The notes beneath the pieces were generated by a model, which did no database searches, had not been told where the DNA came from, and saw only the letters and a list, made by a program, of their open reading frames with translations. Positions 1-64,000 of a DNA stretch of 64,000 bases are shown piece by piece. This DNA is from Amycolatopsis jiangsuensis. GTDB taxonomy: Bacteria > Actinomycetota > Actinomycetes > Mycobacteriales > Pseudonocardiaceae. Both the position numbers and the translations under genes were made by a program. The first letter of the stretch is position 1; each line of letters begins with the position of its first letter. The stretch lies in assembly GCF_014204865.1 (NCBI RefSeq), contig NZ_JACHMG010000001.1, positions 5,916,501 to 5,980,500 on the forward strand. Direction: 5' to 3'.

Positions 1-1
1 G

Positions 2-442
2 TCCGGCGGCGGCTGGGTGGACCTCGCCCCGAGCGGTCCCGGCGACGTCTACCCGCTCGAACTGACCGGCGGCACCGGGTGGTCGGTGCACCGCGAAGCG
101 GTCCTCGCGCGGCCCGGCTCGGTGCGCCACGACCCGGCATGGGCGCCGCTGCAGCAGCTCTTCGGCTCGGACTCCGGGTTCCTCGAGCACTACAGCGGCA
201 CCGGGCCGCTCGTGCTGACCACACCCGGTCCGGTGGATTCGTTCACGCTTTCGCCGCGCGAGGTGGTGACCGTGCGGCCGGAGTACGTGCTGGCGTATCC
301 GGACACCCTGCAGGTCCGGCTGCGCGCGGTCGACCCGAGCGGTCCGCAGTCCCTGCGCACCGGCGAAGGACTGGTCCTCGACTTCGCCGGTCCGGGCACC
401 GTTCTGGTCCAGGCACGCAGCAGGCGGGTCCCGAAGGGGTAG
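2..442 (+). CDS. AIM24 family protein, 3' part only
   Basis: The gene enters from outside the window; an open frame runs from base 2 to a TAG at 442. The visible 146 residues have the beta-rich, Gly-rich character of the AIM24 / TIGR00266 family, with a stretch ending in SGTGPLVLTTPGPV and a later DFAGPGTVLVQARSR. That pattern of an oligomeric beta-sandwich with a final VQTRS-like strand is typical of the family, whose biochemical role is not established in bacteria. No start, promoter or domain order can be judged because the N-terminus is missing. The assignment rests on pattern similarity only, so an unrelated beta-sandwich protein remains possible. Confidence 0.6.
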   Translation, partial: SGGGWVDLAPSGPGDVYPLELTGGTGWSVHREAVLARPGSVRHDPAWAPLQQLFGSDSGFLEHYSGTGPLVLTTPGPVDSFTLSPREVVTVRPEYVLAYPDTLQVRLRAVDPSGPQSLRTGEGLVLDFAGPGTVLVQARSRRVPKG

Positions 443-464
443 GGGGAATCTGCCGGATTGCCCA

Positions 465-492
465 TTGCCGAGTGCGCTGATTCCGGTAGCGT
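465..492 (+). promoter_or_regulatory. Possible promoter of the cold-shock gene
   Basis: TTGCCG at 465-470 and TAGCGT at 487-492 are 16 bases apart and resemble an actinobacterial vegetative promoter. Transcription would begin near 499, leaving a leader of about 50 nt before the GTG at 551, in keeping with cold-shock genes. This is inferred from hexamers only. Confidence 0.35.
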
Positions 493-550
493 GAGCTGCA
501 CTTCCGCACCGCTGGAAGATCAGCGGATCGTTGTTTCGAGGGAGGGCGCC

Positions 551-757
551 GTGGCTGTCGGCACCGTCAAGTGGTTCAACTCGGAAAAGGGCTACGGATT
601 CATCGAATCCCCCGAAGGGCCGGACGTGTTCGTGCATTATTCGGCCATCCAGGCCGAGGGTTTCCGCACGCTCGACGAAGGCGACCGGGTGGAGTTCGAG
701 GTCCAGTCCGGCCGCGACGGCCGCAGCCAGGCCGCGGACGTCCGCAAGGTGTCCTGA
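551..757 (+). CDS. csp: Cold-shock domain protein
   Basis: This 68-residue protein is a single cold-shock domain that binds single-stranded RNA/DNA and melts structure. It begins [18 protein letters not shown] and carries both RNA-binding motifs: RNP1 (KGYGFI) and RNP2 (VFVHYS). The length matches stand-alone CspA-type proteins. A longer frame opens at 458, but the GTG at 551 is preferred because a purine-rich GAGGGAGGG lies just upstream and family members start at this point. It stands alone between the AIM24 gene and the kinase gene, with about 70 bp to the kinase. CspA paralogues are numerous in actinomycetes, so which one this is cannot be told. Confidence 0.93.
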
Positions 758-825
758 GGCAACCCTGCTGACCGGTTGGGCGAACCGCCAGTGGCAGCGG
801 ATACCGGCGCGTTAAGCTGCGCTGC

Positions 826-2508
826 GTGACAGGCGATGTGTCGGGGGACCTCACCGGTCGGCGGCTGGGCAATTACCGCATCGACTCGGTGCTCGGCAAG
901 GGCGGCATGAGCGTGACCTACCAGGCCACCGACGTGCGGCTCGGCCGCAAGGTGGCGCTGAAGGTCATCGGGGACCACCTCGGCACGGACGCCGAGTTCC
1001 GCGAACGCTTCGTCGACGAGGCCCGCAACACCTCCGCGATCGACCACGCCAACGTCGTGCCTTTGTACGACTTCGGCGAGCTCGACGGGATGCTCTACAT
1101 CGCCATGCGGATGGTCGACGGCGGCGACCTCGCCGGCCTGGTCTCCGGCGGTCCGATCGCGCCGTCGCGTGCGCTGACGCTGCTCGACCAGGTGGCCGAC
1201 GCACTGGACACCCTGCACAACCACGGACTGGTGCACCTCGACGTGAAACCGGCCAACGTGCTGGTCACCAGCCGCGAGACCTCCCGCGAGCACGTGTACG
1301 TCGCCGACTTCGGCCTGACCCGCCGTGGCGCGACCGGCCACCGCACCCGCGGCGGTGACTTCCTGGGCTCGCCCACCTACGCCGCCCCCGAGCACCTGCG
1401 CGGCGAGCCGCTCGACGGGCGCACCGACCAGTACGCGCTCACCTGCGTGCTTTTCGCCTGCCTGACCGGAAACCCGCCGTTCCGCGGCGACGTGCCGACG
1501 GTCATCAAGGGCCATCTCGGCGGAGAACCCCCGTCGGTGTCCCGCGCCGTGGCCCTGCCGCCCGCCGTGGACGAGGTCATCCGCAAGGGCATGGCCAAGA
1601 ACCCGACCGACCGCTACCCGAACTGCGTGGCGATGATCGCGGCGGCCCGCGTCGCCCTCGGCCCGCTCGCCGGCTCGGACACCCCGCCCGGCCCCGCCGG
1701 GCAGCACCCACCGGTCGAGCCCGCGGGCGGCCCGCCGGTCGCCGCCGGTTTCGCCGCGCCAGGTGGTTCGGGCCAGCCGGGTGGGCCGGGGCAGCCGGGT
1801 GGGCCCGTTCAGTCCGCTGGTTCCGTTCAGTCCGGTGGCCCGGCCCAGCCGGGCGGACCGACTCAGCAAGGCGGCCCGGTCCAGCAAGGCGGACCGGTCC
1901 AGCAGAGTGGTCCGGTCCCGCCAGGTGGTCCGAACAACGCCGCCCCTTCGGGGTACCAAGGCGCTCCCGGTCTGCCCGGCACTTCCACGCACCCCGGCAT
2001 GCCCATGCAGCCTGGCGGCTACCCCGCGCCCGGCAGTCCCGGCCAGCCCGTGGCTCCCGGCCTCGGCGGATACGGCGCCCCGCCCGCGCCCGGCTACCCG
2101 GCGCGGCAGAACCCGTCCGGTTACCCCGGCCAGCCGCAGCCCGGCTACGGCTACCCGGGCCAGCCGGTTCCACCGCCCGGCTACGGCTACCCGAACCAGA
2201 ACCCGGCCTACGGCGATCCGATGCGGCTGCGTCCGCCGTCACCGGTCACCGGGGCCGCAGCGTTCCAGCCCGCGGCCAAGAGCGGCAAGCTCACCTGGCT
2301 GTGGATCGTGCTCGGTGTCGTCGTGGTGGCCGGGCTCGTCGTCGGCGGGATCCTGCTGTTCGGCGGGAACGACGGGGACAGTGGCAGCGACACCCCCACT
2401 TCGACCGCGCCGAACATCCCGGTCGGTCCCGGCGGTTCACAGACGCCAGGGCCGTCGTCCTCGCGGCAGCCACCGCCCTCGTCGATTCCGATCCAGCCGA
2501 GCCGCTGA
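826..2508 (+). CDS. Membrane-anchored Ser/Thr protein kinase, PknB-like N-terminal domain
   Basis: The 560-residue product has an N-terminal Hanks-type kinase domain (about residues 15-275): Gly-rich loop GKGGMSVTY, catalytic lysine K46 in [13 protein letters not shown] with D139, DFG at D161, and an APE segment (YAAPEHL). The HRD arginine is replaced by leucine (HLD), so it is a non-RD kinase. Residues about 280-480 form a low-complexity Pro/Gly/Gln linker. A membrane segment lies near 489-514 and a short Ser/Pro/Thr-rich external tail follows. There are no PASTA repeats, so the muropeptide-sensing mode of PknB is not expected. The GTG at 826 has no obvious Shine-Dalgarno. Substrates are unknown. 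Confidence 0.93.
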
Positions 2509-2517
2509 CCTGCGCTT

Positions 2518-2544
2518 CTTGCACTCGCCCCCGGGGAGTGCTAA
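2518..2544. promoter_or_regulatory. CIRCE operator 1 overlapping the groEL promoter
   Basis: The left half CTTGCACTC and right half GAGTGCTAA are separated by 9 bases, matching the HrcA-binding CIRCE element (TTAGCACTC-N9-GAGTGCTAA) at 7/9 and 9/9 positions. The same bases supply TTGCAC (2519-2524) and TAAACA (2542-2547) spaced by 17, a plausible -35/-10 pair, so HrcA binding would block the polymerase. Confidence 0.85.
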
Positions 2545-2552
2545 ACACGGTA

Positions 2553-2579
2553 TTGGCACTCGACGCCGTCGAGTGCCAG
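2553..2579. promoter_or_regulatory. CIRCE operator 2 over the predicted groEL transcription start
   Basis: TTGGCACTC and GAGTGCCAG flank a 9-base spacer, matching CIRCE at 8/9 and 7/9. It begins 9 bases beyond the first element and covers the expected start of transcription, so the two sites may bind HrcA dimers side by side. Confidence 0.8.
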
Positions 2580-2698
2580 GCAGGCGGTCACCGATCGCCC
2601 GCCTGAAGGTCGGGACGGTGAGGCTGATCCACCCGGTCAGTCGTCCGTCGCGGGCACCGAGCCTGGCCGAGGAAGAGTCCTGCTGCCGCCGCTGCTGA

Positions 2699-4384
<1,686 letters not shown>

Positions 4385-4401
4385 GTTCGGCTGCACTACC
4401 C

Positions 4402-4441
4402 GGCGAAGCCCGGTCCACCCTCCGGTGGGCCGGGCTTCGCC
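4402..4441 (+). terminator. groEL terminator hairpin
   Basis: GGCGAAGCCCGG (4402-4413) pairs perfectly with CCGGGCTTCGCC (4430-4441), and CCACC/GGTGG extend the stem inside. It begins 17 bases after the groEL stop and is followed by CTTTCT. It is a strong intrinsic-type hairpin. Confidence 0.8.
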
Positions 4442-4815
4442 CTTTCTCGGGCTCGCGTATTGCCGGGCCGCCCGTTCTTGGGCTGGGTGTTGCTGCGCGT
4501 CGCCCTTTCTCGGGCTCGCGTATTGCCGGGCCGCCCGTTCTTGGGCTGGGTGTTGCTGCGCGTCGCCCTTTCTTGGGCTTGCGTGTTGCCGCGCCGCCCT
4601 TTCCCGGGCTGCGTGGGGCAACAGCCGTCCGTTCTTGGTCGCCTGTTGCCACGCCGTCCGTTTCTGGGCTCCCCGTTCTACCCCGCCCGTTCTTGGTCGC
4701 CTGGTCCCGCACTGTCGGTTTCCGGGCTCCCCTTTCCGGCCCGCCCGGCCTCGCCGGTCGCTCGACCGCCCGTTCTCGCGCCGCCCGTTCCCCTGGCTGG
4801 GTTTCGCCCGTTCAC
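4438..4815. repeat. Degenerate tandem array, alternating 31/32-bp units (63-bp higher-order repeat)
   Basis: A motif like CGCCCKTTCTYGGGCT recurs at 4438, 4469, 4501, 4532, 4564 and 4595 and then decays toward 4815. The 63-bp pair at 4438-4500 is copied exactly at 4501-4563. The array fills the convergent space between groEL and the next minus-strand gene. Frames through it give only low-complexity peptides, so it is taken as non-coding. Confidence 0.85.
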
Positions 4816-5150
4816 GAAGTCAGAGCCCGCCGCTGCGAGAGCAGCATCGTCGTCAGCACCCCCGCCGCGAGCAGTCCGAGCCCCCTGCGCCAGGCCACCG
4901 CGGGCTGCCGTGTGCGGCAGACGACCACGATCGCGGCCATTGCCGTCGGCAGGACCACCGCGATCGGGATCGTCACCGCCAGCACGGCACCGACGCAACC
5001 GCTCGAATCCCCGTCGTCCGAGCATGTCGCGCTGACGCCCAGGAAAAGCAGCGACGCCCAGCCGGCCGCGAGGATCAGCAGCCCGCCGAGCAGACAGACC
5101 CCGATCCTCGCGAACGCGACCGAGGCCGTTGCCGGCAATCGAGGACTCAT
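4812..5150 (-). CDS. Small membrane protein, unknown function
   Basis: The 112-residue product starts MSPRLPATASVAF and has about three hydrophobic segments (near residues 11-35, 55-75 and 88-103) with a short Cys-containing loop (SATCSDDGDSSGC) between the first two. The loop's two cysteines could form an external disulfide. An in-frame ATG 21 bases upstream is possible. The gene has no recognisable family. Its 3' end touches the tandem array downstream of groEL. It may encode a lineage-specific membrane protein; coding status rests on the membrane-like hydrophobicity pattern and is moderately secure. Confidence 0.5.
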   Translation of the reverse strand: MSPRLPATASVAFARIGVCLLGGLLILAAGWASLLFLGVSATCSDDGDSSGCVGAVLAVTIPIAVVLPTAMAAIVVVCRTRQPAVAWRRGLGLLAAGVLTTMLLSQRRALTS

Positions 5151-5186
5151 GTCCGGGAAGACGTATTCCACCGCCCCGGGTTCCCG

Positions 5187-5405
5187 CGCCTCGGCTCACT
5201 GCTGCCCCGAATTTCCCTCCCGCCCCGGCTCACAGTGCCGCCGGTTCCACGTCGTTCCGGCTCCCGCCGCCCCGGTTCCGTGCGCTCGGCTCACTGTTGC
5301 CCTGGGTTTCCCTGCTGTCCCGGCTCACTGCCGCTCCGGGTCTCCCCGCGTCCCGGCTCACTGTGCCTCCGGTTCCCCGTCGCTCCGGTTCCCTGCCGCC
5401 CCCGG
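5187..5405. repeat. Degenerate ~33-bp tandem array
   Basis: The octamer CGGCTCAC occurs at 5192, 5226, 5287, 5321 and 5354 within otherwise C-rich, imperfect copies of a 33-34-bp unit (one gap is about two units). It occupies the space between the small membrane gene and the PspC gene. No gene is supported in it. Confidence 0.65.
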
Positions 5406-5455
5406 TTCCCCGGCCGGGCCCGGTCGCCCCCTCCGCGTCCGGGGCCGGCCGGGGC

Positions 5456-5680
5456 TCAGGCCCCGGCCTCGGGGGTCAGGAAGACGGCGGCGAGGTACAC
5501 CGGGATCATCACCCCGGCGGAAAGCACGGTGGCGGCGACCGTGGCGATGCGGACCATCGCCGGGTCCACGCCGAGGTAGTCGGCCCATCCGCCGCAGACC
5601 CCGGTGATCATCCGGTCGGTCCGGCTGCGGTGGAGCTTCTTGGTCTGCGGCTGGTAGGTGGTGTCCGTCGGGTTCGTCAT
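5456..5680 (-). CDS. PspC domain protein
   Basis: The 74-residue protein has the PspC signature in its middle: RSRTDRMITGVCGGWADYLG, followed by VDPAMVRI and a hydrophobic segment (residues about 50-70) that would insert in the membrane. PspC proteins act in envelope-stress signalling, and in actinomycetes short single-domain versions are common. The ATG at 5680 is chosen over an upstream in-frame start at 5752 because the added 24 residues are Gly/Arg-rich and non-conserved. It faces the PheC-like gene across a 130-bp divergent spacer. Confidence 0.85.
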   Translation of the reverse strand: MTNPTDTTYQPQTKKLHRSRTDRMITGVCGGWADYLGVDPAMVRIATVAATVLSAGVMIPVYLAAVFLTPEAGA

Positions 5681-5811
5681 GCCGGTAATCCTGCGCCCCG
5701 GACCACCCCGGCCACATCCGGGAACGGCCCGGAGAAGGCCCTGGTCCGGCAACCCTGAAAGACCCCGGGAAAGCCCTTGGACGCGGGGCGCTTGCCGGGG
5801 AAGATGACCGG

Positions 5812-6591
5812 ATGAAGATCGTCGCGCTCGTGGTCGTGCTGCTGGCCGTGTTCGGTGTCGCGGCGGCGTCCGCGACCGGGCGCGGCGAACCCGGCCGGCC
5901 CGCCGCCGTGCTCGCCCGCGGCGAACTGCGCGTGTGCAGTACCGGGGATTACCGGCCGTTCACCTACCGCGATCCGGCCGGACGGTGGAGCGGTATCGAC
6001 GTCGACCTGGCCGGCGACCTCGCGCACCGGCTCGGAGTCCGGCCCACCCTGGTCCAGACCACCTGGGCGCAGCTCGCCCACGACGTCGGAAGCCGCTGTG
6101 ACCTCGCGATGGGCGGGATCTCGGTCACGGCGGAGCGGGCGCGGCTGGCCACCTACAGCACGTCCTACCAACGCGACGGCAAGACGCCGATCACGCGCTG
6201 CGCGGACGTGGCACGATTCGGGACGCCGGAGCAGATCGATCGCCCGGAGGTTCGCGTCGTGGTCAATCCTGGTGGTACCAACGAAAAGTACGTGCGCACG
6301 CAGCTGCGGCGAGCCACTGTCGTGCCGTATCCGGACAACAACACGATCTTCGGTGAGCTGCTCGCCGGTCGGGCCGACCTGATGATCACCGACGCGTCCG
6401 AGACGCGCTGGCAGGCCCGGCAGCATCCGCAGCTGTGCGCAGTGCACCCGGACCATCCGTTCACCGACGACGAGAAGGCCTACCTGCTGCCGCGAAATCC
6501 CGGGCCACTGCTGGACTACGTGAACGGATGGCTGCGCGCGATCCGGGAGGACGGGACATACGCCGCGGTCACCCAGCGCTGGTTCGGCTGA
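5812..6591 (+). CDS. pheC: PheC-like cyclohexadienyl (arogenate/prephenate) dehydratase, exported
   Basis: The 259-residue protein has a signal peptide (about residues 1-22) and a type 3 solute-binding fold. Beyond the general fold it keeps segments recalled from the periplasmic cyclohexadienyl dehydratase PheC of Pseudomonas: STGDYRPF, RDGKTPI, NPGGTNEKY, ADLMITDASE and LCAVHPDHPF. PheC converts arogenate or prephenate to phenylalanine or phenylpyruvate outside the cytoplasm. GGGGAAG precedes the ATG. No transporter genes adjoin it, which favours an enzyme over an amino-acid binding protein, though the latter is the main alternative. No other aromatic-pathway gene is nearby, so the metabolic role is inferred. 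Confidence 0.75.
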   Translation: MKIVALVVVLLAVFGVAAASATGRGEPGRPAAVLARGELRVCSTGDYRPFTYRDPAGRWSGIDVDLAGDLAHRLGVRPTLVQTTWAQLAHDVGSRCDLAMGGISVTAERARLATYSTSYQRDGKTPITRCADVARFGTPEQIDRPEVRVVVNPGGTNEKYVRTQLRRATVVPYPDNNTIFGELLAGRADLMITDASETRWQARQHPQLCAVHPDHPFTDDEKAYLLPRNPGPLLDYVNGWLRAIREDGTYAAVTQRWFG

Positions 6592-6640
6592 GGTCGCGGA
6601 ACCCGTCAGGGGCGGTCTGCTGCTCTGGCCTGCCCGGTGG

Positions 6641-7591
6641 TCACCGCGGCGCTCGGCGGAACTCGGCTCGTACCCGCGCCAGCCGGTCCTGCCAAGCCTG
6701 CCGCACCTCGGGAGACGCGGCGAACGGGGCGTACGCGTCCGGCTCCGGCGCCTGGGTCAGCACCGGGAGGTAACCGTCCACAGGAGACAGCGTGGTCGTG
6801 CTGACATCCCCCTGCAGCAACGACATTGTGCCGAGACCGCAGGCGAAATCGAGCCGCGGCAAGGCGCCCGCGAGGGCCAGCCCGGCCGCCAGCCCCACAC
6901 TGGTCTCCACCGCCGAAGACACCACGCACGGCAGCCCGCACGCTTCGGCGACCTCGAGGGCGCGGCGCACCCCGCCCAGCGGCGCGACCTTGAGCACGGC
7001 GACGTCGGCCGCTCCGGCGACGGCCACTTTCAGCGGGTCTTCGGCCCGCCGGATCGACTCGTCGGCCGCGATGCGCACGGAAACCCGGCGGCGGACGGCG
7101 GCGAGGTCGTCGATCGTGGGGCAGGGCTGCTCGGCGTATTCCAGGCCGCCGGCCGCCCGGTCCAGTTCGCCGAGGGCGTGCACGGCGGTGTCCACGTCCC
7201 AGGCCGCGTTCGCGTCCACCCGGATCGCGCCGGACGGGCCGAGCGCTTCGCGGACCGCCGCCAGGCGGGCGCAGTCCTCGGCGAGCGTGGCGCGCTTGTC
7301 CGCGACTTTGACCTTCGCCGTGCGGCAGCCGGAGGCGAGCACCAGCTCGTGGGCACGTTCGGGCGCCACGATCGGGACTGTCGTGTTCACCTCGATCCGG
7401 TCCCGGACCGGGGCCGGCCAACCCCGGTCGCTCGCTTCGACGGCGGCGGCGAGCCAGGGCACGCTCTCGGTGTCCGAGTAGTCCGCGAACGGGCAGAATT
7501 CTCCCCATCCGGCGGGCCCGTGGAGCAGCACGCCCTCACGCACGGTGATGTCCCGGAATCGGTTGCGCAGCGGCAGCGCGTAGACCTGCAT
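6641..7591 (-). CDS. menC: o-Succinylbenzoate synthase
   Basis: The 316-residue protein belongs to the enolase superfamily and would dehydrate SHCHC to o-succinylbenzoate in menaquinone synthesis. Catalytic and metal motifs are in order: KVKV (acid/base lysine), DANAAW, EYAEQP and ADES for the magnesium ligands, and VLKVAPLGG with the second lysine. The short length and lack of a large capping domain match actinobacterial MenC. No other men gene is in the window, so it is detached from the pathway cluster. It is divergent from the SARP-type regulator, with 63 bp between the starts. Confidence 0.92.
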   Translation of the reverse strand: MQVYALPLRNRFRDITVREGVLLHGPAGWGEFCPFADYSDTESVPWLAAAVEASDRGWPAPVRDRIEVNTTVPIVAPERAHELVLASGCRTAKVKVADKRATLAEDCARLAAVREALGPSGAIRVDANAAWDVDTAVHALGELDRAAGGLEYAEQPCPTIDDLAAVRRRVSVRIAADESIRRAEDPLKVAVAGAADVAVLKVAPLGGVRRALEVAEACGLPCVVSSAVETSVGLAAGLALAGALPRLDFACGLGTMSLLQGDVSTTTLSPVDGYLPVLTQAPEPDAYAPFAASPEVRQAWQDRLARVRAEFRRAPR

Positions 7592-7654
7592 GACTGCCGA
7601 TCATGCCATCGCGGCGGGGAACCCGGGTGCCGTCCGGGTCGTCGGACATTCACA

Positions 7655-10432
7655 ATGGAACCAATGGACTTCCGGGTGCTCGGCCCGGCCGAGGTGCTGG
7701 CCGGCGACCAGGTGGTGCCGCTGGGCGGCAGCCGCCCGCTGATCGTGCTCACCGGGCTCCTGCTGCGGGCCAACCGGCTCGTCTCGGTCGACCTGCTGAG
7801 CCACTGGCTGTGGACCGACGACCAGCGTCGTTCGAAGGGCGCTTTGCAGACGTACGTGCTGCGGTTGCGCCGCGCGCTCGGTGAGGGCGTCTCGATCCGC
7901 ACCGAGCGTGGCGGATACCTGCTCGAAGTCGACGAAAACGCGGTGGACCTGCTGCGTTTCCGGCAGTTCACCGGACGGGGCCGCGCGGCCGCCGAGCGTG
8001 GTGAACACCGGCGGGCGGCCGAGTTGTTCGAGGACGCGCTGGCCGAATGGCGCGGGCCGGCACTGCAGAACGTCGAATCGGACGCCTTGCACCGGGAGGA
8101 AGCGGGCCAGCTCGCCGAGGAGCGCGCGCGGGTGCGCGAACAGTGGGCCGAAGCGCTGCTGTCGGTCGGCGAGTACGACGCGATCGTGCCGGAGCTGAGC
8201 CGGCTGACCAGGGAACATCCGTTGCGCGAACGCCCGCACGAGCAGTTGATGCTCGCCCTGTTCCGCGCCGGGCGGCAGGCCGAGGCGCTGGACACCTACC
8301 AGCGGATCAGCGCCGTGCTGGCCGAGGAGCTGGGCCTCGATCCCGGCGCCGGACTGCAGCGTGCTCACCGGCTCGTACTGGGCGGGGACGATGCCACGCG
8401 CTACCGGCCGGCGGTCGAACCGCAGGTGCCCCACCAGCTGCCGGCGGACCTTCGTGCGTTCGCCGGGCGGACCGCGGCGTTGAAGACGTTGCGCGCGTTG
8501 GTGCCCGAGGCGCTCGACGAAGGTACGTCCACTCCGATTGCCTCGGTGGAAGGCCTTGGCGGGCAGGGGAAGACGACGCTGTCCGTGCACTTCGCACACC
8601 AGATCGCGGACCGGTTCTCCGGCGGTCAGGTGTTTCTGGATCTGCGTGGTTTCGGTGCCGGTGATCCGCTGGATCCGCTCGCGGCCCTGGAGGCGATGCT
8701 CACCGCGCTCGGGGTGCCCGCCGACCGGATTCCGTGCGGTCTCGACGAGCGGGCGGCGACCTGGCGCACGCACACCGCGGGCCGGCGGCTGATCGTGGTG
8801 CTGGACAACGCGAACAGCTCGGAGCAGGTGCGTCCGCTGGTGCCAGGACCGGGCTGCCTTGTCGTGGCCACCAGCCGGCTGCAGCTGCGCGGTCTCGCCG
8901 CCACGCACGGTGTCCGGCGCATCGCACTGTCCGAATTGGACGACGAAGAAGCGGTGGAGCTGCTCGCGTCGGCAGTCGGTGTCGAGCGGGTGAGAGCGGA
9001 TCCGGCCGCGGCGGAGCGGTTCGTGCGGTACTGCGGCGGGTTGCCGCTGGCGATCCGGATCCTCGCCGTGCGGCTGGCGCAGTTCCCGGACCTTCCGCTG
9101 GATGAGTTCGTCGCTGCCCTGCCGGCGGAACACGGCCGCCTCGGCACGTTCGACCTGGGGGACGGGGACGAGACGAACATCCGTGTGGTGTTCTCCTGTT
9201 CGTACCGGGCTTTGCCGGCACCCGCAGCCAGACTGTTGCGGCTGCTGGGGTTGCCGGTGGTTCCGGTGTTCGATGTGGACACTGCCGTCGTGCTCGCGGG
9301 CCGGACGGGCAAGGAGACCCGGGAGGCGCTGGGCGCGCTCGTCTCCGCGCATCTGCTCGCCCAGCCGAAGCCGGGGCAGTACCGGTTCCACGACTTGATC
9401 CGGGAGTACGCGTTCGAACTGTCGTACCAAGTGGACAGTGCCGAGGAGCGCGCCGCCGCGTGCGGACGGCTGCTCGACTGGTACCTGGTGACCGCGCGGA
9501 ACGCGGCCTGGGCGATGCGGCCGGACCGGTTCCAGGACAGCCTGGGGATCGAGGATCTGCGTGGTGGTCTGGAATTCGCTGACTATCACGAGGGTCTTGC
9601 CTGGTTCTCCGCGGAGCACGAGAACCTGGTTTCGGTGGTGAACTGGTCGTTCCGGATCCAGCAGTACGCGCATTGCTGGAAGGTGGCGTGGCTGCTCTTC
9701 ACCTATTTCGCCGGCCGCGGCCGGGTCGACGAGTGGCGTGCGGTGCACGAGGTGGCCCTGCGTGCGACCCGCGACTCCGGCGATCGCGCTGGGGAAGCGG
9801 CGATCCTCAATGGACTGGGCGTGATCGACGCGGTCGTCCGCGACTACCCGTCGGCGCGGCGTCATCTGGAAGAAGCCCTTGCCGTGCAACAGGAACTCGG
9901 GTCCCTGCGAGGCGAGGCACGGGCTCGTTACAACCTCTCGCAAAGCGCACACGACCTGGAGGACTTCCCCGCCGCGTATCGGCATGGCATGCGCGCCCTG
10001 GAGATCGCCCGCGAACTGCGCCTGGACGGCTTCGAGACGAACGTATTGCGCGCCCTGGGCGACCTGTGCGCGACGATGGGTGACCATCCGCAAGCTCTGT
10101 CGCTGGCGGAGGAAGCGCTGTCGCTCGTTCCGCCGGAAAACCCGCGCATCGGCCGCTTCGCGCTCACCACGCGCGCCAGGGCGCTGCTGGGGCTGGGCCG
10201 GCACACGGAGGGTATCGAGTGCATGTCCGAGGCAGTGGACATGTTCTTCGCGATGGACGAGGAGTACGAGGCCGCGGACGTCCTGTCGGACCTCGGAAGC
10301 GCCCACCTGAGCCAAGGCCGCCCCGCCGCCGCCCGCGATTGCTGGCTGCGCTCGGTCCGCCTGCTGACCACCCTGTCCCACCCGGACGCGGACACCGTAC
10401 GAGCGAAACTGGCCACCTTGGTGGGCGGCTGA
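7655..10432 (+). CDS. AfsR/SARP-type regulator: winged helix, BTAD, NB-ARC and TPR
   Basis: The product has about 925 residues. An OmpR-type winged helix (residues about 1-95, starting MDFRVLGPAEV) is followed by a BTAD helical domain (about 100-245). Next is an NB-ARC ATPase with P-loop GLGGQGKTT, a Walker B-like LIVVLDNA and the GLPL motif (GGLPLAIRIL). TPR-like helices fill the last 300 residues. This is the AfsR architecture: a nucleotide-switched transcription activator, often of secondary metabolism. The frame is open well upstream, but the SARP domain begins at the ATG at 7655, with another ATG at 7664; neither has a strong ribosome site. No biosynthetic cluster is adjacent, so its targets are unknown. 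Confidence 0.9.
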   Translation: MEPMDFRVLGPAEVLAGDQVVPLGGSRPLIVLTGLLLRANRLVSVDLLSHWLWTDDQRRSKGALQTYVLRLRRALGEGVSIRTERGGYLLEVDENAVDLLRFRQFTGRGRAAAERGEHRRAAELFEDALAEWRGPALQNVESDALHREEAGQLAEERARVREQWAEALLSVGEYDAIVPELSRLTREHPLRERPHEQLMLALFRAGRQAEALDTYQRISAVLAEELGLDPGAGLQRAHRLVLGGDDATRYRPAVEPQVPHQLPADLRAFAGRTAALKTLRALVPEALDEGTSTPIASVEGLGGQGKTTLSVHFAHQIADRFSGGQVFLDLRGFGAGDPLDPLAALEAMLTALGVPADRIPCGLDERAATWRTHTAGRRLIVVLDNANSSEQVRPLVPGPGCLVVATSRLQLRGLAATHGVRRIALSELDDEEAVELLASAVGVERVRADPAAAERFVRYCGGLPLAIRILAVRLAQFPDLPLDEFVAALPAEHGRLGTFDLGDGDETNIRVVFSCSYRALPAPAARLLRLLGLPVVPVFDVDTAVVLAGRTGKETREALGALVSAHLLAQPKPGQYRFHDLIREYAFELSYQVDSAEERAAACGRLLDWYLVTARNAAWAMRPDRFQDSLGIEDLRGGLEFADYHEGLAWFSAEHENLVSVVNWSFRIQQYAHCWKVAWLLFTYFAGRGRVDEWRAVHEVALRATRDSGDRAGEAAILNGLGVIDAVVRDYPSARRHLEEALAVQQELGSLRGEARARYNLSQSAHDLEDFPAAYRHGMRALEIARELRLDGFETNVLRALGDLCATMGDHPQALSLAEEALSLVPPENPRIGRFALTTRARALLGLGRHTEGIECMSEAVDMFFAMDEEYEAADVLSDLGSAHLSQGRPAAARDCWLRSVRLLTTLSHPDADTVRAKLATLVGG

Positions 10433-10728
10433 GGCCGATCTCTCCGGCGCGGGTTCCTTGGCTGGGCTGAGTACGCGGGGTGAGCCGGTTGCCTGAGGGT
10501 GGGGTCGGGTGCGCCCGAATGGTCGGGTGGTGCCGGTGCCGGTGCCGGTGGGCGGTGCTGGTGGCGTGTGTGTGGGTGCGCCGGGTGGTGTGGGCACGCC
10601 AGGTGGCGGACGCAGGGTGTGGCTGAAAGACCGAATGCCGGATGGCGTGCGACTGACGCCGGACTCCGGCTGGCGGTGTCGAGTGGGTTTGGGGACACCG
10701 GGTGGCAAGCATCGGGTAGCGGCCTGGA

Positions 10729-10794
10729 GGCGCCGGGTGTCAGGCACCGGATAGCGGGGTAGGCGCCGGGTGTCAGGCACCTGATAGCGGGTTG
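10729..10794. repeat. 33-bp tandem duplication
   Basis: Two adjacent 33-bp units begin with GGCGCCGGGTGTCAGGCACC at 10729 and 10762 and differ by only a few bases. They lie just before the 21-bp array. Confidence 0.8.
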
Positions 10795-10825
10795 TGGGCA
10801 TCGGGAGGCACCGACCTCCGACCTC

Positions 10826-10909
10826 CGACCTCCGGAGTCCGGCGTCCGACCTCCGGAGTCCGGCGTCCGACCTCCGGAGTCCGGCGTCCGACCTCCGGAG
10901 TCTGGAGGT
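10826..10909. repeat. 21-bp tandem array, four copies
   Basis: Units starting CGACCTCCGGAGTC at 10826, 10847, 10868 and 10889 are identical in the first three copies; the last one diverges at its end (TCTGGAGGTC). The last copy forms a near-palindrome of CGACCTCCGGAG against its own tail. Partial CGACCTC units precede and follow the array. It has no unique spacers and is therefore not a CRISPR. Confidence 0.9.
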
Positions 10910-11225
10910 CGGCGTCCGACCTCGGATTCCGGGGTGCGGTTCGGTGCCCGTGATCCGGGCGGCGGGCGTCGCGAGCCCGGATGGTCGGGCGGCGTCGGCG
11001 GGTGCTGGGAACGGCCTCGCCCCACCGGCCACCCCAGCATGGACGGGCCACGCGTGCGGCTGGTGGGAGGGTGCGTCTCCCGCCGCGGGGTGCGGGTGGC
11101 GTTCGCAGTCGGGTGGTGGTCTCGGGGTGGGTCCGGTGCGGTGATCTGCCTGCCGACCCCCAGCGACGACAGGCAGACCACCTGCACCGCTACCCCTAGC
11201 CAACCGGATGCCGCTCACTGTGCGC

Positions 11226-12086
11226 TCACTGTGTGCGGGGTTCACCTCTTTCGGGGACCGCGAGATCGAGCAGACGGGTGAGTGTGTGTGCGTTGTGCGG
11301 TGCTTCGGCTTTGATGTCGTTGTCGAAGTACACGTGGACGGCGCGGTGACCTCGGTCGTGCCACTCGGTGATTTTCGCTGCCCAGTCGCGTAGTTCGGAC
11401 TCCGGGTACCCGCTTGCGTACAGTTCGGTGGCGCCGTGCAGGCGGACGTAGCTGAAGTCGGTGGTCTGGTCCTCTCGGTAGGGCCACCGGCCGGCGGTGT
11501 CCGCGGTGACGAGTGCGACCCGGTGTTCGCGCAGGAGTGCGAGGGCTTCGCCGGTGACGAAACTCGGGTGCCGCACCTCGAGAGCGTGCCGGAGCGGGCG
11601 TTCCGTGCCGGGGTCCAGGAAGGGCGCGTGTTTCAGCTTGTCGTCGTGGCCCGCACCGAGGGCGGCCGCTTCCGTGGTGGTGCGGGGCAGGCCGGCGAGA
11701 AACGTGGCGACCCGGTCCGGGTCGAACGCGAGCCGCGCGGGCAGTTGCCACAGGAACGGCCCGAGCTTGTCCCCGAGCGCGAGCACCCCGGAGGCGTAGA
11801 AGTTCGCGAGCGCGGTTTCGACGTCACGCAGCTGCTTGAGGTGCGTGATGAACCGCCCGCCCTTGACCGCGAACAGAAACCCGGAGGGAGTTTCGTCGTG
11901 CCACGCGCGGTAACTCCCCGGTGCTTGGAGTGAATAGAACGAGCCGTTGATCTCCACGGAGTTCAGCCGCCGCGACAGGTATTCCAGCTCGCGTCGCTGC
12001 GCCAGGCCCTCGGGGTAGAACTGCTTGCGCCACGGTGGGTAACGCCATCCGGATGTGCCGACCCGTATGTCCGCGATCGCGACCAC
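11226..12086 (-). CDS. DUF72 (YecE-like) TIM-barrel protein
   Basis: The 286-residue product carries the DUF72 hallmarks: an opening RVGTSGWRYPPWRKQFYP, then VEINGSFYSL, a WQLPARL-type segment and a C-terminal VYFDNDIKAEAPHNA. DUF72 proteins have a TIM-barrel fold; their enzymatic function is unknown. The reading frame extends upstream to 12209, but those 41 residues are Arg-rich and unlike the family. The GTG at 12086 has a good GGGGGAAG upstream, so it is taken as the start. It lies in the same orientation as the DUF4253 gene, 148 bp beyond it. Confidence 0.88.
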   Translation of the reverse strand: MVAIADIRVGTSGWRYPPWRKQFYPEGLAQRRELEYLSRRLNSVEINGSFYSLQAPGSYRAWHDETPSGFLFAVKGGRFITHLKQLRDVETALANFYASGVLALGDKLGPFLWQLPARLAFDPDRVATFLAGLPRTTTEAAALGAGHDDKLKHAPFLDPGTERPLRHALEVRHPSFVTGEALALLREHRVALVTADTAGRWPYREDQTTDFSYVRLHGATELYASGYPESELRDWAAKITEWHDRGHRAVHVYFDNDIKAEAPHNAHTLTRLLDLAVPERGEPRTQ

Positions 12087-12234
12087 CGCCTTCCCCCGGC
12101 GGGTTTTCCCGCGCGGACGGTTGCGGTAAACGCGACCGCGCGGCCGGGTTCCGGACAGTCGAACCAGAGCTTGGGACGGCTGTCCCAGCCGCGCGGACGT
12201 CCGTCTCATGACTTCGGCTCACCGGCCCGCGTGC

Positions 12235-12999
12235 TCACGCCCACGAGAACCGCCAGCGCCGGGTGTGGACCAGAGTGCTCGCGTACTCCCGCAGGTTGCC
12301 GGGCTGGGCGAGGTAGGTCGGCAAACTGAACGCGCGGTGCTCGGCTGCGACGGTGAGCGCGCGGGCCTGCGTGCGCGGCGGGGCGGAGACGGACAGCTCG
12401 AGTGCATCGAAACCGAGCGTGACGAGCGTGGCACCGAAGCGGTCCTCCCAGCTGCGGAGCACGGCGGACAGTTCGGCGACCCGGTCGGTGGACTTGATCA
12501 TGCCTGTCCAGCCGATCAGCGCGGGGAGGTCGGCCGGCCGCTCGGCCTGGACCAGACCGAGCCGATGTGGCGAGCGCCCGGCGAGCACGGTGCCGGTGTT
12601 GCCGGCCTCGGCGAGCGGATCGCATCGGCGGTGCGAACGCCGGGCGAGGCCGGGGAACTGGGCGCCGAACGGGCGCAGGCAGGCACCGTCGCAACAAGAT
12701 GCGTCCCACCATCGCGCGAGGACGGCCTCGGGATCCACGGAACCGACGCGGTGCCCGGCGGGCGCGAGCCGGCCCCGGTCGTCGAGCCAGTCCTCACCCC
12801 GCGCGGCGAACCGCTGGTCGAACGGGACCAGCACCGGCCACAACCCGGACCGGCCGAATTCCGCGACGCACTCGAGGTATCGCTGGGGCCGCGCGAGTGG
12901 CTCGTCGGAGACCCAGATCCGGCCGTGCCACCGCCCGGGCGGCAACGTCTGGACCGGCGGGACCGCGACGCCGGTGGGGTGGAACGGTGCGATCGTCAT
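12235..12999 (-). CDS. DUF4253 domain protein
   Basis: The 254-residue protein matches the DUF4253 pattern in its C-terminal half. A WEDRFGATLVTLGFDALELS segment is followed by SAPPRT, TVAAEHRAFS, a LREYAS helix and a terminal WRFSWA. The family is widespread in actinobacteria and of unknown function. The N-terminal half contains a Cys cluster (SCCDGAC) of unclear meaning. The ATG at 12999 opens MTIAPFHPTG. It may be cotranscribed with the downstream DUF72 gene. Confidence 0.75.
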   Translation of the reverse strand: MTIAPFHPTGVAVPPVQTLPPGRWHGRIWVSDEPLARPQRYLECVAEFGRSGLWPVLVPFDQRFAARGEDWLDDRGRLAPAGHRVGSVDPEAVLARWWDASCCDGACLRPFGAQFPGLARRSHRRCDPLAEAGNTGTVLAGRSPHRLGLVQAERPADLPALIGWTGMIKSTDRVAELSAVLRSWEDRFGATLVTLGFDALELSVSAPPRTQARALTVAAEHRAFSLPTYLAQPGNLREYASTLVHTRRWRFSWA

Positions 13000-13550
13000 G
13001 AGCTTCCCCTCGAACTGGTGTTCGGCCTTCCTGCTTGTCGAACAGTAGTTCGAGGGTACGACAATTTCCAGAGGGTTGGTCGCTCATCCGTTCGAGTGAA
13101 GTGTTGAAAGTGCAGGTGGCGAGGTGCTTGTGGGACGGCTGTGGCGAAAGTGAGGTGTGAGGCAGCCGTTGGGCCGAAAGTGTGGTGGCGCACGGTTGGC
13201 CCGACGTGGACCGGCGGGCCGTCGCGAATCGGTGGGCCGCCGGGACCGGCGCGGGCCGCCGGGGACGGGTGCGGACCGGGGAAGCGGACCGCCGCGGGCA
13301 GATGCGGACCGACGCGGCCAGATGCGGACCGGCGAGCCGCCGTGGGCCACCGCAGGCAGGTGTGGACCGGCGGACCGCCGCGTACGGGTTCGAATCGGGG
13401 GCCGCCGCAGACGCGGGTGCGGGGCAGGCGCGAACCGATGCGAACCGACGGGCCGCCGCGAACCGCCGCGGGCCACCACAGGTAGGCGCGAACCGATGCG
13501 AACCGACGGGCCGCCGCGAACCGACGCGAACCGGCGCGGACCGGCGCGGT
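13000..13550. other. Low-complexity spacer without a gene
   Basis: About 550 bp upstream of the DUF4253 gene and downstream of the XPB stop are dominated, from 13190 on, by GGACCGGCGGGCCGCCG-type repeats. No gene is supported on either strand. Bases 13000-13140 probably carry the DUF4253 promoter, but no hexamers stand out. Confidence 0.6.
13426..13523. repeat. 40-bp direct repeat with 58-bp period
   Basis: A 40-bp segment beginning AGGCGCGAACCGATGCG at 13426 recurs exactly at 13484, separated by 18 bp. It sits at the end of the low-complexity spacer, just before the XPB stop codon. Confidence 0.85.
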
Positions 13551-15197
13551 TCAGAGTGGTCGGCGGAGGTCCTCTGCGTCCACGATGTGGTAGGCGTAGC
13601 CCTGCTCGGCCAGGAAACGCTGGCGGTGGGCGGCGTATTCGGTGTCCACGGTGTCGCGGGAGACGATCGAGTAGAAGTGGGCCTGTCGGCCGTCTCCCTT
13701 CGGGCGCAGCAGGCGGCCGAGGCGTTGTGCTTCCTCCTGGCGGGAGCCGAACGTGCCCGACACCTGGATCGCCACCGAGGCTTCCGGCAGGTCGATCGAG
13801 AAGTTCGCCACCTTGGACACCACCAGGGTGCGCAGTTCGCCGCGGCGGAAGCGGTCGAACAGTTCCTCGCGCTCCTTGTTCCGGGTCGCGCCCTGGATCA
13901 CCGGGGCCTCCAGTTCCGCGCCCAGCATCTCCAGCTGGTCCAGGTACGCGCCGATGACCAGGGTCGGCTCGCCGGGATGCCGGTCCACAATGGACTTGAT
14001 CACCGGGATCTTGGTCATCGCGGTGGCGGCCAGCTTGTAGCGCTCGTCCGAGTCCGCGGTCGCGTACGACAGGCGCTCGGCCTCGGTGAGGGTCACCCGG
14101 ACCTCGGTGCATTCCGCGGGGGCGATCCAGCCCTGTGCCTCGATGTCGCGCCACGGCACGTCGTAACGCTTCGGCCCGATCAGGGAGAACACGTCGCCCT
14201 CGCGTCCGTCCTCGCGCACCAGCGTCGCGGTGAGCCCCAGGCGGCGGCGGGACTGCAGGTCGGCCGTCATCCGGAACACCGGAGCCGGCAGCAGGTGCAC
14301 CTCGTCGTACACGACCAGGCCCCAGTCGCGGGTGTCGAACAGCTCCAGGTGCTTGTACTCACCCTTCTGCCTGCGCGTGATGACCTGGTAGGTCGCGATC
14401 GTGACCGGCCGGATCTCCTTCTTCTCCCCGGAGTACTCGCCGATCTCCTCCTCGGTCAGCGACGTGCGCGCGATCAGCTCGCGCTTCCACTGGCGCCCGG
14501 CGACGGTGTTGGTCACCAGGATCAGCGTGGTCGCCTGGGCCTGCGCCATCGCGGCCGCGCCCACCAGCGTCTTGCCCGCGCCGCAGGGCAGCACGACGAC
14601 ACCGGAGCCGCCGGCCCAGAACGCCTCGGCCGCCCCGCGCTGGTAGTCCCGCAGCTGCCAGTCGCTCTCCTCCAGCGCGATCGGATGCGCCTCGCCGTCC
14701 ACGTAGCCGGCGAGGTCCTCGGCCGGCCAGCCGACCTTCAGCAGCGCCTGCTTGAGCCGGCCGCGTTCGGACGGGTGCACGACCACGGTGTCCGGATCGA
14801 TCCGCGCGCCCAGCATCGGGCTGATCTTCTTGTTCCGCGACACCTCTTCCAGCACTGCGCGGTCGGTGGTGGACAGGACCAGGCCGTGTGCCGGGTGGTG
14901 GGCGATCTGCAGCCGGCCGAACCGGCCCATCACGTCGACCACGTCGATCAGCAGCGGCTGCGGCACCGGGAACCGCGAATACGTCGTGAGCGCGTCCACG
15001 ACCTGCTCGGCGTCGTGCCCGGCTGCCCGTGCGTTCCACAGCGCCAGCGGCGTGATCCGGTAGGTGTGCACGTGCTCGGGCGCCCGTTCGAGCTCGGCGA
15101 ACGGGGCGATCGCGATCCGCGCGTCGCCTGCCTTCGGGTGGTCGACTTCGAGCAGCACGGTCTTGTCGGACTGCACGATCAAGGGGCCATCGGTCAC
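13551..15197 (-). CDS. XPB-type DNA repair helicase (Ercc3)
   Basis: The 548-residue product is an SF2 helicase of the bacterial XPB family, which unwinds DNA 3' to 5' with ATP. Seen in order: an N-terminal damage-recognition-like region, Walker A LPCGAGKT, Walker B DEVH, motif III LGLTATLVREDGRE, an ANFSIDLPEA segment and motif VI QRLGRLLRPKGDG. The frame continues upstream to 15785, but a GTG at 15197 with AAAGGAGAG just before it and a family-like MTDGPLIVQSDKT start is clearly the true beginning. In mycobacteria this gene sits beside the Rv0862c-type gene; here that partner is 24 kb away at 39717-41957. Confidence 0.96.
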   Translation of the reverse strand: MTDGPLIVQSDKTVLLEVDHPKAGDARIAIAPFAELERAPEHVHTYRITPLALWNARAAGHDAEQVVDALTTYSRFPVPQPLLIDVVDVMGRFGRLQIAHHPAHGLVLSTTDRAVLEEVSRNKKISPMLGARIDPDTVVVHPSERGRLKQALLKVGWPAEDLAGYVDGEAHPIALEESDWQLRDYQRGAAEAFWAGGSGVVVLPCGAGKTLVGAAAMAQAQATTLILVTNTVAGRQWKRELIARTSLTEEEIGEYSGEKKEIRPVTIATYQVITRRQKGEYKHLELFDTRDWGLVVYDEVHLLPAPVFRMTADLQSRRRLGLTATLVREDGREGDVFSLIGPKRYDVPWRDIEAQGWIAPAECTEVRVTLTEAERLSYATADSDERYKLAATAMTKIPVIKSIVDRHPGEPTLVIGAYLDQLEMLGAELEAPVIQGATRNKEREELFDRFRRGELRTLVVSKVANFSIDLPEASVAIQVSGTFGSRQEEAQRLGRLLRPKGDGRQAHFYSIVSRDTVDTEYAAHRQRFLAEQGYAYHIVDAEDLRRPL

Positions 15198-15275
15198 CTC
15201 TCCTTTATACGTTCCCTCCCGCGCCGGGTCGCGGGGATGCCAAGATGACCCGGAGGCCTGTGCAGGAGGGACCCC

Positions 15276-15893
15276 GTGACCACACCACCGTTCGGCGCGC
15301 CGCCGGCTCCGAACCCGTTCCAGCCGCCGGGGCACTTCTCGTCGCCGGGGCCGCGGCGAAGGCTCTCGGGCAAGGTGAAGGGGCTCATCGCGGGCGCCAT
15401 CGTGCTGGCGCTCGGGCTCGGCGTGCTGGCTGCGTTCGGTGTCGGTGCCATCGCGCGCTCGGCCGGTCCGCCGTCCGCCGGCAGTTGCCTCTACCTCAGC
15501 CAGGCGGGCCTCGACACGCAGAGCTACCACGACGCCGCCTGCTCGGACAGCCGTGCCACGTACCGGGTCGACGACGTGATACGCGGCCGCTCCTCCTGTC
15601 ACGGCGAGGACTACGTGCGCTTCGAGATCTACGGCACCTCGCGTACGTCGCGTACGCCGCAGCGGACGTTGTGTCTGGCCCTGAACGTGTCGAACGGCGA
15701 GTGCCTGCGTGACGTCGACGACGAGTCGTCCATCAGCAAGGTGGCGTGCAGCGATCCGTCCGCGGAAGCCCGCGCCGTGGTCCACAACGGCAAACGGTCG
15801 AGCAGAAGCTGCGGCGAAGAGGACGCAGTGCTCGTGTACGCGGGGCCGCCCGTCCGTACGGTGTGCCTTCAGCCGACAGGCGAGAACATCTAG
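15276..15893 (+). CDS. LppU-like membrane protein with Cys-rich extracellular domain
   Basis: The 205-residue protein has a Pro-rich cytoplasmic N-terminus, one membrane segment (about residues 35-58) and an external domain with eight cysteines (for example SCLYLS, CSDSRATY, CLALNVSNGECLRD, SCGEED). The arrangement resembles the LppU/SCO3897-type proteins of actinomycetes, whose role is unknown. The GTG at 15276 is preceded by AGGAGGGA. Its TAG stop abuts the stop of the convergent binding-protein gene with no gap. The family call is from the general pattern. Confidence 0.65.
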   Translation: MTTPPFGAPPAPNPFQPPGHFSSPGPRRRLSGKVKGLIAGAIVLALGLGVLAAFGVGAIARSAGPPSAGSCLYLSQAGLDTQSYHDAACSDSRATYRVDDVIRGRSSCHGEDYVRFEIYGTSRTSRTPQRTLCLALNVSNGECLRDVDDESSISKVACSDPSAEARAVVHNGKRSSRSCGEEDAVLVYAGPPVRTVCLQPTGENI

Positions 15894-16859
15894 TTACGGC
15901 TGGTTTTCCACGGGCAACATGGCCTGTACGTCGAGCCGGTTCGGGATCTGCCCGGAGCTGTGCATCAGGTCGGCCACGCGTTGCAGCCGCGTCGCCGACA
16001 GCGTGGTCGGGTAGCTGCCGAGAGAGATCAATGCCGCAGTGGTCGCGTCGATGTCGGAGAACGACGGCAGTGCGTCGCGGACCGTGGCCGGGTCCGCCGC
16101 GGCGAGCTGGGCCTGGGTGAGCACGCGGCGGAAAGCGGCGAGCGTACGCGGGTTCGCCGCCGCGAAGGCGCCGGTCGCCGCGTAGCCGGAGGCCGGGAAA
16201 TCGAGCGTCGCCCCGCTCGATCCGTCGGCAAGGATCTGCGCGCCCAGCTCCTTCTCCGCCTGGGTGATGAAGGGTTCCACCATCACCGCCGCGTCCGCTC
16301 CGCCGGACTGCAGGACCTCCGGCATCTGCGAGAACGGGCTCGCCTGCAGGCGGACCTTGGCCGGGTCGACGCCCGCGGTGGCGAGCACCGAGCGGGCGGT
16401 CAGCGCGCCGACGTCGTCCGTGCGGTCGACCGCGATCTTCGGGGACTTCTTCGAGGTGGGCTCGCGGTAGTCCGAGCCGGGGAGCGTGACGAGGGCGATC
16501 GTGTTGTCGCCCGAGGTGTAGGCCTCGCCCTGCAGCTGGAGTGCGGTGCCCGCCGCGGCAGCGCGGAACAGTGAGACGTCGCTGGCGAACGTGACGTCGA
16601 CCCTGCCCGAGGTCAGCTTGGCCACGCCGTCGTCGGTGCCGAGGTCGACCAGTTCGACGTTCAGGCCGGCCTCCCGGAACTTCCCGGAGGCGGCTGCGAT
16701 CCGTAACGGCGCGGTGTCTATCGGAGTGGCTACCCCGACGCGCAAGGTAGTCCGTTCGGGCGGAGGTGGTTGCGGACTGTCAGCAGACTGGAACAGCCCG
16801 CAGCCCGTGCTCGCGAAGAGCAGCGCGACCAGCGCGAACGCCGGACCGATCACCTTCAT
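15894..16859 (-). CDS. NitT/TauT-type ABC substrate-binding lipoprotein, orphan
   Basis: The 321-residue protein has a lipoprotein signal (hydrophobic stretch ending FASTGC) and an NMT1/SsuA-like periplasmic binding fold: TLRVGVATPIDTAPLRIAA, then KLTSGRVDVTFASDVS and MVEPFITQAEKELG. Its C-terminus (TRLQRVADLMHSSGQIP) is clearly paralogous to the binding protein at 30744-31769. Unlike that one, it has no permease or ATPase beside it. It is divergent from a NIT-domain kinase across 197 bp holding a perfect palindrome. It may deliver a ligand to a shared transporter or act as a sensory subunit of the kinase; that is inference. Confidence 0.88.
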   Translation of the reverse strand: MKVIGPAFALVALLFASTGCGLFQSADSPQPPPPERTTLRVGVATPIDTAPLRIAAASGKFREAGLNVELVDLGTDDGVAKLTSGRVDVTFASDVSLFRAAAAGTALQLQGEAYTSGDNTIALVTLPGSDYREPTSKKSPKIAVDRTDDVGALTARSVLATAGVDPAKVRLQASPFSQMPEVLQSGGADAAVMVEPFITQAEKELGAQILADGSSGATLDFPASGYAATGAFAAANPRTLAAFRRVLTQAQLAAADPATVRDALPSFSDIDATTAALISLGSYPTTLSATRLQRVADLMHSSGQIPNRLDVQAMLPVENQP

Positions 16860-16894
16860 GTGCTCTCACCTACCGGGAGAATCTTCGCCTTGTG

Positions 16895-16928
16895 CTGGAT
16901 CGTATGGGCCGCTACCCATACGATCCAG
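16895..16928. promoter_or_regulatory. Perfect 14-bp inverted repeat in the divergent spacer
   Basis: CTGGATCGTATGGG (16895-16908) and CCCATACGATCCAG (16915-16928) flank six bases. The element lies 36 bp upstream of the binding-protein ATG and about 130 bp upstream of the kinase GTG. It could be an operator controlling the divergent pair or a leader hairpin of the binding-protein mRNA. Confidence 0.75.
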
Positions 16929-17056
16929 GGCAGGGCCGTACCCTCGCCAGGGTGGTTTTCCGTTCCACTCATCTGGCCTACTCGTCAGTAGGGTCGCGGT
17001 CGGACACCCTCGATGACGTCCGTGGGTAGGGGTCTCACGGTGAAAAGGAAGCACAG

Positions 17057-19936
17057 GTGATCCGTCGCGACGAGCGTCCCCGATCGGGCGACGCGACGGA
17101 GCCCGCTGTGCGGCGGGTCGGCGGCCGGTGGCGGCTGCGCAACTGGCACCTGCGCACCAAGCTCTTCGCCGTCCTGCTGATCCCCGCGCTCGCCGTGGTC
17201 GTGCTGGTCGGCCTGCGGATCACCAGCGATCTGGGGGACGCGCAGCAGCTCGCCGAGTTCGCCTCGCGCAGCCGGGTCGACGCGACGGTGGCCGAAATGG
17301 TGCACCAGCTGCAGCGGGAACGCGACGTCACGGTGCGGTTCGTGGCCGGCGGCCGGAAGGGCCCGACGACCGGTCTCAAAGCCCAGCGCACCCGGGTGGA
17401 CCAGGCGATCGGCACGTTCCAGAAGACCTTCTCCGACAGTGCGCCCCGGCTCGACACCACCGCCGCGGGCAGTCTGCAGCAGAGCGACGACCGGCTCGGC
17501 GTGCTCGGCGGCCTGCGTTACTCCGCCGAGCATTCCGCCTTCCCGGCCGACGCCGTGCTCCGCTCCTACAGCGAGCTGATCTCCGGTCTGCTCGACATCA
17601 GTGACACTGCGGCGGCGGACGTCTCGAACGGGGGGCTGGCGCGGCTGCGCCTGGCCGGCAACGCGCTGGCCCGGATCAAGGACCAGATGTCGGTCAAGCG
17701 GGCGGTCATGTCCGAGGCACTGGCCCAGGGCACGCTCAGCCGGGACCGCACCCGTTCGCTGCTCGGCGCCGAGGCGGAGCTGGCCGCCGCCCGCAACGAC
17801 TACCGCACCTTCGCCACCCCCGACCAGCAGCGGATGTACGACGACACGGTGATCGGGCTCGTCGTGGACATCGGCAACGACATGGTCGAATCGGCGCTGG
17901 TCCAGGCGGAGAACGACGAGTCGCTGTCCGGGCTCGACCCGGACCGCTGGGACACCGCGTCGACCTACACGGTCAACCTGGCCCACCAGGTGCAGCAGGC
18001 GCTGCTCGTCCAGCTGCAGCAGGAGACCGACACGCTCGCCGCCCGCGCCCGCACGTCGACGATCTGGGACGGCGGCGTCGTGCTGGCCGTGCTGCTGGTC
18101 GCCGGGGTGCTGTCGGTGATCATCGCGCGTTCGCTGCTGCGGCCGCTGCGCGTGCTGCGGCGCACCGCGCTCGACGTGGCCGACCATCGGCTGCCGGAAG
18201 CCGTGCAGCGGCTGCTCACCGAGCCCGACCCCGGACCGGAGAACCTGCGCCACCGTGCCGCGGTCGCGCCGGTGCCGGTCTTCACGCGCGAAGAAGTCGG
18301 CCAGGTCGCGCGCGCGTTCGACGCGGTGCACGGTGAGGCGGTGCGGCTGGCCGCGGAACAGGCGATGCTGCGCGAGAACGTCAACGCGATGTTCGTGAAC
18401 CTCTCGCAGCGCAGCCAGGATCTCGTCGAACGGCAGCTGTCGGTGCTCGACCGGATGGAAGCCGGTGAGCAGGATCCGGACACGCTCGCCGGCCTGTTCG
18501 AGCTGGACCACCTTGCCACCCGGATGCGGCGCAACAGCGAGAACCTGCTCGTGCTTTCCGGTACCGACCTCGTGCGTGAGGACTCCGGACCGGTCGTCGC
18601 GGACGAGATCATCGGCGCGGCACTGTCCGAAGTGGAGGATTACCAGCGGATCGAACTGGGCCCGGCGCCCGCGCTGGCGGTACGTGGCGAGGTGGTCAAC
18701 GACCTCGTGCACGTGGTGTCCGAACTGCTGGAGAACGCCACCCGTTACTCCGGCGAGGCGACCCCGGTCACCGTCGAGAGCGAGTGGACCGCCGAGCGCG
18801 CGTGGCGGATCGAGATCACCGACCGTGGTGCGGGCATGCCGCAGGCGGAGATCGACCGCACCAACCAGCGGCTGGGCGATCCGCCGGAGGTCGACGTCGA
18901 GGTGTCCCGGCGGATGGGCCTGTACGTGGTGGCGACTCTGGCGCTCCGGCACGACATCCGGGTTTCGCTGCGCCCGGGTGGGGGTGCCGGGCTGACCGCG
19001 GCCGTGCTCGTGCCTGCCGCGCTGATCGTCGAAGCACCCCCACTGCCGCAGCCGGCCGAACCGGAACCCGCGCCGGAGCCGGAGCTGCTCGCCCCGCTCA
19101 TCCCGGTCGAGCCGGAAGAGCCCGGCGCCCTGCTCACCCCGGTGCTGGAGCAAGGCCCGCCGCGGCGGGCACCGGTCGTCGAGAACGTCCCGCAGTGGCC
19201 ACCGGCGCAGGAGGAGCGGTCTCACCTGGACCTCGACGCGCCGACCGACCGGATGCCCGCCTACCGCGACGTGCTGTCGCGCTGGTTCGACTCCGCCGCG
19301 CCGGAGGGGGAGCCGCCCGCGCCGCCGGAACCGCGCGTGGTGGCGCCGGAACTGCTGGCCGAACAGCAGGAGCCGAAGTCGTTGCCGGAGCCGCAGTGGG
19401 TACCCGCGGTGGCGGTGCCGCCGGAGTTGCCGCCGGAGCCTGCGGCGGAGTTGCCGCCGGAAATGGTGCCGCAGGAGCCGCTGCCGCCGGGACCGTTGCC
19501 GCCGGAGCCCGAGTCCGTGCCGGAACCGCTGCGTGAGTCGGGGCCGCCGTCAGAAACGTTGTCAGAGCCGGTGTTCGAGGCGTTCCGCGATCCGGGGGTG
19601 GTGCCGGAGAACGAACCGCCGCCGTGGCCGCCGGTGGCGCCCGAACCGGCTGACGTGGCGTTCCCCACTGTGGATCCGGACGGGCCGGCCGACGGGCCGG
19701 CGCCGGCGTCGCTGCCGCTGTGGCCGACGCCGGATGAGCTGGAGCAGGAGGACGGCGCCGAGGACACCTGGCCGTTCCTGCGCGTCGCCGAGGTGGTGGA
19801 CCCCGGGCAGGTGCCCGAGCAGCGGCCGATACTCTCGCTTTCCCCCGAAGCGGTGCGCGAGCGGATGACGAGCCTGCAAGGCGGGTTCCGGCGCGGCCGG
19901 CACTCCCGGGGGGACGACACCCCGCACTCGGATTGA
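17057..19936 (+). CDS. NIT-domain sensor histidine kinase, CvnA-like
   Basis: The 959-residue protein has a membrane segment at about 37-56, an external nitrate/nitrite-sensing (NIT) domain to about 335, a second membrane helix (338-358), a HAMP region, then helical RENVNAMFVNLSQRSQDLVE and [15 protein letters not shown] segments. A GHKL ATPase follows with N box SELLENATRYS near 555 and DRGAGMP. The last 300 residues are Pro/Glu-rich and disordered, ending in an Arg-rich tail. It is paralogous to the kinase at 32349-35468 but has no roadblock, DUF742 or GTPase gene next to it. The GTG start has GGAAG upstream. NIT domains bind nitrate in some proteins; the ligand here is unknown. Confidence 0.93.
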   Translation: MIRRDERPRSGDATEPAVRRVGGRWRLRNWHLRTKLFAVLLIPALAVVVLVGLRITSDLGDAQQLAEFASRSRVDATVAEMVHQLQRERDVTVRFVAGGRKGPTTGLKAQRTRVDQAIGTFQKTFSDSAPRLDTTAAGSLQQSDDRLGVLGGLRYSAEHSAFPADAVLRSYSELISGLLDISDTAAADVSNGGLARLRLAGNALARIKDQMSVKRAVMSEALAQGTLSRDRTRSLLGAEAELAAARNDYRTFATPDQQRMYDDTVIGLVVDIGNDMVESALVQAENDESLSGLDPDRWDTASTYTVNLAHQVQQALLVQLQQETDTLAARARTSTIWDGGVVLAVLLVAGVLSVIIARSLLRPLRVLRRTALDVADHRLPEAVQRLLTEPDPGPENLRHRAAVAPVPVFTREEVGQVARAFDAVHGEAVRLAAEQAMLRENVNAMFVNLSQRSQDLVERQLSVLDRMEAGEQDPDTLAGLFELDHLATRMRRNSENLLVLSGTDLVREDSGPVVADEIIGAALSEVEDYQRIELGPAPALAVRGEVVNDLVHVVSELLENATRYSGEATPVTVESEWTAERAWRIEITDRGAGMPQAEIDRTNQRLGDPPEVDVEVSRRMGLYVVATLALRHDIRVSLRPGGGAGLTAAVLVPAALIVEAPPLPQPAEPEPAPEPELLAPLIPVEPEEPGALLTPVLEQGPPRRAPVVENVPQWPPAQEERSHLDLDAPTDRMPAYRDVLSRWFDSAAPEGEPPAPPEPRVVAPELLAEQQEPKSLPEPQWVPAVAVPPELPPEPAAELPPEMVPQEPLPPGPLPPEPESVPEPLRESGPPSETLSEPVFEAFRDPGVVPENEPPPWPPVAPEPADVAFPTVDPDGPADGPAPASLPLWPTPDELEQEDGAEDTWPFLRVAEVVDPGQVPEQRPILSLSPEAVRERMTSLQGGFRRGRHSRGDDTPHSD

Positions 19937-19947
19937 ACGGAAGACCG

Positions 19948-20625
19948 ATGAGCTCGACGACCGCCCTGCTGGAAGTGATCGCGCTGAGCGCCGAGGACGC
20001 GGAGCGCGCGCAGGAGGGCGGCGCGGACCGGCTCGAACTGGTCGCGGACATGGCTTCCGACGGCCTCACCCCGTCCGTGGAGACGGTGCGCGCTGTGCTC
20101 GCGGCCACCGACCTGCCGGTCCGCGTGATGCTCCGCGCGGAGAACTCGTTCGCTGCCGGGGACATCGACGCGCTGCGGGCCATCGTGGCCGGGCTGCTCG
20201 ACGCCGGCGCCCGTGAGTTCGTGTTCGGCTTCCTGACCGAGGATTCCGAGGTCGACGTGGACGCCTGTCGCGTGCTGCTGAAGGAGATCGACGGGCAGCC
20301 GTGGACGTTCCATCGCGCCATCGACCGAGCCCTGGACCCACTCGCCGCGTGCGGCGTGCTGGCCGAACTGGGCTGCGACACGGTGCTCGCCGCGGGGCAT
20401 CCGAACGGCGTCGGCAGCGGTCTGCCGGTGTTGCAGCAGCTCGCCAGGCGCGCAGCCGGACCGGAGCTGCTGGTCGGTGGCGGGCTGCGTGCGCAACAGG
20501 TCCACTTGCTGCGCGCCGGTGGGGTGCGCGGGTTCCACGTGGGGGGCGCGGTGCGTCCGGACGGCTGGGAAGCGCCGGTCGACGCGGCCGCGGTGCGGGA
20601 GTGGGCCGAGCTGGTCAAGGGCTGA
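19948..20625 (+). CDS. cutC: CutC family protein
   Basis: The 225-residue TIM-barrel protein shows CutC signatures: LLEVIALSAEDAERAQEGGA near the N-terminus, then GADRLELV, a FHRAIDRA segment and a C-terminal GGGLRAQQVHLL followed by FHVGGAVR. CutC has been linked to copper handling, but its biochemical activity is disputed. The ATG at 19948 is 11 bases after the kinase stop with GGAAG between, so it is probably cotranscribed with the kinase. A hairpin with a T run follows the stop. Confidence 0.9.
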   Translation: MSSTTALLEVIALSAEDAERAQEGGADRLELVADMASDGLTPSVETVRAVLAATDLPVRVMLRAENSFAAGDIDALRAIVAGLLDAGAREFVFGFLTEDSEVDVDACRVLLKEIDGQPWTFHRAIDRALDPLAACGVLAELGCDTVLAAGHPNGVGSGLPVLQQLARRAAGPELLVGGGLRAQQVHLLRAGGVRGFHVGGAVRPDGWEAPVDAAAVREWAELVKG

Positions 20626-20644
20626 AACCCCGCGTCACCCCGAA

Positions 20645-20670
20645 TTCCCGGGATCCGGGAACGGGTTTTT
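20645..20670 (+). terminator. Terminator after cutC
   Basis: TTCCCGG and CCGGGAA pair around a GAT loop (20645-20661), followed by CGGGTTTTT. This is a compact intrinsic terminator 20 bases after the cutC stop. Confidence 0.7.
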
Positions 20671-20912
20671 CTCCCGGAGGACCGGATTGTCCGCATATTT
20701 CCGTTCCGGCCCACCGGGGTAGCCGGGCGAATCGGGACGACCTCGCCTAAAACGGCCGGAAATTGCCGTGGTGAAACAAAAACCAACCACTCCGAAGGTC
20801 AGCCAAAAGTAGGTTCCTCCGGTCCGGACGGTTTCTTATGCTCGGCGAAACAGGGTCGAGCTCCGGGTCCGCCGGGAGTGTTTCGACCCGGTCCCCCATG
20901 GAAGGAATCGCC

Positions 20913-22556
20913 ATGCGCATGCGCAAGCTCGTCGCCGCGGCCGTCCCGCTGCCGGCGTTGCTGTGCCTTTCGCTGACCGGTGTGGCCAACGCCGATCCGC
21001 TGATTTCCTTGTCCGGCAATGACGCGCCGCTCGTCGCCAGTGCACGCAGTGGCGATGTCGACGGTGCCAGGCAGATCACCGCCGCGTTGTCGTTGAAGCT
21101 GCACAACCAGCAAGCGCTGCGGCAGTTCCTCGCGGACGTGCAGAATCCGGCCTCGCCGAACTACCACCACTTCCTCACCCCGCAGCAGTTCACTACTGCA
21201 TTCGGCCCAACCCAGGCCGAGGCGGATCAGGCGGTCGAATTCCTGAAAGACAATGGCGCCACCGGGATCACGGTTTCCGGTAACCGTCAGGCGGTCACCT
21301 TCTCCGGTACCGCGGCCCAGCTGGAATCCGCGTTCCACACCGGGATCGGGAATTACCTCGACACGGTCACCGGCCGCACCTTCTTCGCCAACGACTCCGC
21401 TCCGGCGCTGCCGAAGTCGGTGGCGTCGGTGGTCGACTCCGTGGTCGGGCTCGACAACCACGCGGTCCAGCAGCACTCCACAACCGAACAGGCCCCGCAC
21501 GCGGCCAAAGCGGTGACCCCGGACATCCTCAAGAAGGCGTACGGCACCGGCGATCTCTCGGCCACCGGTGCCGGGGTGAGCGTGGGTTTCGTCGAGTTCG
21601 ACGGGTACGACAAGTCGGACATCACGGCCTACGACTCGAAGTACGGCCTCAAGGGCGGCTCGGTGACCACCGTACCGGTCAACGGCACGAGCTACGACGA
21701 CAGCCCGGGTCAGGGGGAGACCGAGGTCGACCTGGACGTCGAGGTCGTGCACGCGGTGGCCGCCGCGGCGGACTCCTACGTGTACGAGGCGGAGAACTCC
21801 AGCGCCGGCGAGCTGGCGATGTACCAGCAGATCGCGTCGGACAAGAAGGTCTCGGTGGTCTCCATCTCGTGGGGTGCTTGCGAAGCGGCGGAGGGTGCTT
21901 CGGCGGCCAACAGCGTGGACAAGGCGATCGCCACCGGCACCGCGGAGGGCATCAGCTACTTCGCCGCCGCGGGCGACGACGGCACCACCGACTGCGCTCG
22001 CCAGAACGGCTCGAAGGACAAGGCGGTCGACTTCCCCGCGTCCAGCCCGAATGTCTCGGGCGTCGGCGGCACGCAGCTGTCGGTGGACTCGTCGAACGGC
22101 TACGACGGTGAGGTCGCGTGGAACGACGGCGCCTCCGGTGGCGCCGGCGGTGGTGGCACGTCCACGATCTTCGACGCGCCGTCCTGGCAGGGCAAGCAGA
22201 GCACGACCAAGCGCGAGGTTCCGGACGTTTCGGCGGACGCCGCGCAGGGCTCGGCCTACACCATCGTTTCCGGTGGCCAGACCGGCAACGTGTGGGGCAC
22301 CTCGGGTGCGGCTCCGCTGTGGGCGGGCTTCACCGTGCTGCAGAACGAGGTCAGCGGGGGCCCGCTGGGCAACCTGAACCCGAAGTTCTACGACATCGGC
22401 AACGGCGCGCAGTACGGCAGCGGCTTCAACGACGTGACCGAGGGCAACAACGACTTCAACGGCACGACCGGCTTCAGCGCCGGAACCGGCTACGACCAGG
22501 TCACCGGCTGGGGTTCGTTCAAGGGCGCCGGGCTCTCCGGTCTGCTCGGCAGCTGA
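20913..22556 (+). CDS. Secreted S53 (sedolisin/kumamolisin) peptidase
   Basis: The 547-residue precursor has a signal peptide (MRMRKLVAAAVPL to about VANA), a pro-kumamolisin activation domain to about residue 210 and an S53 catalytic domain. The triad residues are seen as E271 and D275 in ETEVDLD, and S464 in GTSGAAPLW; the oxyanion Asp is in AAAGDDG (D355/D356). A C-terminal calcium site is suggested by NDVTEGNNDFN and GYDQVTGWGS. Sedolisins are serine-carboxyl proteases usually active at acid pH. Earlier in-frame starts exist, but the ATG at 20913 has GAAGGA ahead and begins the signal peptide. It is monocistronic. Confidence 0.95.
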   Translation: MRMRKLVAAAVPLPALLCLSLTGVANADPLISLSGNDAPLVASARSGDVDGARQITAALSLKLHNQQALRQFLADVQNPASPNYHHFLTPQQFTTAFGPTQAEADQAVEFLKDNGATGITVSGNRQAVTFSGTAAQLESAFHTGIGNYLDTVTGRTFFANDSAPALPKSVASVVDSVVGLDNHAVQQHSTTEQAPHAAKAVTPDILKKAYGTGDLSATGAGVSVGFVEFDGYDKSDITAYDSKYGLKGGSVTTVPVNGTSYDDSPGQGETEVDLDVEVVHAVAAAADSYVYEAENSSAGELAMYQQIASDKKVSVVSISWGACEAAEGASAANSVDKAIATGTAEGISYFAAAGDDGTTDCARQNGSKDKAVDFPASSPNVSGVGGTQLSVDSSNGYDGEVAWNDGASGGAGGGGTSTIFDAPSWQGKQSTTKREVPDVSADAAQGSAYTIVSGGQTGNVWGTSGAAPLWAGFTVLQNEVSGGPLGNLNPKFYDIGNGAQYGSGFNDVTEGNNDFNGTTGFSAGTGYDQVTGWGSFKGAGLSGLLGS

Positions 22557-22564
22557 CCCGCTCG

Positions 22565-22607
22565 CTCCCGCGTGCGTGCCTGCCCAGCGCGGACACGCAC
22601 GCGGGAG
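22565..22607. terminator. Bidirectional terminator between convergent genes
   Basis: CTCCCGCGTGCGTG (22565-22578) pairs with CACGCACGCGGGAG (22594-22607) around a 15-base loop. It fills the entire gap between the S53 peptidase stop and the EspG stop. Confidence 0.8.
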
Positions 22608-23273
22608 TCATCCGAGCCGGTCCCGGGCCGCTTCCAACGCGGCTGCGACATCCGTGCGATCCGCCGGTGCGAGGGTGGCTTCGGCTCCGGACCCGGTCAG
22701 GAGCCAACGTCCCTCCGGGGTGTCGCAGACGCGCAGCGGTGCGCTGCACAGGTGGTGGCCGTCCGGCGCGCGGGACTCGACGTACAGTTCGGCCACCATG
22801 ACCGGCGGAGCGTCGAAGAGGCCGGGCCTGAACGGTCGCGGCTCGCCGATCGCTTCGGCGCCGGCTGGCAGGACGTCGGCCAGCACTCGCGCGAGATTGG
22901 TCTCGCGGAAGGTGCGGACGAAGATCTCGTCCTCGTCGCGTACGGCGATGACGCGGAACCACCGGTTGCCGGAGACGAGCACGCCCAGCCGCACGTCGCG
23001 GACCGTGTCCGCGAACCAGCCGAACCGGGCTTCCGGCGGCCGGGTCAGCAGCGCGGTCAGGTCGGCCAGCTCGGGTTCGTCGGCGTCGAACGGAGGTATG
23101 CCGTGCCGGAGCACCAGCTCCCGGACCGCCAGCTCGGCGTGCCGGGACTCCTGCGAGTCCCGCCAGACCGGCTGCGGAGCCAGCACCGGATGCAGTTCGC
23201 CGCCGGTGAGGGTGGTGACCAGATCGGCCAGCTCGGTGTCCCGGAAGACCGCGGGCCGGGCGAACCACACCAT
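22608..23273 (-). CDS. EspG-family ESX chaperone (cassette 1)
   Basis: The 221-residue protein matches the EspG family of cytosolic chaperones that hold PE/PPE-type substrates for ESX (type VII) secretion. The recognisable parts are LADLVTTLTGGELHPVLAP near the start, a NRWFRVIAVRDEDEIFVRTF core with an ETNLARVLADVLP helix, and a C-terminal ALEAARDRLG helix. Its ATG overlaps the stop of the upstream PPE-like gene as TGATG, indicating translational coupling. The reading frame continues upstream only because of the frameshift in that gene. It is the last gene of a four-gene minus-strand operon and ends at a bidirectional terminator. Confidence 0.82.
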   Translation of the reverse strand: MVWFARPAVFRDTELADLVTTLTGGELHPVLAPQPVWRDSQESRHAELAVRELVLRHGIPPFDADEPELADLTALLTRPPEARFGWFADTVRDVRLGVLVSGNRWFRVIAVRDEDEIFVRTFRETNLARVLADVLPAGAEAIGEPRPFRPGLFDAPPVMVAELYVESRAPDGHHLCSAPLRVCDTPEGRWLLTGSGAEATLAPADRTDVAAALEAARDRLG

Positions 23274-24548
23274 CACTCGCCGATGACGGGTGGCACCGGT
23301 TTCACCCCGCTCTCGGACGACACCTCCTTCGCCCCGAACGGATCCTCGCCCCGTACGGGATAGCGACGCCGGTGCTCGTTCTCCTCGGACCTGCCTCGTG
23401 ACGGCGGCGGAGTGCCGGCCAGCGCGGAGGACTTGTCCGTGGCTGCCGGACGGGTCGCCGGCCCGGACTGGCCGGCGGCTCGCGTACCCCCGCCGCCGCG
23501 CGGTTCGCCGCCGGGCGGGGTGGTGTGGCGGGGCGTGTTGCCGGGTGGTTCGGGCGGCGCGGTGCGGAAAGCGTTGCCGGATGGTGGGTTTCGGGAGGTG
23601 CTGCCGGGTGGCGGGGTACGGGAGGCGTTGCCGGGTGGCGGGTTTCGGGAGGTACTGCCGGGTGGCGGGGTACGGGAGGCGTTGCCCGGCGGTGCGAACG
23701 GGGCTGTGGCCGGCGGTGCGGGCCCGGGGTGCGTCAAGACCCATGTCGATCCCGGGGCCCCGACGCGGGCTGTCCGGGCCCGGCGGAGCGAGACGGTCGG
23801 GTGTGCGGACCTCGCCCTCGGGTGTGCTTGCCGTCTCGGTGACCTGCGCGGGATCTGGGATCAGGCTGGTCCCCGCCGTTCGCGAGGTGGTCTCGTCTCG
23901 GCCGTGGGTGGCCGGGGCCGCGTTGTCCGGCGACCGGGTGCCGCCACGGTGATCGATCGGTGAGACGTCGTCGTGGGCCGGGGCGGGCCGTGGTGTTGCC
24001 GGATGGCGCGCGCCTTGCCGCGGCAGGGCCGGTTTCTGCTGGACGGACGTCTCACCGGTCGTGGTGGTGCCGTAGCCGTCCGGCATGGCGGCGGCGCCGC
24101 GCGTGGCCTGCTCCGTCCAGGTCCGCATCGCCGCGACGTTGTTCGCCGCGGTCTCCTGTGCCTTGACGACCCGGTCGAGGTAGCTCACGCCGGAGACGGG
24201 ACCGCCGAGCACCGCGTCGGCGAATCCTGGCAGCTCGGGAACGGGCTGGACCTGGTTGCGGGCCCGGTGGAAGTTCTCGGCGTGCTCGTGCAGCAGCTGT
24301 TCCATCCGCTGCAGCCCGTCCATCGCCTGCAGGTACGCGGGCGGCAGCGGGCCGGCCCCGCGCTGCGCGGCGTCGGCGCCGCCGCCTTGCCAGGACTCGT
24401 CCAGCCGAGCCGCGGCCGCGCGCAGGTCCCCGGCGAGCTGCTGGTACTGCCCGCGCACCCGCCCGAGCAGATCGGCGACCGCGACGAGCGCGGCGGTCCC
24501 GTTCGCCTCGGCGAAGTTCTGGTAGATCTCCTGACCGGTCATCGCCAC
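23273..24548 (-). CDS. PPE/WXG100-like ESX substrate with internal frameshift (cassette 1)
   Basis: From the GTG at 24548 (GGGAGG upstream) one frame encodes a helical N-terminal domain of about 160 residues, with YQNFAEANGTAALVAVADLL, a SWQGGGADAAQ WxG-type turn and an ENFHRARNQV helix. A Thr/Pro-rich linker follows. The natural C-terminus is in another frame: Pro-rich 9-residue repeats (PGNASRTPP/PGSTSRNPP) and the tail FGAKEVSSESG to VPPVIGE, whose TGA overlaps the EspG start. The first frame instead runs on into EspG. The frame switch must lie between about 23860 and 23580. The total length is not a multiple of three, so this is a sequencing error, real inactivation or recoding. Confidence 0.7.
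23587..23694 (-). repeat. 54-bp coding repeat in the PPE-like gene
   Basis: Two 54-bp units starting at 23587 and 23641 encode, on the minus strand, 18-residue Pro-rich blocks made of two related 9-residue halves. Diverged copies flank them. Confidence 0.8.
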
Positions 24549-24551
24549 GGT

Positions 24552-25136
24552 TCAGCCTCCCTGCTCGATCCGGTCGAGGACGGCCCCCGCGAGGTTCCGC
24601 ACCGCGGTGCACGAGTCGTCACCGGGCCGGCCGATGACGGTGAGCACGAGGTACCACTGGGCGTTCACCCCCACGCCGAGCGTGCAGGCGCCGTCTGGAC
24701 GACCGTCGTCCCGGCTGTGGAAGACGGCGGGATAATCGGCGACCTCGGTCGGGGAGAAATAGCCTTCAAGGTATTCACCCACCAGCTGGAGCCGGTAGAG
24801 CAGCCGAAGTCCGTCGTCGGCGTGTGCCACGATGACTCCGCCGACGACGTGTGGGCCGCCGAAATCCCAGCTGCACGCCGGATCGCCGGTGAACGATCGG
24901 GCCGGTCTGCCCGGTGCTCGTCCGTTGAACTTCCTGAGGTGCGCCGCGTCCATCGCACTGCAGGGGGCGGCGGCGTAGCGGGTGACGTCGAGTGGATGAG
25001 GCACGGCGATCTGCGGGGCGTTGTTCGAGTTCGCGGATTTCGCCACCCCGTCGATTGCCTGATTTCCGCACGCGGCGGTGCCGAAAACAGTCAGCGCACT
25101 CCAGAACGCCACTGCTGCGGATCTCCGGAACCTCAT
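24552..25136 (-). CDS. DUF3558-type lipoprotein (cassette 1)
   Basis: The 194-residue product has a lipoprotein signal ending GTAACGNQ and a domain with the DUF3558 pattern: an APCSAMDAAHLRKFN segment, a central DPACSWDF, and a C-terminal DSCTAVRNLAGAVLDRI helix. DUF3558 lipoproteins are common in actinomycetes and of unknown function. Its ATG overlaps the stop of the preceding gene by four bases, and its stop is 3 bases before the next GTG. This places it firmly in the EspG/PPE operon, so a role at the membrane in the ESX-linked system is inferred. Confidence 0.8.
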   Translation of the reverse strand: MRFRRSAAVAFWSALTVFGTAACGNQAIDGVAKSANSNNAPQIAVPHPLDVTRYAAAPCSAMDAAHLRKFNGRAPGRPARSFTGDPACSWDFGGPHVVGGVIVAHADDGLRLLYRLQLVGEYLEGYFSPTEVADYPAVFHSRDDGRPDGACTLGVGVNAQWYLVLTVIGRPGDDSCTAVRNLAGAVLDRIEQGG

Positions 25137-25522
25137 TTCTCGAAGAGCTTTCCGGTCGCTTCCTCGGTGTTCTGGTATTCACCGGCCGCACGCCGGAGTG
25201 AGTCGGTGAGTGAACCGAGGTATGCGATCGCGGCCAATGACGCTTGGGACGCCCTGCCCAGCGATCGGGCGGCCGAAAGCGCGTGGGTCGCCGCGGGTTC
25301 GTCAGCCGAGGTGCGGGTGTTATTCTCGTATGCACTCGTCAGCAGGTAATGTGCGTCTTTGGCCCGATCGAGCAGAGCTTCGAGCGACGTGATGTGTCGC
25401 TTCAGTTCGTCCGGTTCGACGAGGTAACCGGCAGCCGGTCGGGCGTGCGCCGGATCGAACAGCTCCGCAGCCGACGAGTACGACGAGTGGATTGCGCGGG
25501 AGTTCTTCGGGTCCGGTTGCAC
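25133..25522 (-). CDS. Small helical ESX-associated protein (cassette 1)
   Basis: The 129-residue product is mostly helical: after a PDPKNSRAIHSSYSS start it has PDELKRHITSLEALLDRAKD, LSAARSLGRASQASLA and a final LRRAAGEYQNTEEATGKLF. It resembles small WXG100-like or EspC-like partners in composition and size but has no clear WxG motif. The GTG at 25522 has GGGAGGGCGC upstream; the longer frame adds 41 residues without such a site. It is the first gene of cassette 1 and overlaps the lipoprotein gene by ATGA. The region 25523-25853 upstream shows no gene and should hold the divergent promoters. Confidence 0.62.
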   Translation of the reverse strand: MQPDPKNSRAIHSSYSSAAELFDPAHARPAAGYLVEPDELKRHITSLEALLDRAKDAHYLLTSAYENNTRTSADEPAATHALSAARSLGRASQASLAAIAYLGSLTDSLRRAAGEYQNTEEATGKLFEK

Positions 25523-25853
25523 GCGCCCTCCCCTGGCGGTTCGAATTCCCGGACTCCTGAACGTAACATGCAGAGCTGTTGTGCACATGGAAAATTGCAG
25601 AAATTCCTCCATTTGCCGAATGCGCAGATGCGCATGCACGTGCATTTACCGCGACGCGCGGGGTGAACGTCACCGTTCGTGTCGGCAAGTGAGGACGCCA
25701 GACTCCCGAGCGGGTGAACGTGGACCACCGGGCGGGGCATAGCATCGGACGGTGGCCGCCGCCGAGGGTGGTGTGCTCAAGTCGGATGCGGGGTGACCGC
25801 ACGTACCGAGGAAAGGGGGTGGGGAGCCGGCCCGTCGGGCTCCCTGACTGCCA

Positions 25854-27443
25854 ATGGGTACTCGCACTGTCCGGGACGCCACTCGCGAGCTGTTGCGGAA
25901 CCTCGGTCTCACCACGGTGTTCGGTAACCCGGGCACCACCGAGATCGCGTTCCTCACCGAGTGGCCCGACGATTTCCACTACGTGCTCGGGCTGCAGGAG
26001 TCGGCCGTCGTCGCGATGGCCGACGGCTACGCGCAGGCGACCCGCCGGCCGGTGCTGGTGAACCTGCACTCCGCGGGTGGGGTCGGGCATTCGCTCGGGC
26101 ACGTGTTCACCGCCTACCGCAACCGGACCCCGCTCATCGTGCTGGCCGGTCAGCAGACCCGGTCCCTGTTGCCCGACGAGCCCTTCCTCGGCGCGGTGGA
26201 AGCGGCGAACTTCCCCAAGCCGTACGTGAAGTGGAGCGTCGAACCGGCAAGGGCGCAGGACGTGCCCGCCGCCATCGCGCACGCCCACCACGTGGCCACG
26301 CAGGCGCCGCAGGGCCCGGTGTTCGTCTCGGTGCCGGTCGACGACTGGGACGCCGAGGCGACGATGCCGCTGCCGGCCGGGCACCGGGTGCCCGGTTTCG
26401 CGCCCGACCCGGACGCGCTGGCCGAACTGGTGACCGCGCTGGACGAGGCGCGGCGGCCCGCGCTGGTGGTCGGCGCGAGCGTCGACCAGGACGGCGCGGT
26501 GCCCGATGTCGTTGCCCTGGCGGAGAAACTCGGCGCCGGAGTGTGGGCGGCGCCGATGTCCGCGCGGTGCTCGTTCCCGGAGGACCACGAGCTGTTCCTC
26601 GGTTTCCTGCAGCCGGAACGGATCGCCGTCGCGGAAGCACTGCGGGACCACGACCTCGTGGTGGTGCTCGGCGCGCCGGCGTTCACCTACCACGTCTACC
26701 GAGGTGAGCCGGACCGCGCGCTCCCGCCGCTGTACCTGGTGAGCGACGACGAGCAGGTGCTGGCGCGGGCGGGCGAGGGCACCGGGATCCGGTCGACGCC
26801 GGGGCACGCCGTCCGGGCGCTGACCGAGCGGGTCGCGGTCGGCGAGCGGACCGCGACCGGCAGGCCCGCGCCAGCGGATGCACCCGCCGAAACCACGCCG
26901 ATCTCCCCGGCGTTCGCCTACTCTGTGGTCGCGGAACTGTTGCCGGAGAACGGGATCGTGGTCGAGGAGACGCCGAGTCACCGGAACGTGCTGCACGAGC
27001 AGCTGCCGATCACCGCCACCGACACCGGCTTCCTCACTGTCGCCAGCGGAACCCTCGGTTACGGCCTGCCCGCGGCGGTCGGCGCGGCGCTCGGCCGGCC
27101 CGACCGCAAGGTGGTCGCCGTGCTCGGCGATGGTTCCAGCATGTACTGCGTGCAGGCGCTCTGGACGGCCGCGCAGCAGCACGTGCCGGTGACCTTCGTG
27201 GTGCTGGACAACGAGCAGTACGCCGCGGTCCGCATCCTCGGCGAGACAGCCGGCGGCCGGAAGGTTCCGGGCACCGCCCTCGGCGGGATCGACTTCACGA
27301 CGCTGGCGCAGAGCATGGGCTGCTCGGCGAGGACGGTCAAGGAGGCCGCGGAACTGCGTCCGGCGCTGGCCGCCGCGCTGGCCGAGGAGGGCCCGAGCCT
27401 GGTGCACGTGAAGGTGGATCCGAACCCGCAGACCTTGTACTGA
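25854..27443 (+). CDS. mdlC: Benzoylformate decarboxylase (ThDP enzyme)
   Basis: The 529-residue protein has the three-domain ThDP decarboxylase layout. Residues typical of benzoylformate decarboxylase are present: E49 in LGLQES, H72 in VNLHSAGG, H280 in TYHVY and the ThDP motif starting GDGSSMYC. The active-site serine of the Pseudomonas enzyme (its S26) is replaced by T28 in NPGTTE. The reaction would be phenylglyoxylate to benzaldehyde and CO2. No mandelate racemase, mandelate dehydrogenase or benzaldehyde dehydrogenase is near, so it is not in a classic mandelate operon and the true substrate may be another 2-oxo acid. A hairpin lies downstream. Confidence 0.85.
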   Translation: MGTRTVRDATRELLRNLGLTTVFGNPGTTEIAFLTEWPDDFHYVLGLQESAVVAMADGYAQATRRPVLVNLHSAGGVGHSLGHVFTAYRNRTPLIVLAGQQTRSLLPDEPFLGAVEAANFPKPYVKWSVEPARAQDVPAAIAHAHHVATQAPQGPVFVSVPVDDWDAEATMPLPAGHRVPGFAPDPDALAELVTALDEARRPALVVGASVDQDGAVPDVVALAEKLGAGVWAAPMSARCSFPEDHELFLGFLQPERIAVAEALRDHDLVVVLGAPAFTYHVYRGEPDRALPPLYLVSDDEQVLARAGEGTGIRSTPGHAVRALTERVAVGERTATGRPAPADAPAETTPISPAFAYSVVAELLPENGIVVEETPSHRNVLHEQLPITATDTGFLTVASGTLGYGLPAAVGAALGRPDRKVVAVLGDGSSMYCVQALWTAAQQHVPVTFVVLDNEQYAAVRILGETAGGRKVPGTALGGIDFTTLAQSMGCSARTVKEAAELRPALAAALAEEGPSLVHVKVDPNPQTLY

Positions 27444-27465
27444 GCATCTGGCGAACGGGTGATTC

Positions 27466-27490
27466 CGGCGGTGAAACGTGATCACCGCCG
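27466..27490 (+). terminator. Possible terminator after mdlC
   Basis: CGGCGGTG (27466-27473) pairs with CACCGCCG (27483-27490) around 9 bases. There is no T run, as is usual in high-GC actinomycetes. It lies 22 bases after the stop. Confidence 0.5.
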
Positions 27491-27541
27491 CCTTCCCGGA
27501 CTACGGTGACCGCTTCGACCACGGTGTCCGGGGAGGGACCA

Positions 27542-28276
27542 ATGGCGAAGCAGGAAATCCGTACGAGACCGGACGGCACGCGTTATCCGATCACGCCCAA
27601 GAAGGGCGGCGGGGCAAAGCTCTTCGTAGGCGCGGTCGCCTTGGTGACCGTCGTCGGCAGCGGCACGGCGGTCGGATCCGGCGTGGCCGGGCTGGGCGGG
27701 GCGGGGATGGAAGCCGGGTCCGCGGCGGAAGCGTTGCCCGGCAACCTCTCCGGCGAAGTCGCGGATTCGCTGCCAGGGCGAAGCCTGAAAACCCGCACTT
27801 CCGAAGGCCGCAAGTCGGCGCAGCGCGGGCGGAAGAGCGAAACGTTCGGACGGTTCAAGCTCAAGCAGCTCGACCAAGCCGTGAAACACGAGGCGCAATG
27901 CCTTGCGGCCTCGACCGACCGGGTACGGGAGTACCTCGCCCGGCACCGGTGCACCTCGCTGGACCGAGGCCTCTACGCAGTGGGCGACGGCCACGGCGAC
28001 GCCGCGGCGATTTCACTGGTGCGAGTGCGATTCCCCAAGAAGAGCGACGCCACCGGCTGCGAGAAGGTCGAAAAGATCCAGGGCAGCGGCGACGTCAAGC
28101 CGTTGGGTTCAGCCGCACTCGGTCTGGCCGGACTGTCGTTCTCCGGGCACCACTACCGCTCCCGCATCGACCGCCGGACCCTGGTGATCGCCGAGGTCGA
28201 GACGATCACCGGGCACCTCGACGCCGGTACGCTCGATGCGCTCGCCGACGTGTCGGTGTGGTTTCCCGGGGCCTGA
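27542..28276 (+). CDS. Hypothetical membrane-anchored protein
   Basis: The 244-residue protein begins MAKQEIRTRPDGTRYPITPK, has one hydrophobic, Gly/Val-rich segment (about residues 25-55) and then a basic linker (SEGRKSAQRGRKSE). An external-looking domain follows with three cysteines (EAQCLAAS, HRCTSLD, GCEKVEK). I do not recognise the family. A good GGGGAGGGACC ribosome site supports the ATG at 27542 over an upstream in-frame start. Its TGA is directly followed by the TCA of the convergent ABC ATPase gene, so the two transcripts meet at a shared TGATCA. Function unknown. Confidence 0.6.
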   Translation: MAKQEIRTRPDGTRYPITPKKGGGAKLFVGAVALVTVVGSGTAVGSGVAGLGGAGMEAGSAAEALPGNLSGEVADSLPGRSLKTRTSEGRKSAQRGRKSETFGRFKLKQLDQAVKHEAQCLAASTDRVREYLARHRCTSLDRGLYAVGDGHGDAAAISLVRVRFPKKSDATGCEKVEKIQGSGDVKPLGSAALGLAGLSFSGHHYRSRIDRRTLVIAEVETITGHLDAGTLDALADVSVWFPGA

Positions 28277-29125
28277 TCAGCGTTTCGCGTTCTCCACAGT
28301 GGACGAAGCGGCCTTCTCCGCGGCTTCCCATTCGGCCGCGTCCGCCGCCGCGGTCACGGCGGGCCCGTGCAGCAGCCGCGCCACCTCGCCGCGCAGGGAC
28401 ACGAACTGCGGGGACTCGCGGGTGGTGATCTGGTCACGCTGGGCGGGCAGGTCCACCGGCAGGTCCGCGACGATGTGCGCCGGCGACTTCGACAGCACCA
28501 GCACCCGGTCGCCCAGGTAGACGCTCTCGTCGATGTCGTGCGTGACGAGCAGCACCGTGGTGCCCTGTTCGGTCTGCACGCGGCGGAGCAGGTCCTCCAG
28601 ATCGAACCGGGTCTGGGCGTCCACCGAGGCGAACGGTTCGTCCATCAGCAGGAGCGCGGGACGACTCGCCAGTGCGCGGGCGATGGACACCCGCTGCTGC
28701 ATACCGCCGGAGAGCTGCCACGGGAACTTCCCCTCGACGCCGGCCAGCCCGACCGCCGACAGCGCTTCGCGGGCCCTGTCGCGCCGGGTCGCCTTGTCGA
28801 GTTTGCTCCAGCGCAACGGGAACTCGACGTTCTTGCCCACAGTCAGCCACGGGAACAGCGAACGGCTGTAGTCCTGGAACACCACCGCGAGGTCGTCCGG
28901 CACGCCGGTCACCCGGTCACCGTGCAGGCTCACCGTGCCCGCGGTCGGTGGGAGCAGCCCGGCGATCGCGCGCAGCAGCGTCGATTTGCCGCAGCCGGAC
29001 GGCCCGACGATGCAGGCGAGTTGCCCGGCTTCCACGGTGAACGACAGCTCGTCCACCGCCACGTGCGCGGTGTCGCCGGTGCCGTAGCGGTGGCCAACCC
29101 CGGAGACCTCGAGCATGGTCGACAT
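28277..29125 (-). CDS. ABC transporter ATPase, NitT/TauT/SsuB type
   Basis: The 282-residue ATPase has Walker A GPSGCGKST, the signature LSGGMQQR, Walker B LLLMDEPFASVD and a switch His in LVTHDIDES, as in the nitrate/sulfonate/taurine importer subfamily. A C-terminal extension of about 40 residues is Ala/Glu-rich. The ATG at 29125 with GGAAGG upstream is preferred; the longer frame upstream is not ABC-like. It is the last gene of a four-gene operon (binding protein, permease, permease, ATPase) and would power import of the ligand bound by the 30744-31769 protein. Confidence 0.93.
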   Translation of the reverse strand: MSTMLEVSGVGHRYGTGDTAHVAVDELSFTVEAGQLACIVGPSGCGKSTLLRAIAGLLPPTAGTVSLHGDRVTGVPDDLAVVFQDYSRSLFPWLTVGKNVEFPLRWSKLDKATRRDRAREALSAVGLAGVEGKFPWQLSGGMQQRVSIARALASRPALLLMDEPFASVDAQTRFDLEDLLRRVQTEQGTTVLLVTHDIDESVYLGDRVLVLSKSPAHIVADLPVDLPAQRDQITTRESPQFVSLRGEVARLLHGPAVTAAADAAEWEAAEKAASSTVENAKR

Positions 29126-29147
29126 CAGAAAACCTTCCGAAGAGGTG

Positions 29148-29978
29148 CTAGTTCCGGCCGGGCTGCCACCCGAGCACTCGCCGCTCGACGGCGAGGAGGG
29201 CGGCGTTGAACCCGTATCCGAGGATGCCCAGCAGCACGACCCACGCCCACATCTGGTCGTAGTCGAAGGCCCGCTGGGCGGCTGACAGTGCGTAGCCGAT
29301 GCCGTTGAGCGCACCGACCAGCTCGGAGATCGCCATCAGGATCAGCGCGATGGACAGCGACAACCGCAGCCCGGCGAAGATCTTCGGCAGTGCCGCGGGC
29401 AGCACCACCATCCCGATCCAGTAGCGACGCGGAGTGCGGAACGCACGCGCGGTCTCCACCTTCACCTTGTCCACCGAGCGCACACCGTCCACTGTGTTCA
29501 GCAGCACCGGCCACAGTGAACCGAAGATGATCGTGGCGATCTGCATGCCCGGTCCGATGTGGAACAACACGATGAACACCGGTACCAGCGCGGGCGGTGG
29601 AATGGCGCGGAAGAACGCGAACAGCGGGCCCACGTAGTCCATCCCGGTACGCGAGCGGCCGAGTGCAGTGCCGAGCGCGATACCCACCACCACCGAGAGC
29701 AGCCACCCGCCGAGCACCCTGGCGAGGCTGGGCAGGACGTGCTCGAACACCGCGTCACCGAGGAACAGCTGCGAACCGGGGCCGGAGAACCACAGCTTCA
29801 CCGCGGCCGTCGCGATCTTGCTCGGCGGCGGGAAGAACACGCTCTCACTCAGCCGGGTCGCGAGCTCCCACAGCAGCACGAGCACCACGAACAACAGCCA
29901 TTTGCGGGCGAACCCGCTGATCCCGCGGCTCACCCGGCCGCGCAAGCGTGCCGGGACGGGCCTTTCCAGCACACTCAC
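29148..29978 (-). CDS. ABC transporter permease, BPD type (second permease)
   Basis: The 276-residue integral membrane protein has about six helices and the inner-membrane-component motif that contacts the ATPase: VETARAFRTPRRYWIGMVVLP. It opens VSVLERPVPARL and its GTG overlaps the stop of the upstream permease gene by GTGA, showing tight coupling. With the adjacent permease it probably forms a heterodimer. Typical SsuC-like segments such as FRAIPPPALVPVFI are present. The substrate cannot be read from the sequence: nitrate, sulfonate, taurine or thiamine precursors are all transported by this subfamily. Confidence 0.9.
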   Translation of the reverse strand: MSVLERPVPARLRGRVSRGISGFARKWLLFVVLVLLWELATRLSESVFFPPPSKIATAAVKLWFSGPGSQLFLGDAVFEHVLPSLARVLGGWLLSVVVGIALGTALGRSRTGMDYVGPLFAFFRAIPPPALVPVFIVLFHIGPGMQIATIIFGSLWPVLLNTVDGVRSVDKVKVETARAFRTPRRYWIGMVVLPAALPKIFAGLRLSLSIALILMAISELVGALNGIGYALSAAQRAFDYDQMWAWVVLLGILGYGFNAALLAVERRVLGWQPGRN

Positions 29979-30742
29979 GCGGTGGCTCCTTCGTCGGCCT
30001 CGTTCCAGCGGAACAGCCTGCGGCCCAGCCGTTCCAGCCCCTCGTTGACGATGAAGCCCAGCAGTCCCGCGACGACGGTGCCCGCCAGTACCAGGTCCAT
30101 CCGTCCGCTGACGGAGCTGGCCTCCAGCACGAACTGCCCGATGCCGAGTTTCGCGCCTGCCAGGAACTCGGTGCTGATCACCAGGATCAACGAGATCGCC
30201 GCGGCCATCCGGATGCCGGTGAACACGAACGGCGCCGAGTGCGGCAGAACCACCGAACTGAGGATCCGCGATCGCGGGGTGCCGTAGCTGCGGGCGGTCT
30301 CGACGAGCAGCGGGTCGACCTCGGCCATCGCGTAGATGGTGTTGAACAGGATCGGCCACACCGAGGCGTACACCGCGAGGAAGATCTTCGCCTCGGGGCC
30401 GCCGCCGATCACGATCAGGACGAGCGGGATCAGCGCCACCGAAGGAATCGGCCGCAGGAACTCGACGATCGCCTTGGTCGCCTCGCGCAGCCAGCGCACG
30501 CTGCCCAGCAGCAGCCCGGCCGGTACCGCGATGGCGATCGAGATCGCCATCGCGATCAACCAGGCCAGCGCCGAGGCCACCACGTCGCGGACGAACTCGA
30601 CGTCACCGAGCAGCTGGCCGATCCGCGCGAACACCACGGTCGGCGGCGGCAGATCGGTCTGATCGACCCAGCCGGCCCGCACGATCGCCTCCCAGATGAG
30701 CAGGAAACCGAGCAGGCCGGTCAGATTGCGGACAACACGCAC
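29975..30742 (-). CDS. ABC transporter permease, BPD type (first permease)
   Basis: The 255-residue protein has the same SsuC/TauC-type topology, including FLRPIPSVALIPLVL and the ATPase-contact loop VETARSYGTPRSRILSSVVLP. The GTG at 30742 is one base after the stop of the binding-protein gene. It is more distant from its neighbour permease than expected of a recent tandem copy, supporting a heterodimeric channel. It is the second gene of the importer operon. Confidence 0.9.
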   Translation of the reverse strand: MRVVRNLTGLLGFLLIWEAIVRAGWVDQTDLPPPTVVFARIGQLLGDVEFVRDVVASALAWLIAMAISIAIAVPAGLLLGSVRWLREATKAIVEFLRPIPSVALIPLVLIVIGGGPEAKIFLAVYASVWPILFNTIYAMAEVDPLLVETARSYGTPRSRILSSVVLPHSAPFVFTGIRMAAAISLILVISTEFLAGAKLGIGQFVLEASSVSGRMDLVLAGTVVAGLLGFIVNEGLERLGRRLFRWNEADEGATA

Positions 30743-30743
30743 G

Positions 30744-31769
30744 TCAGGATGCGTTCGCCTGCGGGACGATCATCGTGGCCACGTCGATCTTGGCCGGGAT
30801 CGAGCCGAACTGCTGCATCAGGTCCGGAACCCGCTGGATCCGCCGGGCGTCCAAAGTGGACTGGAAGGTGAGCAGCTTGGTCAGTGAGGCGATGTCCTGG
30901 TCGACCTTCGAGAACTTGACCAGCAGCGGCTCGATCTTCGAGCGGTCAGCGGCGTCCTTGGTGGCCTTCGCCATCGCACGCTGGAACGCGGCGACGGTCT
31001 TCGGGCTGCCGGAGGTGAACTTGCCGAGCGACCCGTAGCCCGCGGTCGGGAAGTCCTTCGTGCCGCCGGTCGCGGTGTCGATGATCTCCACCGTGCCGTC
31101 GTCCTTGGCCGACTGCGTGATGAACGGCTCGGTGAGGAAGCCCGCGTCCACGTCGCCACGCTTCACCGCGGCGCCGATCTGCGGGAAGCCGATGGGCACC
31201 CACTTCACGCCGGTGAAGTCCACGCCGTTGTCGCGCATCACGGACTTGGTCAGGGTGTCGCAGATGGTGTCGGTCGCGGTGATCGCGATCTTCTTGCCCG
31301 CCAGGTCGTGCACGTTCTTCACCGTGCTGTTCGGCATCGCCACGATCTCGGTGCTCTTCGGCCCGGCCGAAGAGGCGTCGGCGACGAACTTGATGTCGGC
31401 GTTGCTCTTGCTCTTGGCGACGAAGAACGGCGTGTAGCTGCCGTAGGCGATGTCGACCTCACCGGAGAGCAACTTCTGAAGCGAGGCCGCGCCGCTGGCC
31501 GCGTTGACCGCCTCGACGTCGAGGCCTTCCTGCTGGAAGTAGCCGTTCTGCACCGCGAGGTGGAACGGGGCCACGTCGATCGTCGGCATGATGGAGACCT
31601 TGATCTTCGCCTTCTCCAGGCCGGATCCGCCGCTCGTGCTGCCCGAGTCATCCGAACCGCCGAGCAGGCCGCAGCCGCTCGCGGTCAGCGCGACGCCGCT
31701 CGCCATGGCGAGGGACAGGAAACCGCGCCTGCCGTATCTACGCTGGTTGCTCGCGGCTGCTTCAAACAA
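30744..31769 (-). CDS. NitT/TauT-type substrate-binding lipoprotein, possibly Tat-exported
   Basis: The 341-residue precursor starts at a TTG with AGGAG seven bases ahead. Its signal has a twin-arginine segment (YGRRGFLSLAMASG) and a lipobox (LTASGC), suggesting Tat export and lipid anchoring. The mature part is an NMT1/SsuA-like fold: ASGAASLQKLLSGEVDIAYGS, FVADASSAGPKSTEIVA and LTEPFITQSAKDDG. It heads the importer operon with two permeases and an ATPase. It is paralogous to the orphan binding protein at 15894-16859 and, like it, is divergent from a NIT-domain kinase. The ligand is unknown. Confidence 0.93.
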   Translation of the reverse strand: MFEAAASNQRRYGRRGFLSLAMASGVALTASGCGLLGGSDDSGSTSGGSGLEKAKIKVSIMPTIDVAPFHLAVQNGYFQQEGLDVEAVNAASGAASLQKLLSGEVDIAYGSYTPFFVAKSKSNADIKFVADASSAGPKSTEIVAMPNSTVKNVHDLAGKKIAITATDTICDTLTKSVMRDNGVDFTGVKWVPIGFPQIGAAVKRGDVDAGFLTEPFITQSAKDDGTVEIIDTATGGTKDFPTAGYGSLGKFTSGSPKTVAAFQRAMAKATKDAADRSKIEPLLVKFSKVDQDIASLTKLLTFQSTLDARRIQRVPDLMQQFGSIPAKIDVATMIVPQANAS

Positions 31770-32348
31770 GGTCGCTCCTATGCGGATGAGGTCACGCCTG
31801 GGGTACCAGATGTGTGGGTGGAGGTATGTGGCTCATCGTCCGGAGTCACGCGGCTACTGTAGAGAACCACCCTCGTTACTCACAATGGGTGGTCAGTAAC
31901 GGTTCAGAGGTGGTTCGCGTCACTCGATCAGGTGAGCGATTGTGCTGCTGTGGCGCGTCGTGCGGACAAGCCGTGGATGCCTGAATGCCTTGATCCGCTG
32001 CCCGGGTACACCTGGGCCGACATCTGGAGGGTTACAAATGCGCCAAGCGTTCGCTACCCTCTGCTCCTGCAAGTGAGGTGTGGACCACCGATGTAGTGAG
32101 CGGCAGCCTTGTGAAGAGGTACTCCGCGCACGCCGGCGCGAAGCCGGTCAAGGGTGGCCTCGGCCGAATGGACCAGCGACCGACCACGTGCGGGGACCGA
32201 ACGTCATGCCAGAGCTGAACCGATTCCGCACCCGGGGTGACGGGAAACCGCACCTGAAAGTCGATCTTTTCACCCGTAAGGGTGTAATGACCTGGTCAGT
32301 GGCCTGGACCATGGCGGGTCCGGGCCTGCTGCCGGAGGCGTGCGGGGA
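31770..32348. promoter_or_regulatory. Divergent regulatory spacer between importer and conservon
   Basis: No gene is supported in these 580 bp. Near the importer side two interleaved inverted repeats are visible: ACCACCC/GGGTGGT (31866-31872, 31887-31893) and CGTTACT/AGTAACG (31874-31880, 31895-31901). Near the kinase side, CACCC-GTAA-GGGTG (32271-32284) forms a hairpin with a GNRA-type loop about 65 bases before the kinase start. These are candidates for operators or leader structures; no promoter hexamers were secure. Confidence 0.5.
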
Positions 32349-35300
32349 GTGACCGCGGGCACGGCAGGTTTCGAAGCACAGGGTCCCTCGGGCCCGGACG
32401 ACGATGGTGGTGCGGCGGTGCCGAACGAAGACGCCGCGGGGGCGGGAGGGGCCCCTGCGCGAGAGAGCGGATCGAGCGGACGACGCTCCTTCTTCGCGCT
32501 GGGCAACTGGCGGCTCCGGTCGAAGCTCGCCCTCATCCTGATCATCCCGACGCTCACCGCGCTGGTGCTCGGTGTGCTGCGCGTGGTCGACGACGTACGG
32601 GAGGCCGCGCAGCTGGGACGGACCGCCGACCAGGTCGCGTTCGCGCAGAAGGTGACCGGCGTGGTGCACGACCTGGAAGGGGAGCGGGCGCTGGCGGTGG
32701 CCCGGATCGCCTCCGGTGACCCACTGCGCCAGGCCGGCCTCGACGCGCAGGTGGCCAAGGTCGACCGCGGGGTGGACGACCTGCGGGACGCGGCGGTCAA
32801 CCTGCACACCGACGACCAGGCCACCAGCGACCGCTACGCCCGCGGCCTGCAGCGGCTGGACGCGCTGCGCCCGCTGCGCGCGGCGATCGGCTCCTCCTCT
32901 TATTCCGACCTCGCCGCGCTGGACACCTATTCGTCCATTCTCGACTCGCTGGTGCAGCTGGGCCGCGAGGTGACCACCGCGACCAGTGACCGTGACCTGC
33001 TCCGGCTCGGCACGAGCACGCAGTCGATCAGCGAGGCCAAGGAATTCATCCTGCGCGGGGACAGCGCACTGCAGATCTCCGCGTTCCGCAACAGCTTCCC
33101 CGGCAGCCTGCTCGACGAGACCCGCGCCGCGGAGGCGAGCGGGGACGCCTCGATCTCGGTGTTCCTCGCCAACGCCACCGACGACCAGGTCCAGCTGTAC
33201 AACGACACCTACTCCGGTCCGGAGGTCGACGACCGGCGCCGGATCGAGACGTCCGCGTTCTCGGTCGCCCAGCAGACCCAGAACCAGGCGCTCAACATCG
33301 ACCCCACGCGGTTGAGCCAGGACTCCACGATCGCCTCGGACAAGCTCCGCGCGGTCGAGAGCAACCTGCTGACCCAGCTGCGCGCGCAGGCGGACAGCCT
33401 CGCCGGCACGGCGGTGCGCTCCGCCTGGATCGGGGGCGTGGTCGTGCTCGCCGCCCTGATCGCGGCCCTGATCCTGATGCTCGCGATCGCCCGGTTGATG
33501 CTGCGCCCGCTGCGGGTGCTGCGGCGCACCGCGCTCGACGTGGCCTACACCCGGCTGCCCGAGACCGTGCAGTCGATCCTGGACGATCCGGATCCGGTCA
33601 ACGCCTCGAAGAAGGCGGTGGACCCGGTGCCGGTCGCCTCCCGCGACGAGATCGGCGAGGTGGCGCGCTCGTTCGACGTGGTGCACGAACAGGCCGTGAA
33701 GATGGCCGCGGAACAGGCACTGCTGCGCGAGAACGTCAACGGCATCTTCGTGAACCTCTCCCGGCGTTCGCAGCGGCTGGTGGAACGCCAGCTCGGCGTG
33801 ATCGACCGGCTCGAGGCCGACGAGCAGGACCCGGACCACCTGGCGAGCCTGTTCGAACTGGACCACCTGGCCACCCGGCTGCGGCGCAACGGTGAATCGC
33901 TGCTGGTGCTGTCCGGCGCCGGACTCGCGAAGTCGGTGCCGAAGCCGGTGCCCGCCGCCGACGTGATCGGTGCCGCGGTGTCCGAAATCGAGCAGTACGC
34001 CCGGATCGAGGTCGGCGCCGTCCCCGAGGTCGCGGTGCAGGGCCTGGCGATCCACGACCTGGTGCACGTGCTGGCTGAGCTGCTGGACAACGCGACCTAC
34101 TTCTCCGAGCCGGAGACGAAGATCACCGTACGGGCCGTGGTGACCCGCAAGAAGGCGCTCGCCGTCCAGGTCACCGACCACGGTGTCGGCATGAGCGAGG
34201 ACCGGCTCGCCGAGATCAACTCCCGGCTGGCCGATCCGCCGGACCTGGACGTGTCGGTGACCCGGCGGATGGGTCTGTACGTGGTCGCCCGGCTGGCCCA
34301 GCGGCACGGTATCGAGGTGCGGCTGCGGGAGAACGAGGACATCGAGGGCGGCGTGATCGCCCGCGTGGTGGTCCCCGCCGAACTGCTCACCGAACTCCGG
34401 ATCGCCGCCCCGGTGCCGTCGGCGCCGCGGCACACCCCGCCGCCGCCGAACCGCAACGAGGTGTCGCACCCGAGCTTCCCGCCGGTCAACCGGGAACCGG
34501 AACCGGCGCCGGAGCCCCCCGCGGTGCCTGCCCAGTCGGTCGGCGGCCTGGTGCCGCTCGACCAGCCGATCAGCCTCGACGACCTGGTCGCGGGCAACCG
34601 GGCGGCCGGACCGTTCCTGAGCCCGGAGACCCCGGCCGCGGAGGCGCCGGCGTGGCCGACGGCCGAGGACCTGGCCCCGCTCACCCGGGACTCCAACGGC
34701 GACGGGGCGAGCATGGCCGAAACCCAGTTCGCGCCGCTGGTTCTGCCGAAGCGCGAACCGAAGTACGTGGCACCGGAGGAGCCGAAGGCCCCCGAACCGG
34801 CCGCCGACGACGGCGCGTCCGCGCTCGAGGACGAAGTGCCGACCCGGCGGCTCCCGATCTACCAGTCGGTACTCTCCCGCTGGTTCAGTGAGGGCAGTGA
34901 AGCCGGGGAAGGCGGGGACGAGGGCGAACCCGGTCCTGTTCCCACCACCGGCGACGAGACGGCGGCAGCGGCGGAACCCGCCGGACCGGCCGCCCCGCGC
35001 GAACCGGTCGCGCCGGCCGAACCGGCCGGCGCGCGCGAGGAGGAGCCGATCGAAGCGACGCCGCTCTACCCCGGTCCGGAGGGCCCGGGCGACGAAGGCT
35101 GGCACAGTGCCTCGGACGAGGGCTGGCAGGCTGCCCAGTCGCTGCTCGAGTCGAAGAACGAGGAAGTGACGTCGGCCGGGCTGCCCAAGCGCATCCCGAA
35201 CGCGTACCTGGTCCCCGGGTCGATCACCCCTTCCCAGGCGCAGGCCGAACCGCAGAACTCGTTCACCGACGAGACCGCCGGACTGCCCGGAACGGGTGCT

Positions 35301-35468
35301 ATCACCCGCTCGGCGACAGCGGCACGCAGCCGGATGGCAAGCTTCCAGCGTGGGTACACCTCCGGACGGCACGCATTGAAGGAACGGCCGGCGGAGGCCC
35401 GGCTCGAGGACGAGGTGCGAGTCACCGGGGCCGGGTACGTGAGCGACAGCAGTGAGGAGCGACAGTGA
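32349..35468 (+). CDS. cvnA: NIT-domain sensor histidine kinase, CvnA of the conservon
   Basis: The 1039-residue protein has a hydrophilic N-terminus, membrane helix (about 60-80), external NIT domain, second helix (361-382), HAMP, the conserved [20 protein letters not shown] and [15 protein letters not shown] helices, and a GHKL ATPase with [11 protein letters not shown] near 573 and DHGVGMS. About 350 disordered residues end in an Arg-rich tail. In Streptomyces, CvnA forms a membrane complex with CvnB, CvnC and the GTPase CvnD that is compared to eukaryotic GPCR systems. GTG at 32349 is chosen; another GTG lies at 32340. The stop overlaps cvnB by GTGA. It faces an ABC binding-protein gene, its likely functional partner. 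Confidence 0.93.
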
Positions 35469-35941
35469 CACGGGCGGGTGCAGTGCAGCCGGGAGGCGGC
35501 TCGACGCAGCCGAACGGCAGGGCGGCCGGCGGCGCGGCGGGTAGCTTCGCGTGGCTGATCACGGATTTCGTGCACCGGGTTCCCGGTGCGGCGCACGCAG
35601 TGGTCGTCTCGGCCGACGGTCTGCTTCTCGCGGCTTCGCGCGGGTTGCCGAAGGACCGCGCGGACCAGCTCGCGGCGGTGGCCTCCGGGCTCACCAGCCT
35701 CGCGCGGGGTGCGGCGAAGGTGTTCGAAGGCGGCCCGGTCGCGCAGACCGTGGTCGAGATGGCCAACGGCTTCCTCTTTCTCATGTCGGTGTCCGACGGT
35801 TCGTGCCTGGCTGTGCTGGGTTCGCCGGAAAGTGACATCGGCCTGGTGGTGTACGAGATGACGTTGCTCGTCGAACGGGTCGGGCAGCAGCTGACCCCGG
35901 AGATGCGCGCGCAACTGCAGGGCGCTGCGGTCCGCCGCTAG
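35465..35941 (+). CDS. cvnB: Roadblock/LC7 protein CvnB
   Basis: The 158-residue protein has the roadblock/LC7 fold: [21 protein letters not shown], then [15 protein letters not shown], a [16 protein letters not shown] strand pair and a [14 protein letters not shown] helix. In conservons this protein pairs with CvnA and the small GTPase CvnD and may act as its regulator. Its GTG overlaps the kinase stop, so translation is coupled. About 25 Gly/Ala-rich residues precede the fold. A paralogue lies at 37722-38162. Confidence 0.93.
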
Positions 35942-35967
35942 GCGGGCCGGGAACCAGGGAGTGAGCC

Positions 35968-36738
35968 GTGGACGACGGGCGCTTGCGGGGCGATGGCCGG
36001 CTCGGGGACGACTCCACCGGTGGGTGGGGTGAGCGGGACCGGGAACGGGAGGACTGGAAGTCCTTCCGCGACCGGGTCGACCGCGAGTGGCGGGCCCGGC
36101 ACGCCCGCGCCGAATCCGATGCCGAACCGGAGCCGGAGCGCGAGCCGCCGAATTGGGTGACCGATTCCAACGCCGGGCAGCAGCCGGGGATCACCGCCGT
36201 GCCCGGGTACCGCGACCGGTTGCTCGGCGGACCCGGTTCGGAGTTGTTCGGCGGTGCCAGCGGGCCGCTCTACGATTCGGCCGAGTTCGCCGCGTTCAGC
36301 GCGGCCCACGACGGTTCGCCCGGCCCCTCGTCGAACGACCTCGCCGCGGCACTGCCCGCGCAGGCCGCGAGCGAGCCGCCGGTGACCGAGGTGGAGACCT
36401 CCGGGCTCGTGCGGCCCTACTTCCGCACGCGCGGCCGGACCAAGCCGACCTACGACCTCGCGATCGAAGCACTGGTCTCGACCAGTGACCAGGGTCGGGT
36501 GCTGGACCGGGTCCGGGTACCCGAGCACCGGTCGATCTGCGATCTGTGCCTGGACACCCGGTCGGTGGCCGAGGTCGCGGCGCTGTTGCGGCTGCCGCTC
36601 GGCGTGGTGCGGGTGCTGATTGGTGACGTGGCGGGACTCGGCCTGGTGCTGGTGCACACCTCCAGCAGCACGACCGCGGGCGACCGCCCCAGTATCGAGT
36701 TCATGGAAAGGGTGCTCAGTGGGCTTCGGAGAATTTGA
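35968..36738 (+). CDS. cvnC: DUF742 protein CvnC with long disordered N-terminus
   Basis: The 256-residue protein has DUF742 in its C-terminal half (about residues 145-256), with [46 protein letters not shown] and LPLGVVRVLIGDVA. This winged-helix-like family is found only with conservons. Ordinary CvnC proteins are about 120-130 residues, so the acidic and Arg-rich N-terminal 140 residues are an extension. The GTG has AGGGAG upstream. The 3' end overlaps the GTPase gene by 20 bases. Confidence 0.92.
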   Translation: MDDGRLRGDGRLGDDSTGGWGERDREREDWKSFRDRVDREWRARHARAESDAEPEPEREPPNWVTDSNAGQQPGITAVPGYRDRLLGGPGSELFGGASGPLYDSAEFAAFSAAHDGSPGPSSNDLAAALPAQAASEPPVTEVETSGLVRPYFRTRGRTKPTYDLAIEALVSTSDQGRVLDRVRVPEHRSICDLCLDTRSVAEVAALLRLPLGVVRVLIGDVAGLGLVLVHTSSSTTAGDRPSIEFMERVLSGLRRI

Positions 36739-37324
36739 CTCCGACGCGAACACACCGCACACAGGTCCGACCTCGTCGGCCAAGATCGTCGTCGCGGGTG
36801 GGTTCGGTTCGGGTAAGACGACTATGGTCGGGGCGATCTCCGAGATCGATCCACTGACCACCGAGGCCATGATGACCGAGGCGAGTGTCGGGCACGACGA
36901 CGTCACGGCCACGCCCGACAAGACGACCACCACGGTCGCCATGGACTTCGGCCGGATCTCGCTCGACTCGGACCTGGTGCTGTACGTGTTCGGCACGCCG
37001 GGCCAGCACCGGTTCTGGTTCATGTGGGACGACCTCGCGGTCGGGGCGATCGGCGCGGTGGTGCTGGTGGACACCCGGCGGCTGGCCGACGCCTTCCCGT
37101 CCATCGACTTCTTCGAGAACCGGAAGCTGCCCTACGTGGTGGCGATCAACTGTTTCGACCGCCTGCTGCACCACCAGATCGAGGATGTGCGGCACGCGCT
37201 GACGATCTCCCCGTCGGTGCCGATCATGGCCTGCGACGCGCGGGAACGGGACTCGGCCAAGCAGGTGCTGATCTCCGTCGTCCAGCACGCGATCGCGCAC
37301 GACACGGCACTGCGGGCAGGCTGA
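36719..37324 (+). CDS. cvnD: Conservon small GTPase CvnD
   Basis: The 201-residue protein is a Ras-like ATP/GTP-binding protein: P loop GGFGSGKTT, switch-region threonines (DKTTTTVAMDFG), G3-like FGTPGQHRF and a G4 element INCFD in place of NKxD, as is usual in this family, with ACDAR as G5. It is the output GTPase of the cvnABCD module. The GTG at 36719 with GAAAGGG upstream lies inside the end of cvnC, an overlap typical of conservons. No second cvnD follows the second roadblock/DUF742 pair, so this one may serve both. Confidence 0.93.
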   Translation: MGFGEFDSDANTPHTGPTSSAKIVVAGGFGSGKTTMVGAISEIDPLTTEAMMTEASVGHDDVTATPDKTTTTVAMDFGRISLDSDLVLYVFGTPGQHRFWFMWDDLAVGAIGAVVLVDTRRLADAFPSIDFFENRKLPYVVAINCFDRLLHHQIEDVRHALTISPSVPIMACDARERDSAKQVLISVVQHAIAHDTALRAG

Positions 37325-37721
37325 ACCCGGGTACCCGGAGCCGGATGCGGCCGTTGGAGTGAACTCCGCGGTCTTCACCCGCTTCGGGGAGTGGTGCCTC
37401 CGGCCGGAGCCGGGAGACTGTCTCCCGCTCGCCCCGGCCGGAGCCGGCAGGACCTCGATCGGGCTGCCGGAACGCTGGTGACCTGCGTGGACACCCCTCC
37501 GCGCGGGCCCTCCGGCGGCACGACCGAGTGACCCGCGATGGCGTGGTCGCGCCTGCGTCCCCACGACGTAGGCGCGGAAGTACGCGTACCCTGCCCGGGC
37601 GCACGCTCGACATGGCCGGGCAGGTGAATACGCTGGGACGGCGTCCGCACGCCGGCCGGGCGGACAGGACCGCCCGGGTGACGGGCGGGTGCGCGGCAGC
37701 GTTCGACAGCTTGGAGGGCCA
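37325..37721. promoter_or_regulatory. Spacer with hyphenated palindrome inside a direct repeat
   Basis: Between cvnD and the second roadblock gene, CGGGAGAC-T-GTCTCCCG (37411-37427) is a perfect 8-bp inverted repeat. It is flanked by 13-bp direct repeats CGGCCGGAGCCGG (37401-37413 and 37435-37447). It may terminate the conservon or regulate the second pair. The remaining 270 bp show no gene. Confidence 0.6.
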
Positions 37722-38162
37722 GTGACCTATCCCGGGACCGATTCCGGCCGGCCGGCGGAACAGGGCACGTTCGGCTGGCTCGTCTCGGACTTCGTGCGCC
37801 GGGTCCCGGGTGCCGCGCACGCAGTGCTGGTGTCCGCCGACGGGCTGCTGCTGGCCCCGTCCGACGGCCTGCCGCAGGACCGCGCCGAGCAGCTCTCCGC
37901 GGTCGCGTCCGGGCTGGTGAGCCTCACCCAGGGCGCCGCCCGCTGCTTCGAGGCGGGCGGGGTCAACCAGACCGTGGTGGAGATGGAGGGCGGGTACCTC
38001 TTCCTGATGGCGGTGTCCGACGGGTCGTCGCTGGCCGTGCTGGCCGCGCCCTCGTGCGACATCGGGGCCGTGGCCTACGAGATGACGCTGCTCGTGGAGC
38101 GGGTCGGCCAGCAGATCACGCCCGAGCTGCGGGCCCAGCTGCAAGGTGGGGTGCGTGGGTGA
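37722..38162 (+). CDS. Second roadblock/LC7 protein (CvnB paralogue)
   Basis: The 146-residue protein repeats the CvnB pattern: [54 protein letters not shown] and [14 protein letters not shown]. The GTG at 37722 has GGAGGG upstream and is the fold's natural start. Its stop overlaps the next GTG by GTGA. It is close in sequence to the CvnB at 35465-35941, so the pair likely arose by duplication or recruitment of a second conservon from which the kinase and GTPase genes were lost. Confidence 0.92.
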
Positions 38163-39136
38163 GGATCTCGGGTTTCGGCGAGCAGGAGACGGGTGCCTGG
38201 GACGCACTGCACCGGGGCACCGACCGTGAGTCGTTCGACTCACCCAGCCACTACGAGCTGAGCACGCTGAAGACGATGCTGCCGCATCGCCGCCCGCATC
38301 CGCCCCGTCCCACCCCGCCACCACCCCCGCCTCCGGACTACGACGACGGCTGGGACACCGGGGAATCCGGCCACAGCGAGGAACCCGCGGAGTCCCGCGG
38401 TCACCACGCGGCCCCCGAACCACCGCCGGCAAGGCGGCGGCGCCGGGCCGTTCCACCGCTGACCGAGGAGCCGGCGCCCGCCCCGCCGGTGCCCGCTCCA
38501 CCAGCGCCCGCCCCGCCGCTGGCAGAGGAGCCGGTGCCCGCTCCGCCGGCAGCCGACCCCTACTCGTTCGACGAGTACGCCGACAGCTCCGGGTCGCCGG
38601 GTGCGGACGATCGGATGGTCCCGGAGGAGTCCGCGTACCGCCGCCACCGCGCGGAGGAGCCGCCGCCGTCCGGCCTCAGCCGGCACGCGCTCGCGGAGGA
38701 GCCGGAGGACCGGGCGGCGTCCGATCTGGACCAGTTCTGGTCCGCTGCCGTGGAGAGCGGGGGCGGGCCGGAGCCGGATGACCCGGCGCCGGCCAAACCG
38801 AGGTCGCGCGTCCGCCCGTACGCCCGCACGCGGGGCCGGACCCGCTCGGACCACAACCTGGCCCTCGAAGCACTCGTCTCGACCAGCGACAGTGGCCGCC
38901 GCTACCGCGGGGTGCGCTCCATCGAGCACCGGCGCATCTGCGACCTGTGCCTGGACACCCGGTCGGTCGCCGAGATCGCCGCCCACCTGCACCTGCCGCT
39001 CGGCGTGGTGAAGGTACTCGTGGGCGACATGGCGGACATCGGCCTGGTCCTGCTGCACCAGACCGAACTCATCCTGGGAGACCGATCCTCGCGCGATTTC
39101 ATGGAACGGGTCCTGCTGGGTCTGCGCGGTCTCTGA
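38159..39136 (+). CDS. Second DUF742 protein (CvnC paralogue) with Pro-rich N-terminus
   Basis: The 325-residue protein has DUF742 at the C-terminus (about 215-325): [40 protein letters not shown] and [14 protein letters not shown]. The first 215 residues are disordered, with Pro runs ([13 protein letters not shown]) and alternating EEP/APAPP blocks, far longer than in ordinary DUF742 proteins. The tail could be a docking or phosphorylation region. It is coupled to the roadblock gene by GTGA. No GTPase gene follows; the next gene is convergent. Confidence 0.92.
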
Positions 39137-39150
39137 CCGCCGTCGGCGTT

Positions 39151-39660
39151 TCAGGCGGAGAAGGCCGACCAGCAGATGCTGTCGCGGCGGGCCTGGTCTT
39201 CGAGGACCAGGGTGCGGATCGGGTCGGGTAGTTGGTCGCGCTGCCAGTCGCGTTCGGCCCGGCCTGTCTCGGGGGCGTCCGGGTGCGCGCTGCGCACGGC
39301 CTTGATCGCGTACGCCGCGGCGCCGAGGTCGTGTTCCGCGACGTGGCCGACGCAGGCGGCCTGCCCGGCCGAGTAGGCGGCGAAGCGGGCTGCCCCGGCG
39401 AGGGGCCGAGCGGCCCCCATCGCGTGCCCGCCCAGCGCGCGCGCCCGCATCATCGGCAGGTCGCCGCTCGCCCAGGCCCGGGCGGCCGCGATCGCTTCCC
39501 GTGGTCGTGCATCGCCGGGCTGCTCGCGTTCGAACCAGTCCAGGACGTGCTCAGCGCACATCGCCGCCCACAGCGCGAGCAACTGGTGATCCGAGTCGGT
39601 CAGCGAGCCACCTCGGCGGATGGTCACCATGCGGGGATCACGCACTGCCGGCAGGATCAT
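39151..39660 (-). CDS. Imm5-like putative immunity protein
   Basis: The 169-residue, Ala/Arg-rich helical protein fits the Imm5 family of polymorphic-toxin immunity proteins: HQLLALWAAMCAEHVLDWFE, then RPREAIAAARAWASGD and AACVGHVAEHDLGAAAYAIKAV. A strong GGAGGGAAG lies before the ATG. Family members are mostly found by association with toxins, and many actinomycetes carry orphan copies. No toxin gene adjoins it here: its neighbours are the DUF742 gene (convergent) and the helicase-C-like gene, 57 bp upstream. Its role here is therefore uncertain. Confidence 0.72.
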   Translation of the reverse strand: MILPAVRDPRMVTIRRGGSLTDSDHQLLALWAAMCAEHVLDWFEREQPGDARPREAIAAARAWASGDLPMMRARALGGHAMGAARPLAGAARFAAYSAGQAACVGHVAEHDLGAAAYAIKAVRSAHPDAPETGRAERDWQRDQLPDPIRTLVLEDQARRDSICWSAFSA

Positions 39661-39716
39661 CTTCCCTCCAGGACTCGCGAAGGCCGAACTCCCTCAGCCG
39701 GCCCGAACTGCGCCGG

Positions 39717-41957
39717 TCAGTCTTCCACCAGCGCCGCGGAAGTGATGCGGTGCAACGGATATCGCTCCTGGTTCGCACCTTCCAGCACGCCGCCGCCGAC
39801 GCGCAGCGGGCGCACCACGCGCTGACTGGCCGTGCCGCGGGAGTCGACGAAACCGATCCACACCTCACGCTGTTCCAGGGTCGCCCGGGACAGCAGGTCG
39901 AGGGTCGCCGTGGTGTCCTTGCCGCCACCTCCGGGCGCCCGTACCGCGGAACCGCGCCGGCGGGCCGCCGCCTGGTCACCGGCACGGAGGTTGGACACGA
40001 TGCGGGTGGCCTGTTCTTCGGACAGCACCGCGGGTTCGCCGGGGCGCGCGCGGGCGGTGCGGGCGCGGCCCGGCAGCCGGCGCCCGCTCGGACGCAGGTC
40101 GACCACGCGGCCGTCCGGTCCTTCGGCGGCCGGGGCGAAACCCGCCCCCCGCAACGCTTCCAACACGTCGGCCAGCGGGGCCGAGCTGATCAGCACGGTC
40201 GGCGCGATCATTCGCAGGTCGTACTCTCCGGCGACCGGATGGGCCAGGACTTCGGCCAGCAGCGCTTCGTCGTCGCAGCGCAGGAACGATCCGGCCGCCC
40301 CGCCGCGCAACCGGCCGTGGCGGCGGGCCACGTCGTCGATCAGGTAGGTGAGTCCCTGCGGTACCGGGGTGGCCGATTTGTCGCGGAACATCGCGTGCAG
40401 CTCGTCCGCGGTGCGCCCGGTGTCGAGTGCCCGGCGCACGGACGTTTCGGTGACCCGGTAGACCGTGGCGTGCCCGGCCGATTCGACGTCGGCGACCGCG
40501 GCCATGGCGGCGGCAAGGTCGGTCTCGAGCGGGCCCGGCGCGACCACCGTCAGGTCGGCCTGCACGAGTACGTGGTCCACCGGCGTGGGCAACGCGTCGT
40601 GCAGGGCTTCCACGGCGCCCGCGCGGTCGTCGTCCAGGAGCAGCCGGGTGCCCGTGGTCAGTCCGCCGAGGCCGACGAGCCCGAGTGCGGTCGCCTCCGC
40701 CATCGTCCACCGCACGGTCTCGTCCCGCAGCCGGCCGCCACGCCGCGGCGCCCGCCAAGCCAGCACCTGGACCAGCTCGTCGACGCTCTTCACTCCCGCG
40801 CCTTCGGGCAGTTCGGCCAGCGCGGCGAGCACCCGCCGCCGCCCGGCCGGGGCCAACGGCCGCCGCAGCTCTTCCGACAACGGCGCGATCGGCTTGTCCT
40901 TGGCGTCCCGCCCGCCGGCGAGGCCCGGTAGCCGCGGCAGTTCGAGCCACGCCTGCGCGAGCGTCATCCAGCGCTGCACCGCCGGTGAAGCGAGCCAGCT
41001 GTCGGTGAGCGTGGTCGGCACCCATTCCGGCGTGGTGTTCTCGCTGTCGGCCACGAGCCCGGCGCCCACGACCAGCTCGGCCAGCAGCGTCGCGCGTGGT
41101 TCGTCCACATCGAGGTCCTTGGCCAGCTTCTTCAGCTCGCGCACGCCGAGCCCGCCTGCCTTCAGCACCGGCGGCGGGAGCTGCGACCAGGACCGGAGCA
41201 GGGATTCCACCTGCCGCAGCAGTTCCATCGCCTCGCCGGCCGCGGTCTCGTCCACCGTGTCCGTCCGATGTGGATGGACCGGCAGCTCCGGTTCGGTCAG
41301 CGTGGCCGGTTCGAACGCGACCCCGCCGCGCAGCAGCAGTCCCAGCTCCCTGGGCAGCTCCACGGTCTGGTCGTCGCGGCGCAGCAGCAGGCCGCGGGCG
41401 AGCAGCTTCTGCACCGGCGTGGCCGCGTCCGAAAGCGACACATCGAAGCTCGCGTCCCGGGTGCGGCCGATCGGCGGGCCGGCGGCGAGCGCGGTGAGCA
41501 CGGCCCGTTCGTCCTCCCCGGCCTCGGCCAGCCGGGCCTCGACGTCGGTGGCCGCCAGCGCGGGCGACGGCGCACCGAGCCCGGCCGGGAACGGCCCCAG
41601 CGCGTCGCGGGCCGCGGGCGGCACCCGGAGCGCGTCGTCCGCGCCCCACACGAGTACCCGGGCACGGAGCTTCGCGAGCGAGCCCGCGACGTCGCGGCCG
41701 ACGAGCGCGCGTACCTCGGACACCGGCACGGTCGCCGCGTCGGCGCCCGCGACCAGCAGCGCGTCGAGGACCGCGAGGGTGGCGGTGTCGAGGTCTTCGC
41801 AGGCTCGGGCGACCGATCCGGGGGTCCCGGCGCGGGTGGCGAGCACGGTGGTGTCGGACGGTGGGGGCGTGGACAGATCGCGACGCGTGCGCAGCAGCTC
41901 GGCGAGTGCCTCGTCGGGCTCCGCACGCAGCCAGTCCGCCAGAGAGGTCGCGGGCAT
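39717..41957 (-). CDS. Helicase-C-like/WYL protein, homologue of mycobacterial Rv0862c
   Basis: The 746-residue protein belongs to the helicase-associated (Helicase_C_3, XPB/Ssl2-like) family. It lacks Walker motifs and so is not a helicase itself. The N-terminal MPATSLADWLRAEPDEALAELL, a central LVQADLTVVAPGPLE segment, a TYLIDDVARRHGRLR segment and a C-terminal WYL-like domain (REVWIGFVDSRGTASQRVVRP) are visible. In mycobacteria it is next to XPB and may cooperate with it. Here it lies divergently from the small Rv0863-like gene and the mo-co genes, as in mycobacteria, but XPB is elsewhere. Confidence 0.85.
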   Translation of the reverse strand: MPATSLADWLRAEPDEALAELLRTRRDLSTPPPSDTTVLATRAGTPGSVARACEDLDTATLAVLDALLVAGADAATVPVSEVRALVGRDVAGSLAKLRARVLVWGADDALRVPPAARDALGPFPAGLGAPSPALAATDVEARLAEAGEDERAVLTALAAGPPIGRTRDASFDVSLSDAATPVQKLLARGLLLRRDDQTVELPRELGLLLRGGVAFEPATLTEPELPVHPHRTDTVDETAAGEAMELLRQVESLLRSWSQLPPPVLKAGGLGVRELKKLAKDLDVDEPRATLLAELVVGAGLVADSENTTPEWVPTTLTDSWLASPAVQRWMTLAQAWLELPRLPGLAGGRDAKDKPIAPLSEELRRPLAPAGRRRVLAALAELPEGAGVKSVDELVQVLAWRAPRRGGRLRDETVRWTMAEATALGLVGLGGLTTGTRLLLDDDRAGAVEALHDALPTPVDHVLVQADLTVVAPGPLETDLAAAMAAVADVESAGHATVYRVTETSVRRALDTGRTADELHAMFRDKSATPVPQGLTYLIDDVARRHGRLRGGAAGSFLRCDDEALLAEVLAHPVAGEYDLRMIAPTVLISSAPLADVLEALRGAGFAPAAEGPDGRVVDLRPSGRRLPGRARTARARPGEPAVLSEEQATRIVSNLRAGDQAAARRRGSAVRAPGGGGKDTTATLDLLSRATLEQREVWIGFVDSRGTASQRVVRPLRVGGGVLEGANQERYPLHRITSAALVED

Positions 41958-42049
41958 AGAACTCCAGGATACCGGGCGGGTGCGCGGGCGCGGGCGGCGT
42001 TCGGGCAGACTGTGGGTGAGCAGTCGGAAGAGGGTCTCGGGAGGACACA

Positions 42050-42232
42050 GTGGCCAACGGCGAGAAGCGCACGAACAAGGGCATCGACCCGACCTGGCCG
42101 GCCGAACCGGGCGAGCACCCGGTCACCGAGCTGTCGTCCGACCGGCAGGGCGCGCTGTCCCCCTTCGGCGACCTGACCTTCCCCCTGGAGCAGGTGCCCT
42201 ACGTGCACCCGGAAACCGAGATCAACCGCTGA
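42050..42232 (+). CDS. Small conserved protein, Rv0863-like
   Basis: The 60-residue hydrophilic protein begins MANGEKRTNKGIDPTWP and ends FPLEQVPYVHPETEINR. It has no membrane segment or known domain. The GTG at 42050 has GGAGGACA upstream. Its place, divergent from the Rv0862c-type gene and just before the molybdenum cofactor genes, matches the small gene Rv0863 of M. tuberculosis, recalled from memory. Function unknown. Confidence 0.72.
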   Translation: MANGEKRTNKGIDPTWPAEPGEHPVTELSSDRQGALSPFGDLTFPLEQVPYVHPETEINR

Positions 42233-42386
42233 CCCACCTCGTCAGTGGCAGAGCCGGTGCTCACCGGACCCGGCACTCACGAGCGCGAAGTTACCGGCGA
42301 GTCACCCGGTTGGCGTCGGGTGGCCGTGGTCACGGGACTAAATTCGGCACCGTCCTACCTTTCCAGGCTCAGCGGGGAGAAGTGCC

Positions 42387-43787
42387 ATGCCGGTTCCCGG
42401 TCCCGGGTATTCCATCACTGTCCGGGTCGAGGCCCCGGCTTCGTCCAGCGCCGCCGGTGATCTCACCACCGCCGTCGGGCGCGTCGGTGGGGTGCTGACG
42501 GCGTTCGACGTCGTCGAATCGCACGCCGACACCATCGTGATCGACATCAGCGCCAACGCGCTGTCGGAGAACCACGCGCAGGACATCACCCAGGCGCTCG
42601 ACTCGCTGCCGGGTGTGCGCGTGCGGAAGGTCTCCGACCGGACGTTCCTGATCCACCTCGGCGGCAAGATCGAGGTCAGCCCGAAGGTCGCGCTCCGCAA
42701 CCGTGACGACCTCTCCCGTGCCTACACGCCGGGTGTCGCGCGGGTGTGCCAGGCGATCGCGGCGAACCCGGAGGACGCGCGCCGGCTGACCATCAAGCGC
42801 AACACCGTGGCCGTGCTCACCGACGGGTCCGCGGTGCTCGGCCTCGGCAACATCGGCCCGGCCGCGGCGCTGCCGGTGATGGAGGGCAAGGCGGCGCTGT
42901 TCAAGAAGTTCGCCGACGTGGACGCCTGGCCGGTGTGCCTGGACACCCAGGACACCGAGGAGATCATCACGATCGCCAAGGCACTGGCCCCGGTGTACGC
43001 CGGGATCAACCTCGAGGACATCGCCGCGCCGCGGTGCTTCGAGATCGAGAAGCGGCTGCGCGAGCAGCTCGACATCCCGGTGTTCCACGACGATCAGCAC
43101 GGCACCGCGATCGTGGTGGTGGCCGCGCTGCGCAATGCGCTGCGGGTGGTCGGCAAGCGGCTCGAGGACTGCAAGATCGTGGTCAGCGGGGTCGGCGCGG
43201 CCGGCTCCGCGATCATCCGGCTGCTGCTGAGCCGGAACCCGGGCGACATCGTCGCCGCGGACATCGACGGCATCGTCCACCCGGACCGCGGCAACCTGGA
43301 CGACAACCTCGCCTGGATCGCCGAGCACACCAACACCGGCAAGCAGACCGGCACGCTGCACGACGCGCTCGTCGGCGCGGACGTGTTCATCGGCGTTTCC
43401 GCCCCGAACCTGTTCGGCGCCGAGCAGGTGGCCACGATGAACTCCGACGCGGTGGTCTTCGCGCTGGCCAACCCGGACCCGGAGGTCGACCCGCTGGAGG
43501 CGCAGAAGCACGCCGCCGTGGTGGCCACCGGCCGCAGCGACTTCCCGAACCAGATCAACAACGTGCTGGCCTTCCCCGGCGTGTTCCGCGGTCTGCTCGA
43601 CGCCGCCGCGCACAACATCGACGACACCATGCTGCTGGCCGCCGCGGACGCGATCGCCGACGTGGTGGACAACGGCAAGCTCAACGCGTCGTTCATCGTG
43701 CCGAGTGTGTTCGACAACGCGGTCGCGCCCGCGGTCGCCGAGGCGGTGCGCAACGCCGTGCGCGCGGAGCAGGCCGTCCCGCGCTGA
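42387..43787 (+). CDS. NAD-dependent malic enzyme with N-terminal ACT domain
   Basis: The 466-residue enzyme decarboxylates malate to pyruvate using NAD(P). An N-terminal ACT-like domain (about residues 5-80) is followed by a malic-enzyme domain: [47 protein letters not shown] and [12 protein letters not shown] with metal and substrate residues. The NAD-binding GVGAAGSA and a [17 protein letters not shown] segment complete it. The ATG has GGGGAGAAG ahead. It sits between the Rv0863-like gene and moaC, a position with no malic enzyme in the mycobacterial arrangement. Confidence 0.95.
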
Positions 43788-43811
43788 CCCCGGCGCAGTA
43801 GCCTCGGCGGC

Positions 43812-44285
43812 GTGAGTGAACTCAGCCACGTCGACGAAACCGGCGCTGCCCGGATGGTCGACGTTTCGGGCAAGACGGCGACCGCCCGCACGGCGCTGGC
43901 CGGTGGCACGGTGCACACCACCACCGAGGTGGTGGGCCTGCTGGCCGAGGGCGGCCTGCCGAAGGGCGACGCGCTGGCCACGGCGCGGATCGCCGGGATC
44001 ATGGCGGCCAAACGCGTGCCGGAGCTGATCCCGCTGTGCCACCAGATCGCGTTGTCCGGGGTGAAGGTCGAGTTCGAGCTGGCCGGGTCCGCGGTGCACA
44101 TCACGGCCACGGCCAAGACCACCGACGTCACCGGGGTCGAGATGGAGGCTCTCACCGCGGTCGCGGTCGCCGGCCTCACCGTGCACGACATGATCAAGGC
44201 GGTGGACCCGGCCGCGAGTCTCGACGCGGTCCGCCTGCTCCGCAAGGACGGCGGCAAAACCGGCACCTGGGAGCGGCAGTCATGA
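43812..44285 (+). CDS. moaC: Cyclic pyranopterin monophosphate synthase
   Basis: The 157-residue enzyme works with MoaA in the first step of molybdopterin synthesis. Conserved features are LSHVDETGAARMVDVSGK, ELIPLCHQIALS, the active-site DVTGVEMEALTAV and KAVDPAAS. The GTG at 43812 begins the family-typical N-terminus. Its stop overlaps the ATG of mog-moaE by ATGA, so the two are co-translated. Confidence 0.97.
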   Translation: MSELSHVDETGAARMVDVSGKTATARTALAGGTVHTTTEVVGLLAEGGLPKGDALATARIAGIMAAKRVPELIPLCHQIALSGVKVEFELAGSAVHITATAKTTDVTGVEMEALTAVAVAGLTVHDMIKAVDPAASLDAVRLLRKDGGKTGTWERQS

Positions 44286-45367
44286 CCATCGGCGACGAAC
44301 CTTCTTCCGGAGCGACGGGCGGCGGGGTGGTGCCTGGGACGTCGGCGGAGAGCGGTGGCGGAACGGTGCCGAGCAGCGGCGACGCACCGTCTCCCGCCGT
44401 GGGTACCTCGGCCGCGGAAGGGGTGGCGTCGGCCGCGCCTCGGCGTGCCCGGGTGATCGTGGCGTCCAACCGCGCCGCGCGGGGTGTCTACGAGGACAAG
44501 ACCGGTCCGGTGATCGTCGCGTGGCTGCGTGAGCGCGGCTACGACGTGCCCGCGCCGGTGGTGGTCGAGGACGGCGATCCGGTGGGCGTGGCGTTGCGGG
44601 CCGCGGTGGCCGAGCCCGTCGCCGTCGTGCTGACCACCGGCGGCACCGGCATTTCGCCGACCGACCGGACCCCGGACGTCACCCGCGGCGTACTGGACCA
44701 CGAGCTGCCCGGCGTCGCGGACGCCATCCGGGCTGCCGGTCTGCCCAAGGTCCCCACCGCGGTCCTCTCCCGTGGAGTGGCCGGGGTCGCGGGCCGCACG
44801 CTCGTGGTGAACCTGCCGGGGTCGAGCGGCGGCGTGAAGGACGGACTGCGCGTGCTCGAGGACATTCTCGGCCACGCCGTCGACCAGCTCGCCGGCGGCG
44901 ACCACCCGCGGCCCGGTCCTGCTGCCGGCGCGACCGGGCACGGGGTGCGGATCCTGCGTGCCGACGTGAGCGACCAGCCGTTGTCGGTGGACGAGCACGC
45001 CCGGCTCGTGTCGGACGACGCGGCCGGCGCCGTGGTCACGTTCGCCGGCGTGGTCCGCGACCACGACGGCGGCAAGGGCGTGCGGGACCTGACCTATGAA
45101 GGACACCCCACGGCACGCGATGTGCTCACCGAAGTGGTCGCCGAGCTGGCTGCCCGGTGGACCGGCGTCCGGGCGGTCGCCGTGAGCCACCGCGTCGGCG
45201 CGCTGACCATCGGCGACATCGCGCTGGCCTGCGCCGTCGCCGCCGACCACCGCCGGGCGGCGTTCACCGCCTGCGCGGACCTCGTCGACGAGGTCAAGGC
45301 CCGGCTGCCGGTGTGGAAACACCAGCACTTCACCGACGGCACCGACGAATGGGTCAACTCGCCCTGA
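44282..45367 (+). CDS. Fused molybdopterin adenylyltransferase (Mog/MoaB) and MoaE
   Basis: The 361-residue protein joins two enzymes. After a disordered 50-residue start, residues about 55-205 are a MogA/MoaB domain with VLTTGGTGISPTD and NLPGSSGGVKDGL, which adenylylates molybdopterin. Residues about 222-361 are MoaE, the large subunit of molybdopterin synthase, with VVTFAGVVRDHDGGKGV, HRVGALTIGD and LPVWKHQHFTDGTDEW. In mycobacteria mog and moaE2 are separate neighbouring genes, so the fusion replaces that pair. MoaD is encoded 1.4 kb away on the other strand. A strong terminator follows. Confidence 0.95.
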   Translation: MTIGDEPSSGATGGGVVPGTSAESGGGTVPSSGDAPSPAVGTSAAEGVASAAPRRARVIVASNRAARGVYEDKTGPVIVAWLRERGYDVPAPVVVEDGDPVGVALRAAVAEPVAVVLTTGGTGISPTDRTPDVTRGVLDHELPGVADAIRAAGLPKVPTAVLSRGVAGVAGRTLVVNLPGSSGGVKDGLRVLEDILGHAVDQLAGGDHPRPGPAAGATGHGVRILRADVSDQPLSVDEHARLVSDDAAGAVVTFAGVVRDHDGGKGVRDLTYEGHPTARDVLTEVVAELAARWTGVRAVAVSHRVGALTIGDIALACAVAADHRRAAFTACADLVDEVKARLPVWKHQHFTDGTDEWVNSP

Positions 45368-45384
45368 GCCGGCCTTGACGCCGA

Positions 45385-45426
45385 AAAGGGCCCCACCGCC
45401 AGGGGATTGACGCGGTGGGGCCCTTT
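45385..45426. terminator. Bidirectional terminator
   Basis: AAAGGGCCCCACCGC (45385-45399) pairs perfectly with GCGGTGGGGCCCTTT (45412-45426) around 12 bases. It can end mog-moaE on the plus strand (T run after) and rpf on the minus strand (also ending in T). Confidence 0.9.
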
Positions 45427-45481
45427 CGTTCGGACTACAGCGGAAGCTGCACCGGTGCCGGCCTCCCGAGGAGGCCGAGGA

Positions 45482-46295
<814 letters not shown>

Positions 46296-46381
46296 CGGAA
46301 TCCCGGTGTTGCTTGGTCGGTTCGGGGCCAACCGAAAAGCGACGGTACGTAACGATGGCCGTGATCGGAAATCATATGGAC

Positions 46382-46397
46382 CGTGACCTACATCACA
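46382..46397 (-). promoter_or_regulatory. CRP/GlxR-like binding site upstream of rpf
   Basis: Read on the minus strand, TGTGATGTAGGTCACG matches the mycobacterial CRP and corynebacterial GlxR consensus TGTGANNTANNTCACA at all but the last position. TATGAT (46376-46371) six bases further could be the -10. CRP-type control of rpf genes is known in related bacteria. Confidence 0.7.
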
Positions 46398-46772
46398 GTA
46401 ACACGCGCAACCTTCCTTCGATCCGCATGTTCTCCCAGGTCAGAGCGCCGTTATCAGGCCGTTTTCTGGCCGAGATATTTCACGGATCGTGAGGCTTGGG
46501 TCACGTCCATAAGACGTCAAGGGGCCATTCGTACCGCTAAAGCGCGGGTACCTTAACCATTGCCGTAGTGCCTCGCCAGTGCAGTCGGAGTGGTTCTGGG
46601 GAAACTGCTTGAATACGCCGTGAGCGAACTGCTTCGGAGAGTAGGTTTAAACGCGAATGCCGCTCAGCGTGGCTGCGACGCGCTCTGCGGTGGTCCGGAC
46701 CAACCGGCCGGATCGCGGCACTTCGCCGTTCTGTGCGGCACTCAGCCGGGTGAGTGGCGGGATGCGGGAATC
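46398..46772. other. Spacer between moaD end and rpf control region
   Basis: These 375 bp hold no supported gene on either strand. Most of it may be the 3' region of the moaAD transcript and upstream region of the rpf promoter. Base composition is a little less GC-rich than the neighbours. Confidence 0.5.
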
Positions 46773-47048
46773 TCAGCCGCCGGCGAACGGCGGGAGGACG
46801 TCGAGCCGGCAACCGTCACCGAGGGTGCGAGATCGGTCACGTACCGCGACCTCGTTCACGAGGAAGCTGGCGGCTTCGAGGACCCGGGCGAGTTGCCCGG
46901 GGTGCAACGCGCGCACCGCGTCGATCGCGCCGGTCACCGTGGTGCCCGCCGGCAGCTCCACCTTCTCCTCGTCCAGGCCGGCCGCGGCCCGTGCGGACGC
47001 GAAGTAGCGGACGACGACCGTCACCGCCTGCTGAGCTGGCATGGTCAT
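46773..47048 (-). CDS. moaD: Molybdopterin synthase small subunit MoaD
   Basis: The 91-residue ubiquitin-like protein ends PPFAGG, with the terminal Gly-Gly that becomes the thiocarboxylate sulfur donor to MoaE. VRYFASARAAAGLDEEKVEL and a FLVNEVAVRD strand are typical. The ATG at 47048 overlaps the moaA stop (ATGA), so it is co-translated with moaA; a second ATG lies at 47042. Its partner MoaE is the C-terminal half of the fusion at 44282-45367. Confidence 0.93.
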   Translation of the reverse strand: MTMPAQQAVTVVVRYFASARAAAGLDEEKVELPAGTTVTGAIDAVRALHPGQLARVLEAASFLVNEVAVRDRSRTLGDGCRLDVLPPFAGG

Positions 47049-48109
47049 CCGCCGATCGCACTCATCGGCCGGATCGGCTGCGCGAAGCCGGCCTCGTTGA
47101 TTTCGTGGCCCGCGAGCTTGCGCCACATGGTCGCCCGCCACGCGTCCGCCACCTCCTCATCGCGCGCGCCCGCGCGCACGAGGGAACGCAGATCCGTTTC
47201 GTCGTTCGAGAACAGGCAGGAGCGGACCGCGCCGTCCGCGGTCAGCCGGGTGCGCTCGCAGGCGGAGCAGAACGGCCTGGTCACCGACGCGATCACGCCC
47301 ACGTCACCGGGTCCGCCGTCGACCAGCCAGCGTTCCGCCGGGGCGCCACCGCGGGCCGCCGGGAACGGCGACAGCTCGAACTGCTCGCCGAGCTTGGCCA
47401 GGATCTCCTCGGCGGTGATCATGTCCGCGCGGTCCCAGCCGTGCTGGGCGTCCAGCGGCATCTGCTCGATGAACCGCAGGTGGTAGCCCTCGTCCAGGCA
47501 GAATCGCAGCAGCGGCGCGGCCTCGTCCTCGTTCAGCCCGCGCATCAGTACCGAGTTGATCTTCACCGGCGTGAGGCCCGCGTCGCGCGCGGCGGCGAGC
47601 CCGGCCAGCACGTGCGGGAGCCGGTCGCGGCGGGTCAGCTCCGCGAACCGTGCGCGATCGATCGTGTCGAGCGAGACGTTGATCCGGTCCAGCCCCGCCG
47701 CGGCGAGCCCGCTCGCGCGCTTGGCCAGTCCGATCCCGTTGGTGGTCATCGAGACCCGCGGGCGCGGGCGCAGTGCGGTGACCCGTCCGACGATGTCCTC
47801 CAGGCCCGGGCGCAGGAGCGGTTCGCCGCCGGTGAGCCGGATGTCGGTGATGCCCAGCTGCTCGACCGCGATGCGCATCAGCCGCACCAGCTCGTCGTCG
47901 GTCAGCACCTGGTCGCCGGGCAGCCAGTCGAGCCCCTCGGCCGGCATGCAGTAGGTACAGCGCAGATTGCACCGGTCGGTGAGGGAGACTCGCAGGTCGG
48001 TCGCCACGCGACCGAAGGAGTCGACGAGACCGGGATGCTCGGGACGGGGCGCGCTGGCGGGACCTCGTGTACCGGGGACGCGAGGAAACCCGAGATGTAC
48101 TGCGGTCAT
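47045..48109 (-). CDS. moaA: GTP 3',8-cyclase MoaA
   Basis: The 354-residue radical SAM enzyme converts GTP to cyclic dehydro-GTP. The N-terminal cluster is C47, C51 and C54 (RCNLRCTYC), with LTGGEPLLR nearby. The second cluster Cys lie in FCSACERTRLTADG and SCLF, and the protein ends in the functionally important Gly-Gly (SAIGG). A much longer frame exists upstream, but the ATG at 48109 is right after a TATCCT -10 element (48122-48117), so the mRNA is probably leaderless. Confidence 0.97.
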   Translation of the reverse strand: MTAVHLGFPRVPGTRGPASAPRPEHPGLVDSFGRVATDLRVSLTDRCNLRCTYCMPAEGLDWLPGDQVLTDDELVRLMRIAVEQLGITDIRLTGGEPLLRPGLEDIVGRVTALRPRPRVSMTTNGIGLAKRASGLAAAGLDRINVSLDTIDRARFAELTRRDRLPHVLAGLAAARDAGLTPVKINSVLMRGLNEDEAAPLLRFCLDEGYHLRFIEQMPLDAQHGWDRADMITAEEILAKLGEQFELSPFPAARGGAPAERWLVDGGPGDVGVIASVTRPFCSACERTRLTADGAVRSCLFSNDETDLRSLVRAGARDEEVADAWRATMWRKLAGHEINEAGFAQPIRPMSAIGG

Positions 48110-48328
48110 TGTGCCCAGGATAGCTCGGCCGGAGCGGAAAAGCAGAGGTGCATCGTGTCCGAAGTCACCGGTTTTCTCCGTGCCAGGTTTCCACGTGGTG
48201 GGACCGGTGCGGAATCCCTTGTCCAGCGCCGGATCGGGCCGGTCGCGGCGGGCACGGGAAAGCCTGCCGTCGGGGCCGCGCTGAATGATCGAAGCGTTAC
48301 CCGGAAAATCGGCGACCGCATGGCTTTT

Positions 48329-48347
48329 CCGCATCTGCGGCGATAAT
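48329..48347 (+). promoter_or_regulatory. Palindrome and -10 of the mod operon regulator
   Basis: CCGCA-TC-TGCGG (48329-48340) is a perfect short palindrome touching a GATAAT -10 (48342-48347). The ATG is 9 bases downstream, implying a leaderless message. The palindrome is well placed to be an operator for autoregulation. Confidence 0.5.
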
Positions 48348-48356
48348 GTTCCGGCC

Positions 48357-48761
48357 ATGCCGCAATTTCGGTTGTCCGAGGCCGCCCGGCTGCTCGGCGT
48401 CAGTGACGACACGGTTCGCCGGTGGGTCCGGGCCGGCCAGCTGACCGCGTCCGAGGACGCGGCCGGCCGCAAGGTGGTCGACGGGGCCCAGCTCGCCGGG
48501 TTCGCCCGAGCGCAGGCGGCCGGTCCCGAGGATCCGTCGGCGGTCGGGCGCTCCGCACGCAACCGCTTCGTCGGGCTGGTCACCGAGGTCGTCGCCGACA
48601 AGGTGATGGCCCAGGTCGAGCTCCAGTGCGGGGCGCACCGAGTGGTGTCACTGATGAGCACCGAAGCCGTTCGCGAGCTCGGGCTGCGCCCGGGCGTGCT
48701 CGCGGTGGCCGTGGTGAAGGCGACCACCGTCGTGGTGGAAACCCCGGAAGGAAGCAGATGA
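48357..48761 (+). CDS. MerR-like HTH plus molybdate-binding TOBE (Mop) protein
   Basis: The 134-residue protein has an N-terminal excisionase/MerR-type helix-turn-helix (FRLSEAARLLGVSDDTVRRWVRAGQL) and a C-terminal Mop/TOBE domain (residues about 63-134, RNRFVGLVTEVVADKVMAQVEL to AVVKATTVVVE). Such proteins bind molybdate and regulate or buffer it. The upstream frame is rejected because MPQF starts the fold and follows a -10 directly. The stop overlaps the modA ATG (ATGA), placing it at the head of the modABC operon. Confidence 0.9.
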   Translation: MPQFRLSEAARLLGVSDDTVRRWVRAGQLTASEDAAGRKVVDGAQLAGFARAQAAGPEDPSAVGRSARNRFVGLVTEVVADKVMAQVELQCGAHRVVSLMSTEAVRELGLRPGVLAVAVVKATTVVVETPEGSR

Positions 48762-49561
48762 AGAAGCTCGCCCTAGTCGCTGCCGGCACCACGGCGGTCG
48801 CCCTGCTCGCGGGTGCGTGCAGTTCGGGCGACGAGCCCAGCAGCAGTGCCGGTCCGGGATCGAGCGCGGCGCCCGCGCCGAGCAGCGGCACGCTGACCGT
48901 GTTCGCCGCGGCCTCGCTGACCGAATCGTTCACCGCGCTGGGCAAGCAGTTCGAGGCCGCGCACCCGGGGGTCAAGGTCTCCTTCGACTTCGAGGGCTCC
49001 TCGTCCCTGGTCCAGAAGCTGGACAACGGGGCCAAGGCGGACGTGTTCGCCTCGGCCGACGAGAAGAACATGACCAAGGCGGTCGACGGTGGCGTGATCG
49101 ACGGGCAGCCCACCGTGTTCGCCACCAACAAGCTGGCCATCGCGGTGGCCAAGGGCAACCCGAAGGGCATCAAGTCCTTCGCCGACCTGGCCGGGGACGG
49201 GCTCACCGTCGTGGTCTGCGCGCCGCAGGTGCCGTGTGGTTCGGCCACCGAGAAGGTGGAGAAGAGCACCGGAACCACGCTCAAGCCGGCGAGCGAGGAA
49301 AAAGACGTGAAGCAGGTCCTGACGAAGGTCCAGTCCGGGGACGCGGACGCCGGGCTGGTGTACGTGACCGACGCCACGTCCGCGTCGGGCAAGGTGGACA
49401 AGGTCGACTTCCCGGAGTCGGCGGGCGCGGTCAACAACTATCCGATCGCCTCGGTGAAGGACGCGCCGCAGGCGGCGCTGGCCAAGCAGTTCACCGACTT
49501 CGTGCTCGGTGCGCAGGGCAAGGCGGAGCTGACCAAGGTCGGGTTTGGCACGGCCCGGTAG
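48758..49561 (+). CDS. modA: Molybdate-binding lipoprotein ModA
   Basis: The 267-residue protein has a lipoprotein signal (LLAGACSSG) and the ModA fold: [39 protein letters not shown] and [14 protein letters not shown], with an AGLVYVTDA segment near the end. It captures molybdate for the ModBC transporter. GGAAGGAAG precedes the ATG. The gene overlaps both neighbours, so regulator, modA, modB and modC form one operon. Confidence 0.95.
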
Positions 49562-50384
49562 GGGCGGTTCGGGTGCGGCGGCCGGTTCCCGGCCGCCGCA
49601 TTCGCGTCTTCCCCTCGTGCTCTGGTTCCCCGCCGTCCTCGCGCTGGCGCTGGTGGTGCTGCCGGTCGTCGGCCTGCTGGTGCGCACGAATCTGACCAGG
49701 TTCCCCTCGCTGCTGGTGACTCCGTCGTCACTGCACGCGCTGCAGCTGTCGGTGACGACCGCCGCACTGTCCACTGTGGCGTGTGTCGTGCTCGGGGTGC
49801 CGCTGGCGGTGGTATTGGCCCGCTCCCGCGTACCCGGCGTACGGCTGCTGCGCTCGGTCGTGCTGCTGCCGCTCGTGCTGCCGCCGGTGGTCGGCGGGCT
49901 GGCGCTGCTGTATCTGCTGGGCCGCAAGGGTTTTCTCGGTCAGCTGGTGAACTGGCTGATCGGCGAGCAGGTGCCGTTCACCACAGGCGCGGTGGTGATC
50001 GCGCAGACGTTCGTGGCGATGCCGTTCCTGGTGGTCAGCCTGGAAGGTGCGTTGCGTGGTTCGGGGGACCGCTACGAACAGGTCGCGGCCACGCTCGGCG
50101 CGCGCCCGTGGACGGTGTTCCGCCGGGTCACGCTGCCGCTGCTGCTGCCCGCGCTCGGTTCCGGCATGGTGCTGAGTTTCGCGCGTGCGCTCGGCGAATT
50201 CGGGGCGACCATCACCTTCGCCGGAAGCCTGGAAGGCGTCACCCGTACCTTGCCGCTCGAGGTGTACAACCAGGCCGAGGTGGACATCGACAGCGCGGTG
50301 GCGCTCGCGTTGCTGCTCATCGTGGTCGCCATCGTGGTGATCGCGGTGGCCCGGCCGCGTTCGTGGGAAGGCGGTCTGCGGTGA
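49545..50384 (+). CDS. modB: Molybdate ABC transporter permease ModB
   Basis: The 279-residue membrane protein has about six helices and the permease motif [23 protein letters not shown] that docks on the ATPase; [12 protein letters not shown] is typical of ModB/CysT permeases. The start is uncertain: a TTG at 49545 (used here) overlaps modA by 17 bases, and a GTG at 49617 is the other option. Neither has a clear ribosome site. Its stop overlaps modC. Confidence 0.93.
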
Positions 50385-51460
50385 CGCTCTCGGCGCGCCT
50401 CGCGCTTTCCCGGGGCACCTTCGCCCTCGACGTCGAGTTCACCGTGCCTGCCGGTTCCGTGCTCGCCTTGCTGGGCCCCAACGGTTCCGGAAAGTCCACC
50501 GTGCTGGGCAGCCTCGCCGGGCTGCTGCCGGTGCACGGCGCCGACGTGACGCTGGCCGGACGGCAGCTGGTGGGCCCCGGCGTCGACCTGCCACCACACG
50601 AGCGCCGGATCGGGCTGCTTTCCCAGGACGCGCTTCTGTTTCCACACCTGTCCGCCGTGGACAACGTCGCGTTCGCCCCGCGTTCGGCAGGGCAGAGCCG
50701 TGCGCGGGCGCGCGAGGCCGCGCTCCGGTGGCTGACCGAAGTGGACGCGGCGGAGTTCGCGAAACGCCGGCCGGGGCAGCTCTCGGGCGGGCAGCAGCAG
50801 CGGGTGGCGATCGCCCGTGCACTGGCCTCGTCGCCGGAGCTGCTGCTGCTGGACGAACCGTTCGCGGCCCTCGACGTCGACTCGGCACCGGCGATCCGAG
50901 GGCTGCTGCGCCGGGTGCTGCGCGAGGGGCCGACGACCGTGCTGGTCACCCACGATCCGCTCGACGCACTGGCGCTGGCCGACCACGTCGCCGTGCTGGC
51001 CGGCGGCCGGATCGTCGAACGCGGTCCGACCCGGGAGGTACTGGGTGCGCCACGCACCGCGTTCACCGCCCGGATCGCCGGGCTGAACCTGGTCGCCGGG
51101 GTCGCCACCGAGGACGGGCTGCGCACCGCGTCCGGCGAGGTCATCACCGGACTGCCGGCCCCGGACGTCGTGGTGGGCCAGGCGGCCGTCGCGGTGTTCG
51201 AGCCCAGCGCGGTGTCGGTGTACCCGCACGACGGGGAGCACCACGGCAGCCCGCGCAACACCGTCGAGGTCACCGTCGCCGGGCTGGAACCACACGGACC
51301 GGTGATCCGGTTGCGCGTCGCCGGCGGCCCGCCGTGGGCGGCGGGGCTGTCGGCAGACCTCACGCCGGCTGCGGTCGCGGACCTGGAACTGGAGCCGGGA
51401 TCGCCGGTCACGCTGTCGGTCAAGGCCGCGACGGTGGCTGTACACCCGGCCGCCGACTGA
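50381..51460 (+). CDS. modC: Molybdate ABC transporter ATPase ModC
   Basis: The 359-residue ATPase has Walker [12 protein letters not shown] (near residues 31-40), the signature [16 protein letters not shown], Walker [13 protein letters not shown] and a switch His in [11 protein letters not shown]-terminal TOBE/Mop domain (about 290-355) could sense molybdate and inhibit transport. The GTG at 50381 overlaps the modB stop by GTGA. It closes the mod operon. Confidence 0.95.
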
Positions 51461-51510
51461 TACGGTTCAGAAGCTGGGCTGGCGTGATCGAGAAACGAGG
51501 GCACGAGAAG

Positions 51511-52305
51511 GTGACCGAACGCCGCTGGACGTACCTGAGCGACATGGACGGTGTCCTGGTGCGCGAGGAGCAGCTCGTGCCACGGGCCGAGGAGTTCCTC
51601 GCCGAACTGCGTCGCAACGAGATCGACTTCCTGGTGCTCACCAACAACTCGATCTACACCCCGCGCGATCTGCGTGCGCGGCTGCTGCGCACCGGCCTGG
51701 ACATCCCCGAGGAGTCGATCTGGACCTCGGCGCTGGCCACCGCGCGGTTCCTGGACTCGCAGCGGCCGAACGGCACCGCGTTCGTGATCGGCGAGGCCGG
51801 GCTGACCACGGCGCTGCACGAGGTCGGTTACGTGCTCACTGAACGCGATCCGGACTACGTGGTGCTGGGTGAGACCCGCACGTACAGCTTCAGCGCGATC
51901 ACCAACGCGATCCGGCTGATCGAACGCGGCGCGAAGTTCATCGCGACGAACCCGGACGCCACCGGTCCCAGCGTGGAGGGCTCGATGCCGGCCACCGGGT
52001 CGGTCGCCGCGCTGATCGAGAAGGCCACCGGACGCTCGCCGTACTACGTGGGCAAACCGAACCCACTGATGATGCGGTCCGCGTTGCGCAGGCTCGGCGC
52101 GCATTCGGAGTCGACCCTGATGATCGGCGACCGGATGGACACCGACGTGCATTCGGGCATCGAGGCCGGGCTGCAGACGATCCTCGTGCTCACCGGCATC
52201 TCCACCGAGGAGTCGGTGGACCGCTACCCGTACCGTCCGACCATGGTGCTCGACTCGGTCGCCGACCTGATCGGGCGAACCGAGGACCCGTTCGGCCAAG
52301 GCTGA
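51511..52305 (+). CDS. NagD-like HAD phosphatase (HAD-IIA)
   Basis: The 264-residue protein has HAD motif I DMDGVL, motif II LTNNS, the capping-domain region with TNPDATGPS, a catalytic Lys in VGKPNPLMM and motif IV GDRMDTD. It belongs to the NagD/AraL group, which hydrolyses sugar or nucleoside monophosphates; the substrate is unknown. GTG at 51511 begins the conserved [13 protein letters not shown]. An upstream GTG at 51484 is possible. It lies 50 bp after modC in the same direction but is functionally unrelated. Confidence 0.9.
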
Positions 52306-52342
52306 CCGCCACCCGGACGAGAACAGGGCCTATCGTCGAACG

Positions 52343-53137
52343 ATGAGCTTGTACGTGGTGGGGGACGTCCACGGACACCGGGACGCACTCGTCGACGCAC
52401 TGCGCGCCGAGGGACTGGTCGACGGCGACGGCACGTGGACCGGCGAGCAGGACCGGCTGTGTTTCCTCGGCGACTTCACCGACCGCGGCCCGGACGGCGT
52501 CGGGGTCATCGACCTGGTCCGGGATCTGCAGGAGCAGGCGGCCGACGCCGGCGGGTCGGTGCAGATGTTGCTGGGCAACCACGAGATCCTGCTGCTGGGG
52601 ATGTACCACTTCGGCGATCGCGCGGTGCCGTCCGACTTCGGCCCGCGCAGCTTCGCCCGCAGCTGGGAGATCAACGGCGGCCTGCTGTCGGATCAGGACC
52701 GGTTGACTCCCGAGCACATCGAATGGCTCACCGAACGGCCGCTGATGGCACTGGCCGACGACCACCTGCTGATGCACTCCGACACCCTGGAGTACCTCGA
52801 CTGGGGCGACGACCTGGAGTCGATCAACGCCTCCGTGCACGAGATCCTGACCGGCAACGACCTGGCCGCGTGGTGGGACGTGTGGCGGCGGATGACGACC
52901 CGCTACGCCTTCCGCGGCCCGGACGGCGAGGACAACGCCCAGCACCTGCTGGACGCACTGGGCGGCACGCGGATCGTGCACGGCCACAGCGTGATCGCCG
53001 ACCAGCTGGGCATCCACCCGACCCAGATCGAGGCCCCGTACCTGTACGCGGGCGGCAAGGCCCTCGGCATCGACGGCGGCCTGTTCGTCGGCGGCCCGTG
53101 CCTGGTGGTGCGACTGCCGTTCGTCCCGGTGGACTAG
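52343..53137 (+). CDS. Calcineurin-like metallophosphatase
   Basis: The 264-residue protein carries the metallophosphatase motifs GDVHGH, GDFTDRGPDG, GNHEIL and HGHSVI with the expected metal-binding Asp, His and Asn. It resembles bacterial PPP-like Ser/Thr or diadenosine-tetraphosphate phosphatases; the substrate cannot be told. It starts MSLYVVGDVHGH. Its TAG stop lies in the CTAG sequence into which an IS5-type element inserted; the duplication left the stop unchanged. Confidence 0.9.
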   Translation: MSLYVVGDVHGHRDALVDALRAEGLVDGDGTWTGEQDRLCFLGDFTDRGPDGVGVIDLVRDLQEQAADAGGSVQMLLGNHEILLLGMYHFGDRAVPSDFGPRSFARSWEINGGLLSDQDRLTPEHIEWLTERPLMALADDHLLMHSDTLEYLDWGDDLESINASVHEILTGNDLAAWWDVWRRMTTRYAFRGPDGEDNAQHLLDALGGTRIVHGHSVIADQLGIHPTQIEAPYLYAGGKALGIDGGLFVGGPCLVVRLPFVPVD

Positions 53138-53737
53138 GGTGCGTCTGACAATGCTCTGGTCCAGGTGATCACCGCATGCAGGACTACCGCTGATCGGTAG
53201 ACGATGGCGAGACAGTCGTAGCGAGTGGCCAGACCACGCCATTGCTTGAGCAGGTTGAATCGTCACTCGACCACGTTCCGGTGATCCCGCGGTCGCGCAG
53301 ATGCCCACGGATCGTCCGCGAGGAGTAAGCCTTGTCGCCGCCCCCTGGTGAGTCGGGTGATGTTGGTGGCGTGCTGATGCGCCCGCGCGATCGTCGAATC
53401 CACCGACACCGACCAATCCACCAGACCCGCCGCGTCTGCTTCGGCGAGCAGGCGCGGCAGCACGAGGTCCCAGATACCGTCGCCGGTCATCCGGCGATGC
53501 CAGGTCCAGATCGTCTGTCACGGACCGAACACCGCCGGCACATCCCGGCACGCCAACCCGCATCGATACCGGTAGATGATCCCCTCGACCATCGCCCGAG
53601 CATCAGAGAACGGACGACCACGCCGACCGGTGCGAACCGGCAGCAGATCCTCGACCAACGCCCACTGCGCATCCGAGAGCAACTGAGACCACCACACGGC
53701 CAGCGGCAACCGACGGAAACATCTGTCAGACACGCAA
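53138..53737 (-). mobile_element. Decayed IS5-family element
   Basis: About 600 bp are flanked by CTAG (53134-53137 and 53738-53741), a duplication of CTAG or its TA core. Imperfect terminal inverted repeats are visible: GGTGCGTCTGACA at the left and TTGCGTGTCTGACAG as the complement of the right end. The internal transposase is truncated and full of stops, so the element is dead. It sits exactly between two convergent genes. Confidence 0.75.
53145..53733 (-). pseudogene. IS5-family transposase remnant
   Basis: Reading on the minus strand from 53733, MSDRCFRRLPLAV to RYRCGLACRDVPAVFGP is the IS5-type N-terminus. A TGA replaces the expected Trp of FGPWQT; the frame then resumes with TIWTWHRRM and VDWSVSVDSTIARAHQHA. 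Next, an internal deletion and frame change lead to DKAYSSRTIRGHLRDRGI, and another joins to RNVVE, a stop, RFNLLKQWRGLATRYD and AVVLHAVITW. At least two nonsense changes and two deletions are needed, so no active enzyme is made. Confidence 0.85.
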
Positions 53738-54112
53738 CTAGGGCAGGTCCACGATCTCCTTGCCCAGCGGCATCAGGGAAACCGGGATCAGCTTGAAGTT
53801 CGCCAGGCCGAGCGGGATGCCGATGATCGTGATGCACAGCGCGATCCCGCTCAGGATGTGCCCGATGGTGAGCCACAGCCCGGCGAAGACGAACCAGACG
53901 ACGTTGCCCAGCAGCGAGCCGGCGCCCGCGTCCCGGCGGTCCACCACCGTCCGTCCGAACGGCCACAGCGCGTAGGCGGCGATCCGGAACGACGCGATGC
54001 CGAACGGGATGGTGACGATCAGGATGCAGCAGACGACGCCGGCCACCAGGTAGCCCAGCGCCATCCACAGGCCGGAGAAGACGAGCCAGATGAGGTTCAG
54101 GACCAGACGCAT
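53738..54112 (-). CDS. YccF family membrane protein
   Basis: The 124-residue protein has four hydrophobic segments and the duplicated YccF pattern: LIWLVFSGLWMALGYLVAG and VVWFVFAGLWLTIGHILSG, each followed by TIPFG or GIPLG and FRIA or FKLI. It is an inner-membrane protein of unknown role. The ATG overlaps the phzF stop by one base (TGATG). Its TAG stop shares the CTAG at the IS5 insertion point. Confidence 0.92.
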   Translation of the reverse strand: MRLVLNLIWLVFSGLWMALGYLVAGVVCCILIVTIPFGIASFRIAAYALWPFGRTVVDRRDAGAGSLLGNVVWFVFAGLWLTIGHILSGIALCITIIGIPLGLANFKLIPVSLMPLGKEIVDLP

Positions 54113-54867
54113 CAGACGTGCAACTCCCCACTCACGACGGTGACCGCCTGTCCGCGCAACCGCACCCGGTCGCCGTCGACGGTGGTCGCGACGACGCCAC
54201 CCCGTGCCGATACCTGCGCGCCGACCAGCGCGGTCCTGCCCAGTTTCCGGCTCCAGTAGGGCGCGAGGCAGCAGTGCGCGGACCCGGTGACCGGGTCCTC
54301 GTCCACGCCGACCCCGGGCCCGAAGAACCGGCTGACGAAATCGGTGCCGGAACCCTTGGCCGTGACGACCAGGCGCCCGGTCCAGGTGTCCCGGAGCGCG
54401 TCGAGGTCCGGCTCGGCCCTGCGGACCTCTTCGGCGGTGCCCAGCTCGACGAACAGGTTCTCCCTGGCGCGCCCCACGTAGCTCGGCGTGTACCCGGGAA
54501 GAATCCGGCTGACGTCGTCCTGGGTCGCGCGCGGTTCGTCGGCGGGGAAGTCGAGCTCGATCCAGCCGTCGGCATGTTTGGTGCAGCGCAGCAGACCGGA
54601 ACGGGTGTCGTAGGTCTGCTCCCCGCCGAGCACCTGCGTGGCGGCCACGGTGGCGTGCCCACAGAGATCGACCTCGGTGGCCGGCGTGAACCAGCGCAGC
54701 CCGGTGGTGTCTCCGGAGGGCAGCACGAACGCGGTCTCCGAATGCTTCATCTCGGCCGCCACCCGCTGCATCCAGCCAGGATCAGCGGGCCCGTCGAGCA
54801 CCACGACCCCAGCCGGATTCCCGGCGAACGCATCACCGGTGAAGGCGTCCACCACGTAGAACCGCAT
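54112..54867 (-). CDS. PhzF family epimerase/isomerase
   Basis: The 251-residue protein has the PhzF fold: MRFYVVDAFTGDAFAGNPAGV, the catalytic Glu E44 in KHSETAFV, DLCGHATVAATQVL and a DEDPVTGSAHC segment. PhzF homologues isomerise small acids; outside phenazine clusters their substrates are mostly unknown, and no phenazine genes are here. The ATG at 54867 begins the conserved fold, while the upstream frame does not match. It is co-translated with yccF. Confidence 0.92.
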   Translation of the reverse strand: MRFYVVDAFTGDAFAGNPAGVVVLDGPADPGWMQRVAAEMKHSETAFVLPSGDTTGLRWFTPATEVDLCGHATVAATQVLGGEQTYDTRSGLLRCTKHADGWIELDFPADEPRATQDDVSRILPGYTPSYVGRARENLFVELGTAEEVRRAEPDLDALRDTWTGRLVVTAKGSGTDFVSRFFGPGVGVDEDPVTGSAHCCLAPYWSRKLGRTALVGAQVSARGGVVATTVDGDRVRLRGQAVTVVSGELHV

Positions 54868-55109
54868 ACCGTGCACGCTACCGGCGAGCAACCGACGAAA
54901 CCTCAGGGGTTTCCCCGGGTTTTGCCGGTCTGTCTTGCGTGCGGGAGGTACTCCATCTACTTCAAATACCGCTCGTCGCGGGGATCGGCTGCATTCACTC
55001 GGCACTGGCGGGGCCTTTGCACCTCGCGGGCGAAAACCGCACGCCGGACCTCACGAGAGCGCTACCGGCGGGTCTTCGCGGTGGACAGGCCGTAGAACCC
55101 GGCTCGGCG

Positions 55110-55140
55110 GCCGGCGGGACGGGCTCGCCATCCCGCCGGC
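55110..55140 (-). terminator. Terminator after the ESX cassette 2 PPE gene
   Basis: GCCGGCGGGA (55110-55119) and TCCCGCCGGC (55131-55140) pair around 11 bases, 11 bases beyond the PPE-like gene stop on the minus strand. Confidence 0.65.
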
Positions 55141-55151
55141 CCGGCTGGGGG

Positions 55152-56618
55152 TCAGCCGCCGATGACCGGCGGGGTGATCTTCTCGCCGTCGGGGCCGCGT
55201 TCCGGGCGGATCTCGAAGACCTCGTCGGGGTCGATCTGGGTGGGGACCTTGTTCTTGTGTTCCTTGTCCTCTTCCTTCTTCTTGCCGTTTCCGGCTGCTC
55301 CGCCGGCGACGCCGTTCTTGCCGGCCTTGGCTGCTTCGGAGGCCGCCGTGGCGCCGCGCTCCAGGCCGGCGGCCTTGCCGCTGCCGCTGCGGTTTCCGCC
55401 GCCTTCTTCCGGGACGCCACCCGGTCCCTTGCTGCCGCCGGCGACGCGGTTGCCGGCGTAGCCGCCGCCCGAGCGTCCGGTGCCGATGCCGGGCCGGCTG
55501 CGTGGGGTGTCCTGCCCCGCGTTGCCCAGGTTCCCGCCGCCGGCTCCGAGGCCGAGGGCTTCGGGGACGAGCCGTCCGCCGATCCCGCCAGGCGCCGTCG
55601 GGCCGCGGAAGCCGCCGGGGCCCGTGCCGGTGGGGTTGAACGCGCCGGAGCCGGTGCTGGCACCGGGGCCCGGGGCGACGCCGTTGCCGCCGCCGACAGT
55701 GCTGCCGGGCGGGGTGAAGCCGCTGCCGCCGGGACCGACCGGCTGGCCCGTGGCCGAGAAGTTCCCGCCGCCGCCGGGGCCGCTGTAGGCGCTTCCGCCG
55801 GTCGCGGTCACCGGTGACGCGCTGCTGATGTGCGTGCTGTTGTCCGTCCCGCCGAGCTGCGGAGGCGGAGTGTAGGCCGGTTGGCTGGTCGACGTCTCGT
55901 GGTACGTGCTGTCGAGTCCGTGCATGACCTGCGTCGCCTGCTGGTGCGCGGCGTCCGCCTGCTGCTGCTTGGCCTGCATCTGGCTGGCCATGGCCGCGCC
56001 TTTGAGCGGGTCGCCGCCGGAGAACGCCTGCATGACGTTCTTCATCTCGGCGTCCTGGTTGAACCCCGTCGGCTCGGGCATGTTCTTCTGCGCGTAGTCG
56101 GCGGCCGCGGACTGCTGTGAATAGCGGTTCGAACTCAACTGCGCGGCATTGGCGGTCTGCGTGGTGTACTTCGCGGTTTGCTGAAAGAACCCGTGAGCCG
56201 CTTCCGCGCCGCTGCCCTGCCATTCGATGCCGGCCGCGCTGGAGGCGTTGCTGAGCGAACTGGAAATGTCGGCGAGCCAGTTGCCGAGCTTGTTGGCGAC
56301 CCGCCCTTTCGCGTCGATATCGCCCGCGTCCATGTCGGTGTGGACCATGTCGTACAGCTCTTGGTGATCGTGCGACGCGTAATTGGCGTCGGGTGCCGGC
56401 CCGTCACCCCGCAGCGTCTGCCCCTCGACGAGATGCTGCCCCTGGGTGACGGAGTAGTTCGCGGCCGCCTGCTGCGTCCGCGCGTCGACCCCGTCCCGGA
56501 CGTTCTGCTGGTCCTCCGCGCCGAAACGGCCGGGAGCCGCCTGCTGCGACAGCTGGGAGTGCGTGTGACTGTAGTAGTCCGCCTCGTATTCGCGGTGCTG
56601 TGCCCGTGGCTCGTTCAT
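55152..56618 (-). CDS. PPE-like ESX substrate with Gly/Pro-rich tail (cassette 2)
   Basis: The 488-residue protein has a helical N-terminal domain (about 1-250). It contains KLGNWLADISSSLSNAS, a GIEWQGSGAEAAHGFF WxG-type turn and repeated Gln-rich helices (QAKQQQADAAHQQATQV), like the PPE/WXG100 hairpin. A Gly/Pro-rich disordered region (about 255-440) and a charged C-terminus (KKKEEDKEHKNK, then EVFEIRPERG) end in TPPVIGG. The end matches the VPPVIGE tail of the cassette 1 protein. It overlaps the upstream gene by ATGA and is probably an exported ESX substrate; no toxin domain is evident. Confidence 0.72.
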   Translation of the reverse strand: MNEPRAQHREYEADYYSHTHSQLSQQAAPGRFGAEDQQNVRDGVDARTQQAAANYSVTQGQHLVEGQTLRGDGPAPDANYASHDHQELYDMVHTDMDAGDIDAKGRVANKLGNWLADISSSLSNASSAAGIEWQGSGAEAAHGFFQQTAKYTTQTANAAQLSSNRYSQQSAAADYAQKNMPEPTGFNQDAEMKNVMQAFSGGDPLKGAAMASQMQAKQQQADAAHQQATQVMHGLDSTYHETSTSQPAYTPPPQLGGTDNSTHISSASPVTATGGSAYSGPGGGGNFSATGQPVGPGGSGFTPPGSTVGGGNGVAPGPGASTGSGAFNPTGTGPGGFRGPTAPGGIGGRLVPEALGLGAGGGNLGNAGQDTPRSRPGIGTGRSGGGYAGNRVAGGSKGPGGVPEEGGGNRSGSGKAAGLERGATAASEAAKAGKNGVAGGAAGNGKKKEEDKEHKNKVPTQIDPDEVFEIRPERGPDGEKITPPVIGG

Positions 56619-57100
56619 GACCCCTCTCCCAAGCCCTTCGCGAAGACCTGCTGATGCGCGTCCTCGGTTTCCCTGTAGTTCTTGCGGGCGATCTTCAGGG
56701 CTTCCAGGATTTTCTCGAAACCCTCTTTGAGAAGGTTCATATTCGGAATGAGCGCTTGGTCTACGGGTTCCCCATCGGCGATCTGTGTGTTGAAGTTCGC
56801 AACCTGGACCGAGTAGTCGCTGCTTCCCATTTTTGCCGGCTTCCTGAGGAAGGCAAGCTCCAAGTTCATTCCGCTGTACCCATCAAGGAACTCGTGACAG
56901 ATCTTCTCGTAGGCGCGAAAACCCGCTTCGTTGATCGAGAACCCGCCGCTTTGCGCCAGCGCCTTGAATTGCTTGGCCCCCTCGTTGAGTCGCTGTGCTC
57001 CTGCCGCGTCAGTCGGAATGGCCAGCAGACTGCCCGGGTCGGCCGGATTGACCGCACCGGTGTCGACGGGCGGACCGTCGAAGTTCGATTCGCTTGCCAT
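56615..57100 (-). CDS. Small helical ESX-associated protein (cassette 2)
   Basis: The 161-residue helical protein has an acidic start (SNFDGPPVDTGAVNPADP) and then helices including AQRLNEGAKQFKALAQ, FRAYEKICHEFLDGYSGM and FEKILEALKIARKNYRETE. It resembles the small first protein of cassette 1 in size, helicity and position before a PPE-like gene, though sequence similarity is low. A perfect AGGAGG ribosome site lies before the ATG. The IS701 element inserted 48 bp upstream and may have cut it off from its promoter. Confidence 0.65.
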   Translation of the reverse strand: MASESNFDGPPVDTGAVNPADPGSLLAIPTDAAGAQRLNEGAKQFKALAQSGGFSINEAGFRAYEKICHEFLDGYSGMNLELAFLRKPAKMGSSDYSVQVANFNTQIADGEPVDQALIPNMNLLKEGFEKILEALKIARKNYRETEDAHQQVFAKGLGEGS

Positions 57101-57148
57101 GTTCCCACCCTCCTGAGTGCGTGCGCCACGGACTTGTTTTCATTCTAG

Positions 57149-58584
57149 TACTCCAGCCGTAGATCGTGATGTTCATGGTTCTCGGGTGGCTTGTCGCTGG
57201 TAGTGGGCCTGCCGTGCTCGGTATTGGTGTTGTCTGCGCCAGATCGAGCAGCGTAGTCGGTGCGCGATGTCGGTGATCGGTGTGATGGCGAGTGTGGCGA
57301 ATAGGTGCTGGACTTCGTTGCAGGTCAAGGAAATCCAGTCGGTCGAGGTCGCTTGCCGGGTGCGCTCGGTGGCGGCAACGATGGTGAGGAAGGCGTGGGC
57401 GAGCATCGCCAGGATGGTCCAGCGGTGCCAGGAGGTCCAGCGGCGGACTTGGTGCTGGTCAAGTCCGGTGAGTCCTTTGCTGGTTTGGAAGGATTCCTCG
57501 ACGCGCCATCGGGTTCCGGCCACCCGCACCAGAACGGGCAGCGCGGTGGCAGTGGCTGCGAAGCAGCGGTAGAACGCGAGTTCTTTCGTGCGGCGGTTGC
57601 GCCGGATCAGCAGCCACCGGTGTCCCGCCGGTGTGGTGTCAGGGTCGATGTCGATCAGGGCCCAGTCGTAGTAGCGGTGTCCTTTCGCGCCCGCACCGGC
57701 GGAGAAGCGTTGCCACACGTGTTTCGGCAGCCGTCCCGCGAGGTCGTCGGGGCGGAAGGTGCCGACTCCGGTCGCGACGCGGCGGTCGCGTCCGATGGCC
57801 AGCACGTAGCCGGCACCACGGTGTTCCAGTTCCGTGCGCAGGTGCGGGTCGGCGCCATACACTTCGTCGCCGGTCACCCAGGACGCCGTGATTCCGGCGT
57901 CGAGGGTGCGGGCGATCATCTCGGTGGCCAGCGCCGGTTTGGTCGCGAACGCGATGTTCTCGTCGATTCCGGCCGCGTGGCAGCGTTCGGGGTCGCTGGT
58001 CCAGGACTTCGGCAGATACAGGGCCCGGTCCACGAAGGCGTGTCCCGCGGTGGTGGCGTAGGTCAGATAGACCGCGACCTGGGAGTTCTCGATCCGCCCA
58101 GCAGTGCCCGTGTACTGGCGCTGCGTCCCGACCGTGTGGCTGCCTTTCTTCACATCCCCGGTCTCGTCCACGATCAGGACCGCGTCAGTCTCACCGAGGT
58201 GCTCGACCACGTAGTCACGCAGGTCGTCGCGTACCGCGTCGGCGTCCCACACCGCCCGCGCCAGCACATGCTGCAACCTGTCCGGGCTCGGGTCCCCGAC
58301 ATACTCGGCGATGGTCCAGCAATTCTTCCGCGGCAACTCAGACATCAACCCCAGCAACAACTTCTCCGCCCCACGACGCGGTTCGACCCGCCCGAACCGG
58401 CCCGCGATCCGCCCCATGAGCTCATCGAACATCGCCCGCCACCGGACAGGGTCTATGCTCACACCTGCGGCCGTCAGGCGATCTTGGGAAGTCCACACAA
58501 CCAACCATGATCAACTGTCGGCCGCACCCATCTCCAGGCACCCCCCCCCCCCACCAGCCCCGATCACGAAGTCCGGCTGGAGTA
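57149..58584 (-). mobile_element. Complete IS701-family insertion sequence
   Basis: The 1436-bp element is bounded by CTAG direct repeats (57145-57148 and 58585-58588), the target duplication typical of IS701. Terminal inverted repeats begin TACTCCAGCCG at the left (57149-57159), with the exact complement at 58574-58584. One intact transposase gene fills it. A run of 12 C (58541-58552) lies near the right end. It is inserted inside ESX cassette 2. Confidence 0.92.
57173..58504 (-). CDS. IS701-family transposase
   Basis: The 443-residue DDE transposase is intact. Typical segments are RRGAEKLLLGLMSELPRKN, WTIAEYVGDPSPDRLQHVL, the first Asp in VLIVDETGDVKKGSHTVG, the second in WVTGDEVYGADPHLR and the Glu in WRVEESFQTSKGLTGLDQ. 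No frameshift or stop interrupts it, so the element may be mobile. It reads on the same strand as the ESX genes, and outward transcription could reach the small helical gene downstream. Confidence 0.95.
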   Translation of the reverse strand: MVVWTSQDRLTAAGVSIDPVRWRAMFDELMGRIAGRFGRVEPRRGAEKLLLGLMSELPRKNCWTIAEYVGDPSPDRLQHVLARAVWDADAVRDDLRDYVVEHLGETDAVLIVDETGDVKKGSHTVGTQRQYTGTAGRIENSQVAVYLTYATTAGHAFVDRALYLPKSWTSDPERCHAAGIDENIAFATKPALATEMIARTLDAGITASWVTGDEVYGADPHLRTELEHRGAGYVLAIGRDRRVATGVGTFRPDDLAGRLPKHVWQRFSAGAGAKGHRYYDWALIDIDPDTTPAGHRWLLIRRNRRTKELAFYRCFAATATALPVLVRVAGTRWRVEESFQTSKGLTGLDQHQVRRWTSWHRWTILAMLAHAFLTIVAATERTRQATSTDWISLTCNEVQHLFATLAITPITDIAHRLRCSIWRRQHQYRARQAHYQRQATREP

Positions 58585-58627
58585 CTAGGGCTTCGTTCCG
58601 CGGCATCGGATCCTGTTCCGAGTGGTT

Positions 58628-59155
58628 CTACTTGGGCAACAAGGGTTCTGCTGCTTCGGCGAGCTGACGGACTGATGTGCAGGACTGGTCGGTCGAGCCG
58701 CTGGAGAGAGACATTCCGACTACTGCACGTGATTTCGGCTTGACTTCCAGATCGACCACGCAGTCACCAACGGAGTCCACGGGCTTACGTTCGAGGATCG
58801 CAGCCCGATGATTGACGTCGCCGGTGCTTGTCGTGCTCGGATCGGAGATGTTGTCTTTGTAGCTGCGGCCGTCCTGGAGCAGCAAGCCGGCGCTACCGAA
58901 AGTCGGTTTGGTCGCGATACAGCCTTGCTTCGGGTAGGCCGCCGACGGCTCCGAGGGCGGGAAGCCTTGCCCCGCCAGCGCCTTGTCCAGGGTCTGGCAA
59001 GGGTCCAAGCCGGCCAGAGGCGTGCTCGACCGGGCGGGCGAGCTCGACGGTGCCGGCTTGGCGCTGCCGTCGGTGGAGCTGTCGCAGGCGGCCAGCGTGC
59101 AGCCGAGTGCGGCGAGGCAGGCGAGGATCACGAAGCGGCGAGTCACACAGTGCAC
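58628..59155 (-). CDS. DUF3558-type lipoprotein (cassette 2)
   Basis: The 175-residue product has a lipoprotein signal (LGCTLAACDSS), a Ser/Pro/Thr linker and a small Cys-containing domain: GLDPCQTLDKALAGQGF, KQGCIATKP, DCVVDLEVKP and a C-terminal SCTSVRQLAEAAEPLL. This is the DUF3558-like arrangement seen in cassette 1. The start is a GTG at 59155 or 59146, neither with a clear ribosome site. It lies between espG and the IS701 element and was probably linked to the two genes now on the other side of the IS. Confidence 0.72.
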   Translation of the reverse strand: MHCVTRRFVILACLAALGCTLAACDSSTDGSAKPAPSSSPARSSTPLAGLDPCQTLDKALAGQGFPPSEPSAAYPKQGCIATKPTFGSAGLLLQDGRSYKDNISDPSTTSTGDVNHRAAILERKPVDSVGDCVVDLEVKPKSRAVVGMSLSSGSTDQSCTSVRQLAEAAEPLLPK

Positions 59156-59240
59156 ACTACGGGTGAAGCGGGCGCGGTGGGGGTGAAACGTGGGGATCGG
59201 CGCAGGCGCCGCCCGAGGTGCCTCGGCGCATGGTCCCGCG

Positions 59241-60011
59241 TTACCGAACCCCGTCGCTGATGGTTTCGAACAGCCACTTCCGCAGGTGGGAGCCGTTGGA
59301 CGGGGTGAACTGGCGGCGGAATCCGCCGTCTCGAAGAGGTTCGGAGAAGATCAGGTACCGGCCGCCGTCGGTGTCCACGACGGTGACGGTCGGGAGCGCG
59401 TTCAGGGTGCTGTTGCGGGGACGCAGCGCGAGGTCGACGGTGCAGAAGCGGTGGAGCGGCCACCGTGAGTACTCGGCGAGCGTGGCCTTGTCACGGCGCG
59501 ACACGGTCGGTGCGTCGGAGGTGAAGTCCAGGTCGGAGTGGTCCGACGCTGTCTGCGCGCGGCTCGGTGCGGCTTGCGCGATCGCGATCGGCGGGACCGG
59601 GAGCGGCAGGTAGTCCGGGAACATGCTCAGCACCGTCTCCACGAGCCGTTCCGGCCGGATCTGCCGGAAATGCACCCCGCCGTCCACTTCTTCCGAGAAG
59701 ACGCCCAGGCCGTCGCCGATACACGCCCGGTAGCGGACCGAGTTCTCCGGTACCTCGAGTGCACGCACCATGATCAGCACCTCGGGACGGGTCCACGCGC
59801 GCAGCGTGTCCGCGACGTCCGGGTCGAGCTTTTCGGCGTCCGCCAGGCCCCGTGAGCGCAGGGACTGCCACGCCTGCTCGGCCAGCCGGCGATGCTCGGT
59901 CATCGTCCGGCCCGCGCTGCGGATCTCGAACGGATGCCAGGCCGCGGGCAGGCCGCTGCGCTGCACCGCCACGTCGATCTCGGTCCAGCCCAGGGAGAAT
60001 TCCTCCGGCAA
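59241..60011 (-). CDS. EspG-family ESX chaperone (cassette 2)
   Basis: The roughly 256-residue protein matches EspG in layout: FSLGWTEIDVAVQRSG at the start, RPEVLIMVRALEVPENSVRYRA and VFSEEVDGGVHFRQIRPERLVET in the centre, and a C-terminal GSHLRKWLFETISDG helix. Such chaperones bind PE/PPE-type proteins. A TTG at 60011 with GGGAGGGG ahead is used; a TTG at 60038 is also in frame. It is the first gene of cassette 2, whereas its counterpart is last in cassette 1, so gene order differs between the two sets. Confidence 0.8.
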   Translation of the reverse strand: MPEEFSLGWTEIDVAVQRSGLPAAWHPFEIRSAGRTMTEHRRLAEQAWQSLRSRGLADAEKLDPDVADTLRAWTRPEVLIMVRALEVPENSVRYRACIGDGLGVFSEEVDGGVHFRQIRPERLVETVLSMFPDYLPLPVPPIAIAQAAPSRAQTASDHSDLDFTSDAPTVSRRDKATLAEYSRWPLHRFCTVDLALRPRNSTLNALPTVTVVDTDGGRYLIFSEPLRDGGFRRQFTPSNGSHLRKWLFETISDGVR

Positions 60012-60157
60012 CGTCCCCGTCCCCTCCCGCGCGAACAATGCGAAACAACCCGCACCGAGCGTAGCGGAACCGGCACCGGACCCCGCCGGTCGTCGGCCGG
60101 GCCGGTGGTGCGGAGCTAGACTCGGCCGCGTCGACGACGACCGTCCGGGAGGACTTC

Positions 60158-61816
60158 ATGCCCGCCACCCCCGCCCTGCCGAGCTACGCCTCCGGAACCT
60201 CCGACGTCCCCCTGCTCGGGGACACGATCGGCGACAACTTCGACCGCACGGTGGCCGCGTTCGGCGACCGGGACGCGCTGGTCGACCGGGATCCGGGGAA
60301 ACGCTGGACCTACCGCGAGCTGGCCGCCGACGTCGACACCCTGGCCCACGGGCTGGTTTCGACCGGCATCGGCAAGGGCGACCGGGTGGGCATCTGGTCG
60401 CCGAACCGGGCGGAGTGGACCATCCTGCAGTACGCCACGGCCAAGATCGGCGCCATCCTGGTCAACATCAACCCCTCCTACCGGTCGCACGAACTCGAGT
60501 ACGTGCTGAACCAGGCGGGCGTGCGGATGCTGGTGGCCGCGGAGAGCTTCAAGACCTCCGACTACGCGGGCATGATCGAGCAGGTCCGCCCGAAGTGTCC
60601 TGGCCTGGAGTACGTCGTCCTGCTGGGCACGCACTCGTGGGCGGAGCTGATGGACGCCGGCCGCGGCGGTGATCCGGCGCTGCTGGCGAAGCTGCAGGCG
60701 GGCCTGTCCGCGGACGATCCGATCAACATCCAGTACACCTCCGGCACCACGGGTTTTCCCAAGGGCGCCACGCTCAGCCACCACAACATCCTGAACAACG
60801 GCTACTTCGTCGGCGAGCTGTGCAACTACACCGAAGCGGACCGGGTGTGCATCCCGGTGCCCTTCTACCACTGTTTCGGCATGGTGATGGGCAACCTCGC
60901 GTGCACGAGCCACGGTTGCTGCATGGTGATCCCGGCCCCCGGGTTCGACCCGAAGGCGACGCTCGCCGCGGTCGCGGCCGAACGGTGCACCTCGCTCTAC
61001 GGCGTGCCGACCATGTTCATCGCCGAACTCAACGATCCGGACTTCGCCACGCACGACCTGTCGTCGCTGCGAACCGGGATCATGGCAGGCTCGCCGTGCC
61101 CGGTCGAGGTGATGAAGCAGGTGATCGACCGGATGGGCATGGCGGAAGTGTCCATTTGCTACGGCATGACCGAGACCTCCCCGGTGTCCACCCAGACCCG
61201 CGCGGACGATTCGGTGGAGCGCCGGGTGTCCACGGTGGGCCGGGTCGGTCCGCATCTGGAGTCCAAAGTGGTCGACCCGGAGAGCGGGCTCACCGTGCCG
61301 CGCGGAACGCCGGGCGAGCTGTGCACCCGCGGCTATTCGGTGATGCTCGGCTACTGGGAGGAGCCGGACAAGACCGCGGAGGCGATCGACGCCGCGCGCT
61401 GGATGCACACCGGTGACCTCGCGGTGATGGACGACGACGGTTACGTCAACATCACCGGCCGGATCAAGGACATGGTCATCCGCGGCGGCGAGAACGTCTA
61501 CCCCCGCGAGATCGAGGAATTCCTCTACACTCACCCGGATGTGCTGGACGCACAGGTGATCGGCGTACCGGACGCGAAGTACGGCGAGGAGCTGATGGCC
61601 TGGGTCCGGCTGCGCGAAGGCGCCGAGCCGCTGACCACCGAAGCGGTGCGCGAGTTCTGCCAGGGCAAGCTGGCGCACTACAAGATCCCGCGTTACGTGC
61701 ACGTGGTCGAGGAGTTCCCGATGACCGTCACCGGGAAGGTGCGCAAGGTCGAGATGCGCCAGCAGTCCGTGACCCTGCTCGGGCTGGAGCAGGTCGCGGC
61801 GCAGCGACACGCCTGA
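60158..61816 (+). CDS. AMP-binding acyl-CoA synthetase (FadD-type)
   Basis: The 552-residue enzyme has the ANL-superfamily motifs: AMP-binding [16 protein letters not shown], core [18 protein letters not shown], the hinge [16 protein letters not shown] and the catalytic Lys near [10 protein letters not shown]. It would activate a medium- or long-chain fatty acid to its CoA ester through an adenylate. The N-terminal [19 protein letters not shown] is typical of the FadD35-like group. The ATG at 60158 has GGGAGGA upstream. It is monocistronic and ends at a hairpin. Confidence 0.93.
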
Positions 61817-61821
61817 CCGGA

Positions 61822-61876
61822 CGGCGGCCGTCCGAAGTGGACGTCCGGAGTGGACGTACCGAGTGGACGGCCGCCG
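61822..61876. terminator. Convergent terminator containing 13-bp repeats
   Basis: CGGCGGCCGTCC (61822-61833) pairs with GGACGGCCGCCG (61865-61876). The 31-base loop consists largely of repeated AGTGGACG units. It lies between the acyl-CoA synthetase and R2lox stops. Confidence 0.65.
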
Positions 61877-61881
61877 CGTGG

Positions 61882-62853
61882 TCAGGCTTTCGCGGCGGCG
61901 GCCGCCTCGGCCAGCGCCTTCTCGTCCTCCTCGCCGAAGGTGTCCTCCAGCTGTTCGGGCGAGTAGTCCAGATCGATCTGCTCGACCGGTGTTCCGCGCG
62001 CCGATTCGATGGCGCCGAGCCGGCGCTGGGCGCGATCGGCGGCGTACCGGACGAGCTCCTCCGGATCGTTGTCGAACGGGACTTCCTCGAACTGGTCCTG
62101 CACCCACTGGATCATGTTCAACGCGTGCGGCAGCAGCTCACCCATCCGCTCCTGCACCGCGTCCCACAGCGCGTCGTCCGCGGCGACGTGCCGGCGGCAG
62201 GTGAAGGTGCCCCAGGCCATGTGCCGCCGTTCGTCGTCGCCGATGCGCCGCACGAGTTCCTGCATCCCGGGCAGGATCTGGTTCTGCGTGCAGATCAGCT
62301 GCCACGAGTAGTAACCGGTGAGCGCGAGACTGCCCTCGATCACGTGGTTGTAGGTGACGCTCGCGCGGATCTGGTTGAGCGGGCTGGGATCGTCTTCCAG
62401 CGCACGGAGCGACCGCGGCAGCTCCTCGTAGAAGAGCTTGCGGTAGTGCGGGTTCTCCGCGACGTAGGGGTGCAGGTCGTCGGTCAGCCCGACCGCGTCC
62501 ATCCAGCGCCGGAACACCTCGACGTGTTTGGCCTCCTCGAAGCAGAACTGGGTGAGGTACATCTCGTCGCCGAAGCGCCCGGTGGCCGACATCGCCCGCA
62601 GGAACGGCTGGATGTCCTCGGTGACCGCCTCCTCGCCGGCGATGAACTGCGCGACCAGGTAAATGGTGGAACGCTGTTGTTCCGCGGTGAGCGTTTCCCA
62701 TCCTTCGCGCTCACGGCTGAAGTCGAGGTCCGCCGGGTTCCAGAACTTCTTGTTGCCCTTGACGAACAGGCGCAACGGGAACGAATCCCAGTTGAGCCCG
62801 CCCCTGCGCAGCGACGAGAACCCGCTGCGCAGTTCGGGAAGCGTCTCGGTCAT
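61882..62853 (-). CDS. R2-like ligand-binding oxidase (R2lox)
   Basis: The 323-residue ferritin-like protein has all residues of the Mn/Fe R2lox group (M. tuberculosis Rv0233 type): ligands E74, E107, H110, E173, E208 and H211, and the pair V77/Y168 that forms the ether crosslink in the known protein. Motifs include [28 protein letters not shown] and [10 protein letters not shown]. It is not a ribonucleotide reductase radical subunit; the physiological substrate is unknown. The ATG has GGAAGG upstream. It overlaps the upstream TetR gene by ATGA, so the two form one operon. Confidence 0.93.
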
Positions 62854-63461
62854 GGCTGGCCCTTCCGTTGCACTCCATTGTGGACGAACTGGTCGATGGC
62901 GGGGGTGAGCACCGCGACCACGGCGTCCGCCGCGTCGGTCGCGGAGTGTGTGGGCAGCACGAGGTGGCTGAGTGACAGCCGCGCCGCGGTTTCCGCGAGC
63001 AGCGCGGCGGCTTCGGCGGACAGCCGCGGTTCGTGTTCGAGGTACTGCCTGGCCGCCAGATCGGCGGCCGCGGCGAGGATCGGCTCGCCCCGCGTGGTGA
63101 GCAGCGGCAGCAGGTCCTCGCCGGCCTCGGTGCCGAGTGCCGCGGCGACGAGACGGTTTTCCCGGGCGTGTTCGATCGTGTAGACGACCGCGCTGTGCAT
63201 CCCCGCGGTGAGGCTTCCGGCGGCCTCGAATCGGCAGCGGATGCCGTCGAGGAACTCTGCCGCGGTGCGCAGCGCGACCGCCTGGGTGAGTGCAGCTTTG
63301 TTGCCGAACTCGTTGTAGACGGTCTGCCTGCTGACACCGGCACGGGCCGCGACGTCGGCCATCCGCAGCGCGCGGTGGCCGTGGTCGGGCAGGAGTTCCG
63401 CGGCCGCGTCGAGGAGGGCTTCGCGCAGCGAAGCCTTGGTGCGCTCGGTGAAGCTCGTCAC
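62850..63461 (-). CDS. TetR-family regulator of the R2lox operon
   Basis: The 203-residue protein has a TetR helix-turn-helix at about residues 15-60 ([27 protein letters not shown]) and a ligand-binding C-terminal domain. It is co-translated with R2lox (ATGA), as Rv0232 is paired with Rv0233 in M. tuberculosis. The GTG at 63461 is 9 bases from a perfect inverted repeat, which is probably its own operator, so autorepression is likely. The ligand is unknown but may be an R2lox substrate. Confidence 0.92.
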
Positions 63462-63469
63462 ACGAACAG

Positions 63470-63496
63470 CTTGACACGCTTCAGGACGGTGTCAAG
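63470..63496. promoter_or_regulatory. Candidate TetR operator over the promoter
   Basis: CTTGACAC (63470-63477) and GTGTCAAG (63489-63496) form a perfect 8-bp inverted repeat with an 11-base spacer. On the minus strand the distal half contains TTGACA, a consensus -35, so the repressor would cover its own promoter. Confidence 0.7.
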
Positions 63497-63558
63497 AACC
63501 TTTACCTGTCCGACGGCTGTGTACAGCGGTTCCGGAATTGTCGGTGGGGCCGGTTACC

Positions 63559-64000
63559 GTGGCGGGTGTGGGACTGACCGTGGGCTTCGACCTCGACATG
63601 ACACTGATCGATCCGCGACCGGGGATGGCCGCGGCGATGAACGCGCTCGGCGTGGAGGCAGGCCTGCCGCTCGACGGGGAGCGGTTCGCCGCGAATCTGG
63701 GCCCACCGCTGGACGACGCCCTGCGGGGTTTCGAGGCGCCGGAGGAGCGGATTCCGTGGCTGATCGACCGGTTCCGTGCGCTGTACCCGGACGTGGTCGT
63801 GCCGGTCACGGTCGCACTGCCCGGCGCGGCCGAGGCGCTGCGCGCGGTGCGTGCGGCAGGCGGGCACACGATCGTCGTCACCGGGAAGTACGGCCCCAAC
63901 GCGCAGCTGCACGTCGACGCACTGGGCTTCGAAGTCGACGAGGTGATCGGCGAACTGTGGTCCACCCGCAAGGCGGAAGCCCTGCTGGACCACGAGGCAC
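63559..64000 (+). CDS. HAD-superfamily hydrolase, 5' part only
   Basis: The gene runs out of the window; 147 codons are visible. Motif I is FDLDMTLID, in which the second Asp is followed by Met-Thr-Leu as in phosphoglycolate-phosphatase-like HADs, and motif II appears as IVVTGK. A helical cap follows motif I. Start is a GTG at 63559 or 63568; neither has a clear ribosome site. Substrate unknown. It is divergent from the TetR gene, sharing its 97-bp spacer and operator. Confidence 0.82.
   Translation, partial: MAGVGLTVGFDLDMTLIDPRPGMAAAMNALGVEAGLPLDGERFAANLGPPLDDALRGFEAPEERIPWLIDRFRALYPDVVVPVTVALPGAAEALRAVRAAGGHTIVVTGKYGPNAQLHVDALGFEVDEVIGELWSTRKAEALLDHEA

Follow-up and report, generated by a model that had tools for sequence, protein, structure and literature searches.

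Two divergent lipoprotein/kinase pairs at one locus

We analyzed a stretch of 64,000 nucleotides from Amycolatopsis jiangsuensis (the window), in which a gene for a solute-binding lipoprotein on the minus strand is divergent from a gene for a CvnA-type NIT-domain kinase on the plus strand. As the sequence-only reading had noted, this layout occurs twice, and open reading frames and Pfam domains confirmed it. In copy 1, the SsuA/NMT1-type lipoprotein BP1 (15894-16859, minus; NMT1_2/NMT1), which has no importer alongside, faces the kinase KIN1 (17057-19936, plus; NIT with 147.8 bits, HATPase_c, HAMP just below the cut-off). In copy 2, the lipoprotein BP2 (30744-31769, minus; NMT1; start codon uncertain) faces KIN2 (32340-35468, plus; NIT with 116 bits, HATPase_c, HAMP likewise just below the cut-off). 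Sequence identity is 33% between BP1 and BP2 (305 aligned positions) and 40% between KIN1 and KIN2 (807 aligned positions). The genome contains five NIT and seven NMT1 matches, and the only neighbors among them are BP1/KIN1 and BP2/KIN2.

BP2 adjoins the importer genes on the minus strand, encoding permease A (29975-30742, BPD_transp_1), permease B (29148-29930, BPD_transp_1; start approximate, ORF to 30359) and an ATPase (28277-29131, ABC_tran; start approximate, ORF to 29314). On the plus strand, KIN2 is followed by the roadblock/LC7 protein CvnB (35465-35941, Robl_LC7), CvnC (35968-36738, DUF742; start uncertain) and the small GTPase CvnD (ATP_bind_1/PF03029; ORF 36620-37324, start probably near 36698). 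Copy 2 thereby shows the gene set and order of a conservon (AGPS), CvnA-CvnB-CvnC-CvnD. Behind CvnD lies a second cvnB-cvnC set without a GTPase (37689-39136, plus), comprising the roadblock protein CvnB2 (37689-38162, Robl_LC7), which clusters with CvnB proteins from one-kinase loci, and CvnC2 (DUF742; ORF 38054-39136, start probably near 38159), after which no GTPase follows. KIN1 is followed by CutC; copy 1 has no adjacent CvnB, CvnC or CvnD, and a second GTPase is absent. The earlier description of copy 2 as having a full importer and conservon and of copy 1 as having neither holds locally, but has to be qualified by cvnB2-cvnC2, which are probably the former or present partners of KIN1.

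A benzoylformate decarboxylase-type TPP enzyme (25854-27443, plus; NCBIfam NF005485, 674 bits versus a cut-off of 493) is also encoded here, and its gene is present in 17 of 40 fetched loci. The left landmark of the locus is an XPB/ERCC3-type helicase gene (13551-15197, minus), present in all 19 fetched two-kinase loci; the right one is a Helicase_C_3 protein gene (39717-41957, minus), present in 13 of these 19, where the stretches end at 20 kb.

Occurrence and co-inheritance of the pair

To follow the proposed survey for divergent NMT1-like lipoprotein/NIT-kinase pairs, we used 38 Pseudonocardiaceae genomes from 37 genera, which contain 142 NIT domains and 75 proteins of the lipoprotein subfamily. 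The pair was found in 35 of the 38 genomes. A divergent member of the subfamily lies within 2.5 kb of 43 of the 142 NIT domains, and 53 of the 75 lipoproteins have a NIT domain within 3.6 kb (22 have none). These numbers rule out a chance neighborhood; binding-protein and kinase genes are linked more often than expected by chance, as in receptors activated by solute-binding proteins. By comparison, permease A of the importer lies within 3 kb of 33 of the 75 lipoproteins.

The pairing is seen in several forms. The lipoprotein gene is located upstream of the kinase gene and co-directional in five genomes, one of which (G016) shows a GTGA stop/start overlap of both genes. In two further families of the same class, the lipoprotein is divergent within 3.5 kb in 24 of 51 examined cases (f18), and the pair is present at one locus (f9, L136). 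Within two-kinase loci, the gap between BP1 and KIN1 is below 200 bp in 14 of 14 pairs (-36 to 198). Exceptions were also observed: BP1 is missing beside KIN1 in six two-kinase loci (L073-L075, L081, L092 and L101), BP2 is displaced from KIN2 in two (L083 and L100), and L131 and L135 each carry one further kinase without lipoprotein. An XPB-adjacent NIT kinase lacks the lipoprotein in five genomes, three of which have no such lipoprotein anywhere, and the kinase is absent in 5 of 11 stretches around class-wide matches (L137-L141).

The two paralogous pairs show co-inheritance of lipoprotein and kinase. Best-match labels for the 58 in-family pairs gave 17 KIN1-BP1 and 41 KIN2-BP2 combinations and no mixed ones. 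Lipoprotein and kinase distances correlate at 0.80, rising to 0.98 in 13 two-kinase loci, where none of 2000 within-locus swaps reached as high a value. Labels and swaps support a joint inheritance of the two families, but their trees conflict at deep nodes; at eight loci (L088, L093-L096, L100, L111 and L112) the kinases group with KIN1 and the lipoproteins with the BP2 side. Beyond species distance, the correlation of BP2 and KIN2 is modest (partial correlation 0.33-0.40).

Properties of the lipoproteins and kinases

A lipobox-like motif was detected with a loose pattern in 89 of 89 lipoproteins, and Cys20 of the BP1 lipobox is invariant in A3. The NMT1 profile scores above the Pfam cut-off in both proteins. 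Structure models reached a pLDDT of 92.2 (BP1) and 89.0 (BP2), and a fold search, performed with the BP1 model only, returned SsuA as the best PDB folds (3ksj, 2x26 and 3ksx; E = 8.3e-17 for 3ksj). The C-terminal motif shared by BP1 and BP2 was rejected as a special marker of the pair: E. coli SsuA aligns through this region too, and the motif is SsuA-like.

Since both lipoproteins fall below the curated cut-off of the SsuA family model (NCBIfam TIGR01728; 65.8 bits for BP1 and 120.5 for BP2 versus 163.5), aliphatic sulfonate is not assigned as the ligand. The best NCBIfam models for the importer ATPase, SaoA and a taurine type, are below their own cut-offs as well, and annotation yielded only generic sulfonate/taurine-type matches, all below cut-offs. 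As a guess from the neighbors, the ligand could be an aromatic acid: apart from the benzoylformate decarboxylase, FAD_binding_3 monooxygenases occur near the lipoproteins of L097, L143, L146 and L147, and L131 has a weaker one; the scan covered ten neighbors picked by hand. In a rough choice of cleft loops guessed from DSSP, the presumed loops are preferentially conserved in BP2 and no more conserved than the remainder in BP1. No Rfam family that could hint at a ligand, such as a riboswitch, reached its gathering score in positions 11000-42000 of the window or in seven relatives. The perfect inverted repeat of 14 bp that precedes BP1 was discarded as a shared operator; it is a single copy in the genome and none was found in the examined intergenic stretches of six relatives.

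With regard to NIT as a nitrate/nitrite sensor, the KIN1 NIT region gave only a weak alignment to NasR (4akk, E = 0.024). Among the 120 listed of 7176 KIN1 relatives, precomputed Pfam domains comprise NIT, HATPase types and, in a few, HAMP; no fused lipoprotein-kinase protein was seen among these 120. An LPxR motif in the CvnA tail is described as a mark of conservons in the available part of the source (PMC4316618). The KIN2 tail carries it as GLPKRIP, and it is found in 21 of 21 KIN2 but in 1 of 20 KIN1 proteins of two-kinase loci; the KIN1 studied here is among the 19 without. Because KIN1 has neither this motif nor an adjacent GTPase, copy 1 probably does not drive a GTPase directly, contrary to the proposal that both pairs feed small-GTPase signaling.

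The lipoprotein as a putative co-sensor of the kinase

Given that the pairing is widely conserved, even where a matching importer is missing, the binding protein is probably the antenna of the kinase. We therefore lean toward a model in which each pair is a solute-binding-protein-coupled receptor, with the lipoprotein as ligand-loaded co-sensor. The lipoprotein would be anchored outside the membrane and bind a small solute; once loaded, it would dock on the NIT domain that the facing CvnA kinase exposes outside the cytoplasm, thereby altering kinase activity. Copy 2 would be the complete form, in which BP2 serves both the importer behind it and KIN2, and KIN2 acts on CvnB-CvnC-CvnD with its Ras-like GTPase. 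Copy 1 would be a paralogous pair turned dedicated sensor: no importer adjoins BP1, and KIN1 has lost LPxR and lacks its own GTPase gene. KIN1 may signal via CvnB2/CvnC2 or via KIN2. The far-end position of CvnB2-CvnC2 is ascribed to the importer-BP2-KIN2-CvnB-CvnC-CvnD unit sitting between.

The strongest rival, which we consider unlikely, holds that NIT senses the solute directly and that the conservon controls a divergent uptake operon of which the lipoprotein gene is merely the first. Other NIT kinases likewise stand divergent from uptake or catabolic genes, including unrelated symporter genes of the DUF485/SSF kind. Among the 92 nearest upstream ORFs, 14 are DUF485, 9 SSF and 6 MoCoBD proteins, and the clusters of these sizes are all divergent from the kinases; nitrite-reductase-like and molybdopterin genes lie by NIT kinases at three loci (L015, L024 and L028). 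Permease A is within 3 kb of 27 of the 53 NIT-adjacent lipoproteins. However, the other 26 have none within 3 kb (none within 15 kb in 16 cases, one at 3.5-13 kb in 10), and in nine genomes the lipoprotein persists next to the kinase although the whole genome lacks a permease A match of 220 bits or more, the limit used for a close relative. Likewise, a target operon does not explain the five co-directional arrangements, one with overlapping genes.

It is improbable that BP1 is an ordinary transport lipoprotein supplying either BP2's importer or another one far away, with its proximity to KIN1 a remnant of duplication. The names listed at the source for the BP1 family refer to transport, and BP1 and permease A are 4-13 kb apart in two-kinase genomes, but a BP1-type protein is kept in a genome without a close permease A relative (G036), and the tight spacing to KIN1 holds in every pair, though BP1 was lost in six two-kinase loci. 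Old synteny under vertical inheritance without functional link is very improbable: the XPB gene in all fetched two-kinase loci indicates that the place is inherited, and the KIN2-BP2 correlation is largely common to species distance, but pairs recur in other layouts and families while at this locus the presence of importer and TPP genes varies among relatives.

The proposal that lipoprotein and kinase act together thus stands as far as a conserved unit is concerned, based on the 35 genomes, co-inheritance, retention without a close permease A relative and the GTGA overlap. LuxP-LuxQ and TorT-TorS are further receptors activated by solute-binding proteins, and in cyanobacterial CmpC/NrtC a regulatory domain in the cytoplasm forms a fusion with the ATPase of the transporter. 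This domain is similar in using a binding-protein-like fold for regulation (PDB 9uai and 9uak), but there is no kinase. The available excerpts of the following sources describe that solute-binding proteins widely stimulate receptors (PMC9602780), and that in the CuaD-CuaS-CuaR system CuaD does the sensing, as a second binding protein beside the one for transport (PMC10384115). There, too, an extracytoplasmic binding protein is encoded beside a sensor kinase, but the output is a response regulator, whereas in copy 2 it is a Ras-like GTPase module with a roadblock protein, and the sensor domain here is NIT. For CseA-CseBC and AfsQ3 of Streptomyces, a lipoprotein is proposed to modulate the kinase via the sensor domain (PMC9739842, in part); in that part these lipoproteins are not termed solute-binding proteins and the systems are not conservons. 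KIN2, with its CvnB (Robl_LC7), CvnC (DUF742), CvnD (GTPase) and LPxR tail, resembles the known conservon CvnABCD, but differs in that a solute-binding lipoprotein adjoins the kinase, with or without importer. The known accessories CvnE/CvnF accompany kinases without sensory domain, according to the accessible text (PMC13343842). In line with the earlier statement that no such link had been described for conservons, the accessible parts of the literature searched contained none.

More tentatively, NIT-type conservons might serve as nutrient receptors with fixed links to specific uptake systems. In one clade, a ligand-loaded SsuA-like lipoprotein would be the co-receptor, an importer-free and GTPase-free duplicate (BP1-KIN1-CvnB2-CvnC2) would have branched off in Amycolatopsis and relatives, and LPxR would be the GTPase-facing element of the kinase, lost together with the GTPase. 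KIN1, lacking both LPxR and GTPase, and KIN2, having both, offer a natural comparison for the role of this motif. Should other NIT conservons prove linked to different uptake systems (DUF485/SSF), the neighboring genes would make their ligands guessable. The conserved lipoprotein beside the kinase would provide a putative ligand receptor that can be purified and a candidate binding partner. If this reading is true, lipoprotein, NIT kinase and Ras-like GTPase would together be the bacterial equivalent of a G-protein-coupled receptor whose antenna is soluble.

Two lipoprotein-kinase pairs and their genes

Two SsuA/NMT1-type solute-binding lipoproteins in the window (from a genome of 8.05 Mb whose closest relatives among those listed belong to Amycolatopsis) stand divergent from CvnA-type NIT-domain kinases, as the sequence-only reading had described. 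BP1 (15894-16859, minus strand) faces KIN1 (17057-19936, plus strand), and an importer gene set comprising an ATPase, two permeases and BP2 (30744-31769), all on the minus strand, faces KIN2-CvnB-CvnC-CvnD (32340-37324, plus strand). Importer and conservon had been assigned to one copy only; the full set is indeed found at copy 2, but an extra CvnB2-CvnC2 set without GTPase (37689-39136) follows behind CvnD. BP1 and BP2 are 33% identical and KIN1 and KIN2 40%, and HATPase_c scores above its cut-off in both kinases. By a loose pattern, a lipobox-like motif is present within the first 110 residues of all 89 collected lipoproteins of the BP type. From domain order, we infer that the NIT domain is placed outside, on the lipoprotein's side of the membrane.

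An Imm5-like immunity protein (39151-39660) adjoins the conservon. Upstream of BP1, 36 bp from its start codon, lies an inverted repeat (16895-16928) with perfectly matching 14-bp arms and a 6-bp loop; it is present as a single copy in the genome and is a possible operator or hairpin.

The structure models reached a mean pLDDT of 92.2 (BP1) and 89.0 (BP2). In a structure search with the BP1 model alone, it resembled SsuA, PqqT, an HMP-precursor-binding protein and the CmpBCD regulatory domain. Matches to the SsuA and taurine families fall below the curated cut-offs, and therefore we assign no ligand. With a rough choice of loops, the presumed cleft of BP2 is conserved above the remainder of the protein (P = 0.006, 16 rows) and that of BP1 is not (P = 0.65, 32 rows, mostly near relatives); BP1 may have come to bind another ligand or a broader range of them. 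Genes for FAD_binding_3 monooxygenases or benzoylformate decarboxylase are found repeatedly by the lipoproteins or the importer (loci L097, L143, L146, L147 and L131; window 25854-27443), and these neighbouring enzymes hint at an aromatic acid as substrate.

Lipoprotein, kinase and importer as neighbours

We surveyed 38 Pseudonocardiaceae genomes (37 genera) with a profile of 24 BP-type sequences, which is biased towards kinase-adjacent lipoproteins because its rows come mostly from loci selected for the neighbouring pair. The scores show a clear gap (293.8 versus 230.5 bits), above which lie 75 lipoproteins, spread over 35 genomes. Forty-six are upstream of and divergent from a NIT domain at up to 3.5 kb and four at 3.5-10 kb; five are upstream on the same strand, one is downstream, and 19 have no NIT domain within 10 kb. 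Chance, against which a genome survey had been suggested, does not explain the pairing: a divergent lipoprotein partner within 2.5 kb was found at 43 of 142 NIT domains (35/38 genomes).

At E <= 1e-60, the subfamily occurs in 11 of 148 genomes of a class-wide draw, the window's own counted, and is therefore not universal. Eleven stretches from nine of the ten further positive genomes were followed up. Six carry the pair and a conservon, with importer genes in L131-L135 (family f18) and with no permease adjoining in L136 (family f9); three have the importer without a kinase (L137, L139, L140) and two have neither (L138, L141). In f18, whose contigs are short, 51 lipoproteins were compared with the NIT matches listed: at least 24 stand divergent from one at up to 3.5 kb, and 20 lack a listed match as far out as 10 kb.

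The importer permease gene adjoining BP2 (permease A) served as a third marker. With distance limits of 3.6 kb for NIT and 3.0 kb for the permease, 27 of the 75 lipoproteins have both, 26 NIT only, six the permease only and 16 neither. The lipoprotein is tied to the kinase at least as closely as to the importer. Within the NIT-only class, permease A lies at 3.5-7.5 kb in nine cases and at 13 kb for the window's BP1, and is missing from the contig or megabases distant in 16. Nine genomes with a kinase-adjacent lipoprotein gave no permease A hit of at least 220 bits genome-wide; weaker hits (120-166 bits) occur in G003, G016, G018 and G028, and none at E <= 1e-30 in G005, G006, G017, G029 and G036. 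The lipoproteins of these genomes may use an unspecific importer, given the weaker hits, the 86% completeness of G028 and the use of permease A as sole marker of importer absence in all nine. The lipoprotein gene is co-directional with the kinase gene and ahead of it in five genomes; permease A lies at 3.5-4.3 kb from three such lipoproteins and at 5.6 kb from a fourth, and in G016 (L146) the lipoprotein stop codon overlaps the kinase start codon (GTGA).

Co-inheritance and history of the two copies

Across 52 sources (the window and 51 loci), a lipoprotein lies upstream of 65 of 75 kinases. Labelled by best match rather than by tree group, the 58 Pseudonocardiaceae pairs comprise 17 KIN1-BP1, 41 KIN2-BP2 and no mixed pair; five mixed labels all fall at outgroup loci, where labels carry little meaning. 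L112 is KIN1-BP1 by label, yet its lipoprotein is on the BP2 side of the tree. Between the lipoprotein and kinase distance matrices the correlation is r = 0.80 over 58 pairs and r = 0.98 in 13 two-kinase loci, the latter a value that none of 2,000 within-locus lipoprotein swaps equalled. Part of this correlation is shared descent. With either flanking helicase protein as species proxy, partial correlations were 0.78 (28 pairs) and 0.89 (39 pairs), and 0.40 and 0.33 for KIN2 pairs alone. The proposed co-evolution is borne out in part by quick trees (SH-aLRT support only) and labels: the trees concur in clades of BP1 (16 rows, 99) and of KIN1 (22 rows, 98), and 58/58 labels are unmixed, but at eight loci (L088, L093-L096, L100, L111, L112) the kinases go with KIN1 (95) and the lipoproteins with the BP2 side.

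The recurrent order is XPB helicase-BP1-KIN1-(TPP enzyme)-importer-BP2-KIN2-B-C-D-B2-C2-Helicase_C_3, with the TPP enzyme in 17 of 40 loci. XPB was present in all 19 fetched two-kinase loci and Helicase_C_3 in 13, the remaining stretches ending too early. One-kinase loci (e.g., L109, L110, L112) carry BP-KIN-B-C-(D) by one or both helicase landmarks. In the CvnB tree, the CvnB of these one-kinase loci falls with the CvnB2 of two-kinase loci, and CvnB of two-kinase loci forms a separate branch (21 rows, 99) that joins outgroup-family CvnB with weaker support (29 rows, 83). The simplest reading of this unrooted tree, a tentative one, is that an importer-BP2-KIN2-B-C-D unit sits between KIN1 and KIN1's former B2-C2. 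Side-by-side duplicated conservons with one GTPase gene lost are already known from passages of PMC4316618. The genes for the XPB-type helicase (13551-15197) and Helicase_C_3 (39717-41957) bracket the locus in many loci, and may formerly have been neighbours.

LPxR, a conserved motif of CvnA tails (passages of PMC4316618), occurs in 21/21 KIN2 of two-kinase loci and, in other loci, in 27/27 KIN2-type and 5/6 KIN1-type kinases. Among KIN1 of two-kinase loci it is kept in one of 20 (L082), one further kinase being excluded as too short. The sixth KIN1-type kinase of other loci, in L110, lacks both LPxR and an adjacent CvnD; since it groups with KIN1 in the tree, its loss and that in two-kinase KIN1 were probably a single event, not many. 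The absence of LPxR from 19 of 20 suggests that KIN1 no longer acts directly on a GTPase, contrary to the idea that the copy 1 kinase feeds one directly. KIN1 without LPxR and L110 are naturally occurring cases in which the role of the motif could be probed.

The lipoprotein as putative co-sensor

The most likely reading, which we hold with modest confidence, is that the lipoprotein, once loaded with ligand, would act as a co-sensor of the kinase. Sensing through solute-binding proteins is well known in general (passages of PMC9602780 and PMC10384115), and in Streptomyces lipoproteins have been proposed as kinase modulators (in part of PMC9739842). Consistent with the sequence-only reading, which knew of no such link for conservons, none was found in the portions searched of the conservon and cvnA literature, which covered few subscription journals, nor in the conservon passages of PMC3123327, PMC4255298, PMC3897704 and PMC3178909; the main texts of PMC13343842 and PMC8510531 contain neither 'lipoprotein' nor 'substrate-binding'.

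The main rival is that the kinase controls the uptake genes it faces, and its best evidence is that other NIT kinases are divergent from uptake or catabolic genes. Of 94 NIT domains without a BP-type lipoprotein upstream, 92 gave a usable nearest upstream ORF, with Pfam matches to DUF485 (14), SSF (9), MoCoBD (6), XPB (5), ornithine-decarboxylase-type (4) and ABC_tran (4). The clusters of 14, 9, 6 and 5 members, matched to Pfam families by equal counts, are all divergent from the kinase. BP1/BP2 matches at E 1e-5 were absent from these upstream stretches; among the 75 Pfam families, 25 were listed, and other binding proteins may occur singly beyond those. One binding-protein case is in G008 (L151:1367-3148), where a NIT kinase is preceded on its own strand by a Ser/Thr kinase domain joined to SBP_bac_3. 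The partnership with a BP-type lipoprotein is thus specific to some NIT kinases, which does not hold for a place opposite an uptake or catabolic gene. Five genomes (G002, G004, G014, G033, G037) have a NIT kinase at the XPB landmark without a lipoprotein, which is therefore dispensable to the kinase in some lineages.

In L015, L024 and L028 the gene opposite the NIT kinase is nitrite-reductase-like (Pyr_redox_2) or encodes a molybdopterin oxidoreductase, an arrangement expected for true nitrate/nitrite sensors. DUF485/SSF symporter genes make up 23 of the 92 control ORFs and are divergent from the NIT kinase. By equal counts, the DUF485 cluster comprises L158, L165, L166, L169 and 10 others, and the SSF cluster L164, L172, L174, L187, L199, L205, L208, L223 and L237, of which L187 (G000:C1:2681902) lies in the window's own genome. 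The NIT kinases facing these symporter genes represent a second link of conservons to transport.
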